This document shows, piece by piece, positions 1 through 64,000 of a stretch of DNA of 64,000 bases (its first letter is position 1; every line of letters starts with the position of its first letter). The notes beneath the pieces were generated by a model, which was not told the DNA's origin, did no database searches, and was given only the letters and a program-made list of their open reading frames with translations. The stretch is from Pristionchus mayeri (lineage: Eukaryota; Nematoda; Chromadorea; Rhabditida; Neodiplogasteridae): positions 43,387,216-43,451,215 of the forward strand of contig BTRK01000005.1 in assembly GCA_036245805.1 (NCBI GenBank). The letters run 5' to 3'. A program made the translations under genes and the position numbers.

Positions 1-615
1 TTAGTACCTGCAGCACGGGCGCGCCCACCGGGTGCATCAGCATTACCCCGAGTCCTGCGAGAATTAAATTAAAATTAATTAATTAATAATTAAAATTTAT
101 TCCAAGGGCGAACGTAATGAATACTCGATTCATGAGAATCCCTACTGTACCTCCGTTCATTGGGGTCTTACGAAGAACTAATTGCTTAATTAATTGCATA
201 AATAATTAATTAATGATTACATGTTGTAACATCGCTAGGTTGCCAGAGGCGGGGCGGTCCTGCTGCTAGAGGAAGTAGAGATCAAAGTTCAACGATCAGA
301 TGCATAAAAATGCCATGGATTTTATCGCTGATCTCATTATTCTACTGTAGCCGTAAATGGTCTCAAAGATCAACAGTATTCCGACATGGAAGGACGACGA
401 AATGACGTAGCCTTTATTCTTTCGAACTACCGTACCCTGCACCGTAGCCCAATCAATAATTTACCGTATACCCGCTTAGTGGGCACGAAATCAACGAGGT
501 CAAGATTGCAGTCTTCCGTGCCGAGGAAGACCTGATCCCGGTCTACAAATAATTAAGTTCGACACTCATCATGTTGCATGTTCTCTAGCCAACAATATAA
601 TTATTTGTATGTATT
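1..615. repeat. Block B, copy 1 (low-copy duplicated segment)
   Basis: This segment recurs at about 36699-37690, starting with the same ttagtacct(g/a)cagcacggg, and its second half recurs at about 9900-10350. All three copies contain the same short candidate terminal exon beginning GGGCACGA, followed by a shared A/T-rich tail containing tgttgcatgtt or close variants. The copies differ by small indels, so the duplication is not recent. The segment is otherwise A/T-rich with TTAATTAA runs and no other recognisable gene. Confidence 0.7.
480..552 (+). CDS. candidate terminal exon, block B copy 1
   Basis: A cgcttag acceptor is followed by an open stretch of 24 codons ending in TAA (GHEINEVKIAVF... 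then AEEDLIPVYK). The copy at 10021-10087 encodes a related peptide (GHDIDYDEVSVL... AEEDLIAD) behind the same acceptor, and a third copy near 37365 has lost codons and contains an early stop. Conservation of the frame and of the acidic AEEDLI core in two of three copies suggests it is, or was, coding. No upstream exon is recognised and no function can be given. Confidence 0.3.
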
Positions 616-1834
616 TTTAGAGATCAAAGATCAAGGTCGAAACGACTCAAACTGAAAAAGACGTCGATGAGAACGACAGGGAATGGATTCAAGCATTGTA
701 ATAAAAATGGTGTATCGGCTCAGCATGTTTAGACACAATGCTCAAGGAGAGCGTGATTTGCAATAACTCGACGATATTGAATATGCTTCAGTCAGACAAT
801 ACATTCTCTCACATGCCCTCTCAATAATGAACTTTCTGCTTCTTTTGGCGTTAGCAAAACTATTACATCATTCAATGTAAAAGAGGCATGATGCCATAGT
901 CTTTCTCTGAGTTCGTAGTTTGGAGGATTAATGTGGCTTGTTAGCCACATTAATGCAATGATAGAGCGTGAATGGCGAGAGTTAGGGTGGAATCGAAAGA
1001 CATGAGTCATTTCATACTGCATGCTCTCTCACCAATATGGCTGATGAAAAATGCGCAGAATGACGAGTTTCTTGCGAAGTTTCCCTAGTAAGAGTCGCAG
1101 TTACTCGACGAGAGTGAATATGCTTCAACCATGTGATATATTTTGTTGCATTTCCACTCAATAATTTGTCTTCTGTTTGCTCTCGTCAGCAAAAAAATAA
1201 CAATTGCATAGTGAACGCAACCACGACATTAGATTTATTGAAGAGATAACAGATCAAACGAGAACGAAATCGAATGGATTCAGGTAGTGTGATATTGTTT
1301 GAGAGAGTCTACATGCTTAGGCACATAAATGCCCTAGAGGAGAGTGGATGACCAGGAGAAAGTCTCATAGCTCGACAGAGGTTAAATATGCTTCAGTCGT
1401 ACAATACGTTTTCCGACATTCCCACCCAATAGTCAGAGGCCGATCTGCAAAATAAATAATAGTTTCTCATTGAAAGGCTTAATAACGCGGAGGGCAGATT
1501 TTTCTAAGAGATCATAGACCAACCCGCGCAGTTAAGGAATCAAGTGGGTTATTATGGTGATTAGAGTCGTCTGACTCCCTTCATTCTGCACGCTATATCA
1601 TCGATCAGAGTCAGCAAGAGAACATGCGATATCGAGAGAGTCAAACGAGTACGCGCAGATTTCGATGTTGTGCTGCTCGAAATGGAGAGCATTCTAGGAA
1701 TTAGTGAAAAATAATATCGATTCTGATAGTCAGGCGAAATAAACTCAGTAATAGTAGATCAGAGAAAGAAGGTTGTACGCATTAATATAGCGTAATAACG
1801 GACGCAAATGTCGGTGAGAGTGAGAGGTATTGTA
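616..1834. repeat. degenerate tandem array, segment 1
   Basis: Related units of roughly 260-470 bp. Each unit has, in order: gatcaaagatcaa, a stretch like cattctgcatgctctctc, cgcgatatcgagagagtcag, gagaacgacaaggaatgga, a 'catgtttaggcacattaatg' variant, 'aatagctcgacgagattgaa' variants and a 'ttccactcaataat' variant. In this segment the last marker lies near 830, 1160 and 1430. Every frame is broken by stops. I see no gene here; it is a satellite-like array rather than coding DNA. Confidence 0.65.
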
Positions 1835-2643
1835 TTAGGTTGATTCAAAAGTTTCTGACTATTCCATTTTCGAAGTTTCGATTGGTGTATTTTGATTGCC
1901 TGTCATTCCTTCGTGGTTATAGTTAGGGACTTGCTAGTGGAGCACTATAATATGTTTGCATCGAATATAGCTCGTGGTGAACCTGAGAAAATCGCATCCG
2001 CATCAAAAGATGCAAAAATGTAGGTTTTTTTAGTGTTTTCGATTGAACCCTGCTCCTCGACTAGCCGTGTCCTACCGATTTAGCCCACTATATCAGTGGT
2101 AGGGTAAGAGTTGCTTGTTCAAATAGTGGTGGCAGAACAGGTCTACAACGTGTGTGAGAGAAGGGAAATATTGAAAAGTGCCGTTTTTCGGGAGGGCGAT
2201 TCAGAATAAGCAGCAAATCATCGTTACTGATCGATCCGCACTAGTAAAATATAGGCAAATGTCTATTCACAGAATTGCAATTTATCCTGGACTGGGATTG
2301 AAATCCATTTTCAAGTAGGGATTCGAAGCGAACGCTTTTGCACTATGTATGTTAAGAAGCCCAATAATCGCTCTTTAAAAACATGCATTAGTTGTGAGTA
2401 TATCACAGTTCTCGTTGGAATTACAATCAATTCAATATTCAGATTTATTACCAAGGATGCAGAATTTGATCGTGAATTGTGCTAACCTTATGAATCGCAT
2501 TGGCCCGATATAGCGCTATTCATTTAGTGTTCCCAAGGCCTCACCAACTGTTGACAACCATTAGTTGATTGGTCGATTCCGATCAACGGGGGAGGTCATA
2601 ATGTTAGAACATGAAAATAGTCAGAAATTTTGAATCAACCTGA
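1835..2643. mobile_element. mariner-type non-autonomous element (809 bp)
   Basis: The ends are inverted repeats: ttaggttgattcaaaagttt on the left, and on the right the reverse complement of a near match starting TCAGGTTGATTCAAAA. The match continues through TTTCTGACTATT. A TA dinucleotide flanks each side, as expected for Tc1/mariner target duplication. No transposase frame is recognisable between the ends, so this is a decayed or non-autonomous copy. It sits inside the tandem array. Confidence 0.7.
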
Positions 2644-2999
2644 TATTTGGAGTATGGTCGTGGAAATGGTTCATCGGCTCAGCATGTTTAGACATAATAA
2701 TGCTATTGGAAAGCTTGAATGGAGTCGCATTTCCTCGACGATTTTTTTGCTTTACTATGTGAAAATGGCTTAATACATTCTATCATACAATAGTTCGATA
2801 AAGCACTCAATTACTGTGTTATGTTTCACGCAGGATGGAAAGCCGGTAATGATGAAGCGGCAATCGTTGTGCTGTATGTTCAAAATTATTTAAAAATTAT
2901 TTTAAAGATAAGCTAAAATAAAACTCATACCAATAATGTGATCGGTGATTTTTTAATGCGCTCATCTCACCTCATTTCGATCTGTACATCTTTAATTAT

Positions 3000-3451
3000 T
3001 AGGGTTGACAAAACGAACATCGAACACCTATTCGAAACGCACGTAGATTGACTCTGATTGCGCATACTACGTGCGGAATGATACGAACAGTGATTCGAAA
3101 TCCCCCTCGATCGACTCTCATTCCGCAATGAATGCAAATTGGGGTCTCTCTCACTTAAAATCTTTCAATGATATTGAAACATATCTGAATCTAAAGGACT
3201 AAAGGCAAAAATGACTCCAAGACTATATTCCTCCTTTGAAACATAATTGAAATAACTCTGCATTCGATTTTAGACCAATTCATTCCACATCGATTCGAAC
3301 AATGAAATTGATTCGAACTCGATTCGAACACTCCTTTGTTCGGCTATCATTGCGCAACGAAAGTAATTTGAATCCCAGAGATTGCGCAATATATTGAAAT
3401 TGGTTTCTCGATTCGAACTGTTCGTTGTTCGTGTTCGTTTCGTCAACCCTA
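3000..3451. mobile_element. hAT-like MITE with TCGAA-rich interior
   Basis: Ends are TAGGGTTGACAAAACGAACA and its inverted match at the right. An exact 8-bp duplication, ttaattat, flanks it (2992-2999 and 3452-3459), which is the hAT signature. The inside is built almost entirely from variants of gattcgaa/ttcgaatc words and encodes nothing. It shares its terminal TAGGGTTG with elements at 11853 and 19571, whose interiors use other words. Confidence 0.8.
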
Positions 3452-3735
3452 TTAATTATGTATGGAATCGTAAGGTGAGTCCTGCTCCACTCCATACTCT
3501 GCCTCTAACTTAGGGTTGGCTTCACTAAGACCCTCTTCACTCTGAGTCTCTTCGTTGGCACCATTGAGTGTGCACGCAGTAAACAGAGAGTCCCTTGCCA
3601 AGTCACTCCAATACTACCGAAAGTCTCGTGCTTCCAAGCAACCGGGCTAATGCTATTAGGGGTCACATCATCCCTTCATCCCTTTCCTTTCTTCAGTCCT
3701 TTCCTTTCCTCCAAAGAGAGGTAGTTACTACTACA

Positions 3736-4459
3736 ATGGTGAAGATTCTTCTGACTCTGATGTTATGTGGTATCGCGATGTCGTCTTGTGAGAAGGTTAC
3801 TGTATGCACCATTTTACAAGCTGACGAGGTTTTTTTAATATTTTGTGATGAAAATTTGGAATTAGCCGCTGCGGCGCTCTGCATGAGTTGTGCTACGCGA
3901 ATTGATAGTAAATTCGGATAACTTTCGTGTGTTGAGCTGGAGCTTTGCTAGAAATGGCACAACGCCGGCTGAGAACTATGATTTCATGCTGCATTTCATA
4001 TGTCAAAGGCGGTCAAATAACATTGCATTTTTATTCCACGCAGTTTCTCGATCGATCGAGTCTCGAGAGAGTATCTAACATGAAGAAAATTGTTTTTGAA
4101 GAAAAAACTTTTGACGACTCCATCTTCCGAAAGGGGCTTCGGAGAGGAGTCAGAACAGATTCTGTGTGCTATATTTTACACTGATATTCTCTCTCTGTCT
4201 TGTGACTACCATTCGGATCTGATGGAGGGAGAGGCGGAGGTGGTGGCCCTCCCAGTGAGAATTCGTTCTGAGCTGTTACTTTAGTATCGCTGTTGAAAAA
4301 AAGAAAACAATAGAAAAGTGGTCTGAAACAAAAATTTCTCCAATGCGCCTACCTCAGGAAATCGGCAATGACGACATTGACGACGTCGTCGCAGCTGCCC
4401 TTTGGCATCCTTTTGTGTACGCAGTAATGATTACGAAACTGCTTATCGAGTCGACTTGA
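3736..4459 (+). CDS. small secreted protein, family member 1 (exons 3736-3801, 4159?-4254, 4358-4459)
   Basis: Exon 1 encodes a signal-peptide-like start (MVKILLTLMLCGIAMSSC) and ends at a GT donor at the same point as its paralogue at 33119-33184. A later exon encodes CDYHSDLMEGEAEVVALP before a gtgag donor; its acceptor is uncertain (the CAG before 4159 keeps phase). The last exon follows ctacctcag and encodes an acidic stretch (EIGNDDIDDVV) running to TGA at 4457-4459. An equivalent of paralogue exon 2 (TMTCDYW) is not found. All assigned exons are in phase 0. The likely product is a secreted peptide of about 85-90 residues. Function is unknown; the gene may be decaying. Confidence 0.45.
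3829..3893 (+). repeat. introner-like ~65 bp repeat in intron 1 of family member 1
   Basis: The stretch contains aatttggaattagccgctgc followed by ggcgctctgcatgagttg, a diverged copy of the repeat found at tRNase Z splice sites (core TGCGGCGTTCTGCAAGAG). The corresponding intron of the paralogue at 33185-33235 is only 51 nt and lacks it, so it is a paralogue-specific insertion or loss. Confidence 0.55.
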
Positions 4460-4710
4460 ATCAACCTGGCATTTTCAACTCTTAAGACGGCTTGCCAAAT
4501 CCATATGGAAATTCCTGGTATGAAGTATGTAATAAGCGGTAAACAGCCCGAAATTTCCCATGCGAAACTATAGAAATCAGAGAAAGGTGAGCCATCGAAA
4601 GTAAGCGGATATTGATAATTTAGTATTAAAGAAGGCCGAAGTTTAATTAATCAATTCGATGAATGCACTAGGTCTAATAGCTTGTTGGTGAAACCTAATT
4701 GATCTGCTCT

Positions 4711-5503
4711 ACGACGAAACAGATTAGATATGTTTCAGTCATACATACAAAATAATTTTCTGATATGTCCACTCAATAATGCTCTCCCGTGCGTTCTCCT
4801 TTTCCTAACAAACAAAAATAATTTGGACGTGGGGGTAGATCAAATATTAATCCGCACAGCCAATGAATGCATTGGGGTGATAGGCAGAGCAAGCGAGAGG
4901 GCACGCGATATCGAGGGAGTCAGACAATTGCTCGGAGATGTGTACTAACGGAAGCAAGGCTCGATGAGAACGAAATGCAATGGATTCAAGTAAGGTAACG
5001 AAAATGTTGTATCGCCTCTAGAAAATGAATCTCAATAGCTCGACCAAAATAAAAATGCTTCAGCCATGCAATATAATTTATGGTATTCCCACTAAACAAT
5101 TGACCCTTCCTCTTCATCGTGAGAAAATTATAATAAGTTCACGCTGAAAGCAAGTTGGAGACGGGGGTGGATTTAATAAGGATACCAAAGATCGCTCAGC
5201 GCAGTCATGGATTCAAGTATAGAGGCGGCAATGGTTCCTCGGGTCAGCTTGTTAGCCACATTAGTGCGTGAATGAGAGAGCGTTAATGGTGAAAGTTAGG
5301 GTGGAATCGAAAGAAATGACTCAATTCATGCTGCCTGCTTTCTCACTAATATGGCTGATGAAAGAATGCGCAGAATGACGAGTTTCTTGCGCGAAGACGT
5401 CCCTATCAAGAATTATCAAGAATTTAAACTGCACGACAAGATTTTAAAAATATATGCTTCAGTCATGCAATATATTTTGTGACATTTCCACTCAATAATC
5501 TTT
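4711..5503. repeat. degenerate tandem array, segment 2
   Basis: Same unit family as segment 1; the 'ttccactcaataat' marker occurs near 4775, 5090 and 5495. No coding region is recognisable. Confidence 0.6.
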
Positions 5504-6587
5504 CGGCCTGTTTAATCTGTCAGAAATGTGCGAGAAAAAGTTGCGTAAAAAGTTCGCGAACTTCTGATTCTCTCCATTTCGCATGCTCTCTCTCTTTCTC
5601 TAACCAGGTCGATGAAAAGTTCACGAACTTTTCGACGAACTGTGTTCGAAAATCATACTTTTCTTTTGTTTTACTTACTTTTATAAACTATTTTTGCTTT
5701 TAACTTATGATGTCTTATAATGACAACCTTCCCTTAGCTGGAATAGCTTCAGAATACAGCGTTGTGAAAGTAAACAGGGTTGGAGTATTTTTTTCGAAAA
5801 TGGGTCACCACTTTCCCCACCCTGTAATGTCAAGCTATTCCATCAGAGGGAAGGTTGTTCTTATACGCAGTCATAAGTTAAGAGCAAAAATAATTGATAA
5901 AAATAAGTAAAACAAAAGAAAAGTACGAATTTCGAACGAATTAATGCCGGTTTTTAACGAACTTTTCAAGGAGCTGCGTGAAAAGTTAGAGAAAGGCGAG
6001 AGAGCACGCATTCTTGAGAGAGGGAAAAGGAAGTAAACAATCACTGCTTCCTTTTCCCTCTCTCAAGAACGCGTGCTCTCTCGCCTTTCTCTAACTTTTC
6101 ACGCAGCTCCTTGAAAAGTTCACGAACTTTTCGACGAACTATGTTCGAAATTCGTACTTTTCTTTTGTTTTACTTATTTTTATCAATTATTTTTGCTTTC
6201 AACTTATGACTGCTTATAAGAACAACCTTCCCTCTGATGGAATAGCTTGACATTACAGGGTGGGGAAAGTGGTGACCCATTTTCGAAAAAAATACTCCAA
6301 CCCTGTTTACTTTCACTACGCTGTATTCTGAAGCTATTCCAGCTAAGGGAAGGTTGTCATTATAAGAAGTCATAAGTTAAAAGCAAAAATAGTTTATAAA
6401 AATAAGTAAAACAAAAGAAAAGTATGATTTTCGAACATAGTTCGTCGAAAAGTTCGTGCACTTTTCAACGACCTGGTTAGAGAAAGAGAGAGAGCATGCG
6501 AAATGGAGAGAATCAGAAGTTCGCGAACTTTTTACGCAACTTTTTACGCAACTTTTCTCGCACATTTCTGACAGATTAAACAAGCCG
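5504..6587. mobile_element. foldback element with nested palindromes (1.08 kb)
   Basis: The left end cggcctgtttaatctgtcag is inverted at the right end (ctgacagattaaacaagccg). The arms of about 530 bp match nearly base for base around a centre near 6035. Each arm also contains a smaller inverted pair built on gacaaccttccct...agggaaggttgt and repeated gttcgcgaactt-type words, so four related segments alternate in orientation. No transposase is visible. Open frames inside are mirror images of each other and are not treated as genes. Confidence 0.75.
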
Positions 6588-8290
6588 TTTTTCTCACGTG
6601 TCAGCAAAAAACACAATATTACTGTGAACCTATCCCTGACGCGGCGAGTTGACCAATATTTTAAAAAAACGGGATCAACGATCTGTGAATCAAATGTGGT
6701 TGCATAGAGAACGGTGATTGGAGCTATAGTATCTCCTCATTCTCCACGCTTGAACGCGATATCGAGAGAGTAAGACAATTGTTCGGAGATAGCATGAGAA
6801 CGGAAAGAAAAGATGTTGTTTAGGTACGAAGATTGCGCTAGAAGAGCGCGCTATAGAATCTCAGTAGAATCAATTTCTCGACAAGATTGTCTAAAAATAT
6901 GATTCAATCGTATCATACATTTTCTGACGTTTCCACTCAATAATGATTCACCGATATCTTTTTGGGCAAAAAGTAATAATTTCAAGTCATGCTGGACACG
7001 GGGCTAGAATTAATTATTGAATAGATAAAAGGTAAATCGACGCAGACAATGAATTCTATTGGTTTGCATAGAGAACGGTGATTGGAGTAGTCGCCTGAAT
7101 CTGGTCATTCTAATTGATGCACGAAATATTGAGAGAGACAATAACGCGGAGATAGCGCAAGAAGGGAATCAACCGTGGGGAGAACGACAAGGAATGAATG
7201 AAGGAAGGAATGTAGGGTGAAAAAAGATTGATTGAGTCAGGCACATAAATATCCTACATGAGACATGAGAGTGAACGAGAGTCTCAATAGTTCGATAGAT
7301 TTGAAATATGATTCAGTAATACAATGAAATTTTTGAGATTTCCATTCAATTTTTTGATGCAGTTCTACTCCGGAAGCACAAAAAACTATAATGTCCCGCG
7401 AAAGCAAGCTGGGCACGGTGCATAAATTTAAAGTCTAACATAACTACTTATTACACGCTGATAGCAATCTTTACATGGTGGGTAGATTCAATGAAAATAC
7501 GCTCTCATCCATCAGAGTCGGGCGAGAGAGTCAGATCATTGCTCGGAGATAGCGGAAGAACGGAAGAACGGAAGCAAGCGTCGATGAGAACGACAGGGAA
7601 TGGAACACGAAGGGTGATATGATTGCTTGAGTCTATCCTAGAGAAGAGTGAAAAGCAAGTCTCAATGTCTCGACAGATGTGAGATATGCTTCAATCATTC
7701 AATGAATTTGCTGAAATTTCCATCCAATAGTTTCTCGCATATCTGAGGAAGAACAAAAATATATAAAATTTTACGGAGAAAACAAGCTGGAAACGGTGAC
7801 AGTATTTCATATATCAAAGGTTCGCGCAGCCAAGGAATAAAAGGGGATAGAGAGTATGGATCTTTCGTCTGACACGCTACATCATCTCTTATCGATCAGA
7901 GCAAGCGAGAGTGTACTCGATATCGAGAATCTAAGAAGATTGCTCGGTGAATTCGAGATTTGCTTTACTCGAAGTCGAGAGTAAACGCGCAATAAATATA
8001 TATATTTTATCTACGCTCGGCGGCGCAACGGAAGACGAATAATTACTTAAGCGTTGTGATACAAGAGTGTTGACTCTCCTCACACTGAGGAAGAAATACG
8101 AAGGAAGAAATACGATAAGAAGGGAGGAATGTGGGGGATGTGGGGATGGAGGTGCAATCGTAAAATGAGAAGATCCAAAAAACTGCTCCGAGATCCAGCG
8201 TCAGAAGATCTCTAAATAGGGGGAGGGGGCGAGGAAGAAGGGTGGAGGTATGGGGACTATGGGAATGGGAATGGGAAGTAGTGGAGGGAA
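6588..8290. repeat. degenerate tandem array, segment 3
   Basis: Unit markers (gcttcaat/gattcaatc ... ttccactcaataat) occur near 6945, 7350 and 7730. A unit start (tgcatagagaacggtgattgg) is present twice, near 6704 and 7068. From about 8090 to 8290 the DNA becomes G-rich (ggggga, gggaatggg). No gene is seen. Confidence 0.55.
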
Positions 8291-8293
8291 GTA

Positions 8294-8600
8294 CTATTGG
8301 AAAATATATTTACTAAAAACAAATTGAAGAGCTCTTAATCTCTTTTTGTAAACAGGGATGCTGGGAGATGACAATACATGGGTAGGGAGAGCGTTTAAAA
8401 TCCTAGCAACTCTACGAGAAAAACAGTGGTATCGAGGTGTCGATTTTGTTTTCTCAATATGAATTCCAAAGTTGTTGGTCCTTTCTCTTAGGGGAGCAAA
8501 CAGGAACAAATTACTTCTATCGAGCATGGTGTCTCCATACATAATCCTAATATACCCATTTAGTACAGAATCGATGTGGCATCGGGCCGAATACAGAAAT
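8294..8600 (-). pseudogene. LINE reverse-transcriptase 3' fragment
   Basis: On the minus strand an open stretch of about 100 codons contains the CR1/Jockey-type tail: APLRERTNNFGI, then RYHCFSRRVARILNALPTHV and YKKRL. This is the region downstream of the RT domain in such LINEs. The rest of the element is missing. A longer relative with the same tail motif (shifted frame) is at 63342-64000. It is a 5'-truncated dead copy. Confidence 0.6.
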
Positions 8601-8857
8601 CAAAGATCAGTGGTTGCCGGTATTAGGATAGTGTAAGAACGGAAGCAAGCGTCGGAGAAAACGACAAATAATGGATGTAACTAGTGTGAAATGGTTGATT
8701 GAGTCTGGATGTTTGGACGCATAAATGTCCTAGAGGAGAGTGAAAGGCAAGTCTAGCTCTCTATAGCTCGAGAGATGTGAGATATGTTTCAATAATTCAA
8801 TGAATTTTCTGAAATTTCCATTCGATAGTCTCTGGTAGATCTGCGGAAGAAGACCAA

Positions 8858-9137
8858 GGGTGATTCGAAAAATTTGGGATGGGGGATGCCCCATCCCAAC
8901 TTTTTCGAATTGCTCGAGGCCTCACGAGCCTTTTGCAACGTTTTAAGCAGGCTTCTACTTGCATACCTTAGAACTCGATAACGTATTTATCTGCGAATTC
9001 GCAACCCATCGTTTAGAAATATAACACATAGCTGTTGTAAAAGATGTCTAACCTGCTCTCACTCCCCGCAGCGTAAGCGTTGTGAAAGGCTCGTGAGGCC
9101 GAGAGTGATTTGAAAAAGTTGGGATGGGGCGAAGCCA
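8858..9137. repeat. inverted-repeat element (280 bp)
   Basis: The left arm contains gattcgaaaaatttgggatg and gcctcacgagccttttgcaa. The right arm contains aaaggctcgtgaggcc and gaaaaagttgggatgggg in inverse order. It looks like a MITE or foldback relic in the array; 8600-8857 is an ordinary array unit. Confidence 0.5.
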
Positions 9138-9899
9138 ATAATATGGAAGCCAAATCTCAATAATATGTTATTTCGTTTTGGATTAGCACCAGGCAGAGTA
9201 TCGATGGATTTTCAAGCGCTGATGACTTGAGTGAGTTGGGAAACATAGGAACCACTCCCTCTCAACTCAATCGGGCGATAGAATTTGAAGAAGGAAGAGA
9301 CGGTGACCCAAACTACGACCTAGTATAAGAAGCTTGCTTACAAGTATTCCAATATTTTTTTCCCATTTTATTGTGTTGTTGGAAATGGGCGCTATTGACT
9401 CGATGCAGATCTCTTCATCTTTTATGCTATCACGCCCTTTCTGATACACCCGATTATAAGTCGTCTCAATGAGTTTTATCAGATTGGAGAGAGTTGTATT
9501 CAAGTTTTTGATCTTTTTCGTGCTTTGATATTGTGTGAATAGTATCCACCACATTTTTGACCACGCTGGCACATTTTTGAGAAGACAATCTTTTCATTTT
9601 CTGTGCAACTCTAACGCACCCGATTATAAGTCGTCTCAATCAACAGTGTCAGATTGGAGAGCGGCGTGTACTTGGTGTTCCTCGTCATTAGAATGAGCAC
9701 TGCCTGCATTGCGCGCACCTTAAAAGTAAATCGTGACCACATTAAGTTTGGTTTCTCAACAAATGGCTCTCCTCGCTCCGCTGAGAGACCGCTCAGAATG
9801 AAGTGTGTTATGCCTTGCGAAGCTATCCCTTATTTATCGTTTCAAAAATCAGAGCTGTTACGATCTCTTCATTTCCCCTTCTCTCGACTGATTGCATTG
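9138..9899. other. unassigned stretch with a direct repeat and an unrecognised minus-strand ORF
   Basis: A 101-codon minus-strand frame (9267-9572) has balanced composition but no motif I recognise; it contains KGRDSIKDEEICIES. The words acccgattataagtcgtctc plus cagattggagag occur twice, about 171 bp apart (near 9447 and 9618), so part of this stretch is an old local duplication. No splice pattern or paralogue supports a gene. Confidence 0.3.
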
Positions 9900-10350
9900 A
9901 GAAGGTGATTTTACTTTTGCTTTTTGATTTGCTCTATCGCCCATTACCGTATACTCGCACTAGTCTTCATTCGTCATTCTGCCACGCGTTGACACGATCG
10001 ATAATCTTATGCCTGTTTAGTGGGCACGACATCGACTACGACGAGGTTTCCGTCCTGTGTGCCGAGGAAGACCTGATCGCGGACTGAAAACAATTAAAGT
10101 AAAATTAGTTGCTTCTTTTTAAATTTCTGACTCTCATCGTGTTATATGTTCTCTTCAGCCACGCTAATCATTATTTTCGAATTAATTTTTACTAATTGTT
10201 AGTATTTTCGGGATTATCCAATTTCGGTCCATCATTCGAAACATATTCAAGGATAATTATGGCCCTGTTGAAACACATTCGCACAGCTCAAACCTTCCTA
10301 TCGAAACCTTTCAATATCATGCAGTATCAATAAGTACGTGGCACCCAATC
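9900..10350. repeat. Block B, copy 2 (partial)
   Basis: Matches the second half of blocks at 1-615 and 36699-37690: cgtcattctgccacgcgttg, gacacgatcgataatct, the GGGCACGACATCGAC exon, and the tail with tgttctcttcagccacg. The first half of the block is absent here. Confidence 0.65.
10021..10087 (+). CDS. candidate terminal exon, block B copy 2
   Basis: After a ctgtttag acceptor comes one base and 22 codons ending TGA: GHDIDYDEVSVLCAEEDLIA plus one Asp. It is the least damaged of three block-B copies of this mini-exon. An in-frame ATG exists upstream at 9803, but the shared acceptor makes exon use more likely. Function unknown. Confidence 0.3.
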
Positions 10351-11852
10351 GTTCGCTAAATCAATATGCAAGAGTGAACGGCAAGTCTCAACAACTCGAC
10401 AAATGTTAGATATGCTTCAGAAATGCGCTAACTTTTCTGACATTTCCACTCAGTAATCATTACCCGCGCTCGTATTGAGCAAAAAATAATATTATGACAC
10501 TGAGAGCAAGCAGGGGATGTTGCGTAGATTTAATGATCAAGTCAAAGATCATTAAGAGAGCACGCGATATCGAGAGAATCAGAAGCTACTCCGAGATAGC
10601 CAAAGGCCGCGAGCAATCGTCAGTGAGAGAAACAAGGAATGGATTCAAGTCGGGTGAAATAGTTTATTGAGTCTGCATGTTTAGCCCCCAGAGGACAGTG
10701 CATGGCAAGTCTCAGCAACTCGACAAAGGTTAGCTATGCTTCAGAAATACAATAAATTTTCTGACATTTCCGCTGAATAATGATCGCGCGTTCTCTTTTC
10801 CGGGCAAAAAATATAATAATATCACACTGACAGCAAGGTGATCATTGCGGGCAGATTTAATGAATAGATCAAAGATCACCTCTTGTCAACGAAAAACACG
10901 CGGAACTCTTCATTCTGCATGCTTTCTGTCTGCGATCAGTGCAAGCGCGTCATCGAGAGAGTCAGAAGAGTGCTCGGCGATAGCACTAGAAGAAATCTCA
11001 ATAGCTCGACGAGATTGAATATGCTTCAGTCATACTACATTTGTTATGGCATTTACACTCGATAATTATCCCTTGTTTTTCATCTTGACACAAATATATT
11101 AATCTTACACTGGAAGCAAGCTGGATTTGGGGGTAGATTTCATACAGAGATTAACAATCGCTCAGCGCAGCCATAGATTCAAGTATGGTGGTGGAAATGG
11201 TTCGTCCGCTCAGCATTTTTAGGCACAGTAATACAATAGGCGAGCCTCAATGGCGAGTTTGGGATGGCTGGGAAATAAACGACTCTCTTCATTCTGCTGC
11301 TGTGTCACCAATCTATCTGGAGAGAGCGCTCAGAATGAACGGAGTCGTTGCTTGCGAAGCTATCCTTAGCAAGAATCTCAATAGCTCGACGAGATGAAAT
11401 ATGATTCAGTCATAAATACATTCTCTAGCATCCTCTCAATAATGGCGATTCTGCTCCTCGTGATGCAAGTAAAAAAAGTAATAATGATTTAACACCAAGC
11501 TGGACTCTGGCGTTGACTTAGAAAAAAGAGATCAACGAGAACAAGGAACGGCAGGGATGGATCAAGTTGGATGAAATGGTTGATTGAGTCTGCATGCTTA
11601 GGCGCATTAATGCCCTAGAGGAGAGTGAAAGGCAAGTCTGAATAGCTCGACAGATGTGAGATATGCTTCAACAATTCAATGAATTTTCTGAAGTTTCCAT
11701 TCGATAGTCTCTGGTAGATCTGCGGAAGAACAAACAAATTTTACGGTGAAAGCAAGCTGGAAACGGTGACAGTATTTCAAATATCAAAGGTTCGCGAAGC
11801 CAAGATATAAAAGGGGGTAGAGAGTATGGCTATTTCGTCTTTTAGTCTATAT
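10351..11852. repeat. degenerate tandem array, segment 4
   Basis: Five unit markers near 10455, 10780, 11065, 11440 and 11705, a spacing of 260-375 bp. The repeated words catgtttag/catgcttaggc and gagagcacgcgatatcgaga are clear. No gene is seen. Confidence 0.6.
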
Positions 11853-12447
11853 TAGGGTTGGTCAAATCGAGTCGAGCCAGTCGAGGGCTCGACCCTCAAG
11901 CTCGACTCGAGCTTGGCTCGACTCGAGCCTGACTACTCGAGCCGCTCGGAAATGATGCAAACCCGATCGAGCGGCTCGACTGCGAGAGTGAAGGGTCGAG
12001 CGGCTCGACTGGCTCGACTCGGCTCGGCAGGCTCGACTAGGCTCGACTAGGCTCGACTCACCCAATAAGCTGGTTCAATTCCACTTGATTTAGTTATGCT
12101 TTTGCTCAATTTTTGCATCTTTTTCATTCATATCTTCATCACTGTGCACCTAAAAAATAGAGTAAAACGAAAAGTTCATAGCGGAATTGAACCCGGGACT
12201 TGTGGTTACAAGGTGCAAAACGTTACCACTGCACTAACGTGACACTCGTTCGCAGAGCGTGAAACGATAATGGTGAGAAGGGCGCTGAAATGACCTCATG
12301 AGATCGGTTCAGCTCGAGTCGAGCCGAGTCGAGCCGAGTCGAGCCAGTCGAGCCGCTCGATCGGGTTTCGAGCCAACTCGAGCCAACATAACGTGTTTTA
12401 CAAGTCGAGTACTCGAATACCGAGCTGGCTCGATTTCACCAACCCTA
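11853..12447. mobile_element. hAT-like MITE with GCTCGAGTCGAGC-rich interior (595 bp)
   Basis: Ends TAGGGTTGGTCAAATCGAG and the inverted match ctcgatttcaccaacccta. Flanks are gtctatat and gtctatac, a 7-of-8 target duplication. Both inner flanks consist of reiterated gctcgactcgagc palindromes. The centre carries a tRNA-like sequence (12181-12249). Open frames across the reiterated part (Ser/Arg/Glu-rich) are low-complexity artefacts. Confidence 0.75.
12181..12249 (-). pseudogene. tRNA-like sequence (pol III A and B boxes) inside a MITE
   Basis: On the minus strand, TAGTGCAGTGG fits the A box and GGGTTCAATTCC the B box. The spacing matches a tRNA and the loop contains TAAC as in a Val(AAC) anticodon. 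Anticodon and T stems are imperfect and no clean acceptor stem forms. This is a decayed tRNA or a SINE head, not a working tRNA gene. Confidence 0.45.
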
Positions 12448-13332
12448 GTCTATACCCTCTCTCATCGATCAGAGCAAGCAATGGAACACACGATATCGAG
12501 AGAATCAGACGAGCGCTGGGTGATTTCGAGAGTTACGGTACTCGAAGTCGAGAAGAAACGCGCAATGAATATACGTAGGTAGTATAGAATCGATGTGGAA
12601 TCGGTCTGACATTTCTGAGATTACCGTTCAATAATTTGATGCAGTTCTGATCCGGAAGCACAAAAAACTATAATGTCCAGTGTGAACGACAAATAATTGA
12701 TTCAATTAGTGTGAAGGGGTTGATTGAGTGTGCATGTTTAGGTACATTAATGTCCTAGAGGAGAGCGAATGACAAGTCTCCATATCTCGGCATGAGATAT
12801 GTTTCAGTAATACAATGAATTTTCTGAGATTGCCATCCAATAATTGTAGGCGGTTCTACTGTGGAAGCAAAAAAAAACTATAATTTCACGTGACAGCAAG
12901 CTGGACACTGGAGTAGATTAATGGCTAGATCAAACATCAACCTGCGCAGCCAATGAATCACATGATATATTACGGTGATCGTCGTCTGACTCACACCATT
13001 CTGTCTGTTTTCTCATCGGTCATACTATGCGAGAGAGCACGCTATATCGATGGAGTCAGACGATATAGCGTTAGAAGGGAAGTAACCCTCGGGGAGAACG
13101 ACAAGGAATGAATTATGTAGGGTGAAAAAAAGATTGATTGAGTCTGCATGCTTAGGCAGATAAATATCCTACATGAGGAATGAGAGTGAATGAGAGTCTC
13201 AATAGTTCGATAGATTTGAAATATGCTTCAGTAATACAATGAATTTTATGAGATTACGATTTAATAATTTTTGGCCATTCTACTGTTTTTTTTAAAAACA
13301 ATAAGTTCACGCTGACAGCAAGCTGGAGTAGA
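12448..13332. repeat. degenerate tandem array, segment 5
   Basis: Array units resume at the MITE's target site, with markers near 12640, 12840 and 13265. No gene is seen. Confidence 0.55.
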
Positions 13333-13336
13333 TTAA

Positions 13337-13689
13337 AGGAGGACTGAGGGCAAAGTGTAACTTTGGAGCTTGTAGTAACCATGGCCAAGATCCTCTTATC
13401 GACTAAAGGCTCCTTAAAAATTTCATTAATATCTCAACTCTGAGCAGAGTTATGATTAGTTGGCGAGTGCCATGGACGCTTGAAGGGCCAGGGAAGTGCG
13501 CGAATTCAAATATCTTGAAGTTTTGTCAAAAATTGGTGGGAAGCGAACCCGCAACCTTCCGATTACGTGACGGCTGCTCTACCACTGAGCTATACCAATG
13601 ATGTCTGTCCACTTCCTAGCTCGCGCTATATTCTTTGGATGGTGGCACCTCCCTTCTATCGATGTAGCTACTTTGCCGAGAGTCCTCCT
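13337..13689. mobile_element. TTAA-flanked inverted-repeat element (353 bp) carrying a tRNA-like sequence
   Basis: TTAA stands at both sides (13333-13336 and 13690-13693) and the ends are aggaggactgagggcaaag and the inverse of aggaggactctcggcaaag. TTAA duplication is typical of piggyBac-type transposition. The flanks join into a normal array unit, which marks a clean insertion. No transposase; a tRNA-Thr-like sequence lies inside. Confidence 0.7.
13532..13599 (-). pseudogene. tRNA-Thr(CGT)-like pseudogene
   Basis: Minus strand: an acceptor pair ATTGGT/ACCAAT, a perfect D stem GCTC/GAGC with AGTGGTA loop, an anticodon loop CACGTAA and a T arm with GGGTTCG. The loop has A where the invariant U33 should be, two anticodon-stem pairs are broken, and the T stem has one mismatch. 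It therefore looks like a dead tRNA carried by the TTAA element; pol III boxes may still be functional. Confidence 0.55.
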
Positions 13690-13693
13690 TTAA

Positions 13694-15436
13694 TGAATAG
13701 AACAAAGATCAATCCGCACAGCCAAGGAATCATATGGGGTTGCATAGAAAACGGTGGTTGGAGCAGTCGTCTGACTCTCTTCATTCTGCATGCTCTCTCA
13801 TCGATCAGACTTGGACGAGAGAGCACGCGGGATCGAGAGAGTCAGACGATTGCTCGAAGATAGCCTAATTGTAAGAAGGGATGCAAACGTTCAAACTATC
13901 GAAATGGAGTGAATTCAAATAGGGTGACGACACTTTTTTATCGTATCAGCATGTTTAGGCACTAGGAGAAGAATCTCAATAGCTCGCCGAGATTGAATAT
14001 GCTTCATCCGTACAATATATTGTATGGCATTTTCACTCTATAATTATAATTCTTCTTCATCTTTACAAAAAGATACAAATTTCACACTGAAAGGAAGCAA
14101 ATTTAATGGGGTAAATTCAATGCAGAATTCAAAAATCGCTCAGAGCAGTCATGGATTCAAGCATAGCGGTGAAAATGGTTCGTTGGCTCAGCATGTTTAG
14201 GCACATTAACTGTATGGTGGATGTTGAATTATAATACAAGAACTCGTTCTGCAATCGCAAGGAAAGACTCCCTTCGTGCTTAATGGATAATCCACTAACC
14301 GAAAAATACACTACACGCTCAACTCCTCGTTGCATGAACAGTGATACGGATTACCCAAACCAAACATATTACACAAACCAGTTATTCTCAACTACTCGAC
14401 GAGAGTGAATATGTTTCAGCCATGCGATATATTTTGTGGTATTTCCACTCAATAATTGGTATCCTTTTTCTCGTCTGTCAGAAAAAATCGCAATTTCGCT
14501 ATGAATGCAATCTTGGCATGGTGGGCAGATTTAATGAAGAGATCAAAGTTCAACTCTCGCCGACGAAAACATGCGGATCTCTTCATTTTTCATGCTCTCT
14601 CATATATCAGAGTAAGAGAGAGAGCACGCGATATCGAGAGAGTCAGACGAGTGCTTGGAGATAGCGTAAGAATGGAAGGAAGGGTCGACGAGAACGACAA
14701 GGAATGAATTCAAGTAGGGTGACATGGTTGATTGAGTCTACATGTTTAGACACATTACTGACCTAGATGAGAGTGGATGGTAAGTTTCAATAGCTCAACA
14801 TATGCGAGATGTGTTTCAATCATGCCATACATGTTCTGCAATTTTCACTCAACAATTCTCTTCTGTTCGTTCTCTTTTTGTAACTAACAAAAATAGCGCA
14901 TTGAAAGGAAGTTGGACGCGGGACTAAATTCAAGACTAGATCGAAGGTCAATCAATAAATACATTGAGGCGATAGACAGTAGAGAAATTGGAGAAATCGT
15001 CTCTCTCCGCATTCTGAGCACGCGATATCGAGAGAGACGGTCGATTGCTCGTAGATTGCATAATAACTGAAGCAAGTATCGATGCGAACAACATGAAAAA
15101 AAATCAAGCAGAATCGCGATAAATTTTCATCGGTGGTTAGACACAATAAGTGCGTAAAAGCACGGTTTCTCGAAGAATCTGTGTGTAGAGAGCGTGCGCA
15201 GTATCAAGAGAGTCGTTGCTTGCGAAACCACCCCTTACTTACGAAAGTCTCAATAGTTCGACGAGATTGAATATGCTTCAGTCACACAATTAACCTTCAG
15301 AAATTTAAAGTCAATGGTTCGTTACCCTGGTCGTTTTCACAATAGCAAAAAAATAACAACAAAAAACACTGATCTCAAGCTGGGCACTGATGTTGATTTA
15401 AAACATCTCTTATTCAGGGCTTGCATGCAGCGGCGC
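13694..15436. repeat. degenerate tandem array, segment 6
   Basis: Markers near 14040, 14455, 14855 and 15305, spacing about 400-450 bp; these are the best preserved units. From about 15310 the unit fades into the edge of the large palindromic region. No gene is seen. Confidence 0.6.
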
Positions 15437-16027
15437 GAAGGCTATTAAAACACTGTCTCCGTCACACCGTGTCAAAGGGGGAAATAAAGCTCATTAGCAT
15501 GGCGCGCTCAGTTCCTCTGCGTCTCTGCCCCGTCAAGTATATTGAAGTGTGAAACATATCTAAACTGTTTTGATTTCCTCTGCGTCTCTGCCCCTGCGAG
15601 AGTTTGGGGCAGAGACGCAGAGGAGGCGATGTGAAACATATTGCAAACGAATTTGTTTTTTACCATAATCTTTATCGACGATATTAGTGTATGAATTATC
15701 ACGAGTCTTCTGAGAGATTGCATGAATACGGACCCTCTGAGGAACTAGGAGCCGAAAATTTGAGTAATATTCTCGAGATACTTATGTCAGAGTATATTGG
15801 GGATGATAAAACTTTTGATATTGGCAGTTTGACTCAGAACCGGCTTTTAGGGATTTTCCGGTTTTGCGTCTGGCTCTAGTGTATTTCAGCTCCCAGATGA
15901 GCCATGATGATGTTATTGAACTCAAAATGTGCGGAAAATTATTAAAACAGCTTTTATGTTTTCGTCGAAAATGGAAAACCACATCTTCATATTATAATTT
16001 TCGAGAAACTGTCAACGAAATCATATA

Positions 16028-17124
16028 TTTAACACGTGTATAGTCAGTGGAGGAGTGCTTGAACATTTTGAATTTTTTTGTCTCAGATTTGATCCATATT
16101 ATGTTGGTATAATACCCTGGAGTGATGATTTTGAAAATGCAGGTCATTGGTCCCAGAGCCGGTTTTTAGGAATTTTCAGGTTTTGCTCCCGGATCTACTG
16201 TATCTTTGCCCCCGATGAGCTAGAAAGGTGGGATTGATCTCAAAATGAGCGGAAAATTATTTCCAGCAATTTTTATGTTGACAACTTTCTTGTACAGAGA
16301 GAAATAAAAATTTCAGCAACGAAAAACCATTTTTTGACAAACAAAAAAATGTTTTTCCTCTTAAACCGTTACTAGATACAAAATGTTTTTGCTGATTATA
16401 GTAGAAGGAGTCAGTGTGTGTCCAAGAAAAATAAGGGCGAGAGCTCAGCCTACCACCTTGTTGAAAAAATTGTCCATTTTTAGGTAAAATCGTGCCATTT
16501 CGGAAAATCTCCAAATCCACTTTTTCTCAAAACTCAACGAAAAGTATTTTTTTCATGTCGGAACAGTAAAATATATAATGTTCTTACGAAATCTAGTCCC
16601 AAGAAGACCGTAGGTACGATCGTGAAAAAAGTTCAATTTAGCGATTTTCTGAAATGGCACGATTTTACCTAAAAATGGACAATTTTTTCAACAAGGTGGT
16701 AGGATGAGCTCTTCGCCCTTATTTTTCTTGGACACGCACTGACTCCTTCTACTATAATCAGCAAAAACATTTTGTATCTAGTAACGGCTTAAGGAGAACA
16801 ATATTTTTTGTTTGACAAAAAATGGTTTTTCGTTGCTGACATCTTTATTTTTCTCTGTACAAGAAAGTTGTCAACAGAAAAGTTGCTGGAAATAATGTTC
16901 CACGCATTTTGAGACCAATGGCACCTTTCTAGCTCAACTGCGAGCTGAAATACACTAGGGCCGGGAGCAAAACCGGAAAATTCCTAAAAGCCGGCTCTGG
17001 GACCAATGACCTGTATTTTTCAAAATCATCACTCCAGGGCATAATATGAATCAAATCTGAGACAAACAATTTCAAAATGTTTCCGACGAGTAAATTTTTC
17101 ATTCACTGACTCGTGATACACGTG
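16028..17124. repeat. foldback a
   Basis: The left end ttaacacgtgtat is inverted at 17110-17124. The arms include agccggtttttaggaatttt, cttgtacagagagaaataaa and aagaaaaataagggcgagag, each present inverted at 16690-17000. Centre near 16580. No coding potential beyond mirror-image frames. Confidence 0.7.
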
Positions 17125-18054
17125 TTAATTATAATGGGTCGGGAACCCCCCTGTTACCCAATTTTTCTTTTCATATTATGAATCCTCGATGTCGATATAG
17201 TCTAGGAAAAAATATTATTTAAACTCTACGTTGCGGCCATTCATGCTGAAAAGACCGGATTTAAAATCATTTCTGAAAAGTCGATTTTTTTCAACCCCGG
17301 AAAATTGAAAATTTTCGAAGTTTTATTTTTTCTTCTTTGATCAGGGGCGAAACAACTTTTGGTGTTGGCCATTTTTTTCTGGAACCGGCTTTTAAGCATT
17401 TTCCGGCTCCGCAACCGGTCCTGCCATAGATTAGCTCCCAGATGTGCTACGATACGGATGTTGGGCTTAAAATGTGCGGAAAATTATTTCCAACAACTTT
17501 TATGTTGAAATAGAAAATGAGGAAGTTTGTCTTCATGCTCTAAAAATCGCAAAAGTGATTCCCAAATCAGGAAATTAATCAGGAAAATTGACCCCATATT
17601 TAGAACATTTTGAACACAGATTCGGATTCTACGGAATCAATATAGTCAGAGGAAAAATCACCTAATTTCGGTAGGTGTGGTAACATACTGTTATGAGGCT
17701 AAATACATCAAAAATAGCCTAATTTTCAGAATCAGTGGAATTTCGAAGTCTGGAAAATCGAACATTTGGGGGTCGAAACTAAACATTGTGGCCTTCAAAT
17801 GCTTCATCATTACCAATAGTTCCATTTCTGGACTTCTGACACCAATTGAAGAGATTTTGTTTTTCGTTTTTTTATCCGAAAATGTCGCCTGATTTTTTAC
17901 ATGTGGTATCCTGAAATTAGTGAGTCCGTGCTGCCCGTGCTCTTTGCACTTTTGCTAGAATGAAAAGATGCGCTGAGAAAGTGCATTATATAGGTTACTT
18001 AAATCAAATAAAAAATTGCATCAGCATAAACGATATGAAATAGAACATAACACG
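17125..18054. repeat. A/T-rich spacer with a direct copy of the foldback module
   Basis: 17379-17520 (gaaccggcttttaagcattt, then cagatgtgctacga, then atgtgcggaaaattatttcc) is a direct-orientation copy of modules at 15838-15970 and 16159-16290. No gene is recognised in the remainder. Confidence 0.45.
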
Positions 18055-19312
18055 TGTCTTCTGAGAGATCGCAGGTGGCGTTTGACAAAATGTTCAAACT
18101 GCTCAGAATTAATGTTGTGGAGCCGGAATATCAAAACTACCTAAAAGCCGGCTCTTGAAATTTCAAAAGTTCAAAAATTCATATCTTTCTTCAATCTTGA
18201 GCAAATGAGTAGTTCAAAAAAGATAAATGACCATCGTCTCGGGACGAACAACTTTTGTGTTGATGGTTTTTGTGTACCTTAAACGGAACAATATGAAATT
18301 TCAAAAATTCATTTTTCGCATTATAAAAACAGTGGTTTTCGGGGTTTTGCGAAAAAATATGTTACATATCCAGATGAGATCTCTTCCGATTCCGAATCTA
18401 CGTCCATTTCTACCCCGGGAAAAAATGAATTTAGGGAAATTGACGAAGGAATATTTGTCTAAAAATCGCGTCGAATGTCGAAAAATGCGGATTTTTCTGG
18501 TACAGCCCACACGTCGAGCTTATGAAGCTTTGAGTTTAGACCGAAATTCATATAGTTATAGTGTTTTTACATTAAATCTAGATATGAACAATCAAAAAAT
18601 ATTTAAAGAACACGATATTTTCGGATTTCGGAAAACTCGATTTTTCGCCCCTCGAACATGAAAAATTCGAGTTTTCCGAAATCCGAAAATATCGTGTTCT
18701 TTGAATATTTTTTGATTGTTCCTATCCAGATTTAATGTAAGAACATTATAACTGTATCAATTTCGATCTAAACGCCTCGCTTCATAAGCTCGATGTTTGG
18801 GATGTACCCAAAAAATCCGCATTTTTCGACATTCGACGCGAAGTATTCCTCGTCAATTTTCCTAAATGCATTTTTTTCCGGGGTAAAAATGGACGTAGAT
18901 TCCGAATCTGAAGAGATCTCATCTGGATATGGAACATCTTTTTTCGCAAAACCCCGAAAACCACTGTTTTTATAGTGCAAAAAATTAATTTTTGGAATTT
19001 TCATATTGTTCCGTTTAAGGTACACAAAAACCATCAACACAAAAGTTGTTCATCCCGAGACGATGGTAATTTCTCTTTTTTGAACTACTCATTTGCTCAA
19101 GTTTGAAGAAAGATATGAATTTTTGAACTTTTGAAATTTCAAGAGCCGGCTTTTAGGCAGTTTTGATATTCCGGCTCCACAACATTAACATAAAAATTCT
19201 AATATGTGGACACATCAACCATGAGAGTATGGTCAAGATCTGAGCAGTTTGAACATTTTGTCAAAGGGGGGTATCGAATTCATGCAATCTCTCAGAAGAC
19301 ACGTGATAATAT
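18055..19312. repeat. foldback b
   Basis: An almost perfect hairpin about 1.25 kb long: cacgtgtcttctgagagat...aaaagccggctcttgaaatt reads inverted at 19120-19312. The centre is at about 18660, where cgatttttcgcccctcgaac meets its inverse. Frames inside both arms mirror one another. It shares the ccggcttttagg word with foldback a. Confidence 0.75.
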
Positions 19313-19570
19313 ACCAAAATATGATCGGTGAACTTATTTTCATTTCGAAATATTTCGGCGATAAACAGTTCTCGGTACTGCAAAAACAACTCAGTAGCCT
19401 GCTCAGAAACCATTTTCGGAAAGTTCTGCAAATCAGAGTTTCAAAATCGACCATCAAAGTTTAGTATTATGAGAAACTTATGCGAAATTTGCGATTTTGG
19501 CTAAAATACGACTGTTCTCGGCACTTCAAAGACATCTCCTCAGTAGCCAAATGAGCTAGGAGGATGCGGT

Positions 19571-19881
19571 TAGGGTTGGCTTGTCTATCAAGATTACAAG
19601 ATCTTGACATGTTGAAACTCAATTATCTCATCTTGTCAAGATCATTGGATCAATTCCAAGATCTTGAAATTAATTTCAAGATCTTGAAATAGACGCAAAA
19701 TTGATTTGCCTCGTTGTTGTGAAGGGAATTCAAATATGTTTCGTTGGAAAAATAATAGATTTATATGATCTTGGTTATTTTCAAGATCTTGAAATTGATT
19801 TGCATCAAATCATTTCTTGCCAAGATCATTTTGCGCCAAGTCAATCTTGAAATCGGTTTCAACCTTGACAAGCCAAGCCTA
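19571..19881. mobile_element. hAT-like MITE with CAAGATCTTG-rich interior (311 bp)
   Basis: Ends TAGGGTTGGCTTGTC and inverted gacaagccaagccta. An exact 8-bp duplication gatgcggt flanks it (19563-19570, 19882-19889). The inside is a run of variants of the palindrome caagatcttg. No coding potential. Confidence 0.8.
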
Positions 19882-20469
19882 GATGCGGTTTGTTTCGAAA
19901 TGCTCAGAAACCCTTTTCGAAGAGATCTGTAAGTCAAATTTTTCAATTTCGACCTTAAACGTTTCTTAAGTAAGGAAACATTCCCAAAACCTGCGATTTT
20001 GGCTAAAAAACTACTGTTTTCGGCACTTCAAATACATCTCCTCAGTAGCCAAATGAGCTAGGAGGATGTGGTTTGCCTAGAAATGATCAGAAACCATTTT
20101 CGAAGAGATCTGTAAGTCAAATTTTTCAATTTCGACCTCAATCAAATGTTATGACCTCCGGCGTGAAGCACTATCGGGCCGCCTCAAAGAAGAAATTCAC
20201 AAATAACATGGCAGACATGGCACCAATCACGCTAGTTTTGTGGCATCACATAGTTCTATGATTAAGCTATCGATTTCCTTTTAAATTGAGCATTTTGCAT
20301 ATCTCTGAGATAAGCTATGACTCATTATCATTTCGTGTCACCCTCCCAATCATTCCCGTTATCGATTTTCTCTGACCGCTCTCGCCTCGGACGAGAGTGA
20401 GGAATGGCGCGCCATGGTAATGAGCGCTTTGTTCCCCTCTTTGACACGGTGTGTCCGTTAGAACGTCAG

Positions 20470-21490
20470 ATCCTGGAGGCAAAGTGGCACAATGCCTCAA
20501 ACTTATCGCTAGGAGTTCAAACTTTGGTTGTAGAGTCTTTATGGTCAAATAAAACTTTTCCAGAAATTTTGACCTACCATTTGCATATTTTTCAAAAACT
20601 GCCATTTTTGATATTGACCCATTGTGTTATATACCATTCGAAAGAGCATCAAAAGTTATGTCAGAATCCAAATTTGCGAAGAAATTGATCAACATCTGTT
20701 CGGGAAACATACTATTAAGTGAGGAAAAACAGCATGTTGAAATTTCGATAGTTCAGGAGAACATGTTCCAATCAATTCTTATTTCAGAAGATAATAATCC
20801 AGATGTAAAATGATATAAGGAATTCAGAAAAAAATATGCCGAGGACGAGCGAGGTGCCAAAAATTGAGTTTTTCTCAAAAAACCGATAGGGTACTTAAGC
20901 GCAGGTTCGATTCCTCCAGAATGCATATGTTTGCAAGCATCTTTCGCAGAACTTTCTACTTCTAATGTGCTTCCAATTCGATAATATGCAATTTTAAGCA
21001 GATTCTGTAGCAAAATATGTTCAATGAATGCCTGCAAAAATGTATGTATCCGGGAGGAATCGAACCTGCGCTTAAGTACCCTATCGGTTTTTTGAGAAAA
21101 ACTCAATTTGTGGCACCTCGCTCGTCCTCGGCATATTTTTTTCTGAATTCCTTATATCATTTTACAACTGGATTATCATTTTCAGAAATAAGAAATGATT
21201 GGAACATGTTCTCCTGAACTATCGAAATTTCAACATGCTGTTTTTCCTCACTTAATAGTACGTTTCCCGAACAGATGTTGATCAATTTCTTCGCAAATTT
21301 GGATTCTGACATAACTTTTGATGCTGTTTCGAATGGTATATAACACAATGGGGTCAATATCAAAAATGACAGTTTTTGAAAAATATGCAAATGGTAGGTC
21401 AAAATTTCTGGAAAAGTTTTCTTTGACCATAAAGACTCTACAACCAAAGTTTGAACTCCTAGCGATAAGTTTGAGGCATTGTGCCACCCT
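20470..21490. repeat. foldback c with inverted tRNA-like B boxes at its centre
   Basis: Arms such as aaagtggcacaatgcctcaa and tggttgtagagtctttatgg at the left recur inverted at 21420-21490. At 20905-20922 and inverted at 21055-21073 stands gcgcaggttcgattcctcc, which matches the pol III B-box/T-arm pattern. No gene. Confidence 0.7.
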
Positions 21491-21590
21491 ATGCTCCGAT
21501 CTTAGAGAGACAGCGTTTTAAGAGAACCCTTCAAATGCACTTCTCTTCTCCCTTTCCCTCCTTTCCTTCCGAAGAGAGAAGTGAATACTA

Positions 21591-22400
21591 TGATGGCGAA
21601 GGTTTTGTGGAATCGTGATCGTGTCGTGTGGAGGAGATAATACGGTAATTCGAGTTCTACTAAATTTTAAAGTTCGCCAAGTTTGCAGTATCCTGAAAAT
21701 CCTTGCTACTACATGTCGGATGAGCCCGAGACATACCTGAAGCATGCTTAGGCTCTGCAAGCTCTGCCCACTTTGCGCGGACACTTTTCCCCTCGAAAGC
21801 GAGAAAGCGGAATTGGCTCCACCCCTTTCTTCCTCGTCTCGCTTTTCTACCGCTTTCCGTTGACACCTTTTCACGTACTTTATGACCTCTAGCGCGATTC
21901 AGAGATGAGATATCGACAAACGGCCAAAAGCATGATCTTATTTGGATCCCTGCGGGCATTTTGAGCATAGTTAGGGTGGAATAGGTTCATTTCGGCTATA
22001 CCCATTGTGGTCCCTAAGCATGCTAACAAGGTATTTGATTCAAATTCAAGTGCACTATTCTTCGATAAACACGAAATCTTCCGACCATTTGTCACCAACT
22101 CAAACCGTTGCTTATCCCTCCCAATGTGAATATTCATCAACTGGATTTATAAGAGGGAAAGAGGGATATGAGTATATCGAGTATGGGTATGGGTATATGA
22201 GTATGGATATACCGAGAAAATTCGATAAGAATTGTAAATTAGGATATTGCGGGAATTTATTGATAATATTTTAGTTGAACACTAAGAATTTAACCATATT
22301 GAAATTTCAGAAATTATCTGTCAACAACTTCTTGGAGAATCGCAATGATGACGTCACTGACATCGTTGAGAAGACGAAGGAGGGAAGGGACGGAGTGTGA
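21591..22400 (+). pseudogene. decayed member 3 of the secreted-protein family
   Basis: The region before 21591 (ttccttccgaagagagaagt) and the first codons match exon 1 of family members at 3736 and 33119, but an internal deletion removes most of the signal peptide and leads to an in-frame TAA. The last exon (22311-22400, after gaaatttcag) is still open: 29 codons including RNDDVTDIVEKTKEGRDGV and TGA, close to the terminal exon at 34368-34445. Middle exons are not found. Confidence 0.45.
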
Positions 22401-22469
22401 TCTACCGAACAGAGACGCACTTCCTTAATAGTACAATAATGGCACAAACCCATCATCATTCTTCAATTT

Positions 22470-23010
22470 GATAAAGCTCTTAGCTCATATGATATGCTTC
22501 ATGCACGATGCAAGAGATCGAAGAATGTGGAAATCACATTAAATGAATCCTTTTGTGGATAAAAATATTTTAAAAAACGTTTTCGGAATATCAGATAATC
22601 AATCATTCGCACATGCTCTCACGTAGGAATGGATTCGCAAGATATAACTCGTATCATTCGGAGTGTCCATTCTGAGTGTCAGATAGCACACAGAATGAAG
22701 TGACACATTTCAGGCGAATCCATCCCTTCACTCATGCATTTTCCACTCATACTACGTTCTGTAGAAGTTGATGAGCAAGTGAAAAAAATGAAAAAAACAC
22801 ATCAGGAAACTGAAGTCGTCAAAGATCCCTTTTCATATCATCTCTCATCTAGGCCTTATCGGTCTTTCGTATGAAATCGTAAAGCCACTCCACTCCATTC
22901 TCTGCTTCCAAATTAGGGATTGCTTCTCTAAGAGTCTCCTCCTTCTGAGTGCTCTCTCGTCGATGAAACCGGAGAGAGTGTAAGTAGAGTGCAGAGAGTC
23001 ACTAGTCAAT
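22470..23010 (+). repeat. Block A, unit 4: 5' flank cut off by the BEL/Pao element
   Basis: ttgataaagctcttagctca, atcgtaaagccactccactc, ctctctcgtcgatgaaaccg and gcagagagtcac match the 5' flanks of units 1 and 2 in order. Homology stops at about 23010, where BEL/Pao gag-like sequence begins. Confidence 0.55.
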
Positions 23011-24183
23011 CGATCCCCAATCACCATCCCAATTTATCACTTCCGGCGATCAAACTTGAATCCTTCGACGGCTCAGATATTACGAGATGGCCTGCGTACA
23101 AGTACCAACTCGATTCTCTGATTTTGTCCCAACCCCATCTCAACGAAGTAGAAAAAGCATTCTATGTCCGGTCTAGTTTGAGAAGCACCGCACTCTCACT
23201 TGTTTCTTCCATTCCCACTACCCAGAACTTTCTCCAGAAAATCATCGACCGACTAGAGAAAGAGTACGGCCGACAAGACTTGACTCAGGCCACTCTTCTC
23301 CAATCCCTGCTTAGGATTCGCTCCAAGTCCATTCGATTAGAAGACCAACTCGACGGTTAGGTCAATGATTAACATAGTACACACAATTGATGATAGTTGC
23401 GGGTTGAATGGTCTCGTGACACAGCAGCAAATAGCTGATCGCGTTCACCCTCGCTTCATCGCCCTCATTTGGAGACGCAAATCAGATACCTTGCTTGGCG
23501 CACTTCAGTACATGGAGGATACAATCCGAACTGAACTAGAAGACGTGACGATCACTCGCGCCATATCTGAACGGCATCAGGGTTCCGTTAGCGCTTCTAA
23601 CAATTCTGACTCCACCCCGAACCACAAGTCGAAGCATCCGGCTGTGGACCACCCTCGCCCGACCAATGGCAAGCCACCCAAAGGACCAACGTGTGTGTTC
23701 TGTGGGAAGCATGCCTACAGTGGCGAATGTACTTCAGTTAAATCAATCAAGGATAGGATCGAAATCCTCAAACAGAAATCGCTTTGTTTTTGTTGCTTCT
23801 CCAACAAACACGCCACCTCAGCTTGCGTTAAGAAGTGTGGTGTATGTTCTGGAAAGCACAATAAGGCCGTCTGCGAGAAAGCCTTTGCAGCTTCATCGAA
23901 CACTGTAATTGCACTTGACCCTCAACCAGATCGTCTCTATACCGCTAGAGCGGTACTCACAAATCCAGATGACCCAGACTCCATCGAGGCCTGCCAGGCC
24001 AACATTCATCTCGACCACGGCTCGCAAGTAACTCTTATCACTAGAGACATGGTCACCAGACTTTCGCTAGTACCAATCGATAGACGGAGAATGGCAATTC
24101 ATGGAATCGACAATAAGCATTCAGCCTTTGATACACTTGATATTGTCAGAGTAGGAATGCACACCAATAGTAGTTCACATTGA
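22989..24183 (+). pseudogene. BEL/Pao gag and protease region, frameshifted
   Basis: The first frame (to 23360) has the DUF1759-type gag core (LPAIKLESFDGSDITRWPAY). After a stop and frame change the second frame (from 23365) carries the CCHC-type knuckles CVFCGKHAYSGEC and CFCCFSNKHATSAC, then a DUF1758-type aspartic protease segment with LDHGSQVTLIT. The usual DSG/DTG triad reads D-H-G here. The frame stops at 24183 while homology continues in another frame. Confidence 0.75.
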
Positions 24184-26501
24184 AGCAGTTGTTCGTGAAG
24201 GATCTTCAATCAATACAGTTCATACTCATGCTCTCTCAGACGATGATATCAATGTAGTTCAGTCAGCAATAGGACCAGTTCCAAGTCGTTTCTCTAAGGA
24301 GTCTATTATTTCCACTGACATGCTGCTTAGTGTGGGAGATACGTTGGAACTGCTTGAGAATTCGATAGAGACAAGACTTCCATTTGGCTATAGACTTGTT
24401 CAGTCTTCAATAGGCCCCATCATTGCTGGTTCTAATAAACCACGAGCAAAACCATTCAATCCGGTAGTCTCTGCACTCACTGCCCACACTGAAGAGACAC
24501 TCGAACAGAAAATCGAGAGGATGTTCTCAGTGGATCCAGCGGCAAGAGTATACGAGACAACTGAGAAAGAAGCACGCAAGAATGCGAACGAGATTGTCAA
24601 CAAGCATTTCGATGATACTGTGCAGAAGCAAGGTGATGAGTATGTAGTACAATATTCACTCAAGCCTGAAGCCACAACTGACTTACCATCCAATTACGAT
24701 CTTGCTGTTTCTAGACTTAGCTCTACCATACGCACTCTTTCAAAGCAAAGAACGCTTCTGGAATTCTATAACTCCATCATTGACGATCAACTCGCTCTCG
24801 GACAGATTGAGAAAGTCGATCCAGATGATTCATCGGGACTCATTCACTATTTAGCCCATCAACCGGTCCTAAGGAAAGATAAGCCTAGCACACCTCTGCG
24901 TATTGTGTACGACGCTTCTGCCCATCTGAAGAACAAGCCATGTTTAAATGACATGATTCACCCTGGACCGAGCGACCTCGAACAGATACCAGCTCTCCTT
25001 CTAAGATCCAGATCACGTGTAGGACTCATAGTGGCTGACGTTGAGAAAGCATTCCTACAAGTGAAACTCCATCAATCTCAACGCAACATGCTACGTTTTC
25101 TCTGGTTGAAGGACCTGGACAAGCCTGTCTCAAAACAGAACATTGTAATCTTCCGATTCTGCGTCACTCCATTTGGAGTAAACGCAAGTCCGAGTATTCT
25201 GAACAAGGTCATTCACCACCATATCAAGCTGAACAGCAAGGATTGTTGTCCCAAGCTCATCCACCAATTGATCTCGAATCTTTATGTTGACAATGTTATC
25301 ATCAACGTTGATCAACCACTCTCGTACATGTACAGCCAGTCTAAGTTCCTTTTCGATTCAATGTCAATGAATCTTCGTGATTTCGCTTCTAATGATCAAC
25401 AATTCATTGACAACGTCCCAGATTCCGATAGGGCAAAGAATGATGATCAGAAATTGCTCGGTCTACAATGGAACACGCGCACTGACCAGTTGTCAATAAG
25501 GATTCCAATTTCCGATAAGAAGGACAAGATGTCCAAGAGAACCATGTTAAGTGCAGCATCCAGCCCATATGATCCTCTCGGCTTCCTCAATCCCTTACTT
25601 CTTCCTCCAAGACTCACCATCCAAAACCTATGGATGACTTCATTGAAGTGGGATGAGGCTGTTGATGATACAACGAGAAACAACTTTCACGAGCAGATGA
25701 GAGAAGTCGAAAAATTCTCCCTCACATTTAACCGATTTTCACACTTATCAGATAACGATTGTATCACACTAGTAGCGTTCAGCGATGCTAGCAAGCAAGC
25801 CATGGCTGCTTGTGTCTACTCTTGGTCTCCTAATACAATTCCATCCCTCCTGATATCGAAGACCAGATTAGCTCCTATCAGAAGCAATTCAACTATTCCA
25901 AAAATGGAATTAGAGTCTCTTGTGATGGGACATGCCCTCATTCAATTCACAGTGGAAACACTTCGCAAAGAGTTTCCAAGCAAGGAAATCCATGTGTATT
26001 CTTACTCGGATTCAGCTGTAGTACTTCATTGGTGCAAGCCTGAGTTCTGCAAGCCAGTCGGAGTTTTCGTTTCTAATCGTACGAAGAAGATCAATGAGAT
26101 TAGGGATCAACTCTCCACTCTCCATTCCGTGCAATACCATCATCCAAGACACGTGCGTAGTGAGTACAATCCCGCAGACCACGCGACGGGCGGTCTCAGT
26201 GCTAACGAAATGAATGAGCCAACTCATCAGTGGTGGATCGGTCCTGAATGGCTAAATAATGAGCCAAATTCATGGCCGAATGACGACCTTTCCACTCTGC
26301 AGTGCCCATCCTTTCTATCCTTCCCTTCCGTATGCTCAACGGTTGTCTTGCCCCCTCCGATGGATATAATCATAGACCTCTCTCGATTCTCATCCTTTCG
26401 TAAGGCCATTAATGTCACAGCTACCGTATTTAGATTCATATCTAGATGCGCATCGAAACACCCATCTATTCATGAGAAATTGAAGCATCTTCCTGATAGT
26501 A
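24184..26501 (+). pseudogene. BEL/Pao pol: protease tail, reverse transcriptase, RNase H
   Basis: Open from about 24200 (first Met at 24320) up to the mariner insertion. RT motifs in order: LRIVYDASAHLKNKPCLNDM, ADVEKAFLQVKL, FRFCVTPFGVNASPSILN and NLYVDNVIIN. The catalytic box is YVDN instead of canonical YVDD. RNase H follows with VAFSDASKQAMAACVYSW, MELESLV and YSYSDSAVVLHW. The frame is cut at 26501 and resumes in phase at 27584. Confidence 0.8.
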
Positions 26502-27581
26502 TTGGGGTGTCCGGAAAGTTCGTATGATGCTTCGAAAAAAGTCAGTTCGCGATCAAATGCAGTGATTGCGCAATCTGTTTGTCAACAATGTATTGCATCA
26601 TTCTGACGTTGAGTAGTGAGAGGATTTAATCAGTCTCCTAGTTGCTACATTGATTCTTGGACGAAAAAAAAAAAAAACCCCGCTCTGGACGCCCTCCCTC
26701 CCTCGATCAGCCTCTCGTTCTCCGCACACTGAAGCGCAAGCCCATGGCCAGTGTGCGTGAGTTGAAGAAGGATACTGGTACTCCCAGATCAACGGTGTCC
26801 GATATCCTCCATCGATCTGGGAAGAAGCCGAAACTCCCACAAGTGATTCCCCATGACCTCTCCCCCGAACAGCTGAAAAATCGTGTTCAAGTCTGTCGGG
26901 AATTACTCCATCGTAGATCCAATCTTCGATGGGTCAATTCCATCATCGCTACAGATGAGAAGTGGATCACGTACGATAACCCTGTGAGGAGACTGTAATG
27001 GGTGGATGCAGATGAGAAGCCCACGCCCGTCCCGAAGAAGGAAGAGCACGGAAAGAAGGAACTCCTCTGCTTCTTCTTCTCAGTGCTCGGTCCCATCTAC
27101 TGGGAGATCCTCGCCCCTGGCACCAGCATCAATGCCGACCTCTTCTCTGAACAACTGGAAGATGTCGCGAACAGAGTCCCTCCCAGACTCCTGAACCAGG
27201 GCAAAATTCTTCTTCTGATGGACAATGCTCGCCCACATCGAGCGAAGATGACCCAGAAGAAAATGGACGAGCTGAAGATCGAGAGGATTCCCCATCCACC
27301 GTATTCCCCGGATCTCTCCCCATACGACTACCACTGCTTCCGCTCTCTCTCTGACTTCTGCAAAGGAAAGAAGTTCAAGAATCGAGATGAAGTTGTGAGG
27401 GCTTTCGTGAACTGGGCGGTCTCGAAGAAACCCGCATTCTGGAAGAGAGGAATCGAGACCCTGCCCAATCGCTGGAGGGAGGTAGTGAGAAAGAAGGGGG
27501 CATACATTGGTCACTGAGAATTATAAAGCATTGAATAAAAAATAAAAACAAAAAATTATACGAACTTTCCGGACACCCTAA
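26502..27581 (+). mobile_element. mariner element (1080 bp) inserted in BEL/Pao pol
   Basis: The inverted ends read ttggggtgtccggaaagttc and, from the right, TTAGGGTGTCCGGAAAGTTC, flanked by TA on both sides (26500-26501, 27582-27583). The host pol frame continues on the other side once one TA is counted, so this is a simple insertion that postdates the retrotransposon. Confidence 0.85.
26657..27517 (+). pseudogene. mariner transposase (DD34D) with one nonsense codon
   Basis: Two open stretches in the same frame (26657-26995 and 27002-27517) are separated by TAA at 26996-26998. The first has the second helix-turn-helix region and ATDEKWITYDNP (first Asp). The second has LLMDNARPHRAK (second Asp) and SPDLSPYDYH (third Asp), with 34 residues between the last two: classic mariner DD34D. 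The N-terminus is short, beginning at a poly-A run (KKKK), so the first DNA-binding helices seem lost. Confidence 0.8.
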
Positions 27582-27583
27582 TA

Positions 27584-28095
27584 GTTCACCCTATCTCACT
27601 GCATCTGAGAAACGATTCGCTGCTAATGCAGTTATTCGTCTCCATCAAGAAAGATACATCCCAATCAATGACCCTCTAATTACGAGACATCTGATCGTGA
27701 ATGACCCGTTGACAAAGCTATGGAGAGCGAACACTAGATTGACGAATTCGAGATTGTCAACTGAAGCAAAGTCTCCCATATTTATTCCTACTTCATCCGA
27801 TTCCACCCTCGCTAAGCTCGTCATATCCGAGATACACTTGTCATCTTCTCATTCCAATATCGACGTGATTCTCAACCAGCTGAAGAGTAGATATTGGATC
27901 CCACGATGCCGCCAGTTAGCAAAGTCTGTCCTTAAGCAGTGCGTTCCATGTCGCAAGACAAACAACTTACCCTTCCGATATCCTAACTCTCCGGTACTTC
28001 CTCATGATAGGGAAAGGAAAACACGCCCTTTCGAGCACTGTGGAATTGACTACGCTGGTCCGTTCTACTCCAATAAGAACGAGAAGATGTACGTA
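27584..28095 (+). pseudogene. BEL/Pao pol: integrase N-terminal part
   Basis: After the mariner the pol frame continues with the integrase HHCC zinc domain (IHLSSSHSN...KQCVPCRK) and GIDYAGPF, which carries the first catalytic Asp. It stops at 28095, where the maT element entered. Confidence 0.75.
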
Positions 28096-29386
28096 CAGGG
28101 TGTCCAAAAAGTATTGTTACACTTTTGAAACGCGAATTTTTTTAACATGTAGGTCGAGTTGCCAAAACCTGTAATAACACGTTTGAGCCCACCCTTCGGT
28201 GCGTTGAGGGAACCTACTAATTAGTTTCCCATAGTCATGGTTCGTCCAAATCGCTATCGTCAAACTATTATCAACCTTTGGACCCTCGGCGACCCCCCAG
28301 ATTCCATCAGGAGGAAGCTTCGTATTTCCCGAATGACAGTCTATCGCACCATCTCCCGTTTCAAGCAGTTGGGCACTGCGAAGGACCGTCCAAGATCAGG
28401 AAGACCCAAGACCGCTCTCACTCAGAAGAACAGGAGAATCGTGGAGAAGAGAGTGAATCGCAATGCCAAACGATCCATCAGGAAGATGGCTAAGGATCTC
28501 AAGATCTCCAAAGGATCCGTGTGTGCCATCGTTCATTCTCTTCTCAAGTCCTACCCCTACAAGATGAGAAAGGGCCATGGCCTCACTGATGTCCACAAGC
28601 AGAAGCGCCTGGAGAGATGCAAGCTGCTCCTTCAGCGGGCCGATCGTGGGGAGCACTTGACTACCGTTTACTCTGACGAGAAGCTGTTCTCAGTCGAGGA
28701 GGTCTACAACAGTCAGAACACCAGGATCATCGCCAAGTCTCCTCAGCAAGCTGACGCCAGAGGTAGAACCATCTCTCGCATTGCCCACCCCCAGGCACTG
28801 ATGGTTTGGGCTGGTGTGTGCTCGACGGGCAAGACTCCTCTCGTGTTCGTGGATCCCGGGGTCAAGATCAACAAGGAGTACTACACCAGGGTAATTCTCC
28901 AGAAGGCCCTTCTCCCCTGGTCCCGCTCCCACTTCAAAGGGGCTCGCTGGACCTTCCAACAGGATTCAGCGCCTGCTCACTCGGCAAAAGTGACGCAGGC
29001 ATGGTGTCGCGCCCATCTGCCCGACTTCATCTCGAGTGAGGAATGGCCCTCGAACTCCCCCGATCTCAACCCTCTGGACTTCAGCATTTGGTCAGTGTTG
29101 GAGAAGGAGGCCTGCTCTACTCGCCACAAGAACAGCGATTCCCTCAAGGCAGCCCTTCTCAAGGCATGGGAGAAGATCGACGTCCCTTACCTGCGGGCCG
29201 TCATCGACTCGGTCCCTCGTCGTCTCAGAGAGGTCATCGCGGCCAATGGAGGCCAGATCGAGTGATCGTGCATTGTTATGTTCATATGGTCACTGATAAA
29301 TACTGTGCCCCGTTTGAGTTGTCTATGTTGCTTTTAAAGAAAGATACATGGTTTTATCCGTGTAACAATACTTTTTGGACACCCTG
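28096..29386 (+). mobile_element. maT-type transposon copy A (1291 bp) in integrase
   Basis: Terminal repeats start CAGGGTGTCCAAAAAGTATT at both ends, with TA flanks (28094-28095 and 29387-29388). It has the same length and nearly the same sequence as copy B at 35381-36671 in the opposite orientation. It carries an intact transposase and both ends, so it may be autonomous. Confidence 0.9.
28237..29265 (+). CDS. Tc1/mariner-superfamily transposase, DD37D (maT clade)
   Basis: 342 codons, uninterrupted. The N-terminal third holds paired helix-turn-helix motifs (NLWTLGDPPDSIRRKLRISR and a second one with KISKGSVCAIVHSLLK) with a basic GRP-type linker (RPRSGRPKTA). The catalytic triad is TVYSDEKLFS, FQQDSAPAHSAK and SPDLNPLDFS; 37 residues separate the last two Asp, which is the spacing of the maT clade (CemaT1 type), not DD34E Tc1. 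It acts in the nucleus by cut-and-paste at TA. It differs from copy B by one visible residue (Asp in KMAKDLKISKG against Asn), so it is very likely a recent insertion. Confidence 0.9.
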   Translation: MVRPNRYRQTIINLWTLGDPPDSIRRKLRISRMTVYRTISRFKQLGTAKDRPRSGRPKTALTQKNRRIVEKRVNRNAKRSIRKMAKDLKISKGSVCAIVHSLLKSYPYKMRKGHGLTDVHKQKRLERCKLLLQRADRGEHLTTVYSDEKLFSVEEVYNSQNTRIIAKSPQQADARGRTISRIAHPQALMVWAGVCSTGKTPLVFVDPGVKINKEYYTRVILQKALLPWSRSHFKGARWTFQQDSAPAHSAKVTQAWCRAHLPDFISSEEWPSNSPDLNPLDFSIWSVLEKEACSTRHKNSDSLKAALLKAWEKIDVPYLRAVIDSVPRRLREVIAANGGQIE

Positions 29387-30339
29387 TAGTAGTGATTACT
29401 TGCTTCTCCACTCGCCTTCCCCATCTCGAAGTAGTGAATTCCCTACTGCCATCCACATTCATATTCGCATTTCGAAGATTCTGCTCCAGGAGAGGAACGC
29501 CCACTCATGTTACATCAGATAAAGCAACCACATTCAAGATGGCTAGTACTCTATTCTCAAAACCAGATGCTCATGAAGAGATGGACACCTTGATGACCAA
29601 TCTAGGCATAACGTGGAATTTCACTACTGCCCACGCTCCTTGGAAAGGAGGCATTTACGAGAGATTAGTAAAAATTATCAAGGAATCACTAAGCCGTTCT
29701 ATAGGAAGGAATAAGCTCTCTTGCGAGGAATTCAGTACAGTCATCTGCGAGGTCGAAGCACTTCTTAATAGTCGTCCATTGACTTATGTATCCTCAGATG
29801 ATGTGACCACATTCAATGGCCCAGTTCTCCGCCCAATCGATTTAATTTCTCCAGAATCATTTCTCGGTTGCCCTCTTCTTCTGAAGAATTCTGACGATGA
29901 TTACATCCCCCCAGATGAAAAAAACTCCAGTCGAGAAGGTGCACTCAAACAGCTTAAACGATCGATCGACATTGTAGACGCTTTCTGGAAACGATTTCAT
30001 TCCGAGTACTTGACTACTCTACGTGATTGTACTAGTCGATCGGATCCCCTTCATGCCAATAGATTAGCCATTCAATCTCCAACTCGTGGTTCACTAGTGC
30101 TGGTCATTGATGATTCTGACACCACCCCCAGATCCTGTTGGAAAATGGCTAAAATTATTTCCCTCACTGACAATTCAGCTACTCTCAAATCGCATGCAGG
30201 CCGAGTAATTGAGAGACCACTGAACCTGTTGATCCCATTAGAAATCCATTCGGTTGAGGAGAACGAGCCTGAAATGATAGTTGAAAAGGCAACAACGGTA
30301 TCTCACCCCATGACCACACGCTCCAAGGCTCGCAATTAG
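29387..30339 (+). pseudogene. BEL/Pao pol: integrase C-terminal part
   Basis: The interrupted frame resumes in phase after the maT element. It contains VTSDKATTF (second catalytic Asp) and APWKGGIYERLVKIIKESL (third, Glu), followed by the typical BEL/Pao tail (LNSRPLTYV, RPIDLISPESF, WKRFHSEYLTTLR) and ends with TAG at 30337-30339. Confidence 0.8.
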
Positions 30340-30382
30340 TTCCCCCACAACCCCCTTCCCCCGAGGATTCCACTATTACACA

Positions 30383-31318
30383 TTGAAATGTTGTTTAACC
30401 TCTACCCAATTCCAGCCCTTCAACTTCAATCCCTCCAACATCGGGCTCGATCAGCAGAACTCGCTCAATGCAACTGCCACTCCGAAGCTATCTTTCACAA
30501 TTCCCAAGGTCCCATTTCCAATCATTTCGTTCCTTCATATTCATACCTTCACTGTAGATCACATAAATGCCTATCGTTCAACCATTACCTCCAACCCTTT
30601 CCAGCTCAACCGCAAGAAGTCCAACGAGAAATCGAGCAAGAAGAGGTCCACCACGCTAGACACGAGCAGCTTGGCCGAGGAAATTGCCGAATCGCTGATT
30701 CCCCTAGTGATTAATGCAATCGATGATATCATCGCCAAATCCATTATCCCCATTATCTCCTCGCAAATTGATGATGTCAATACTATTGTTGTCAACGAGG
30801 GGCAGAACACCCGTCAATCACTTAATCAGTTGTCCAATAGCATTGCCTCGATCCGTTCAGTCATTCCTCGTGCCTCATTGCAGTCCCGCCCTAACCAGCC
30901 CCACTCAGACACCATTTCCCAGACTGTATCTCGTCTCAATCTCCCAAGACCAAATCGTCGCCCAGTCTCCCCCAACAAGTACGCACCCCATCGAGATCGT
31001 TCTCGCTCTCGTTCCCCGTTGCGAGCAACGTACTCCAAGTCAACTTCTTCCCTGCCCAAGGGACAGTCTCCCAAGTGTCTGTTTTGTAAGTCGATCTTAC
31101 ACTTCACTCGAGACTGCACTCAAGTGAAAAGCATCAAGATTCGGGAGCGCATCGTTAACCAGGAGAATCGGTGTGGAAAGTGCTTCCGGCAACTGAATGA
31201 GGCACACCACGCCACATGCGAGCCGGAACTGTGCACTCGCGGATGCACGAACGAGTATGGAGTAGCAGAAAGACACTGCTACTGGATGTGCCCTCTCAAC
31301 CGCGACCTGAACCCCTAA
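30383..31318 (+). CDS. extra ORF after pol with gag-like zinc-binding tail
   Basis: 311 codons starting 43 bp after pol. The middle third is predicted helical (SSLAEEIAESLIPLVINA...), then an RS-rich segment (HRDRSRSRSPLR). The C-terminus has CLFCKSILHFTRDC, VKSIKIRERI, CGKCFRQLNEAHHATC and a further cluster of Cys and His. The spacing C-x2-C-x4-H-x4-C...VKSIK-x-R matches the knuckles of this element's own gag (CVFCGKHAYSGEC, VKSIKDR). No transmembrane or envelope feature is seen. It is a gag-type nucleic-acid-binding protein in the env position, by internal duplication or recombination between elements (inference). Confidence 0.65.
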   Translation: MKCCLTSTQFQPFNFNPSNIGLDQQNSLNATATPKLSFTIPKVPFPIISFLHIHTFTVDHINAYRSTITSNPFQLNRKKSNEKSSKKRSTTLDTSSLAEEIAESLIPLVINAIDDIIAKSIIPIISSQIDDVNTIVVNEGQNTRQSLNQLSNSIASIRSVIPRASLQSRPNQPHSDTISQTVSRLNLPRPNRRPVSPNKYAPHRDRSRSRSPLRATYSKSTSSLPKGQSPKCLFCKSILHFTRDCTQVKSIKIRERIVNQENRCGKCFRQLNEAHHATCEPELCTRGCTNEYGVAERHCYWMCPLNRDLNP

Positions 31319-32365
31319 TTTCCCCGATAGTCCATTCATTCCGAATTCTTGCTTTTCCCCTTCATCCGTATAATCTGTACCATTATCTTCCCCTTTCGTC
31401 TTTCGTCATTTATGGTGTATTTTGTTAGTCCATTTTCTCTGTAATTTAATCATGTTTCGTTACGGATTTCTCCCTTTTGTTGTTCCTCATGTTACCAGTA
31501 TTCTCTCGAATGGTCCAGTCCATTCTCTCCAATTCCAAATCCAACTCCACTGTACACTTCCGCCGCCGGGAGTGTACCGATTTCCTTTAAATCGATACTC
31601 AAATTCCATTATTTAAGAAAGAAAATCAACTTTCGCTATCCCAAACCCATTTGGCACCATGCCAAAAAGAATTCAATTTTGAATCGCCCGCGCGTTGCGA
31701 CACTTCATCCATTCTTTCGCAATGTTACGAAATCTTGCGAGATTCCCAAACCAATCGATTCAAACGTGTTTGTCACGTTGTTATCAACGTTTTTATGTTT
31801 CTAATCATTATCTTTCCAATCCTTACTATTTATGCAACCCGTTAGCCTGTGCTTATGGGTTGTTTCGTATCCCTTCACGTTTTTACCGCTCATACCGGGC
31901 GTCGGTCTGTGCCGGCGTCTCGGCACGTCTCTCTCTCTCCCTCGGCCTTATGCCGTTGTAGTCATCACCTCGCATTTCCATTGCCGTTTGACGAGCATTT
32001 CTCATTAATTACCAACTCCATTAAGCGCCAAAATCATCGGTGCTTCTCCGCCGTCTCGGCGACCGACCAGACCACTTCTACTTCACTCGGCACTCTCCCA
32101 TCTCCGATCTTACCAGGTTGGAGTCCCTCCCCCCCGAATCCAATCTAGTATAGCCCCTTCCTTTCCTTTCTATTTAGCTTAATTAGTGTAGTTTCCTCGT
32201 TCACCTGTTGTGAATAATTAATTGTGACGATAATCAATGTTTATGAATTGCATCTTTGCCTTTGTCACACCGAATACACACAATAGCGGACTTCTCTAAC
32301 CAGTGAGAAGTTCGTATAAATAATGATTTTTATTTTGTTTGTTTTTTCATCGTCACACTAATCAC
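31319..32365 (+). other. BEL/Pao 3' non-coding region, probable 3' LTR
   Basis: A T/C-rich stretch without coding motifs, then 32210-32365 with ttgtgacgataatc...cgtcaca and a TATA-like tataaata. Without a 5' LTR to compare, exact LTR ends and the polypurine tract cannot be set. Confidence 0.4.
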
Positions 32366-33118
32366 CACTTGCTCCCATTAGTAAGGAACCCCCGATTTCA
32401 CTGTCATAATTTATGTCATCTCTAACATCATTCCCCAGTTTGATCAAATAATCATTTACTCTGTTATGTTTCACGAATATTACAAGAAAGCGGAGGTTGG
32501 AAAAACAGCAGTAGTAGCAGGCATTGCGATTAATGTAATACATATCACTGAACCAACAGAAAGTGGCCACAAACAGGATGTGACGTCATTCAGCTCTATC
32601 TAGAGATGGCTTTAAAATAAATGAATTCTAAATTATCTTAATTCTGCTTTTTCTGAGCCGGTGAGCACACAATTGAGAGATTCATTTCATGCAATGTCAT
32701 TCCTACTCTTATTGATTTTCCTTCATACTACATTCTGTGAAGTAAATTTCATCGGATAATAGAAAAACTCACGATGAAGCTTGAATCGATGAATGCCATA
32801 ATGATCACACCTCATTTCGATCTGCTCTGTTAATTCATTTTTATGGGATCGTAAAGCCACGTATTCCCCACTCCACTCTCTGTCTCTACATTAGGGATGG
32901 CCTCTCTTAGACTCTCTTAATTCTGCGCGCTCTCTCGTCGATGAACCCGGTGAGAGTGCATTACAAATGCAGAGAGCCATTCCTTACCAAGCCTTCCCTA
33001 ACTGACGTCCTTCGCTTCCAAGTAACCGAGCTAACGCGATTAAGATTCACGTCAACTATACCCCCTTTCCTTCCTTCAGTCCGTTCTTTTCCTCCAAAGA
33101 GAGGTAGTTACTACCACA

Positions 33119-33658
33119 ATGGTGAAGATTCTTCTGACGCTGCTGTTCTGTGGGATCGCGATGGTGTGGTGTAGCAGGGATACGGTAGGTCGACTTTTAC
33201 AAACTGTCGAGATTTAGTCATTCGGATATTTCCAGCTTCCGACAATGACGTGCGACTACTGGGAGGAATTTAAGTCAGAGCACAAGGTTAAATCACCATC
33301 TTGGCTCCCTCCATATTCATGGCGGCAATAAGAAGGGCCGTGAATTTATCTGTAAAAAACTATGACATGATGCCGCCTTTGATATATCAAATACGGCATG
33401 ATGTCATAATTCTCATCCGGCGTAGTCGTCATAATGCAGGCGCTTCTAGCTGTGGATTGTGAATACCATTCGGAAGTGATGGTCGGAGAGGGAGAGCAGG
33501 TGGTCAAGCAGGTGAGAAGTCTTTTAGCACGCCAGCATCAGTAAATTTTTAAACATTTACATAAAAACTATGCAAATATGCCAATGAAAACCAATTTCTA
33601 GGCCAGCGACTACATGTCGGAGGTACGCTACAAGGACGTTAAGAAGAGTATGAAGTGA
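33119..33658 (+). CDS. small secreted Cys-containing protein, family member 2 (4 exons)
   Basis: Exons 33119-33184, 33236-33286, 33440-33511 and 33602-33658 have GT/AG borders, all in phase 0, giving 81 residues. Exon 1 is a signal peptide (MVKILLTLLFCGIAMVWC). Exon 2 is LPTMTCDYWEEFKSEHK. Exon 3 has VDCEYHSEVMVGEGEQ. Exon 4 is ASDYMSEVRYKDVKKSMK and stop. I chose this start because the same ATG context (ctaccacaATGG) is conserved at 3736. Repeated C-D/E-Y motifs suggest internal exon duplication. No known domain is recognised; a secreted lineage-specific peptide is the best guess. Intron 2 contains a partial palindromic MITE (33368-33425). Confidence 0.6.
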
Positions 33659-34199
33659 TCAATCTAATAGTGACTTCGCTACAGTACTCTTTATGATAAT
33701 TGACATCACCTACTTTCATCACTCTCATGATAAAGTATGCAGTGATTGCTCGCGATCGTTTCACTTTCATGCAGGATGCAAACGAGTCGACGATTGAATC
33801 AGAATGATCATTGAGAGGAACCCAGCAAACAATATCGCATAATTCCCAGCAAGCGACAACTAATCGGTTTAATTTATCATAACAAATTACACTGTCGGGG
33901 AAGGACGTGAAAATTGGTTGCTGTTCTATGACTCTCCTTCTGAGTTGTATGTTGTAATGATGACCAAAAGGATGATCAAGCCGATATGAACACATGAACG
34001 ATGAAAGCGGTTTGTCGACTTCCTTTGGTATCTCTAGAATCCAGTGAGGAAGAAGCGATTTTTTTAATTCGCCGTCAAGGTCAAGGTAAAGCTCAAGGTA
34101 CCCCGTCAAGGTAAAGCTGTCTGCATCTTACTGATAGAGTGCAAAGAATGAACAGAGTTATTTGTAGGAAAGTCGTCCCTAGTTGTTTTTCCAATTCAG

Positions 34200-34445
34200 A
34201 CTTATCTCCCTATGAATTGCGACTACCACTCGGATCAGATGGAGGGAGAGGGGGAAGAGGAGGCCCTGCGGGTGAGAAATCTTTCGAAGCTGTATCCTCA
34301 TTATTACTATTGAAAATGAAAACGGTGAAAATACGAGTAATGAAATATAATTTACTTCGTATTCTAGTCATGCGACTACCTCGCGGAGGACATCCACAAT
34401 GACGTCACTGACGACGTTATCATCATGAAGTCGAAGAACACGTAG
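34200..34445 (+). CDS. duplicated 3' exon pair of the secreted-protein family (exons 34200-34271, 34368-34445)
   Basis: The first exon (after ccaattcag) is 72 nt, exactly the length of exon 3 of the gene just upstream, and encodes TYLPMNCDYHSDQMEGEGEE then EALR. The second (after gtattctag) encodes SCDYLAEDIHNDVTDDVI then a basic tail and TAG, like the terminal exons at 4358 and 22311. No first exon precedes them, so they are an alternative 3' end for 33119-33511 (phase-compatible) or a relic of a second gene. Confidence 0.45.
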
Positions 34446-35380
34446 TGATTTCCCGATTGGAGTCAAAGTACTCGATGCGATGTGAATAGGAATAGCCGCC
34501 TATTTAGTAATAGAGCAGGCATTCATTGATCACGGACAGTTGTGTTTCAAATTAATTTTAAAGCATCTCGCGGTTGGGCCAATGTGATAGATTGGGTACT
34601 TTTTCGGCAAACATTATCACAAATTCCACTGGACAAAAGCGAGCCAGTGAGCCGCAAAACACTACAACGAAGTTTTCAACATGTCGTCGGTACCAATTTC
34701 CTGGTTGAGATGAGCATAATTAAAAGAGGAGAAAATTCAAACGCGCGCCCGGTTGGAATATGTTTCATGCAGAGACGCACTCTCTTCAAGTCGCGTGATA
34801 TCTCGCCCCCTTCCCTGAGCTTTCCCTGATCTGGCTCCCAGCCAATTAGCTATAACTCTGTTCGGAATGGAGATATCAATGTGAAAATTTCGGAGCTTCT
34901 TATCGTTGTGGAGCTCTAGGCCGTGCATATGATAGCTTCAACAATTGAATTTTGAGTTTACTCCTCCTTTAAGAGATTTTCGAATAAAGAGTTCTTGCGA
35001 ATTCGTTTTCTTCACATTCGTTTGATATCTAACAGCCTGATGCGCAGATAAACAGTAGCAGTCATTTAGATGCGTTGAAATGAGTTCCTGCTCTCTGACT
35101 TTTCTCCTGAGAAGTATGCTGAAATGATGGCGAAACGACTTCTCTAGGCGACTTGAATCCGGCACCTGACATTTTAAACTCAAGACGACTTGTTGAAACC
35201 GGTTTGCAACCACTGATGCATGTGCAGCAGGGAATCCTTTGCTCATTTAGTTTTAGTCGAAGTCATGGACAATGGAATCGTTGCTAAGAATGCACCAGGT
35301 CTAATAGCTTGTTGGTGAAACCTAATTATAAAGTTCCATTTATTCAACGTTTGAAATTTTTTGCTAGACGACTTTTCTTA

Positions 35381-36671
35381 CAGGGTGTCCAAAAAGTATT
35401 GTTACACGGATAAAACCATGTATCTTTCTTTAAAAGCAACATAGACAACTCAAACGGGGCACAGTATTTATCAGTGACCATATGAACATAACAATGCACG
35501 ATCACTCGATCTGGCCTCCATTGGCCGCGATGACCTCTCTGAGACGACGAGGGACCGAGTCGATGACGGCCCGCAGGTAAGGGACGTCGATCTTCTCCCA
35601 TGCCTTGAGAAGGGCTGCCTTGAGGGAATCGCTGTTCTTGTGGCGAGTAGAGCAGGCCTCCTTCTCCAACACTGACCAAATGCTGAAGTCCAGAGGGTTG
35701 AGATCGGGGGAGTTCGAGGGCCATTCCTCACTCGAGATGAAGTCGGGCAGATGGGCGCGACACCATGCCTGCGTCACTTTTGCCGAGTGAGCAGGCGCTG
35801 AATCCTGTTGGAAGGTCCAGCGAGCCCCTTTGAAGTGGGAGCGGGACCAGGGGAGAAGGGCCTTCTGGAGAATTACCCTGGTGTAGTACTCCTTGTTGAT
35901 CTTGACCCCGGGATCCACGAACACGAGAGGAGTCTTGCCCGTCGAGCACACACCAGCCCAAACCATCAGTGCCTGGGGGTGGGCAATGCGAGAGATGGTT
36001 CTACCTCTGGCGTCAGCTTGCTGAGGAGACTTGGCGATGATCCTGGTGTTCTGACTGTTGTAGACCTCCTCGACTGAGAACAGCTTCTCGTCAGAGTAAA
36101 CGGTAGTCAAGTGCTCCCCACGATCGGCCCGCTGAAGGAGCAGCTTGCATCTCTCCAGGCGCTTCTGCTTGTGGACATCAGTGAGGCCATGGCCCTTTCT
36201 CATCTTGTAGGGGTAGGACTTGAGAAGAGAATGAACGATGGCACACACGGATCCTTTGGAGATCTTGAGATTCTTAGCCATCTTCCTGATGGATCGTTTG
36301 GCATTGCGATTCACTCTCTTCTCCACGATTCTCCTGTTCTTCTGAGTGAGAGCGGTCTTGGGTCTTCCTGATCTTGGACGGTCCTTCGCAGTGCCCAACT
36401 GCTTGAAACGGGAGATGGTGCGATAGACTGTCATTCGGGAAATACGAAGCTTCCTCCTGATGGAATCTGGGGGGTCGCCGAGGGTCCAAAGGTTGATAAT
36501 AGTTTGACGATAGCGATTTGGACGAACCATGACTATGGGAAACTAATTAGTAGGTTCCCTCAACGCACCGAAGGGTGGGCTCAAACGTGTTATTACAGGT
36601 TTTGACAACTCGACCTACATGTTAAAAAAATTCGCGTTTCAAAAGTGTAACAATACTTTTTGGACACCCTG
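35381..36671 (-). mobile_element. maT-type transposon copy B (1291 bp)
   Basis: Same terminal CAGGGTGTCCAAAAAGTATT repeats, length and gene as copy A, on the other strand, with TA flanks (35379-35380, 36672-36673). It lies between block A unit 2 and block B copy 3. Confidence 0.9.
35502..36530 (-). CDS. DD37D transposase, copy B
   Basis: 342 codons, uninterrupted, identical to the protein at 28237-29265 except Asn for Asp in the KMAKNLKISKG segment of the second DNA-binding helix-turn-helix. The catalytic triad is intact. Near identity and complete ends indicate recent activity of the family in this genome. Confidence 0.9.
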   Translation of the reverse strand: MVRPNRYRQTIINLWTLGDPPDSIRRKLRISRMTVYRTISRFKQLGTAKDRPRSGRPKTALTQKNRRIVEKRVNRNAKRSIRKMAKNLKISKGSVCAIVHSLLKSYPYKMRKGHGLTDVHKQKRLERCKLLLQRADRGEHLTTVYSDEKLFSVEEVYNSQNTRIIAKSPQQADARGRTISRIAHPQALMVWAGVCSTGKTPLVFVDPGVKINKEYYTRVILQKALLPWSRSHFKGARWTFQQDSAPAHSAKVTQAWCRAHLPDFISSEEWPSNSPDLNPLDFSIWSVLEKEACSTRHKNSDSLKAALLKAWEKIDVPYLRAVIDSVPRRLREVIAANGGQIE

Positions 36672-36689
36672 TAGTTAATAATAATAACC

Positions 36690-37690
36690 AATTCATTAAT
36701 TAGTACCTACAGCACGGGCGCGCCGACCGAGTGCATCAACATCGAGTCCTTAGAGAATTTAAATAACAATAAAATGTATTTCAATAATAATTAAACTAGT
36801 TCCCAAATTTTGAGCCACTGATCAGAGCATTTTGACAAACTTCCGCCAAACTCACTGTAGGGATAGCCTTGCAAGAAAAGGCTATCTTATTTCAGCATGC
36901 TCTCAATATGACTGACGAGAGACTACGCATAATGAAGAGAGTCGTTTCGAAGCCATCCCCACCTCACCGGTTCACAGACTTCTTACAACGATAGTGTTTT
37001 AACAAATTACTTAATCAATTACTTAATTAATTAACACCTGCTGCATCATAGCTGGATTGCCTGAGGCAGGGCGGGCCTGCTGCAATGCGGAAGTAGAGAT
37101 CAAAGTTCAAAGATAAAAAAATATAAAAATACAAAGATCAGATGCGTCGCAGTGGGACGGAGGTGTTCGCTAATCGCATGATTCGATCGTACTCATAACC
37201 GTGACCTACCACGATTATCGTATTCTCCAAATCTACAGTATGCCTTCACGGCGGACATTGTCGCTGTAGCTTAGGCTTAGGCTTATACCCTATACTCGCC
37301 TTAGCCTTCAGTCGTCATTCTACCACGCCTTGACACGATCGATAATCTACCGTACACCTGCTTAGTGGGCACGACATCGACTACGACGAGATTGCCGTCC
37401 TCCGTCCTATGTAGACCTGATCACGATCTGAAAATAATTGATTTAGTAAAATTCGCCTAAATCGAGTTTTTAAATGTCTGACAATCATGTTGTTGCATGT
37501 TATCTGGCCAGCCAGGTCACTTGTTTGTACTTTATCACACCTCCTTCCGACCCATCATTCGAAACAGTTTTAATTGCAGTTACGGCATCATTGAAACACA
37601 TTCGTACAGTGCTCAGCTTACCATCGAAACCTTTCAATATCGCGCATTATGCATCATCATTATAAATCTTGTAAAATATAGAGTCTTCCG
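36690..37690. repeat. Block B, copy 3
   Basis: Longest copy of the block at 1-615. The mini-exon (from 37366) is damaged: after GHDIDYDEIAVL a deletion leads to TAG. It contains a short TTAGGC-type run (37266-37287, gcttaggcttaggctta). No intact gene. Confidence 0.65.
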
Positions 37691-38415
37691 ACGGTGAGGC
37701 AGGACACGGTCCATCGGCAGGATACTGTGTTGGTGTAGTGATGTAGTATGTGAACACATTATGTGTGGTCGGACAGTCTGCCGCGTAACTACTTTAGTCG
37801 CACAATAGTTTGGTGTAACAAGGCAAGCATCGGCTGGATACTAAAGTCAAACGGATTGACCTGCCAAAGGTCGGCAGGACACTGTAGTTGCATAGTGCGG
37901 ACTGATGTTAATCTGCCGGATGATGTAGCGCTATATTATAATCAAATCTCATGTCTTAATCCCAAATCACGACTAGCTATAAAATATCAAAGATTATCTC
38001 CTCCTGATTCAATCAAAATTTTTAACAACATTTTCAATATACGCAGCGTTTTTTTACAGAAACAGAGCAACCGGAGACAGATTGAGAGAGCTAAACAGAG
38101 GAAGAAAAACGAGTGCTGACATTGTTTCCGATTTACAATATAAACGCACAAAATTTCAATTATTTTATTTAGACAGACTCAACTCCGACAAACAGTAACA
38201 CTGAACTAACAACAATTGCAAAAAAAATGAATGGTTAAAATTTTCGAGCTTTAAGGTCTACAAGGCAAACCCATAGCATACACGTAAAATACAACGTAAA
38301 ATAATAACAAGTGGGTCTAAGATGTTACGGGAAATTCTTACAAAAAAATCGATTTTTGAAATTTAACAATTGGCGCCAGGGCTGAGCGAAGCGACGCACT
38401 AATGCTATTTGGGCG
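37691..38415. other. intergenic, no gene recognised
   Basis: Contains loose repeats of ggcaggacactg/ggcaggatactg (37700-37890) and A/T-rich DNA with an AATAAA on the minus strand near 38165. That could serve tRNase Z copy 1, about 310 nt after its stop, but this is weak evidence. Confidence 0.3.
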
Positions 38416-38460
38416 TGTTAGAGTTAGGGTTAGGCTAAGGCTTAGGGATAGGCTTAGGCA
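38416..38460. repeat. interstitial telomere-like (TTAGGC) tract
   Basis: A run of gagttagggttaggctaagg and ggcttaggca-type units, i.e. degenerate copies of the nematode telomere hexamer TTAGGC. It ends 15 bp from the stop codon of tRNase Z copy 1. Confidence 0.6.
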
Positions 38461-38475
38461 GAATTCACTTTATAA

Positions 38476-41400
38476 TCACCATCTGCGACCTTTCAGAAGA
38501 GATCTGTTGTTCTCAGTCGATCTGGGTCCCCTCTGGAAGCCCTTTCTCGCTTCCATTCTCTTCCTTTCCTCCTCGCCAATGGCAATTTCGCCAGCATAAA
38601 CGTGCCTGAAAAATCAATGACCGTCACCAAAATAAAGAAACTGTGAAAACAATGACAATGGGCGCTAGGTCGGATGAAAACTATTACGTCATTCCGCCTT
38701 TTACATATTAAAGGCGTCATGACGTCATAGTTCTCATCCGACCTAGTACATGACAATGTCCGAGATGGAAGTCATTTGAAGTACGAACTCTTACAGAACG
38801 ACGCAACGACTAATTCAGAATTTTGTGTACAAAATGATACGATCATCCAAATTACGAATTCTACTCACCGATAGATGGGATTCATGAGAGGAACGAGATC
38901 GAGTCGATCGAATCCCACTCGCAGACCGTCCATTGCCACTCCGATCTTCTTCTCGTCGAGATATTCAGGAAGAATAATAAATAGCTGCAATAATTAAGTA
39001 ATTACGTAAATAATTAAGCAATAATTAAGGATAAAGTGCAGTGGAGATGAAGCTATTGAGGTGCTCCAAAAGTTCTTGCACTTTTGTTGCGGACAAACTT
39101 AAACTCAAACGTAAAGATTGTTCATCCAAAAAGCCTATACTATTGAGCAACAATTTAGCACTATAGAGCAACAATTAAGTGCGAAAAAGGACTCTGGTGT
39201 GCCTCTCCAAGAAACGCCGAAGAGCCACTTGGGAGCCCTCTTTTTTTTGCAAATTACTTAGTTGGCCCCAACTTGATTCCAACTCTTGGTAGTCGTTTCA
39301 GAGATATGAGAGAACGGCACTAGGTCGAATGAGAACAATGAAGTAATGCCGCAGTTGATATACCAAATTCGGGATGACGTCTTAGTTCTCATCCGACCTA
39401 GTGCCTGAGAGAGCAAGCTTAGGCGACCTACTTGGAGAGCCACACCAGAGCACTAACAGTGCATACCTTATTAGGGTTTCAATTTTCAAGAAATTTCAGG
39501 TAATTTTAGGATACGTTTCAGCGTGCGTTAGACAGCTTAATTTAGAGCGCCTGATACACATCCGAAAATTGCAAAAAATTAACTGAAAATTGACACCCTA
39601 GTGCATACTAGAGTTCTCTTATTGGAATCTTATTGGAATGAAATGCATCATTTCGATATATGTTTCACGTGCACTATATATGCTCTATATAGTGCGCGTG
39701 AAACATATATGAAAATGATGAATTTCATTCCAATAAGAGAACTCTAGTGCATACCTTAGGATACGGGGCTGCGAAGTGGGTGAGGATGCAGTGCTTGGCA
39801 CGCATCTTCTCCGCGATCTCAACTGCTTGGCCCACAGTCGAGTGATGGTCGCCGTTAGCCCGTTGCTGCAATGAAGAATCACTTTTTTACCTTATTTTGC
39901 CTTATTTGAACCTTACTTGAATCTTATTCCCAACGACCAGCAAAAATTAACTGAAAATTGACACCCTAGTGCATACTAGAGTTCTCTTATTGGAATCTTA
40001 TTGGAATGAAATACATAATTTCGATATATGTTTCACATACTCTTCTTAAGATTTCTCTTATTGGAAAATATTTGGTGCCTTTTTCGAAATGTTTTATACT
40101 AATTCCAGCTCGGGTTTTCTACCGGCTTGGACCTTAGTGGTCGGTTACTGTCAAACTCAGAAAAGTAGGGTCACGTTAATGGAACTTTATCTGAGTAGAC
40201 AGGGCAAGTGAAGCGATGAATGAGAAATCGCCGGGGTTCTTATACCCACGCGCCACTAGAACAGCGGGGAGAGCGGAGAGAACAGACGGTGAGGGAAAGG
40301 GAGAGCGTGGGGAGATAGATGATATCTGAGATATCGGGACGGGAATAGCGAGCCAGAGTGATTGATCTTTGACCTACTGACTACAAGAGTATTATACTCT
40401 TGACATGTTTCATGTGCGCATAAGAAGCAAACGATCATCTGCTATATACCTGAAACCTACTAGAAAAAGCGATTACAATTTTCCTATAACAACCCGGCCC
40501 GCAATCACGTGATCTGATGTGGTCTAAAACATCTAATCAACCATTTTTGTGCGTAATTCAAGGGGTTACCTCATAGAAAGTTGCCTCGTGAATAAGAAGA
40601 TCGGCATCCATTCCGTGCTCGACGAGCAACTCGCACGGACCCGTGTCGCCAGAGAAGACAATCTGTATTAGGTTCCCCCAATTGTGCTTTTTGGCCCAGT
40701 TGGGCTTTTACTTTCAAGTATGTTTCATGAGCGCTTTATGTATGTTATACATAACGCACATGAAACATACTAGAAAGTAGAAGCCCAACTGTGCCAAAAA
40801 GCCCAATTGGGGGAACCCTAATCTGTATCATTATTATCGTCATTTATCCATTAATCAAGGACTGGGCCTGGCGGAATATCGAAGAAGTGCCCTTCGACCA
40901 TACCTTCTTCCCGTCGGTTGTCAAGAACACGTAAGCTTTGGCCATTCTCGTGTGATCTACCTAAAAAGAATTAGAGTACATTATGCATCGGCACAAGGTC
41001 GGATGAGAACTATGACGTCATGCTGCCTTTGAAATACGACAGGCGGCGTGACGTCACAGTTTCTCATCCAGCCTAGAGCCTAATGCATCTGCTAGAGTGT
41101 CCAATTTTCACAAAATTTTGCACGTACTTCTAGGTTTCAAGTGCGCTACATAGTTCCTGCGAGTACATTATGCATCGGCACAAGGTCGGATGAGAACTAT
41201 GACGTCATGCCGCCTTTGAAATACGACAGGCGGCGTGACGTCACAGTTTCTCATCCAGCCTAGAGCCTAATGTATCTGCTAGAGTGTCCAATTTTCACAA
41301 AATTTTGCACGTACTTCTAGGTTTCAAGTGCGCTACATAGTTCCTGCGTGTAACGGCATTTTCGTGACCTGCAACCTACCCGAAAAGTTGAAATTTGAAA

Positions 41401-44400
41401 GCCTATGTATCTATGTTTGTATCCCCTCCCCTCCCCAAATTCACGCACATTCTGCACTTGCTGAAGCACCTTTGTGGTGAAAAATAAAATAAATAAATAA
41501 ATAATAATTAAATAAATAGCGTACTTGTACAGCCATGACTCGGTCCAGTCCCCACTTCTCCCTGTCGTACGATCTAATCTTATTCGTAACTTGTACTGTC
41601 GGTGGTGCAGGAATCCACTGAAAATGAGAGCAATTCAACCACGTCAATAGGTCGGATGAGAACTATGATGTTATCATGCCGATTTTGATATATCAAAGAC
41701 AGCATGACGTCATAATTCTCATCAGACCTAGTGCCATCTCTTAAACGATATATAACAGTTAGCACTAGAGCGGATAATCACATGTCGGATGCTAACCAAC
41801 AATAGTAGCTTCTCACTGTATCCAAACTATTGTTTTCTTCTGGACACATTTTGCGCCATAATTTTAAATTTTTTAAAAATTTTTTGTTAAAGTTACCCAA
41901 CAAGGACGAAATTGACCCATTATTTTTTGTCATCCATCGAATAGCCGATGGTTGAATTAGTATAGAATGAATATACAAAAATGCTAAAAATCAATAATAG
42001 CCTCAAGGGAAAGCCGGAAATGATCCGCGCTCTCTCACTTTTGCATACTCTCTCGTACACGCGACGGGATCAAGGTGAGATCAGGGTTTCGTCTTTGTTG
42101 GGTAACTTTAAGAACATAATATCAAATCCTACATAATGGGTACTATTTTCGGTTATCATCCGACGGTGATCATCTGGCACAGTACCAACCTTTTTCACAT
42201 TGTCGGGGGATTTCCTGAACGGGTAGTTTGGATAATTTCCACTGTCGGCATCGATGCGTCGAGGCAAGTCAATCACCTGAGAGATGTTATAGCATTATTA
42301 GAGTTAGCCTGTTGGAACTTTTTTTGCTATAGTTTTGGCTATGTTTCGCCGGCTCCATATAGCTGATGCGTGTATATGTAGTGTATCTGAAACTTGCCCG
42401 ATCACACAATTTTCATATAAGAGAACTCTAAGCATTATTAAAACGTTCCGAGAGCATCAATTGACCACCTAGGCAAGATATGCACACAAGATACCATAAA
42501 ATTGTGCACGCGTTAAGCAATATTAGGGGAAAATATTACGGTGATTAACAATAGTAGTCATAGGGTTTACGGGACTTTCCTAATTAAGTACTTGCCCACT
42601 GACTACGCGCACTTGTCGATTACGCTAAATTTGGTAAGCAAAGCCTAAGCAGTCTAAGACGATCACTAAGCAACTTAAGCCTGAGCCTATGTACGTGAAG
42701 TCAGACTCTAAGCAGTATTATAATAAGGGAATAGTGTGAGGCGTAACAAGGGGTGGAGTCTACTGCGGCCTAAACCTAAGCAGGGTAAATCTCACCATGA
42801 CATATCTTTCCACATCTTCGAAAACTAAGTAAAAAACTAAAACGCTAACAAGTACCGTAAATCTCGAAAAATTAGATTAGCAATCCACTCTTGTCTACCC
42901 ATATGGCTTCAAGAAGAATACAAGCAGTAAATCCTCACCATGACATATCTTTCCAAATCTTCGAAGCACTCAGCATACACTTGCAATGAGCGCAGCATCA
43001 CCTTCTCGCTGCATACTAACACGACAGGAACGTAGGCAATTCCTGAAAGGAATATAGTACACTTACTGTCTTACAGTACCCTCATGATGGTCGCGAACTG
43101 ATTCTATTTTCAAAAAGGGAATATACAACACCCAATCGGTACCCAGCGGGTCGTCCTTTAAGGAATACACTCAGTGGCCGAAAAGTAGGTCAACAATTAC
43201 ATAACGTGAAATTACATAAATAATGCTATAACATATCTCGGGGGTCCCTACCAAAACGTCCCCTCTCTCCCCCTGGCAGTACCCGCCTCTCTAATCAAAT
43301 TTTGAAGTTTTAATTACATAAATCAATTAATTTTGGTTAAAAAGCTTCGCTCTTTTTTGATTGTTAAAGAGCGTGAGCTGTTCTATCTTTTGTATGTTAA
43401 TGCCTAAGAGCTCAGACTCACATGAACTTCGCTATACTATCAAATGCGATAATTATTACATTTGATAGCAAAGTTCATGTGAGTCTGAGCTCTTAGGCAT
43501 CAACATACAAAAGATAGAACAGCTCACGATCATTAACAATCAAAAAAGAGCGAAGCTTTTTAACCAAAATTAATTGAGTTATGTAATTAAAACTTCAAAA
43601 TTTGATTAGAGAGGCGGGTACTGCCAGGGGGAGAGAGGGGACGTTTTGGTAGGGACCCATATCTCGGCACTAAGTCGGATGAGAACTATGACGTCATACC
43701 GCCTTTCGAATATCAAAGGCGGCATCACGCCATAGTTCTCATCCGACCTAGTGCCCCATCGTCCTTCTTCCAAATGTTAGGGCATGTTTCCGTAGTCTTT
43801 TTTATGGTTGAAGTAGTGGGTCTCGGATTTCGAAACTCAGCATCAATTCCCGCCCACTTATGAACATCGCATACCTTTCTTCTCGAATGCTTCTCTCCTC
43901 TTCTCAATCACCGTTATCAGTCCTTGCACATGATCCTGATGGCGTAGTTTGTAATTATCTCTCGAATTTCACACTAAGCCCCGACCCTTTTTTCGATCTA
44001 ATAGCTGATATATGCTGAACCAGCTGAGAGACTGTGTGTGTACGATGAAGGGAGATTCGGAACTCTTACAGAACGCCGCAACGACTAATTCAGAATTTTG
44101 CGTACAAAAAATTACGATCACCCGAATTAGGAAGCCTACCTGATGCTCGTGAGTGACGAAGATTGCGTGCAGATTCAGCAACAGCTGAAAATAAAATATA
44201 ATAAATAATATAGTTAAAAAAATCCCCCCCACCACCACCTGCAATCATTAATTATATTTTTCCATGATTTCTTCGCGCCTTGGGCGTAGATCAATTATTA
44301 TTATTATTATTAAAAAAATTCTTTCTGGAAACAGCTGTGTTTAATGTTCGCGAAAGTTTCAAACTTGCATTCAAAACTGTATTAATACCCCTTTACCTCC

Positions 44401-47400
44401 TCGGAAGCGTCATCATCGAATATCACTCGCAACTGCCCGTATGTCGATTCTCCAGCGTCGATGAGAAATGCAGAGGAAGACGAAGTCTCGAGCAGGTATC
44501 CGGACACCTGCGAAGTGGAATTTTATTTATTCCAGGGGTGCTACTAGGTCGGACAAGAACCCACCAGATGAAAACCAAAAAACTACGCCCTCTCCAGCAC
44601 TTTCACATGAGGTTCATACACTGTCAAAATGTTTTATGCGAAAAAAAATCTGCGGAAGCGTATAATTTTAGGTTCTCATCCCTCCTAGTGCCAATCGAAA
44701 CTCGCGAATACAACCAAAAACATTACGTTTCGATATCTGGTGGCTTGACCCGAGGAGGTGCCGAGAAATGTGACACGGGGAAAGGACGATTCTGACGTAG
44801 TTGAGGCTCCCAAAGCAGCAGCTGCTGCAAAGGACTGCATTGACGTCTACGCACAAACTCCAGGCAAACAGGCCATATTCACACTATAGACAGCGGCACT
44901 AGGCCGGCTGATCATCCTCGGATGTAAAAATGTGGCCTTTTCTAGTATTTTCAAGACTCCTTTCCAGTATGGGAACATCCTGGGCAAGTCCTACATAAAG
45001 GCACTATATTTGGTTATCATCATAGCTGTCCACACCGCCGGTAAACCAATGGCCCCCTACCGCCAGGACGTCGCCAGTGCTGGACAGCTATGGTTATCAT
45101 CTACCCTAGTGCTACATTGACAATGCTTGATGTATTATTAGGTTGTAACATAAGTTTTGTCGCATTTCGGAGGTTCACAATATTTCCATGAAGGATACTT
45201 CTCAAACATTATCAATGCCTGACCTCCTAGTATATGTTTGGGGTGTTCATGCACATTCAAACCATAGGGTAGAGCTGAACTGCGCACGCTGGCTATGCGA
45301 AAAATATTAATATGAACTGATTTAAATTTGGTGCAGATTTTATTAATTCGTTTGATCGGGTGCTAGTTCGCAGAGATGAATAATGAACCAAACTTCTACA
45401 GCATGGTGATATACCCCGTCAATGCTCTTTCAAAATATACGCCAGATATGGTGCTATGTTGAGCGGAACCAAAGATATACTTCACTGAGTGTAAGGTTAG
45501 CCGCTGATTCGTAGCCAACTTGACCAACTCTTCTGAATCCAGAATTGCAACAACAGTGACTAACATAAGTGCGTTCAATTACCACTCATGGAGGTATAAT
45601 TTATCATTAAACAAGTGAGAGAAAGAACACTCCACTTGTGGGAAATTTGAATTTTTATTAATTCAATTCGCGCACAATTTTACCAAAATTTGCAAGTTTA
45701 GGTGTTTCGAATTAAAGATTGTCATTCAAAAGCTATTTATTTCCAAACTTATCCCAAGTAGATACTAGCAAGGGAAGGGTTTATGGTTCGGATGGACACA
45801 ACAAATCAGATATTGAACATGTGTGCGAGGTAGGAATATGAACAAAGTGCCGATTTCAGTAGTTTAATTTACATACCATCGTTCTGAATGGAGCCACTTA
45901 TCTCAACAGAACCCAATCTACCCCAAACTTTGTCTGCACACTGACCACTTTGGGTGAACTATATTCCACCACTATTTGGATCTGGATATCTACTGAGAAG
46001 AAAATTCGGCTTGCGAAAATTTTCGCGACCGTCACCAACCATCCACATTATACAAACTCGTCTACATTTCTAGAACGATTTTCGTTTGTCATTATCCGTG
46101 AGTGGTTCAAAATTATGCACATATGTAGTACTTTACGCAAATCACACAAAATCGGCATAATTTATCCTTTTCAAGAAGAGCTGATGCGTGAAAATGATTT
46201 CTAATCCTTATCTCAGTACAACTTTGTCTGACTAATGTGCCTCCTCAACTGCCTTGACAGGACTGAAGTAAAGCGCGTAAGAAAGAGTACGAAGGCCCTC
46301 ACTGATGATGAATAACGAAATTGAGATTAAATTAATTCGAAGAATTTCTGAGGTTAAAATGCATAAGAGATTGGACGCGACAAAACTTATGTTACAACCT
46401 GATACAACTAAACTATCAAAGCATTAATTCGAAACTAGTCTCACCTTCTTTGGCAGCCGCAATCTCTTTACTGGCACTAATTCTCCACGTATGTCCCAAT
46501 CGATCTCCAAATGTATCCTCCCTCAGATCGAGTGCGAGCGGCTCTTCTCGATAAACATCATCCTATATCACATCAATAGTGGAGCGCAAATTGCATAACC
46601 GCTCAAAAAAGGCAGCTTAAACTATGGTTTAAACTGTAGGGCAGACTGTTATCACTTCCTGTTGATTACTCCTATTTGTAATTTCGCTATCTCCGTGTTA
46701 CTGTATTATATTTGCATCCTCGTTGACGCATCGTATTTCATGTAAGATTATCAGCATCGTTTAATGTCTCAATAATTACCTATTCGAATAATGCATGACA
46801 AATTAATTGAATTATTACCACTGCACTATTTGAATCTTGTACTTCCTTTACACCATTCACCTTGAAGTTTCGCATGTTCCATTGCTGAAGAGGCGCTGCC
46901 CGCAGCCAGAGATCCTTCTTCACTCCGAGGTCCGCGCTCTGGATTTAGAATTCGAGAACCACATTCAAACTCTTGCCATTCCTTGTTAGTCGTCGCGAGC
47001 GGTCCCTCTCCCTTTTCTCTCTGATTTGGATTGGTTTCTCCTAATACCCCTCGCTTCCGCCTTCGACTCATCATCAAAAGAGAATCCCCATCGAAGCCGG
47101 AGTGGTCACCGTGTGATGGGTATGACCTACTAAGATGTTTGGTCCTTCAGAATCTAGACTCGATCATCTCGTTGAAAGATTGATCATCGAGTCTGGTGGA
47201 TTCGAGCAGAGAAGATTCTAGAACACGCAAGGCTTCGTTTACGACCTATAGTGAGATTCTATCTATGCAATACAATCCAACATCCTCTCGCAAGCACACC
47301 GCAAATGAACATCTTCAAATGAGAAGAACGACCTTTTCTGACCCCACATCTTGATCTGCGCCCAGAAAGCGATAACAGATAAATATTGTATTGTATTCAA

Positions 47401-50400
47401 AATCTTGCAGAACGCCGCAAAAGACTAATTTCGACTTTTCTACGCAAAAAGTGTCAGTTACCTGGCTTACGATTCCTCTCCATCCGCGCGGTCGTAGCTC
47501 ATCGAACAGCGCCGGTTGCAGCTCGTGTAGCAATCTATGGTGCCGCTTATGCATTACTAGTGAAGACAGCGACAAACGATCAGCTGCTTACCTGGCGTTT
47601 TTGTGCGGGGACTCGAGGTGCGGTACGACTGGTCCAGCGCCGTTCGCGACGATGTGTCTGCAACGAAGTTCGATAAATTCTTATTTTGTAATCAAAATTC
47701 GAAATTAGTCATTGCGGCGTTCTGCAAGAGTTCGATAAACGGGCCCATTCGTCCATTCACCTCCCACTCTCTCTCGACCGCTAGTGACAGAGTAAATGAA
47801 GAGACTAAGGACACCATATCAAACTCTAGCCTTCAGTAAGGGCGACGCAGTAGCATAGTAGGATTGTACGCAATTTTAAAAAATCACTGAGAAAGTCGGG
47901 TCCTCGAATTTTTACAGCACAAACCTAGACAAATACTCGAGCTTTTGTGGTGATTATTAACACCATATTAGGCCGTAACATACGTGCACTGCGGGCCCAT
48001 TTCCCGTGCCCATCGTTCGTATTCCTTCGACTTGAGCACTTTCTCTGGGGTGAGATGGACGACAAAGTCGACGGCTTCAGAGGAATTCCTCCCAGACAAT
48101 GACTGGAATTAGGGGAAATTACAAAGATGAAGATTACAAGAGAACAACAAATACCCTGATGAAGTCGTTCTTGTAGAGGGAGCGCGCGAATCCCTCGTCA
48201 GCCGCGTCCACAATCAGCAGTCGCTTCTTCTCAGGTCTCTGATCGTATCTTTTTGTACACAAAATTCTGAGTTAGTCGTTGCGTCGTTCTGTAAGAGTTC
48301 TATTCGCTCTTCAGGTACCTCTTTGGTCAACTGATCAATCTTATTTGGCGCTGACTTCATCTCAACGTAGTACGCGACGTCTGTGGCGTTCTGCAAATAC
48401 AACTTTACTGATTTTAAGCAATTGAATCAGCCTGTTAAAACAGTAAGCTTTATTCAGAGCAAGAGCAGTGGCCGAAAGGACAGGCCACAAAAATTGTAAA
48501 AAGTGGGCAGGTTTCAACAATTTTAATATGAAAGCGTAAAAAATTTGTACGTTTTCACAATTCTATCAAAACTTTACGAAACCATTGGTACGTTTTCTAT
48601 TTTTGCACTGGTCGAATTCCAAAAACCCGGGTACGTTATGTCATTTTGAACCTACTTTTCGACAACTGAGCAAGAGCACGTGATATCGAGAGCATCAGAC
48701 GATTGGACCAACCTTTCTAGTCGTATGCTCGAGTGTTTTCCGGCCCGCTAGCAGGGGCACGTAGTGAATCTTCAAGCCAGCGTCTTCGTATGAGGTATGC
48801 GTCGCCAGCGATCGCTCCTCGACCTGCAATCACTATACTATAATATTAAAATAATATACTTTAATATTAAACTATTACAATATATACACGACATCTACAT
48901 ATAAAACGTGTTCCGTTTGTTCGGATTGCGATATATATATTCCGATTGCACCATAGCCACGCCGAAGGCGGGGGCAATATGGCTAGTATACTACATTATA
49001 TTTCACAGAAAATTTGACAAACTGTTAAAATATCGCAGAATTGTGTGTACAAAAAGATAAGATCACCCGAATTAAGAACTCTACCATTGTGGGATACTTG
49101 GCGGGGCGGAAATCCAAGTCCTCGAAGGGGCGAACGACTTCGAGGAATTGCTTGATGTTAGGTGCGCCATGCAGACGAGTGGCCAGCGAGTTGTTTCCCT
49201 GAGAACAATTATTAATTAGTCATTAATTAATCGTTAATTAGGCACTTCTTAAGGTTTCTGGCCACCCCCCTTAATTTACTCAACTCATTATAGGGTTTCC
49301 TTCCTGATTTTCGGCCGCTCAGCACCTCAATGATGGGCGGGGATGGGAAATGAGAGGGGGGGGGTGATCAGAAACCGAAGTAGTGCAAATAATTATTAAC
49401 TAATTAATAAGCATTAATCATTAAAATACCCAAGCTGGACGAGTGTACAAAATGGAATAAGATGGACGATTCGGAATTACCTTTAGCAGAATTGACGAAA
49501 TTCCGGAAATGTTCTCCCATACGGCTGAAATGAAACATTTATTCGATTGCATGTTTTTCATTTAAGCAAATATGGAAATTGCACAAAACCAAAAAATCCC
49601 TACACAGTGTGTACATCATGATATTCTCACCTCTCGTTATAAAAACGTCACGTATTTGGTTGAGCTTGATTCCGTAAGCATGAAGGAATCTAAAATAGAC
49701 GCTGCGCACTCGAAAACGAGGGTACTTTTTTGGATAATTAGTCCACCTCCAATCCCCACCCCCCCCCCAATCATTTCGCACAATCTCCCCATCCCAAAGG
49801 TGCTATGAGTCCGAAAATCAGGGAGAGATACTTAGAAATGAGTGTGGTGGAGGAGAGAGGGAAGGGGGGGAGGGTATCATGTGGCCTTTCACACATCAAA
49901 GGCGGAATGACGTCATAGTTCATATCCGATCTGTCATATTACCTGATGGTTCCCTCTGGCGCGTTGAAGAGATACGTTTGGCGTGGTGTTCGTATAGCGA
50001 TGCACGGCGCCATGTGCGTCGTTCCGTTCGAGAGTATCTGACGGTTTGGATGACTCATAGGTCATGATATGAGAGGAATCGCGAGAGAATCGACCATGGC
50101 GCGGCGGTAGGAATCAAAGGTGTTCAATCCGGCAACAGTTAAAGTGTAAGGTACTTCAAGTGACGCTCTTTCAAACTGTGTCGTCAGAATTTTGATATTG
50201 ATCGTCATCTTCGAGATTCAGAAGGCCAAACATGGTACTATAACTTTTCGATAGTCAAATCGCGCTCACTTAAATGATTATAAGTCAGTTCAAAATTGAG
50301 ATAGAAGGCCGTTCTTTGTTTCAAATGAAAGCAACCATCATGTTCAACAACTTTTATGTTGACGTCATCATTCCTGGACCTCACCCTGGTACAGGGCGGT

Positions 50401-53400
50401 CGGGTGCACCAAAACTTCGTAATTTTGGAAATCGGAAAAACTTTATGAGTTTTCATGCTTAAGTTGCAGTCCATATATGTGCCTCACTTTTCGCCAAAAA
50501 TGAAGGAAATCGGGGTATACACAAGAAAAAAGGGCTCACTTTCGTAAAACGACCTCAAAATGAGTTATCGGGAAGGGTACTTCCGTATCTTCAATTGCCC
50601 TCATTTAGGTTCAAAATCATCCAAAAACCTCCAAAACAACGTTTGAACTTCTTCCCCCAATAGTTATACCATTTACATTAGTCAAAATTACGGTATGACT
50701 TCAAATTCAAAAATTGATATTTGCTCTGCAGCGTGCTTCAACGAAAAGATAGAGACTAACTTTCAACAGATGAAATGTTTAGCTCATCGTGCTCTACATT
50801 TCTAGCCATAAACCAGGTCTCTATGCCGATTTTTACCTGGGTTACAGTTTTGAGCCTTTCTTTGTATTCCTCAGCCGAAAGATCCTCTTTTCAGGAGCCC
50901 TTTTTCTTTGAGCTGTTTCGAGGAATGTATTTACATTATTTGAAACCCATTTAGCCCAGTGAGAGCCATCCCTCAAGTTAAAGGGGTTCGAAATATCAAC
51001 TTTTGAATTTGAGGTCATACCGTAATTTTGACTAATGTAAATGGTATAACTATTGGGGGAAGAAGTTCAAACGTTGTTTTGGAGGTTTTTGGATGATTTT
51101 GAACCTAAATGAGGGCAATTGAAGATACGGAAGTACCCTTCCCGATAACTCATTTTGAGGTCGTTTTACGAAAGTGAGCCCTTTTTTCTTGTCTATACCC
51201 GGATTTCCTTCATTTTTGGCGAAAAGTGAGGCACATATATGGATTGCAACTTAAGCATGAAAACTCAGAAAGTTTTTCCGATTTCCAAAATTACGAAAGT
51301 TTTGGTGCACCCGACAGCCCTGTACCAGGGTGAGGTCCAGGAATGATGACGTCAACATAAAAGTTGTTGCACATGATGGTAGCTTTCATTTGAAACAAAG
51401 AACGGCCTTCTATCTCAATTTTGAACTGACTTATAATCATTTAAGTGAGCGCGATTTGACTATCGAAAAGTTATAGTACCATGTTTGGCCTTCTGAATCT
51501 CGAAGATGACGATGAATATCAAAATTCTGACGACGCAGTTTGAAAGAGCGTCACTTGAAGTACCTTAGACTTTAACTGTTGCCGGATTGAACACCTTTGA
51601 TTCCTACCGCCGCTGACCTCCCTTAAATGGTCGATTCTCTCGCGATTCGCCTCATATAATAATTATAGTTTTTTTACCACATTATCCCTCTCCTAATATA
51701 TGCCTATTTCAAAAAAAATCGTTTTCTAAAATCACGCAATCTAATTTTGCAAGTTTATACATTGTACAGGGCCAGCCTCTCTTTGATTCTTACACGCTCA
51801 GATAAATCGCACCTGGATGCTGACACTATCGGGAATGCTAGCCAATTCTTTCTCGTTTGATGCAGCTGCCTTAAATATCAACGTAAGTGATCTTTATCGA
51901 TCGATAAATTCCCAATGCTCTTTGATGTAACAATTTGAGAAGATGGCCAAGCCAGCTTGGAACCGTGCGTACCACATTATTCCGTTGTGCGGCGTAATTC
52001 GAATTGCGAGTGCTCATCGTATTGTTAGCCAACGAATTCTCGTTTGAAGCAGCAGCCTGAATGCACGGCGTTTTCACACCACTCAAACTATTTTTTGAAC
52101 ATTAGTGATCTTTATCGATCGAGTTTTTGTATCCATTACAATAGGAAGTTGCTCGTCTATTTATTATAAACATCTTTCAATTTCGCTATTAATTACTGTC
52201 ATGACCGCTTGGTGGGTAGTCCAAACATATTGTGTCTGGCAAAGTGCTCGATGAGATGTCTTATGACAAATTCGATACATTCCCAACCATAGGTGGTTCG
52301 GGGGTTGAAGCTGAAAATCGAAAACCGGGGGTGTTTAGGGTCAAAAGGAGAGGGGGTGATCGTAAATGATCGTTTTTGTGACAAAATTTAACAAAAACCG
52401 GGGGTGTCCAATCCGAAAACCGGAGGTGTTTCACAGCTGGCTTCGATGGTGCCCACCTATGTTCCCAACACTCTATCAAGTACAAATTTGGGCACTTCTT
52501 GGATAATTGTCCCACCCCCTCCCCCCTTCCTCCTCTACCTCACTCAGTTCTAGATAGCACTCCCTGATTTTCGGTCGCATAACCCATTTGTGATGTGGAG
52601 AGGATGAGAAATGATAGGGGAGGAATGGGGGGTGTATCCTAGAAATGTCCAAATTTGAAATCATGGCAATGCCTGCTTGAAACAGTGCGTACCACATTAT
52701 TCCGTTTTGCGGCGTAAGTCGTCGGTGAATTGGGAGTGCGCATCGAGGTAGACTGCTCGCGAAATCTGCAATATCCTATCAGTTGGCATTATCATATCAG
52801 TCGTATCAGTTTGTACACACAATTTTGAATTAGTCGTTGCGGCGTTCTGCAAGAGAATGTAGCCACCGAACGGCGGTTAGCATGATCTTCGACGGAGCAT
52901 TTCCCTCGCTCCCTCCAGTCCTTATACTCCTACGGCACTAGGCAGAAATGAAAAAGCATGGTCATCCTATCGTTAGAAACCGTGGCCTACTGGTCTAAGG
53001 CGCTGTAATTGACATACCTATGGCAGGGTGGGTTCGAGTCCCGGCCTCTGCAGTGACTTTTGCCAAGCTCGTACAATTTTTGCCTACTGTTGGGTACTTC
53101 GCCCGAAGCTTGGCAAAGGTGACTGTAGAGGTTGGGATTCGAACACCATACCTTAGGATCCACCATAAGATTAATCGTATGTTACGTTTGACCATTGGTC
53201 TTTCATCTGTGGCACTAGGCCCGATGATGAAAACTATGACGTCATAGTCATCCGACTTAGTGCCGCACACACTCTGATCGATTAGCGAACGTGTATAACG
53301 ACGAGATTCAAAAGATTGTCCAATACTAACTCTCTAACGCTCTCGTTCACAATACATCATTACGCGCTCACAATTTGTTCCAACACATTTCATAGCCTTA

Positions 53401-53947
53401 CGAAACTCTTCAGTACCCCAAATCAGCCTCTTTCTTTAGATTATAGGTCCTAACATATTCTTAAGAATTACATGCCTGTTCGAACTAGAAACGGGTTTCC
53501 TCTGCTGTCTCGTATAGTCAGCCATCATCGCTTTAAGAATTTCGTTGTCATTGGCCAATTGCGAGTCTGCTGAATCATCTGAACAGAAAATGACGTTTTA
53601 CGACCCAAGTTTGGCGACCCAAGTTTCCCCCTCCTGGTAGGTCGGATGATAACCAAAACAGTATCCATCTCCAATCCATTTCTATGTTCTACTTTTTTTA
53701 CATTAGGTTCTCACACTGCCGAAACATCGTCTGCGAAAACACAACGAAAGTGTACAACTTTTGGTACTCATCCGACCTAGTGTCTCTCCCCTCCACTTAC
53801 CTTCATCTTTCTTACTTGCGTACAACCGCTTCACTGATACCGTATACCGCAATCTCAGGCGCGGTGCTTGGAGTATTCGAAAAGCAGCTGTTCCGCCCAG
53901 CATTTTCACACTCTGCAGCATGTGCCCGACACGGGCAACCGGATTCT
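38476..53947 (-). CDS. ELAC2: long-form tRNase Z (ELAC2/HOE-1), copy 1, about 759 residues
   Basis: Endonuclease that cuts the 3' trailer from precursor tRNAs in nucleus and mitochondria. Exons, 5' to 3': 53848-53947 (ATG 53921), 52693-52765, 49943-50037, 49631-49689, 49481-49524, 49085-49198, 48713-48823, 48319-48390, 48155-48238, 47984-48102, 47592-47657, 47462-47534, 46861-46938, 46445-46562, 44727-44824, 44397-44507, 44140-44184, 43875-43935, 42939-43042, 42190-42276, 41531-41617, 40904-40960, 40570-40662, 39755-39865, 38869-38984, 38476-38605. All phases join. Residues 1-25 are Arg-rich without acids (mitochondrial-type leader). The N-half has YLFNAPEGT (71-79) and QIRDVFITR; the catalytic half has FLGT (413-416), H475-E-H-Q-D-H480, H594, S-G-D616-T, H635-E-A-T and H649-S-T. 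Length is near human ELAC2 (826). The first intron donor is the least certain (CG|gtatac chosen for phase). The acceptor tctgtctcag before 53947 has the look of a spliced-leader site. Confidence 0.88.
38663..38748. repeat. palindromic CACTAGGTCGGATGA MITE, in the last intron of tRNase Z copy 1
   Basis: Near-perfect palindrome: ctaggtcggatgaaaactat, tacgtcattccgcc, and the inverse ending gttctcatccgacctag. One arm keeps TGACGTCA. Same family as 39318, 40989, 41173, 41649, 43668, 53211 and 63034. Confidence 0.75.
39318..39404. repeat. palindromic CACTAGGTCGGATGA MITE
   Basis: cactaggtcgaatgagaaca...gttctcatccgacctagtgc, about 87 bp, in the intron between the exons at 39755 and 38984. One end reads as a slightly diverged palindrome. 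Confidence 0.75.
39608..39747. mobile_element. foldback MITE (140 bp) at a splice donor
   Basis: Ends ctagagttctcttattgg and its inverse, flanked by tgcata on both sides (39602-39607, 39748-39753). The right-hand tgcata is intron positions 2-7 of the donor after exon 39755-39865. A partial second copy stands at 39968-40070. Confidence 0.65.
40669..40820. mobile_element. hAT-like MITE (152 bp) whose target duplication covers a splice acceptor
   Basis: Ends taggttcccccaattg and the inverse caattgggggaaccccta-like match, with an exact 8-bp duplication atctgtat at 40661-40668 and 40821-40828. On the gene strand that octamer is ATACAG|AT, the 3' splice site of exon 40570-40662. Confidence 0.75.
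40974..41347. repeat. 187-bp tandem duplication including a palindromic MITE
   Basis: gagtacattatgcatcggca to tagttcctgc occurs twice head to tail (units start at 40974 and 41161), differing at a few bases. Each unit holds one CACTAGGTCGGATGA-family palindrome. It lies in the intron between exons 41531-41617 and 40904-40960. Confidence 0.85.
41649..41735. repeat. palindromic CACTAGGTCGGATGA MITE
   Basis: taggtcggatgagaactatg...cataattctcatcagaccta, with TGACGTCA in one arm, in the intron between exons 42190-42276 and 41531-41617. The 3' arm begins 32 bp from the exon. Confidence 0.75.
42793..42826 (-). pseudogene. partial duplicate of a tRNase Z exon end
   Basis: ctcaccatgacatatctttc and cacatcttcga repeat the 3' end of exon 42939-43042 including its donor, about 146 bp downstream. 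It encodes FEDVERYVM then gtgag. The rest of the exon is missing. Confidence 0.6.
43242..43658. mobile_element. palindromic element (417 bp) with 9-bp target duplication
   Basis: Both arms, each about 200 bp, match almost perfectly from gggtccctaccaaaacgtcc inwards to a centre at gataattatt. atatctcgg flanks both sides (43233-43241, 43659-43667), a Mutator-like length. The next MITE (43668) starts immediately after. Confidence 0.75.
43668..43755. repeat. palindromic CACTAGGTCGGATGA MITE
   Basis: cactaagtcggatgagaact, tatgacgtcataccgcc and inverse arm to agttctcatccgacctagtg, adjacent to the right end of the 417-bp palindrome. Confidence 0.75.
44543..44692. repeat. longer CTAGGTCGG-ended MITE variant
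   Basis: Same ends as the 87-bp palindromes (actaggtcgg...cctagt) but a 150-bp unrelated interior; a sister copy lies at 53636-53782 (cgtctgcgaaaacacaac against gttttatgcgaaaaaaaatc). It sits in the intron between exons 44727-44824 and 44397-44507. Confidence 0.55.
45138..46402. mobile_element. decayed mariner-type element (1265 bp) in a tRNase Z intron
   Basis: Inverted ends of about 25 bp (ttaggttgtaacataagttt at left; TCAGGTTGTAACATAAG from the right) with TA flanks. The length is that of a full mariner, but no transposase motif is readable. It enlarges the intron between exons 46445-46562 and 44727-44824. Confidence 0.65.
48239..48318 (-). repeat. 80-nt intron made almost entirely of the introner-like repeat
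   Basis: On the gene strand this intron runs gtacctgaagagcgaatag, then the repeat in reverse orientation (aactcttacagaacgacgca to gtacaaaaagatacgatcag). Both splice sites are at or next to repeat ends, and the exons on each side are in phase. Confidence 0.7.
49232..49385. repeat. GGCACTTCTT...CCCCCC MITE copy 1
   Basis: ggcacttcttaaggtttctg plus gccacccccc at left and gggggggtgatcagaaacc plus gaagtagtgc at right. Related copies at 49725-49870, 52490-52655 and 59168-59321 share the central word ctgattttcgg or its complement. Confidence 0.6.
50067..51657. mobile_element. large foldback (1.59 kb) in tRNase Z copy 1 intron
   Basis: Arms of about 650-690 bp: gagaggaatcgcgagagaat at left is inverted at 51630-51655, and ggtgttcaatccggcaacag is inverted at 51575-51595. 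The central spacer is about 270 bp (50720-50990). It starts 30 bp upstream of exon 49943-50037. No transposase. Confidence 0.8.
51973..52056 (-). CDS. tRNase Z copy 1: duplicated alternative N-terminal exon
   Basis: This 84-nt exon (acceptor tgcattcag, donor gtacgc) ends with [15 protein letters not shown], a paralogue of the exon at 52693-52765, which ends with [17 protein letters not shown]. Both end in phase 0 with the same donor and are followed by ILSNGT. They could be mutually exclusive, used in series, or used as separate starts at their internal ATG (52017 and 52743). Confidence 0.55.
52981..53151 (+). repeat. tRNA-like repeat with an inverted second T-arm
   Basis: gtggcctactggtctaaggc fits an A box and gggttcgagtccc a B box (52981-53052), the pattern of a Leu/Ser-type tRNA or SINE head. 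After gccaagctcg the sequence returns inverted (cgaagcttggcaaaggtgac, then gggattcgaacacc). It lies in intron 1 of tRNase Z copy 1. Confidence 0.5.
53211..53265. repeat. short palindromic CACTAGGTCGGATGA MITE
   Basis: ggcactaggcccgatgatga, ctatgacgtcatag, catccgacttagtgcc: a shortened member of the family centred on one TGACGTCA, in intron 1. Confidence 0.65.
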
Positions 53948-54654
53948 CTGAGACAGAAAATATCAAAAATGAATAAAATATCTAATATTATTGTTATTAT
54001 GAAAATACGACAGACTCGATTAAAACGAGTATTTCAATTAAGAACTACAATTAGATGCGCTTTATTTCGCTCTTTGCAATGAATATCACCGACAGCAACA
54101 AATACCTGATACTATCAATTTGTAACCAAAGTCGGATTGAAGTAGGCTATCACTGGTGGAAGAGAATTACCGAACATGGAATAACTAACTTCTCTATAGC
54201 AAATAACAAGAAAGGACAACGCCTAGACATTATTTGAAACAATTGAAATCTATGAGAACTCGGTCATTATGAGCTTTGAGTTAGGACATGATATCCATGA
54301 AGAAAACTTGGGAACAAAAACAATAACAATTTAACAGAAACAAAACTCGCTGTCTTCGATTCAACGACTCGTAGACGAAAGAGATACAACATTGCAAATT
54401 AACTCAAAATTTCGAACAAAGGCCGTACATCAATGCTATGCCTATTTAAGTTGACACAACGGTTGACTAATCCATAACAACACGTTAGGCAGCATAACAA
54501 TCTATGAAGAAAACACTCATTCATCAAGCTTTGACTGATTTCACGTTATGCTCACCATCCGCGACCTCTCAGAAGAACATTAGCGATCCCAACGACCCGA
54601 AGAACAGTACTCAATTGCTACAGTATCCTGCTACAGTGCCCTACATTGCAATGC
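53948..54654. other. intergenic region between the two tRNase Z copies
   Basis: About 700 bp of A/T-rich DNA without recognisable exons. It separates the stop of copy 2 from the spliced-leader-like acceptor of copy 1, so both genes run in the same direction. Cotranscription is possible but there is no direct evidence. Confidence 0.4.
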
Positions 54655-57600
54655 CTAGTTCTCTTCAGTCCTCATTATCTTTTCATTTTTGTAGTTCTTC
54701 TCGAATTTCCACTTATCGATTTCATCAAGTTCGTCAGAATAAACGTGCCTGGAAAATAAATGACTATTATAAATATGCAAAAAGTAGGTACAATGTCTTT
54801 CTCTAAGAGGAGAAAGTCGCTAATATATATCCTATAAAAGGGCTGTCACGTTGCAGTTTCACTCACTCCAGAAAATACTGTCATTCCACTAAATTCTGTT
54901 TTCTAGCACTTCGACCGGTTCACTCACCGATAGATGGGATTCATGAGAGGAACGAGACTGAGTCGATCGAATCCCACTCGCAGGCCGTCCATTGCCACTC
55001 CGATCTTCTTCTCGTCGAGATATCCAGGGAGAGGCGGTACCTAAAAATTAGGGTACTATACCGGTTTATGAGTTATTGTAGTAATTGGGTACTGTAGAAG
55101 TATACTATAGTAATTGGGTACTCTAGTAGGTTTCTGTTGCCTTTGGGTGCCTTTGGGCACATTCTGGGTTCTCAAGTGTGTGGCGAGCGGTTGAGTGCGA
55201 TTTCGTCTCTCCGTCTCCGGTTCCGCCCGCCCGGATTCCCTCTCCCAGACGCGTTGGCACGCGGGAGTTGTACGCCGCCACGATGGGTCGCCACTTCTAC
55301 ATCGGCACCATCAACGCCAGGACGCTCGGCCCAAGGGAGAAGCAGTCGGAGATGGAACTCGCCCTCGACAAGATCAAGTGGGACGTGGTTGCAGTGCAGG
55401 AAGCCAGGATTGTGGGTTGTGCCTCGTTCAATCTTACATCCTCAGGCACTGTAGTCTACCACTCGGGCGGGCCTACTGCTTCCCATGGCGTGGCATGTTT
55501 GCTTCGACCGCAACTCGCGCGCGGAGCTGTGTTCAATGGCCTCTCCCCTCGTTTGGCCACTCTGCTCCTTCCCGACCTACGGCTCTTCCTGGTCTGCGCT
55601 TACGCCCCTACGTCTTCCTACGATGACGACGCGTATGAACACTTCCTAGACCAGGTTGAAACCGCCCTGCGGAGTGCCCCAAAAGGCCATATGCCAGTTC
55701 TGGTTGGTGACTTCAATTGTCGAGTGGCGAGGGAACCTGGCAATGAAAGATTTGTCGGTAACTTTGCCTCTCCCACACCGAACTCACGCGGACGCTGCTT
55801 CACTGAGCTCTGCGTGAGGAACAGACTGCGCATCCTGAACACGTTCCCCAAGAGACGGCACGGTCGAATCTGGACCTGGCGATCCCCAAACGGCTCCGCA
55901 TGCCACCAAATTGACTACGTTGCAGCGCCCGCCACAGCGAGAGTAGTCAACTGTGGAGTCGTTGGTCGGTTTGAGTTTGACTCCGACCATCGCCTTGTTC
56001 GGCCTCTCCCTCCCTGGCAAGGCGAGGCAGAAAAGATGCAGGGAGCGGCTAGATTTCGATCGAACCGCTTTTACTGTCAACGCAAACCTTCTCGCGTCAC
56101 TGCCCCTTGCCCGCCCCAGTTCTGCCGCCGACGCCTATACTACGGTAAAGGCTTTCACGGAGACCGCGGCAACGAACTGCTGGAGGAAGCGCCAATCCCC
56201 TTCTTGGATCTCGAGTGGAACGCGGAAGCTCCTAGCGATGCGCCATGAATTGCAATCCAACTCCCAACAAGCTGTCGCCTACTCAGCTGCCTGCAAAGCT
56301 GCCCGGACGAGTTTCGTCGATGACATCAGGAAGCGAAAGGAGGCGCAAGCACGGCAAGCAGCAACCATGGGAAGGAGCATCGTGAAGAGCATGCTGAGTC
56401 TGCAAACCTCAAAGAAGCGCCTTCTAGTTCCCGACCCTGTAACTGGTGCTCTCTCTCAAGCAGCTACCAAGACAGTGGTCCAGAGCTTCTTTGACGGTCT
56501 CTACACCCCTGCAGTTCCGTGTCCACTCCCAGTCCCTCCTCAGCCTCTGGATCCCCTTCCTCCCTTCCTACCCGATGAGGTCAGCAAAGCGATGTATCAA
56601 CGCAAGTGTGGTCACTCACCCGGTTCGGATGGCATTCTCCCTGATATGCTATACCACTCTCGAAACCACCTTGCTCCCGTTGTCGCTGATCTACTCAACT
56701 ATCTGGTAGATGGAGAGGCTGTTCCAAGCGACCTGACCGAAGCAATTGTCACTCTTCTGCACAAGAAAGGAGACCCTACCAACATTGGGAACTTCCGTCC
56801 CATCTCCCTCCTCACCGTTTCCCTGAAGACAATGACCAAAGTCATTCTTCAGAGACTCGAAACTGTGCTTGAAGAAACAGAGTCCTCGACCCAAACCGGC
56901 TTCCGGCGCGGCTACAGTACTCTCGACAACCTGCATGCCATCAAGCAGGTCGCTGAACGAACCTCCGAGTACGGTATCCCAATCTACTTGGCGTTCGTCG
57001 ACTTCAAGAAGGCGTTCGACTGTGTGGAGTGGAATGCCTGCTGGCAAGCCCTCTTTTCGTTCGGAGCCCATCCCTCCATCGTCCACGTGTTGCGCCGTCT
57101 CTACGAGTCCTCCTCTACACTCATTCGAGTTAATGAGGAGCTCGTTTCCGTGACTGTGCGTCGAGGAGTCCGCCAAGGGGATACCCTCTCCCCTCGTCTC
57201 TTCAACGCAGTGCTACGATCAGCCATGGACAACATTGACTGGGAGTCGGATGGAATTAGAATCGACGGAAGGAACCTTTGCCACTTGGAGTATGCCGATG
57301 ACGTGGCTCTCGTTGCCAAATCTCGACCCGAGCTGGAACGAATGCTGAAGAAGCTGATGGACGCGTGTAGCATGCTGAAGAAGCTGATGGACGCGTGTTG
57401 GTCTCGAAGTGAATGCAAGCAAGACCAACCTCCTCACCTCCTGCACCTCTACCCGCAATCCAATAATCATCGACAATCTGCGATTCGAATTCGTCGATAG
57501 CGCCACCTATCTCGGAGGGAGAATAGCTCTTCCCTTGGATCATTCCGACGAAATAGAACACCGGATTCGATTAGGGTGGCTGGCCTGGAGTAAGCTCTCG

Positions 57601-60600
57601 CACCTCCTATCTTCTCGAATTCTGTCCATCAAGATCAGGAGGAGAGTCTTCGAGAGCTGCATCACGGCTACAGTTCTCTATGGGTGTGAAGTATGGGCTC
57701 TGAGATCTAGCGAGAAGGAGAGGCTGAGAGTCACCCAGAGGAAGATGGAAAGAAAGATGCTTAGAGTCACGCTGAGGGACAGATGGAGGAATGACCGCGT
57801 GAGAGGGATTACCAAGCTGAGAGACTGGAATGAGGAAGGATTGAAACGGAAAGCGCTCAAGATCAGAAGAATGGGAGTGGAACAGTGGAGCCGTGCGACA
57901 ACTGTCTGGACTCCATTCAATAGGACTCGTCCCCCCGGAAAGCCTCGCGCGCGATGGAGAGACGACCTATCCCGAGCTATTGGCAGCCATTGGTGGAGTG
58001 CAACTTATGAAGACTACCGACCTATCATCTTCTGAGCGTTTCCGCCTGATAAGATAAATTGGTTGATTGATTGATTGGGTACTGTATTAGGTTAGTGTAG
58101 TCATTGGGTATTGTAGTAGGTTACTGTAATCATTGAATACTGTGTTGTGGTCTTTCGCACCTGGAACAGTACCCAATGACTACAGTAACCAGAACCCAGC
58201 ATTGCAGAAGTCACCAGCAAAAACTACGCCCATTATGTCTCAACTGTGCAATCTAACAACCTCCCAATATGCATCAAGGCAAAACGATGCCGGTAACCTA
58301 AGAATAGAACAATCTTGTGTGAGCGTCTTTCAGAGATCACTGCTTTTTGCCTACTAAGAACCGCACTAGTGATGGCGCGCGCTCTCCTCGTTTCACACGC
58401 TCTCTCACCGGTCAGACAGAGCGAGAGAGTGTGTGAAACGAGGAGAGAGCGCGCCGATTTGGCATCACTAAACCGCACCTTCCATGACTCGCCAAACCGT
58501 AACAGGCCGCCTACCGTAACAGTCTACCTCATGTCTACTGCAACAGGATACAGTAGTCATTGGGTACTGTAATAAGCTACTGTAGCCTGCGTACCTGACG
58601 AAATCTGGCGGAGAAGTGGGTGAGGATGCAGTGCTTGGCTCGCATTTTCTCAGCGATCTCAACTGCTTGCCCCATAGTCGAGTGCGCCTTGCGGAAGGCT
58701 TGTTCCTGCAAAATTCGGACTATTTGTGTAGGAAATTTGCAATTAGTAATTTGCGGCGCTATGCATGAGTTCGAAATTCGTTTCATTTTGTATAGGAAAT
58801 TCGTAATTAGTAGTTTGCGGCGCCCTGCAAGAGTTGTGTGACCTGACTTTATTGTTCAAGTTATTATTCTTGCGCGATATGGATCATTTAAATGAACTTT
58901 TAGCGTGCGTAGATATACTAATACGAATACGAATTGACACGAAGTGTCTGCACTTCGTATAAAGCGATTTACGATCAGAAGAGTGTCCTCTACAAAACCC
59001 AAGTATGGGCGACTGAGCATTCCCCGGAGCGCCCCATTAATCCATCCCTTACCTCAAATCCATCCTGTAAAGTTGCCTCGTGAATAAGTAGATCCGCATC
59101 CATTCCGTGCTCGACGAGCAACTCGCACGGTTTAGTATCACCAGAGAAGACAATCTTAAACAAAACAAATGAGGCACTTCTTCGGTTTCTGGCCACCCCC
59201 CCCCCTTTCTCATCCCCACTCATCATTGATAGGCCGAAAATCAGGGCGCAATACCTAGAAATGAGTGGGCTAGATGAGGGAGGGGGGGGGGGGTGGCCAG
59301 AAACCGAAGAAGTGCCACAAATAATTCTCTCCCCTTCGAGATTTTTATTTTCTTTATCGTACACCACATAGGTGCTTCATCAGATGCAGAAATGTGCGAG
59401 AAGGGGAAGGGGTAGAGAGAATAGAGAAGACAAGACATGAATGGTAGGGGGAGAAGGGGGGGGATATTTGAACTCATGCTGATCCACAAGCATAACAATA
59501 AACTGGGCATTGGACACTTCTTTTATTAATGACCACCCCCCCCCCCCCCGTACTCCCCTAACCCACTCATTTCCAGGTTTGTAGATCCAAAATTACATAA
59601 CGTGCCCGGGTTTTGGCCAGTACAAAAGAAGAAAACGTTTTTTGAAGCAATTTTTCTTAAAATTGAAAAAAAAGTACCCATTTTCAACGATTTTATATTA
59701 AATTTTAGAAACATGTCCACTTTTACAATTTGTGTGCCCTTTCGACCACTGGTATCGCATACCTTCTTTCCGTCGGTCGTTAAGAACACAAAGCCGTTGG
59801 AAAATCGAATGTGATCTACCTAAAAGGCAGTCGCATACATTATGAATCTACGCTTGCAACGTACTGCAACAGACTTGACTCCTTCCAGTCCCCACTTCTT
59901 CTTATCGTAGATTCCGCTTGCAATCTTTGGCACAATTTCCATTGTCGTTGGCGGGCCTCTAGGCCTCTTCCCATCGTCGATTCGGGATTTCTTGCGCGGG
60001 GATGGACGACCATCGCTGGCTTGGTGTGCGCGTGTTGTTACCAGATTAACCACCTGAACTATATGCAAAAAAAAGAAATATATGCAATTTTTTTGTTGAA
60101 AATCATCGATAAAGTTGTACACCAGTTGTGCAATATAAGAACACAAAGATCAACCATACGAGTCCCAGGATTTACGCCGAGGACATTACATTCCTGCGCA
60201 AAAGTATCGCGCATCTCACCTTGACATATCTTTCCAGGTCTTCGAAGCAGCCAGAATACGATTGAAGTGTCCTTATCGCGTTCCGATTGCACACGACAAC
60301 GAGAGGAATGTAGGCAAGTCCTGTGAAAACAGTAGTGGACGACAATTCCATACAGAACGCCGCAACGACCTATTGGGAATTTTGTGTATGAAATTTTCAT
60401 TTAGAATATTTGTTTGCCATCCCTAGTATACGAGAGAAGTGTTGTTCTTATTGAGTGCTTATGACACACGACAACTAGAGGAACGTAGGCAAGCCCTGCA
60501 AAGTAGCGCATCAGTGGTCGAAAAGTAGGTCCAAAATGGCCTAACGTGCCCGGTTTTTTGGAGTCCAGGCCAGTGCAAGCAGCAAACGTACCGTTTTTTA

Positions 60601-62995
60601 GTAATTTTTTGATTAAGATTTAAAAACATACCCATTTTCAACCATTTCATATTAAAATTTTAGAAACGTGCTCACTTTTTATAATTTTTGTGACCTACTC
60701 TTTCGACCACTGTAATGCATACATGGGCAGGCCAATCAATCCATCAATTTATCAGATCAGGCATTATGCTCAGACGAGGATGTGCCTATATTCTTCATAG
60801 GTTGCGCTTGTGATCAAGGTGGCGTACAAATCCCGCTATATCTTCACAGGTGTTAGGAAACTTGATCATTGGCCGGTATCTCAAGCAAGCGATTGGTGAA
60901 ATCCCTCAGTACTTGGCCTCAAAGTAGCCCAGAGCGGTCATTCAGAAACAAATCATGCCTTCAATCCTAATCGAATGCCTCCAGGAGATAATTCCCATAC
61001 ACGGTGCCCACCACTGAAGTACTGAAGTAGGTACGTTTTGCCTAAAAAAATTCCAACCCCACAAAAAAGGTCGGGTACGCTAGTTCATTTTGGACCTACT
61101 TTTTGACCCCTGCACCTTGCCCACAAGGTTAACTTAAAATATCACCTACCTTTCTTCTCGAATGCTTCTCTCCTCTTCTCAATCACCGCTAGCAGTCCTG
61201 TCACGTGATCCTTAAGTTAAAATTCGAAATTCAGGTGTTGGTCAGATTGGTCTCTCCAATTCCCAGACTCTCTCCTCATTCGACCGGTCGATATGATGTA
61301 GAATAAAGGAGTCAGAACTCTTACATAACGAATCAACGACTGCGCTAGGTCGAATGATTAGTATTTCATAAAACCGCCTTTGATATATAAAATTCTATGT
61401 ACAAAAAGCGAAGATTACCCGAATTACAAACTCTACCTCATGGGCGTGAGTGATGAAGATCGCGTGCAGGTTCACCAGCACCTGAAAATAATATATTAAT
61501 GTTAATATAAAACACAAAATGGTCGGTCATAACTAAGTCGAACATGTTTTTTCCTTTTTTTGAAAAAAAAAGTAAATAGGCGTTTCCTCCGCCCCCCCCC
61601 CCCCCCCCCCGCCCACTGATCAGTACTACTGGTTCCAGCGGAATCTGGGACACAATTTGTTTCTGTCGCAAAGTGGTCTCTTTCTTCGACATTTTTTTTG
61701 TACAGCGATCCGTGATATTCCACAATATTTCTCGTCGCAGTACACTCTGGGAACATATACTACAAGATGGTACAAATCTTGGCTATCATCGGGAACGCTG
61801 ATGACCTAGTGCCAGCGTACCTCCTCGCAAACGTCATCATCGAGTATCACTCGCAACTGCCCGTATGTCGATTCTCCAGCGTCGATAAGAAATGCAGAGG
61901 AAGGAGAAGTCTCGAGTAGATATCCCGACACCTGCACAGTGGACTTCGAAATATGGATCGTCGCCTATTTCGTTTAGGAAATTCGAAATAGGCCCACAAC
62001 AATCGTATTTTGACAAGGGATTAACGTTCCATCGATAAGGACATGGAAGAAGCAAATTCTAAGAAGTTTCGCTTCTTTCAAATTTGCGAGGGAAGGGCTG
62101 AGCCTAGTACAGATGTGGGAAAGTGATTACGTTTCTAAAGCTCGCGGGCCTGGCCGAAGAAGTTCCGAGAAAAGTGACACGGGGAAAGGAAGAGTCAGAC
62201 GGAGTGGAGGCGCCCAGAGCTGCTGCAGCTGCAAAAGGTAAAGCTATTTCCGAATTAACATGGGAATGGTCGGAAGTCACATATTCCAATCCCCTTCTGC
62301 TTCTCAGAATAACATCCTCCATGGTAGTTTACGAATCACGAAATAAAATCTCACTAAATGTTTCTAGAATTTTTTATATTTGATATTAAGCATTTTGAAA
62401 GGATCTACATTAGAGCTATACTCTGGATATTATACCCCTAATGTAGTAGCTCCTTTCAAAATGCTTAAGATCAAATACAAAAAATTCCAGAAGCATTTAA
62501 GAAAGTCTGATATCCATATATTCAACATCTCTACCAACGCTTCCATTCAACGTTAATCTCACCTTCTTTGGCAGCCAAAATCGCTCCTCTAGCATCCTTC
62601 CTCCACGTTTGATCTCTGTTAGAATCAAACCCCCTCAGATTGAAAAAGATCCGCTCTTCAGCCTAAATTGGAGTTAAATGCACGCGAAAATCTCTTCCCT
62701 CGTCTTGCTCACCGTAGGCACTTTTCGCATATTCCACCGTTGAAGCGGCGCAGCCCGCAGCCAAATGTCCTCGTTCACACCGAGATAGGCATCCTGGATT
62801 TAGAGTTCGAGAAACAGTAGTTCTAGAATAAATGAGAAGTTCAAACTCTTGCAGAACGCCGCAACGACTAATTGCGATTTTTCTATACAAAAAGTGTCGG
62901 TGACCCGAATTGCGAAGTCTACCTGGCTGACGATTCCTCTCCATCCGCGTGGTCGAAGCTCATCGAACAACGCTGGTTGCAGCTCGTGCAGCATT
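54655..62995 (-). CDS. tRNase Z (ELAC2-like) copy 2: catalytic half, 444 codons in the window
   Basis: Exons, 5' to 3': 62923-62995 (ATG 62994), 62713-62793, 62563-62662, 62131-62228, 61821-61931, 61437-61481, 61150-61210, 60220-60320, 59865-60053, 59763-59819, 59053-59154, 58595-58705, 54928-55040, 54655-54748. The joined frame is open with no stop. It corresponds exon for exon to copy 1 from exon 47462-47534 onward, except that one linker intron is absent (59865-60053 is a single exon). Motifs FLGT, H166-A-H-E-D-H171, H289, S-G-D311-T, H330-E-A-T and H347-S-T are all present. Residues 241-255 of the linker ([16 protein letters not shown]) resemble a bipartite nuclear signal. Two acceptors read AAG instead of CAG (before 61210 and 59154). 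The N-terminal half is not in the window; it may be lost or lie beyond 64000. The final exon stops early relative to copy 1. Confidence 0.8.
55133..58077 (+). mobile_element. RTE-type non-LTR retrotransposon in a tRNase Z copy 2 intron
   Basis: About 2.9 kb, opposite in orientation to the host gene, ending in ttgattgattgattg, the short tandem tail typical of RTE elements. It sits in a minisatellite-like stretch of gggtactgtagta(g)gtt words (55050-55130, 58078-58200 and 58555-58580), apparently the target. Confidence 0.75.
55178..58035 (+). pseudogene. RTE endonuclease-reverse transcriptase, frameshifted
   Basis: The first frame has an APE-type endonuclease ([32 protein letters not shown]). 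A frame change near 56000 leads to the [58 protein letters not shown] and [11 protein letters not shown]. At 57345-57400 a 30-bp unit is duplicated (LKKLMDAC twice) and the frame shifts again. The C-terminal part ([29 protein letters not shown]) is in the third frame. Dead copy. Confidence 0.8.
58368..58469. repeat. palindromic MITE (102 bp)
   Basis: agtgatggcgcgcgctctcc...cacgctctctc and inverse gagagagtgtgtgaaacgag...gcgcgccgatttggcatcact around accggtcagacagagc. In the intron between exons 58595-58705 and 54928-55040. Confidence 0.65.
58721..58830 (-). repeat. two tandem introner-like repeats next to a splice acceptor
   Basis: Two units (tgcggcgctatgcatgagtt and tgcggcgccctgcaagagtt on the plus strand) in reverse orientation relative to the gene fill the 3' end of the intron and run into the acceptor ccgaattttgcag of exon 58595-58705. 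The equivalent intron of copy 1 (39866-40569) has none. Confidence 0.65.
59168..59321. repeat. GGCACTTCTT...CCCCCC MITE copy 2
   Basis: Ends ggcacttcttcggtttctgg and inverse ccagaaaccgaagaagtgcc, each followed by a C or G run of 10 or more. The interior gccgaaaatcaggg matches the other copies. In the intron upstream of exon 59053-59154. Confidence 0.7.
60427..60495 (-). pseudogene. partial duplicate of tRNase Z copy 2 exon 60220-60320
   Basis: After a tactttgcag acceptor this codes [17 protein letters not shown] then LLSYT, matching [17 protein letters not shown] in the real exon, and then decays. It lies upstream in the same intron. Splicing into it would shift or stop the frame. Confidence 0.65.
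60508..60715. repeat. AGTGGTCGAAAAGTAGGTC-ended MITE
   Basis: agtggtcgaaaagtaggtcc at left and gacctactctttcgaccact at right. Copies in either orientation at about 48465-48672 and 59585-59755, and ends at 43175 and 61095. The shared inner words are aacgtgcccgg and aaacgtaccgtttt. Confidence 0.65.
62366..62495. repeat. small foldback in a tRNase Z copy 2 intron
   Basis: gaattttttatatttgatat, agcattttgaaaggatctac and their inverses flank a short centre (actctggatattatacccc). Between exons 62563-62662 and 62131-62228. Confidence 0.65.
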
Positions 62996-63033
62996 CTATA
63001 TTCAACATAGTTTTACCTGTCGCATCAGCTGAC

Positions 63034-63134
63034 ACTAGGTCGGATGGGAACTATGACGTCATGCCGCCCTTGTTATATCACAGGCGGCATGACGTAATAG
63101 TTCAACTATGATAGTTCTCATCCCCCCTAGTGCC
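63034..63134. repeat. palindromic CACTAGGTCGGATGA MITE with internal duplication
   Basis: acactaggtcggatgggaac, tatgacgtcatgccgcc, inverse arm gcggcatgacgtaatagttc, then an extra aactatgatagttctcatcc before the end. It lies 39 bp upstream of the first recognised exon of tRNase Z copy 2. Confidence 0.7.
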
Positions 63135-63341
63135 CATCATTCCACATGAACTGTGAGAGTAGCAAACGCTGCAGCGTGGTGTCATGATGAAGTCATCGTA
63201 CAAGATTATTCGCGGAACGGGATAACAATATATATAATATATTTATGCTATTTCAGTCGAAATAACGTTACAAAATTAAAATAGAATAGGCAATTAATGA
63301 CGGTTAAAATGACGAGTGAATAATGGTACAATGGGGTATGG
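63135..63341. other. no gene recognised
   Basis: A/T-rich DNA between the MITE and the LINE. In copy 1 the next upstream tRNase Z exon lies only 57 bp away, but nothing resembling it is found here. Confidence 0.35.
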
Positions 63342-64000
63342 GGATCTACTCAGGGGAACTGGTTTGATTCTCGGAATTTACTAAAAGCCTTGCCGCTCTT
63401 GGAAAGAAACTATTGTGTCTGTAGTTGTGGTTCGATCCAGGATTATTGAAGTTCATTCCGTTTCGGGTGTAGTAAATTTAGAAATAATGTGGTTTTCGGT
63501 TGGAAATACTATATTTGCCTCGGATGAGATTTGTGGCTACTCTCTTATCAATCGCTATTCTACGCTTCTCTAGGGACTCAATGCATAGTCTCTTGTTACG
63601 ATCGAGAGCAGTGGGCATGTTTTCCCAAGTATGATTAAAACAGCGCATAAATAACCGTCGTGTAAAATAGTTTTGTACCTTTTCGAGTTCCTTTTTATCC
63701 TTGTTTTGGTAAGGGTTGAAGACGGGTGAAGCGCTTTCTAAAATTGGTCTAATGTACATTGAGTACGTTTTGACGAGTACTTCTATATTTTTGGTTCGTA
63801 AGGCTCTGAGGATAGTGTGACTAGTAGTTTTGGCTTTCATGGATACGGAAGTGCAATGATCGGAAAATGAGAGGTTTTTCTGGATAACAAAACCGAGGTC
63901 TTTCACTTTTTCTTTTTGTTCCAGAGTTGTGGTTCCTATAGTATATGTTCGCTTTGTATTTGCTCTGCCTAGGTGCAATGAGTTACACTTATGCGCAGCA
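63342..64000 (-). pseudogene. LINE reverse transcriptase, 3' part, running off the window
   Basis: Minus-strand frame 63478-63978 and beyond the edge: the post-catalytic RT region with MHLGRAN, EKVKDLGFVIQKNLSFSDH, YSMYIRPILESASPVFNP and LEKVQNYFTRRLF. Past its stop the expected tail (FPRAARLLVNSEN) is in another frame, so the copy is damaged. CR1/Jockey-like. Its position suggests an insertion in, or a replacement of, the 5' half of tRNase Z copy 2. Confidence 0.7.

Follow-up and report, generated by a model that had tools for sequence, protein, structure and literature searches.

A repeat that recurs at the splice sites of two tRNase Z genes of Pristionchus mayeri is most probably an introner, that is, a non-autonomous, MITE-like transposon, palindromic and bounded by terminal inverted repeats (TIRs), which duplicates a 6-bp target and would found introns on insertion into coding sequence. 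De novo intron gain is supported, on comparison of paralogous sequences, at three places: introns E1-E2 and E5-E6 of the tRNase Z genes and an intron of a second gene family (L022). What the DNA itself shows is a multicopy element with TIRs and target duplications, paralogues in which its sites are exactly empty, reading frames that stay open over the junctions, and a location at exon edges for most of the arms sampled. By this evidence the repeat is best described as a nematode introner family that is found too at the splice sites of existing introns.

A sequence-only reading of the window (the whole 64,000-nucleotide stretch analysed here) had reported a ~75-bp repeat. Because arms are found in head-to-head pairs (17 pairs, 2 of them from one duplicated locus), this repeat is recognised as one arm, about 95-115 bp long, of a palindromic TIR element of ~170-235 bp. 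The element has fixed termini, GTAGAGTTCG...CGAACTCTAC, and the outer consensus of the long arms starts GTAGAGTTCG(T/A)AATTCGGGT. Within the 290.8 Mb of genome searched, a 21-bp core of the arm is present in 300 copies at ≤1 mismatch and 1,069 at ≤3 mismatches, and the TIR end in 1,083 copies at ≤1 mismatch; reversed-sequence controls for both gave 0 in every case. The arm sample was taken from the first 100 places listed for the core at ≤1 mismatch, which is not a random draw; it comprises 87 loci, equal to 90 of the 100 places (2 others lie in the window and 8 were left out). A profile search of these 87 loci yielded 123 arms, 119 of them non-redundant, 71 with an outer end and 48 without a recognisable one. 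A second sample, again not a random draw, came from the first 100 TIR-end places listed (41 loci, 44 places). These exact-TIR copies mostly represent a shorter subfamily of ~113 bp. The right end was located in 22 of the 41 loci, with one element counted per locus and two pairs from duplicated loci included, and 20 of the 22 elements with both ends are 102-125 bp long. Their 6-bp target duplications match at all six positions in 14 and at five or more in 19, and the combination of TIRs with a target duplication of fixed length (14/22 at 6/6 bp) is that of a MITE.

The minus strand of the window carries two long-form tRNase Z genes, copy A (~38.6-49.2 kb) and copy B (~54.7-63.0 kb and beyond); a 110-residue stretch of copy B matches ELAC2 chains at 3.9e-26. 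Other copies are P4 (L095, L004), on the same contig (C5) as A and B; L002, which is apparently partial; and, more diverged than these, a copy on contig C4 (L094, L005), a stretch of which has a Pfam Lactamase_B_2 match of 2.3e-5, below the curated cut-off. At E<0.01 a profile of the repeat matches 14 places in the window, with a top E-value of 5.9e-26. The copies inside the window are:

3837..3896, plus strand: lone arm, outside the region of the sequence-only reading
38768..38864, minus strand: donor arm of intron E11-E12 of copy A (intron 38868-38606)
43936..44139, minus strand: intron E5-E6 of copy A, 204 bp, with the element at both ends
46939..47461, minus strand: intron E1-E2 of copy A, 523 bp
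47658..47735, minus strand: arm at the acceptor of intron 47983-47658
48239..48318, minus strand: 80-bp intron of copy A, mostly one arm (48239-48305), which ends at the acceptor
49032..49084, minus strand: truncated arm at the donor of intron 49084-48824
52799..52855, plus strand: arm ~35 nt from a putative acceptor of a putative gene
58706..58840, minus strand: two tandem arms at the acceptor of intron E9-E10 of copy B
60351..60397, minus strand: arm fragment ~28 nt upstream of the E7 acceptor of copy B, inner end facing the exon
61211..61436, minus strand: intron E5-E6 of copy B, 226 bp, same insertion as in A, right end degenerate
62794..62922, minus strand: intron E1-E2 of copy B, 129 bp, mostly element

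The six donors to which the repeat had been assigned all open with GT plus repeat on the minus strand (38868, 44139, 47461, 49084, 61436 and 62922), although at 49084 and 61436 only ~45-53 bp of the arm is kept. Reversed copies likewise end at acceptors as had been proposed, in introns 48318-48239 and 47983-47658 and, as two copies, near 58706. Two further assignments need correction. An arm does lie near exon 52693-52765, but it stops ~35 nt short of the putative acceptor, and the copy placed at 60340-60400 is indeed near an acceptor (arm 60351-60397), but turns its inner rather than its outer end toward it.

Other elements are also present. A second palindromic repeat of ~87 bp, GGCACTAGGTCGGATGAGAACTATGACGTCATGCCGCC..., has several copies in or near the tRNase Z genes (38661-38747, 39316-39402, 40990-41076, 41177-41263, 41646-41732, 43666-43752 and 63031-63117), one of them inside intron E11-E12 of copy A. 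The E10-E11 intron of copy B contains non-LTR retrotransposon-like frames at 55130-58035, with matches to endonuclease (PF03372, 1.2e-9) and reverse transcriptase (PF00078, 3.7e-31). At 35379-36673, a minus-strand frame of 346 residues that matches helix-turn-helix domains and, below cut-off, DDE_3 is bounded by a perfect 29-bp inverted repeat; we take it to be a Tc1/mariner-like element. A long inverted repeat with arms of ~660 bp, 96% identical, occupies 50064-51660, and an open frame with a DUF5641 match at 29338-30339 presumably represents the end of a retrotransposon polyprotein. Elsewhere in the genome, the 22-base SL1 leader, which nematodes use, has 465 exact copies and so marks the host as a nematode; the copies stand partly in regular tandem arrays, such as those at C3:4589721-4604493 (~1,135-bp spacing) and C6:45699373-45702635 (~650-bp spacing).

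Evidence for intron gain comes from the C4 copy of tRNase Z, which keeps 9 of the 11 introns compared from E1 to E12. The two that it is without, E1-E2 and E5-E6, are exactly those of which, in the C5 paralogues, both splice sites carry element sequence. The intronless junctions of C4 read ...AGCCAG|GAGGCG... (E1/E2) and ...CATCAG|GATCAT... (E5/E6). At the first of these sites A, B, and P4 have introns of 523, 129, and 104 bp, and at the second, introns of 204, 226, and 196 bp.

The repeats at 44139 and 61436, previously thought to be shared, do represent the same insertion, that of intron E5-E6 in A and B. In copy A this intron starts GTAGGCTTCCTAATTCGGG and ends ...CCATCAG, and the upstream exon likewise ends in the 6 bp CATCAG. 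The target is thus single in C4 and doubled in A; in P4 it is CATGAG/CATCAG, the intron finishing in GAATTACGAACTCTAC and then CATCAG. Copy B begins this intron with a well-kept TIR, GTAGAGTTTGTAATTCGG, and its right-hand target copy is not recognisable, so that no target duplication is left. Intron E5-E6 splits the HxHxDH motif, which we take to be the metal-binding motif of this enzyme family. The E5/E6 frames read HTHEDH when joined in P4 and HAHQDH in C4, and predicted splicing restores a sequence of the HAHQDH type. In this clearest of gains, the TIR appears to have become the donor and the 6-bp target duplication the acceptor AG, and predicted splicing gives back the empty site.

Intron E1-E2 is best preserved in copy B, where it starts with a well-kept TIR, GTAGACTTCGCAATTCGG, and ends CTCGAACTCTAAATCCAG. 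The TIR is degenerate in A and P4. Copy A has a degenerate arm at the donor and a TIR remnant plus ATCCAG at the acceptor, with other sequence between. A repeat common to 47461 and 62922 had been described; both do have it, but the TAATTCGGG part, kept at 62922, is gone from 47461. Translations across the E1/E2 junction are open and parallel in B, P4, and C4, and the target duplication is 5/6 at best. Like E5-E6, this gained intron finishes in a TIR remnant and a short target copy. Target duplications were also sought in the long elements; they are clear for few, and the search was not convincing. For this reason, claims of target duplication are limited here to E5-E6 of A and P4 and to the exact-TIR copies.

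The third gain lies outside tRNase Z. The intron of L022 is an element with both arms, and two paralogues (39% and 33% identity) are without it, a single open frame running through the site. Apparent gains from this one repeat family are thus seen twice in tRNase Z and once in L022, two separate gene families, and introns with arms occur besides in UGGT (L014) and in a lipase-like gene (L088). Each of the three gains has an empty site in a relative, in this case a paralogue in the same genome. Paralogue searches for L034 and L025 at E≤0.001 gave nothing beyond these loci themselves or a tandem duplicate.

Such gains suggest a simple mechanism. Insertion into coding sequence would duplicate a 6-bp target. 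Because the TIR begins GTAGAGTTCG, the first base of the element would open a 5' splice site, GTAGAG, on the coding strand in either orientation, and the right-hand 6-bp target copy, where it ends in AG, would become the 3' splice site. Splicing would then remove the element together with one target copy, bringing back the old reading frame. The gained introns would be spliced in this way in vivo, the element would be mobilised by a transposase supplied in trans, and the same ends may serve at the boundaries of pre-existing introns.

Not every copy fits this scheme. Six further element-bearing introns, five in tRNase Z genes and one in L088, occur element-free in a paralogue. The repeat after 38868 had been noted as missing after 54927, and this is correct: the intron, E11-E12, is the same in both paralogues, with an arm only in A. 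It is armless in B (54927-54749), L002, and L005, and at 38868 the element comes after GTGAGTA of the old donor. In the interval at 49084, the C4 paralogue has introns without the truncated arm. The acceptor arm of intron 47983-47658 is common to A, B (L036), and P4 (L095) and missing from the same intron of C4, and intron E9-E10 (58706) is also present in C4, armless. For the 48318 region, there is a paralogue intron without the element, and the exon structure of C4 differs there. Finally, both arms fill the L088 intron, and the paralogue L139 has an arm-free intron at the same place. Because these six introns appear to have been there already, we call the family an introner, and likewise the three gains that were tested, but do not extend the name to all copies. 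Ends of the family thus also lie exactly at, or a few bases from, the splice sites of older introns.

The introner interpretation first made from the window is thus partly supported. It appears to hold for the family as a whole and for no fewer than three introns, given the empty sites of E1-E2 and E5-E6 in C4 and of L022 in two paralogues, and the sampled outer ends at exon edges. For the remaining copies that were tested it is either wrong or undecided; where the repeat lies at 38868, 49084, 47658, 48239, or 58706, a paralogue also has the intron, repeat-free. Landing in old introns or at random positions, which the sequence-only reading had named as the contrary outcome, is also seen in part, the exact-TIR copies not being associated with exons.

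The position of the family relative to exons was assessed with a self-trained coding model, from whose training stretches within 150 bp of arms were masked. The median coding score at the outer flank of the 71 long arms is 2.7, compared with -4.0 at 43 exact-TIR flanks (p 8e-7), -5.0 at 3,000 random window positions (p 1e-18), and -5.0 at 265 positions 250-425 nt farther out at the same loci (p 4e-16; all by Mann-Whitney). Exact-TIR flanks and random positions show no difference in coding score (p 0.20). A first coding model, trained on only 277 codons, pointed in the same direction, with medians of 1.7 (long arms), -1.4 (exact-TIR flanks), and -2.4 (random). The long-arm score reaches background by ~90-120 nt, as expected of short exons. 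By a mixture estimate for the 119 arms at one threshold, the share not at an exon edge is 0.34 (95% 0.22-0.46), ranging from 0.20 to 0.56 across the thresholds tried; sampled arms thus lie at exon edges far above chance, about two thirds of them by this model-based estimate. The test on the 71 arms places ends at splice sites to the precision of an exon edge, exact coincidence having been checked only in joined examples.

Two other tests of splicing were set aside. AG directly precedes the TIR in only 9 of 64 aligned long arms and CT lies six bases out in 7 of 64, low counts that speak against the introner reading; this position was dropped as a test because most long-arm TIR ends are too diverged. 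Open joined frames alone were rejected as proof of splicing because wrong strands also yielded long open joins. Among the joined examples, L014 resembles UGGT: its exon pair, joined across an arm-bearing intron, matches that protein in Pfam at 8e-26 and in PDB at 1.2e-13, ungapped at the junction. The L088 peptide joined across the element is lysosomal-lipase-like, with a weak PDB match (0.0027) and no Pfam match, and an L046 exon is 17-beta-HSD-like, also weakly (PDB 0.002). When ten exon or joined-exon peptides were scanned against Pfam, UGGT was the single match above cut-off; carboxylesterase (0.0018) and metallo-beta-lactamase (best 2.3e-5) fell below curated cut-offs, one chance match scored 0.089, and six peptides had no match.

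Could the element be a MITE that creates no introns, landing in or at the edges of existing ones, with the absences in paralogues representing losses? Such copies might be tolerated because their ends and target duplication rebuild splice-site-like sequence. The six introns that are element-free in a paralogue agree with this, as do the position of the 38868 element behind the old donor GTGAGTA and the report that intron loss outpaces gain in nematodes (PMC9169325). However, C4 is without only two of 11 introns, precisely those with the element at both splice sites; intron E5-E6 of A has a copy of the target CATCAG on either side, whereas C4 has one; and two paralogues are without the L022 intron. 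This explanation is accordingly judged unlikely. Spread of the introns as RNA, by reverse splicing and reverse transcription, would account for the cases in which the whole intron is element, but the TIRs and 6-bp target duplications are signs of DNA transposition, and the arms are donor-side in 26 of 53 cases versus acceptor-side in 27 of 53 (by best-scoring frame, which is wrong for at least one, L014). We consider spread as RNA highly improbable.

For the ends at older introns, possible explanations are a preference for splice-like targets, survival of splice-adjacent copies, and repeated gain at proto-splice sites. A survival effect, in which insertion was broad and only the copies used in splicing stayed recognisable, may explain part of the splice association, though we rate this as rather doubtful. 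The sample was drawn by matches to the 21-bp core with ≤1 mismatch, and the younger-looking exact-TIR copies are not exon-associated, both of which favour such an effect. Yet the core is an internal part of the arm, set back from the splice sites by tens of bases; the median flank score for all 119 arms, including the 48 without an outer end, equals the 2.7 of the 71; and the empty-site evidence is unaffected. A tentative idea, to which we give no greater weight, is that the long-arm family prefers splice-site-like targets (CAG|G in exons, acceptors, and GTRAGTA donors), and so might both found introns and take over existing intron ends. If this were true, a transposon would be renewing intron boundaries in its host nematode.

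Palindromic MITEs are short elements with TIRs and target duplications that reach hundreds to thousands of copies. The present family resembles them in being short, in showing no coding capacity, in having TIRs and target duplications, and in its copy number. We know of no reason to expect exon-edge enrichment of ordinary MITEs. The exact-TIR copies (mostly ~113 bp) resemble ordinary MITEs in position, whereas the long arms differ by their enrichment at exon edges. A large survey of introners, later than the one considered here, reportedly exists.

Introners with TIRs and target duplications of 3-9 bp have been described across diverse eukaryotes (Gozashti et al. 2022, PMC9860276). According to the Fig. 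2C legend of that work the 5' splice site is carried by the element and the 3' site co-opted, and most introner families are said to leave mRNA length unchanged. Among animals and land plants, it reports introners in only two groups, copepods being the only animals named in the passages considered, and 'nematod' has 0 occurrences in its main text. The family described here, too, has numerous introns of similar sequence spread over unrelated genes, with TIRs and short target duplications, and here as there the element would provide one splice site and the target the other; it is unlike those introners in its nematode host, in the commonness of half-elements, and in ending also at the splice sites of existing introns. 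The literature searched (titles, abstract openings, and passages, mostly outside subscription journals) contained no nematode introner. An introner with TIRs and a target-derived splice site is an already known kind; the nematode host appears to be new to the literature searched.

It is an open question where the new introns of nematodes originate. When 104 nematode genomes were surveyed, 168 novel Caenorhabditis introns were detected, mostly with flanking exons free of indels, and no source sequence was identified for them (PMC9169325). With the present family the question becomes testable, since the source of its introns is clear, sites empty of them exist, and the rule proposed for their splicing is simple. 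Like the novel Caenorhabditis introns, it points to recent intron gain in a nematode; unlike them, it traces the gained introns to a repeat family.
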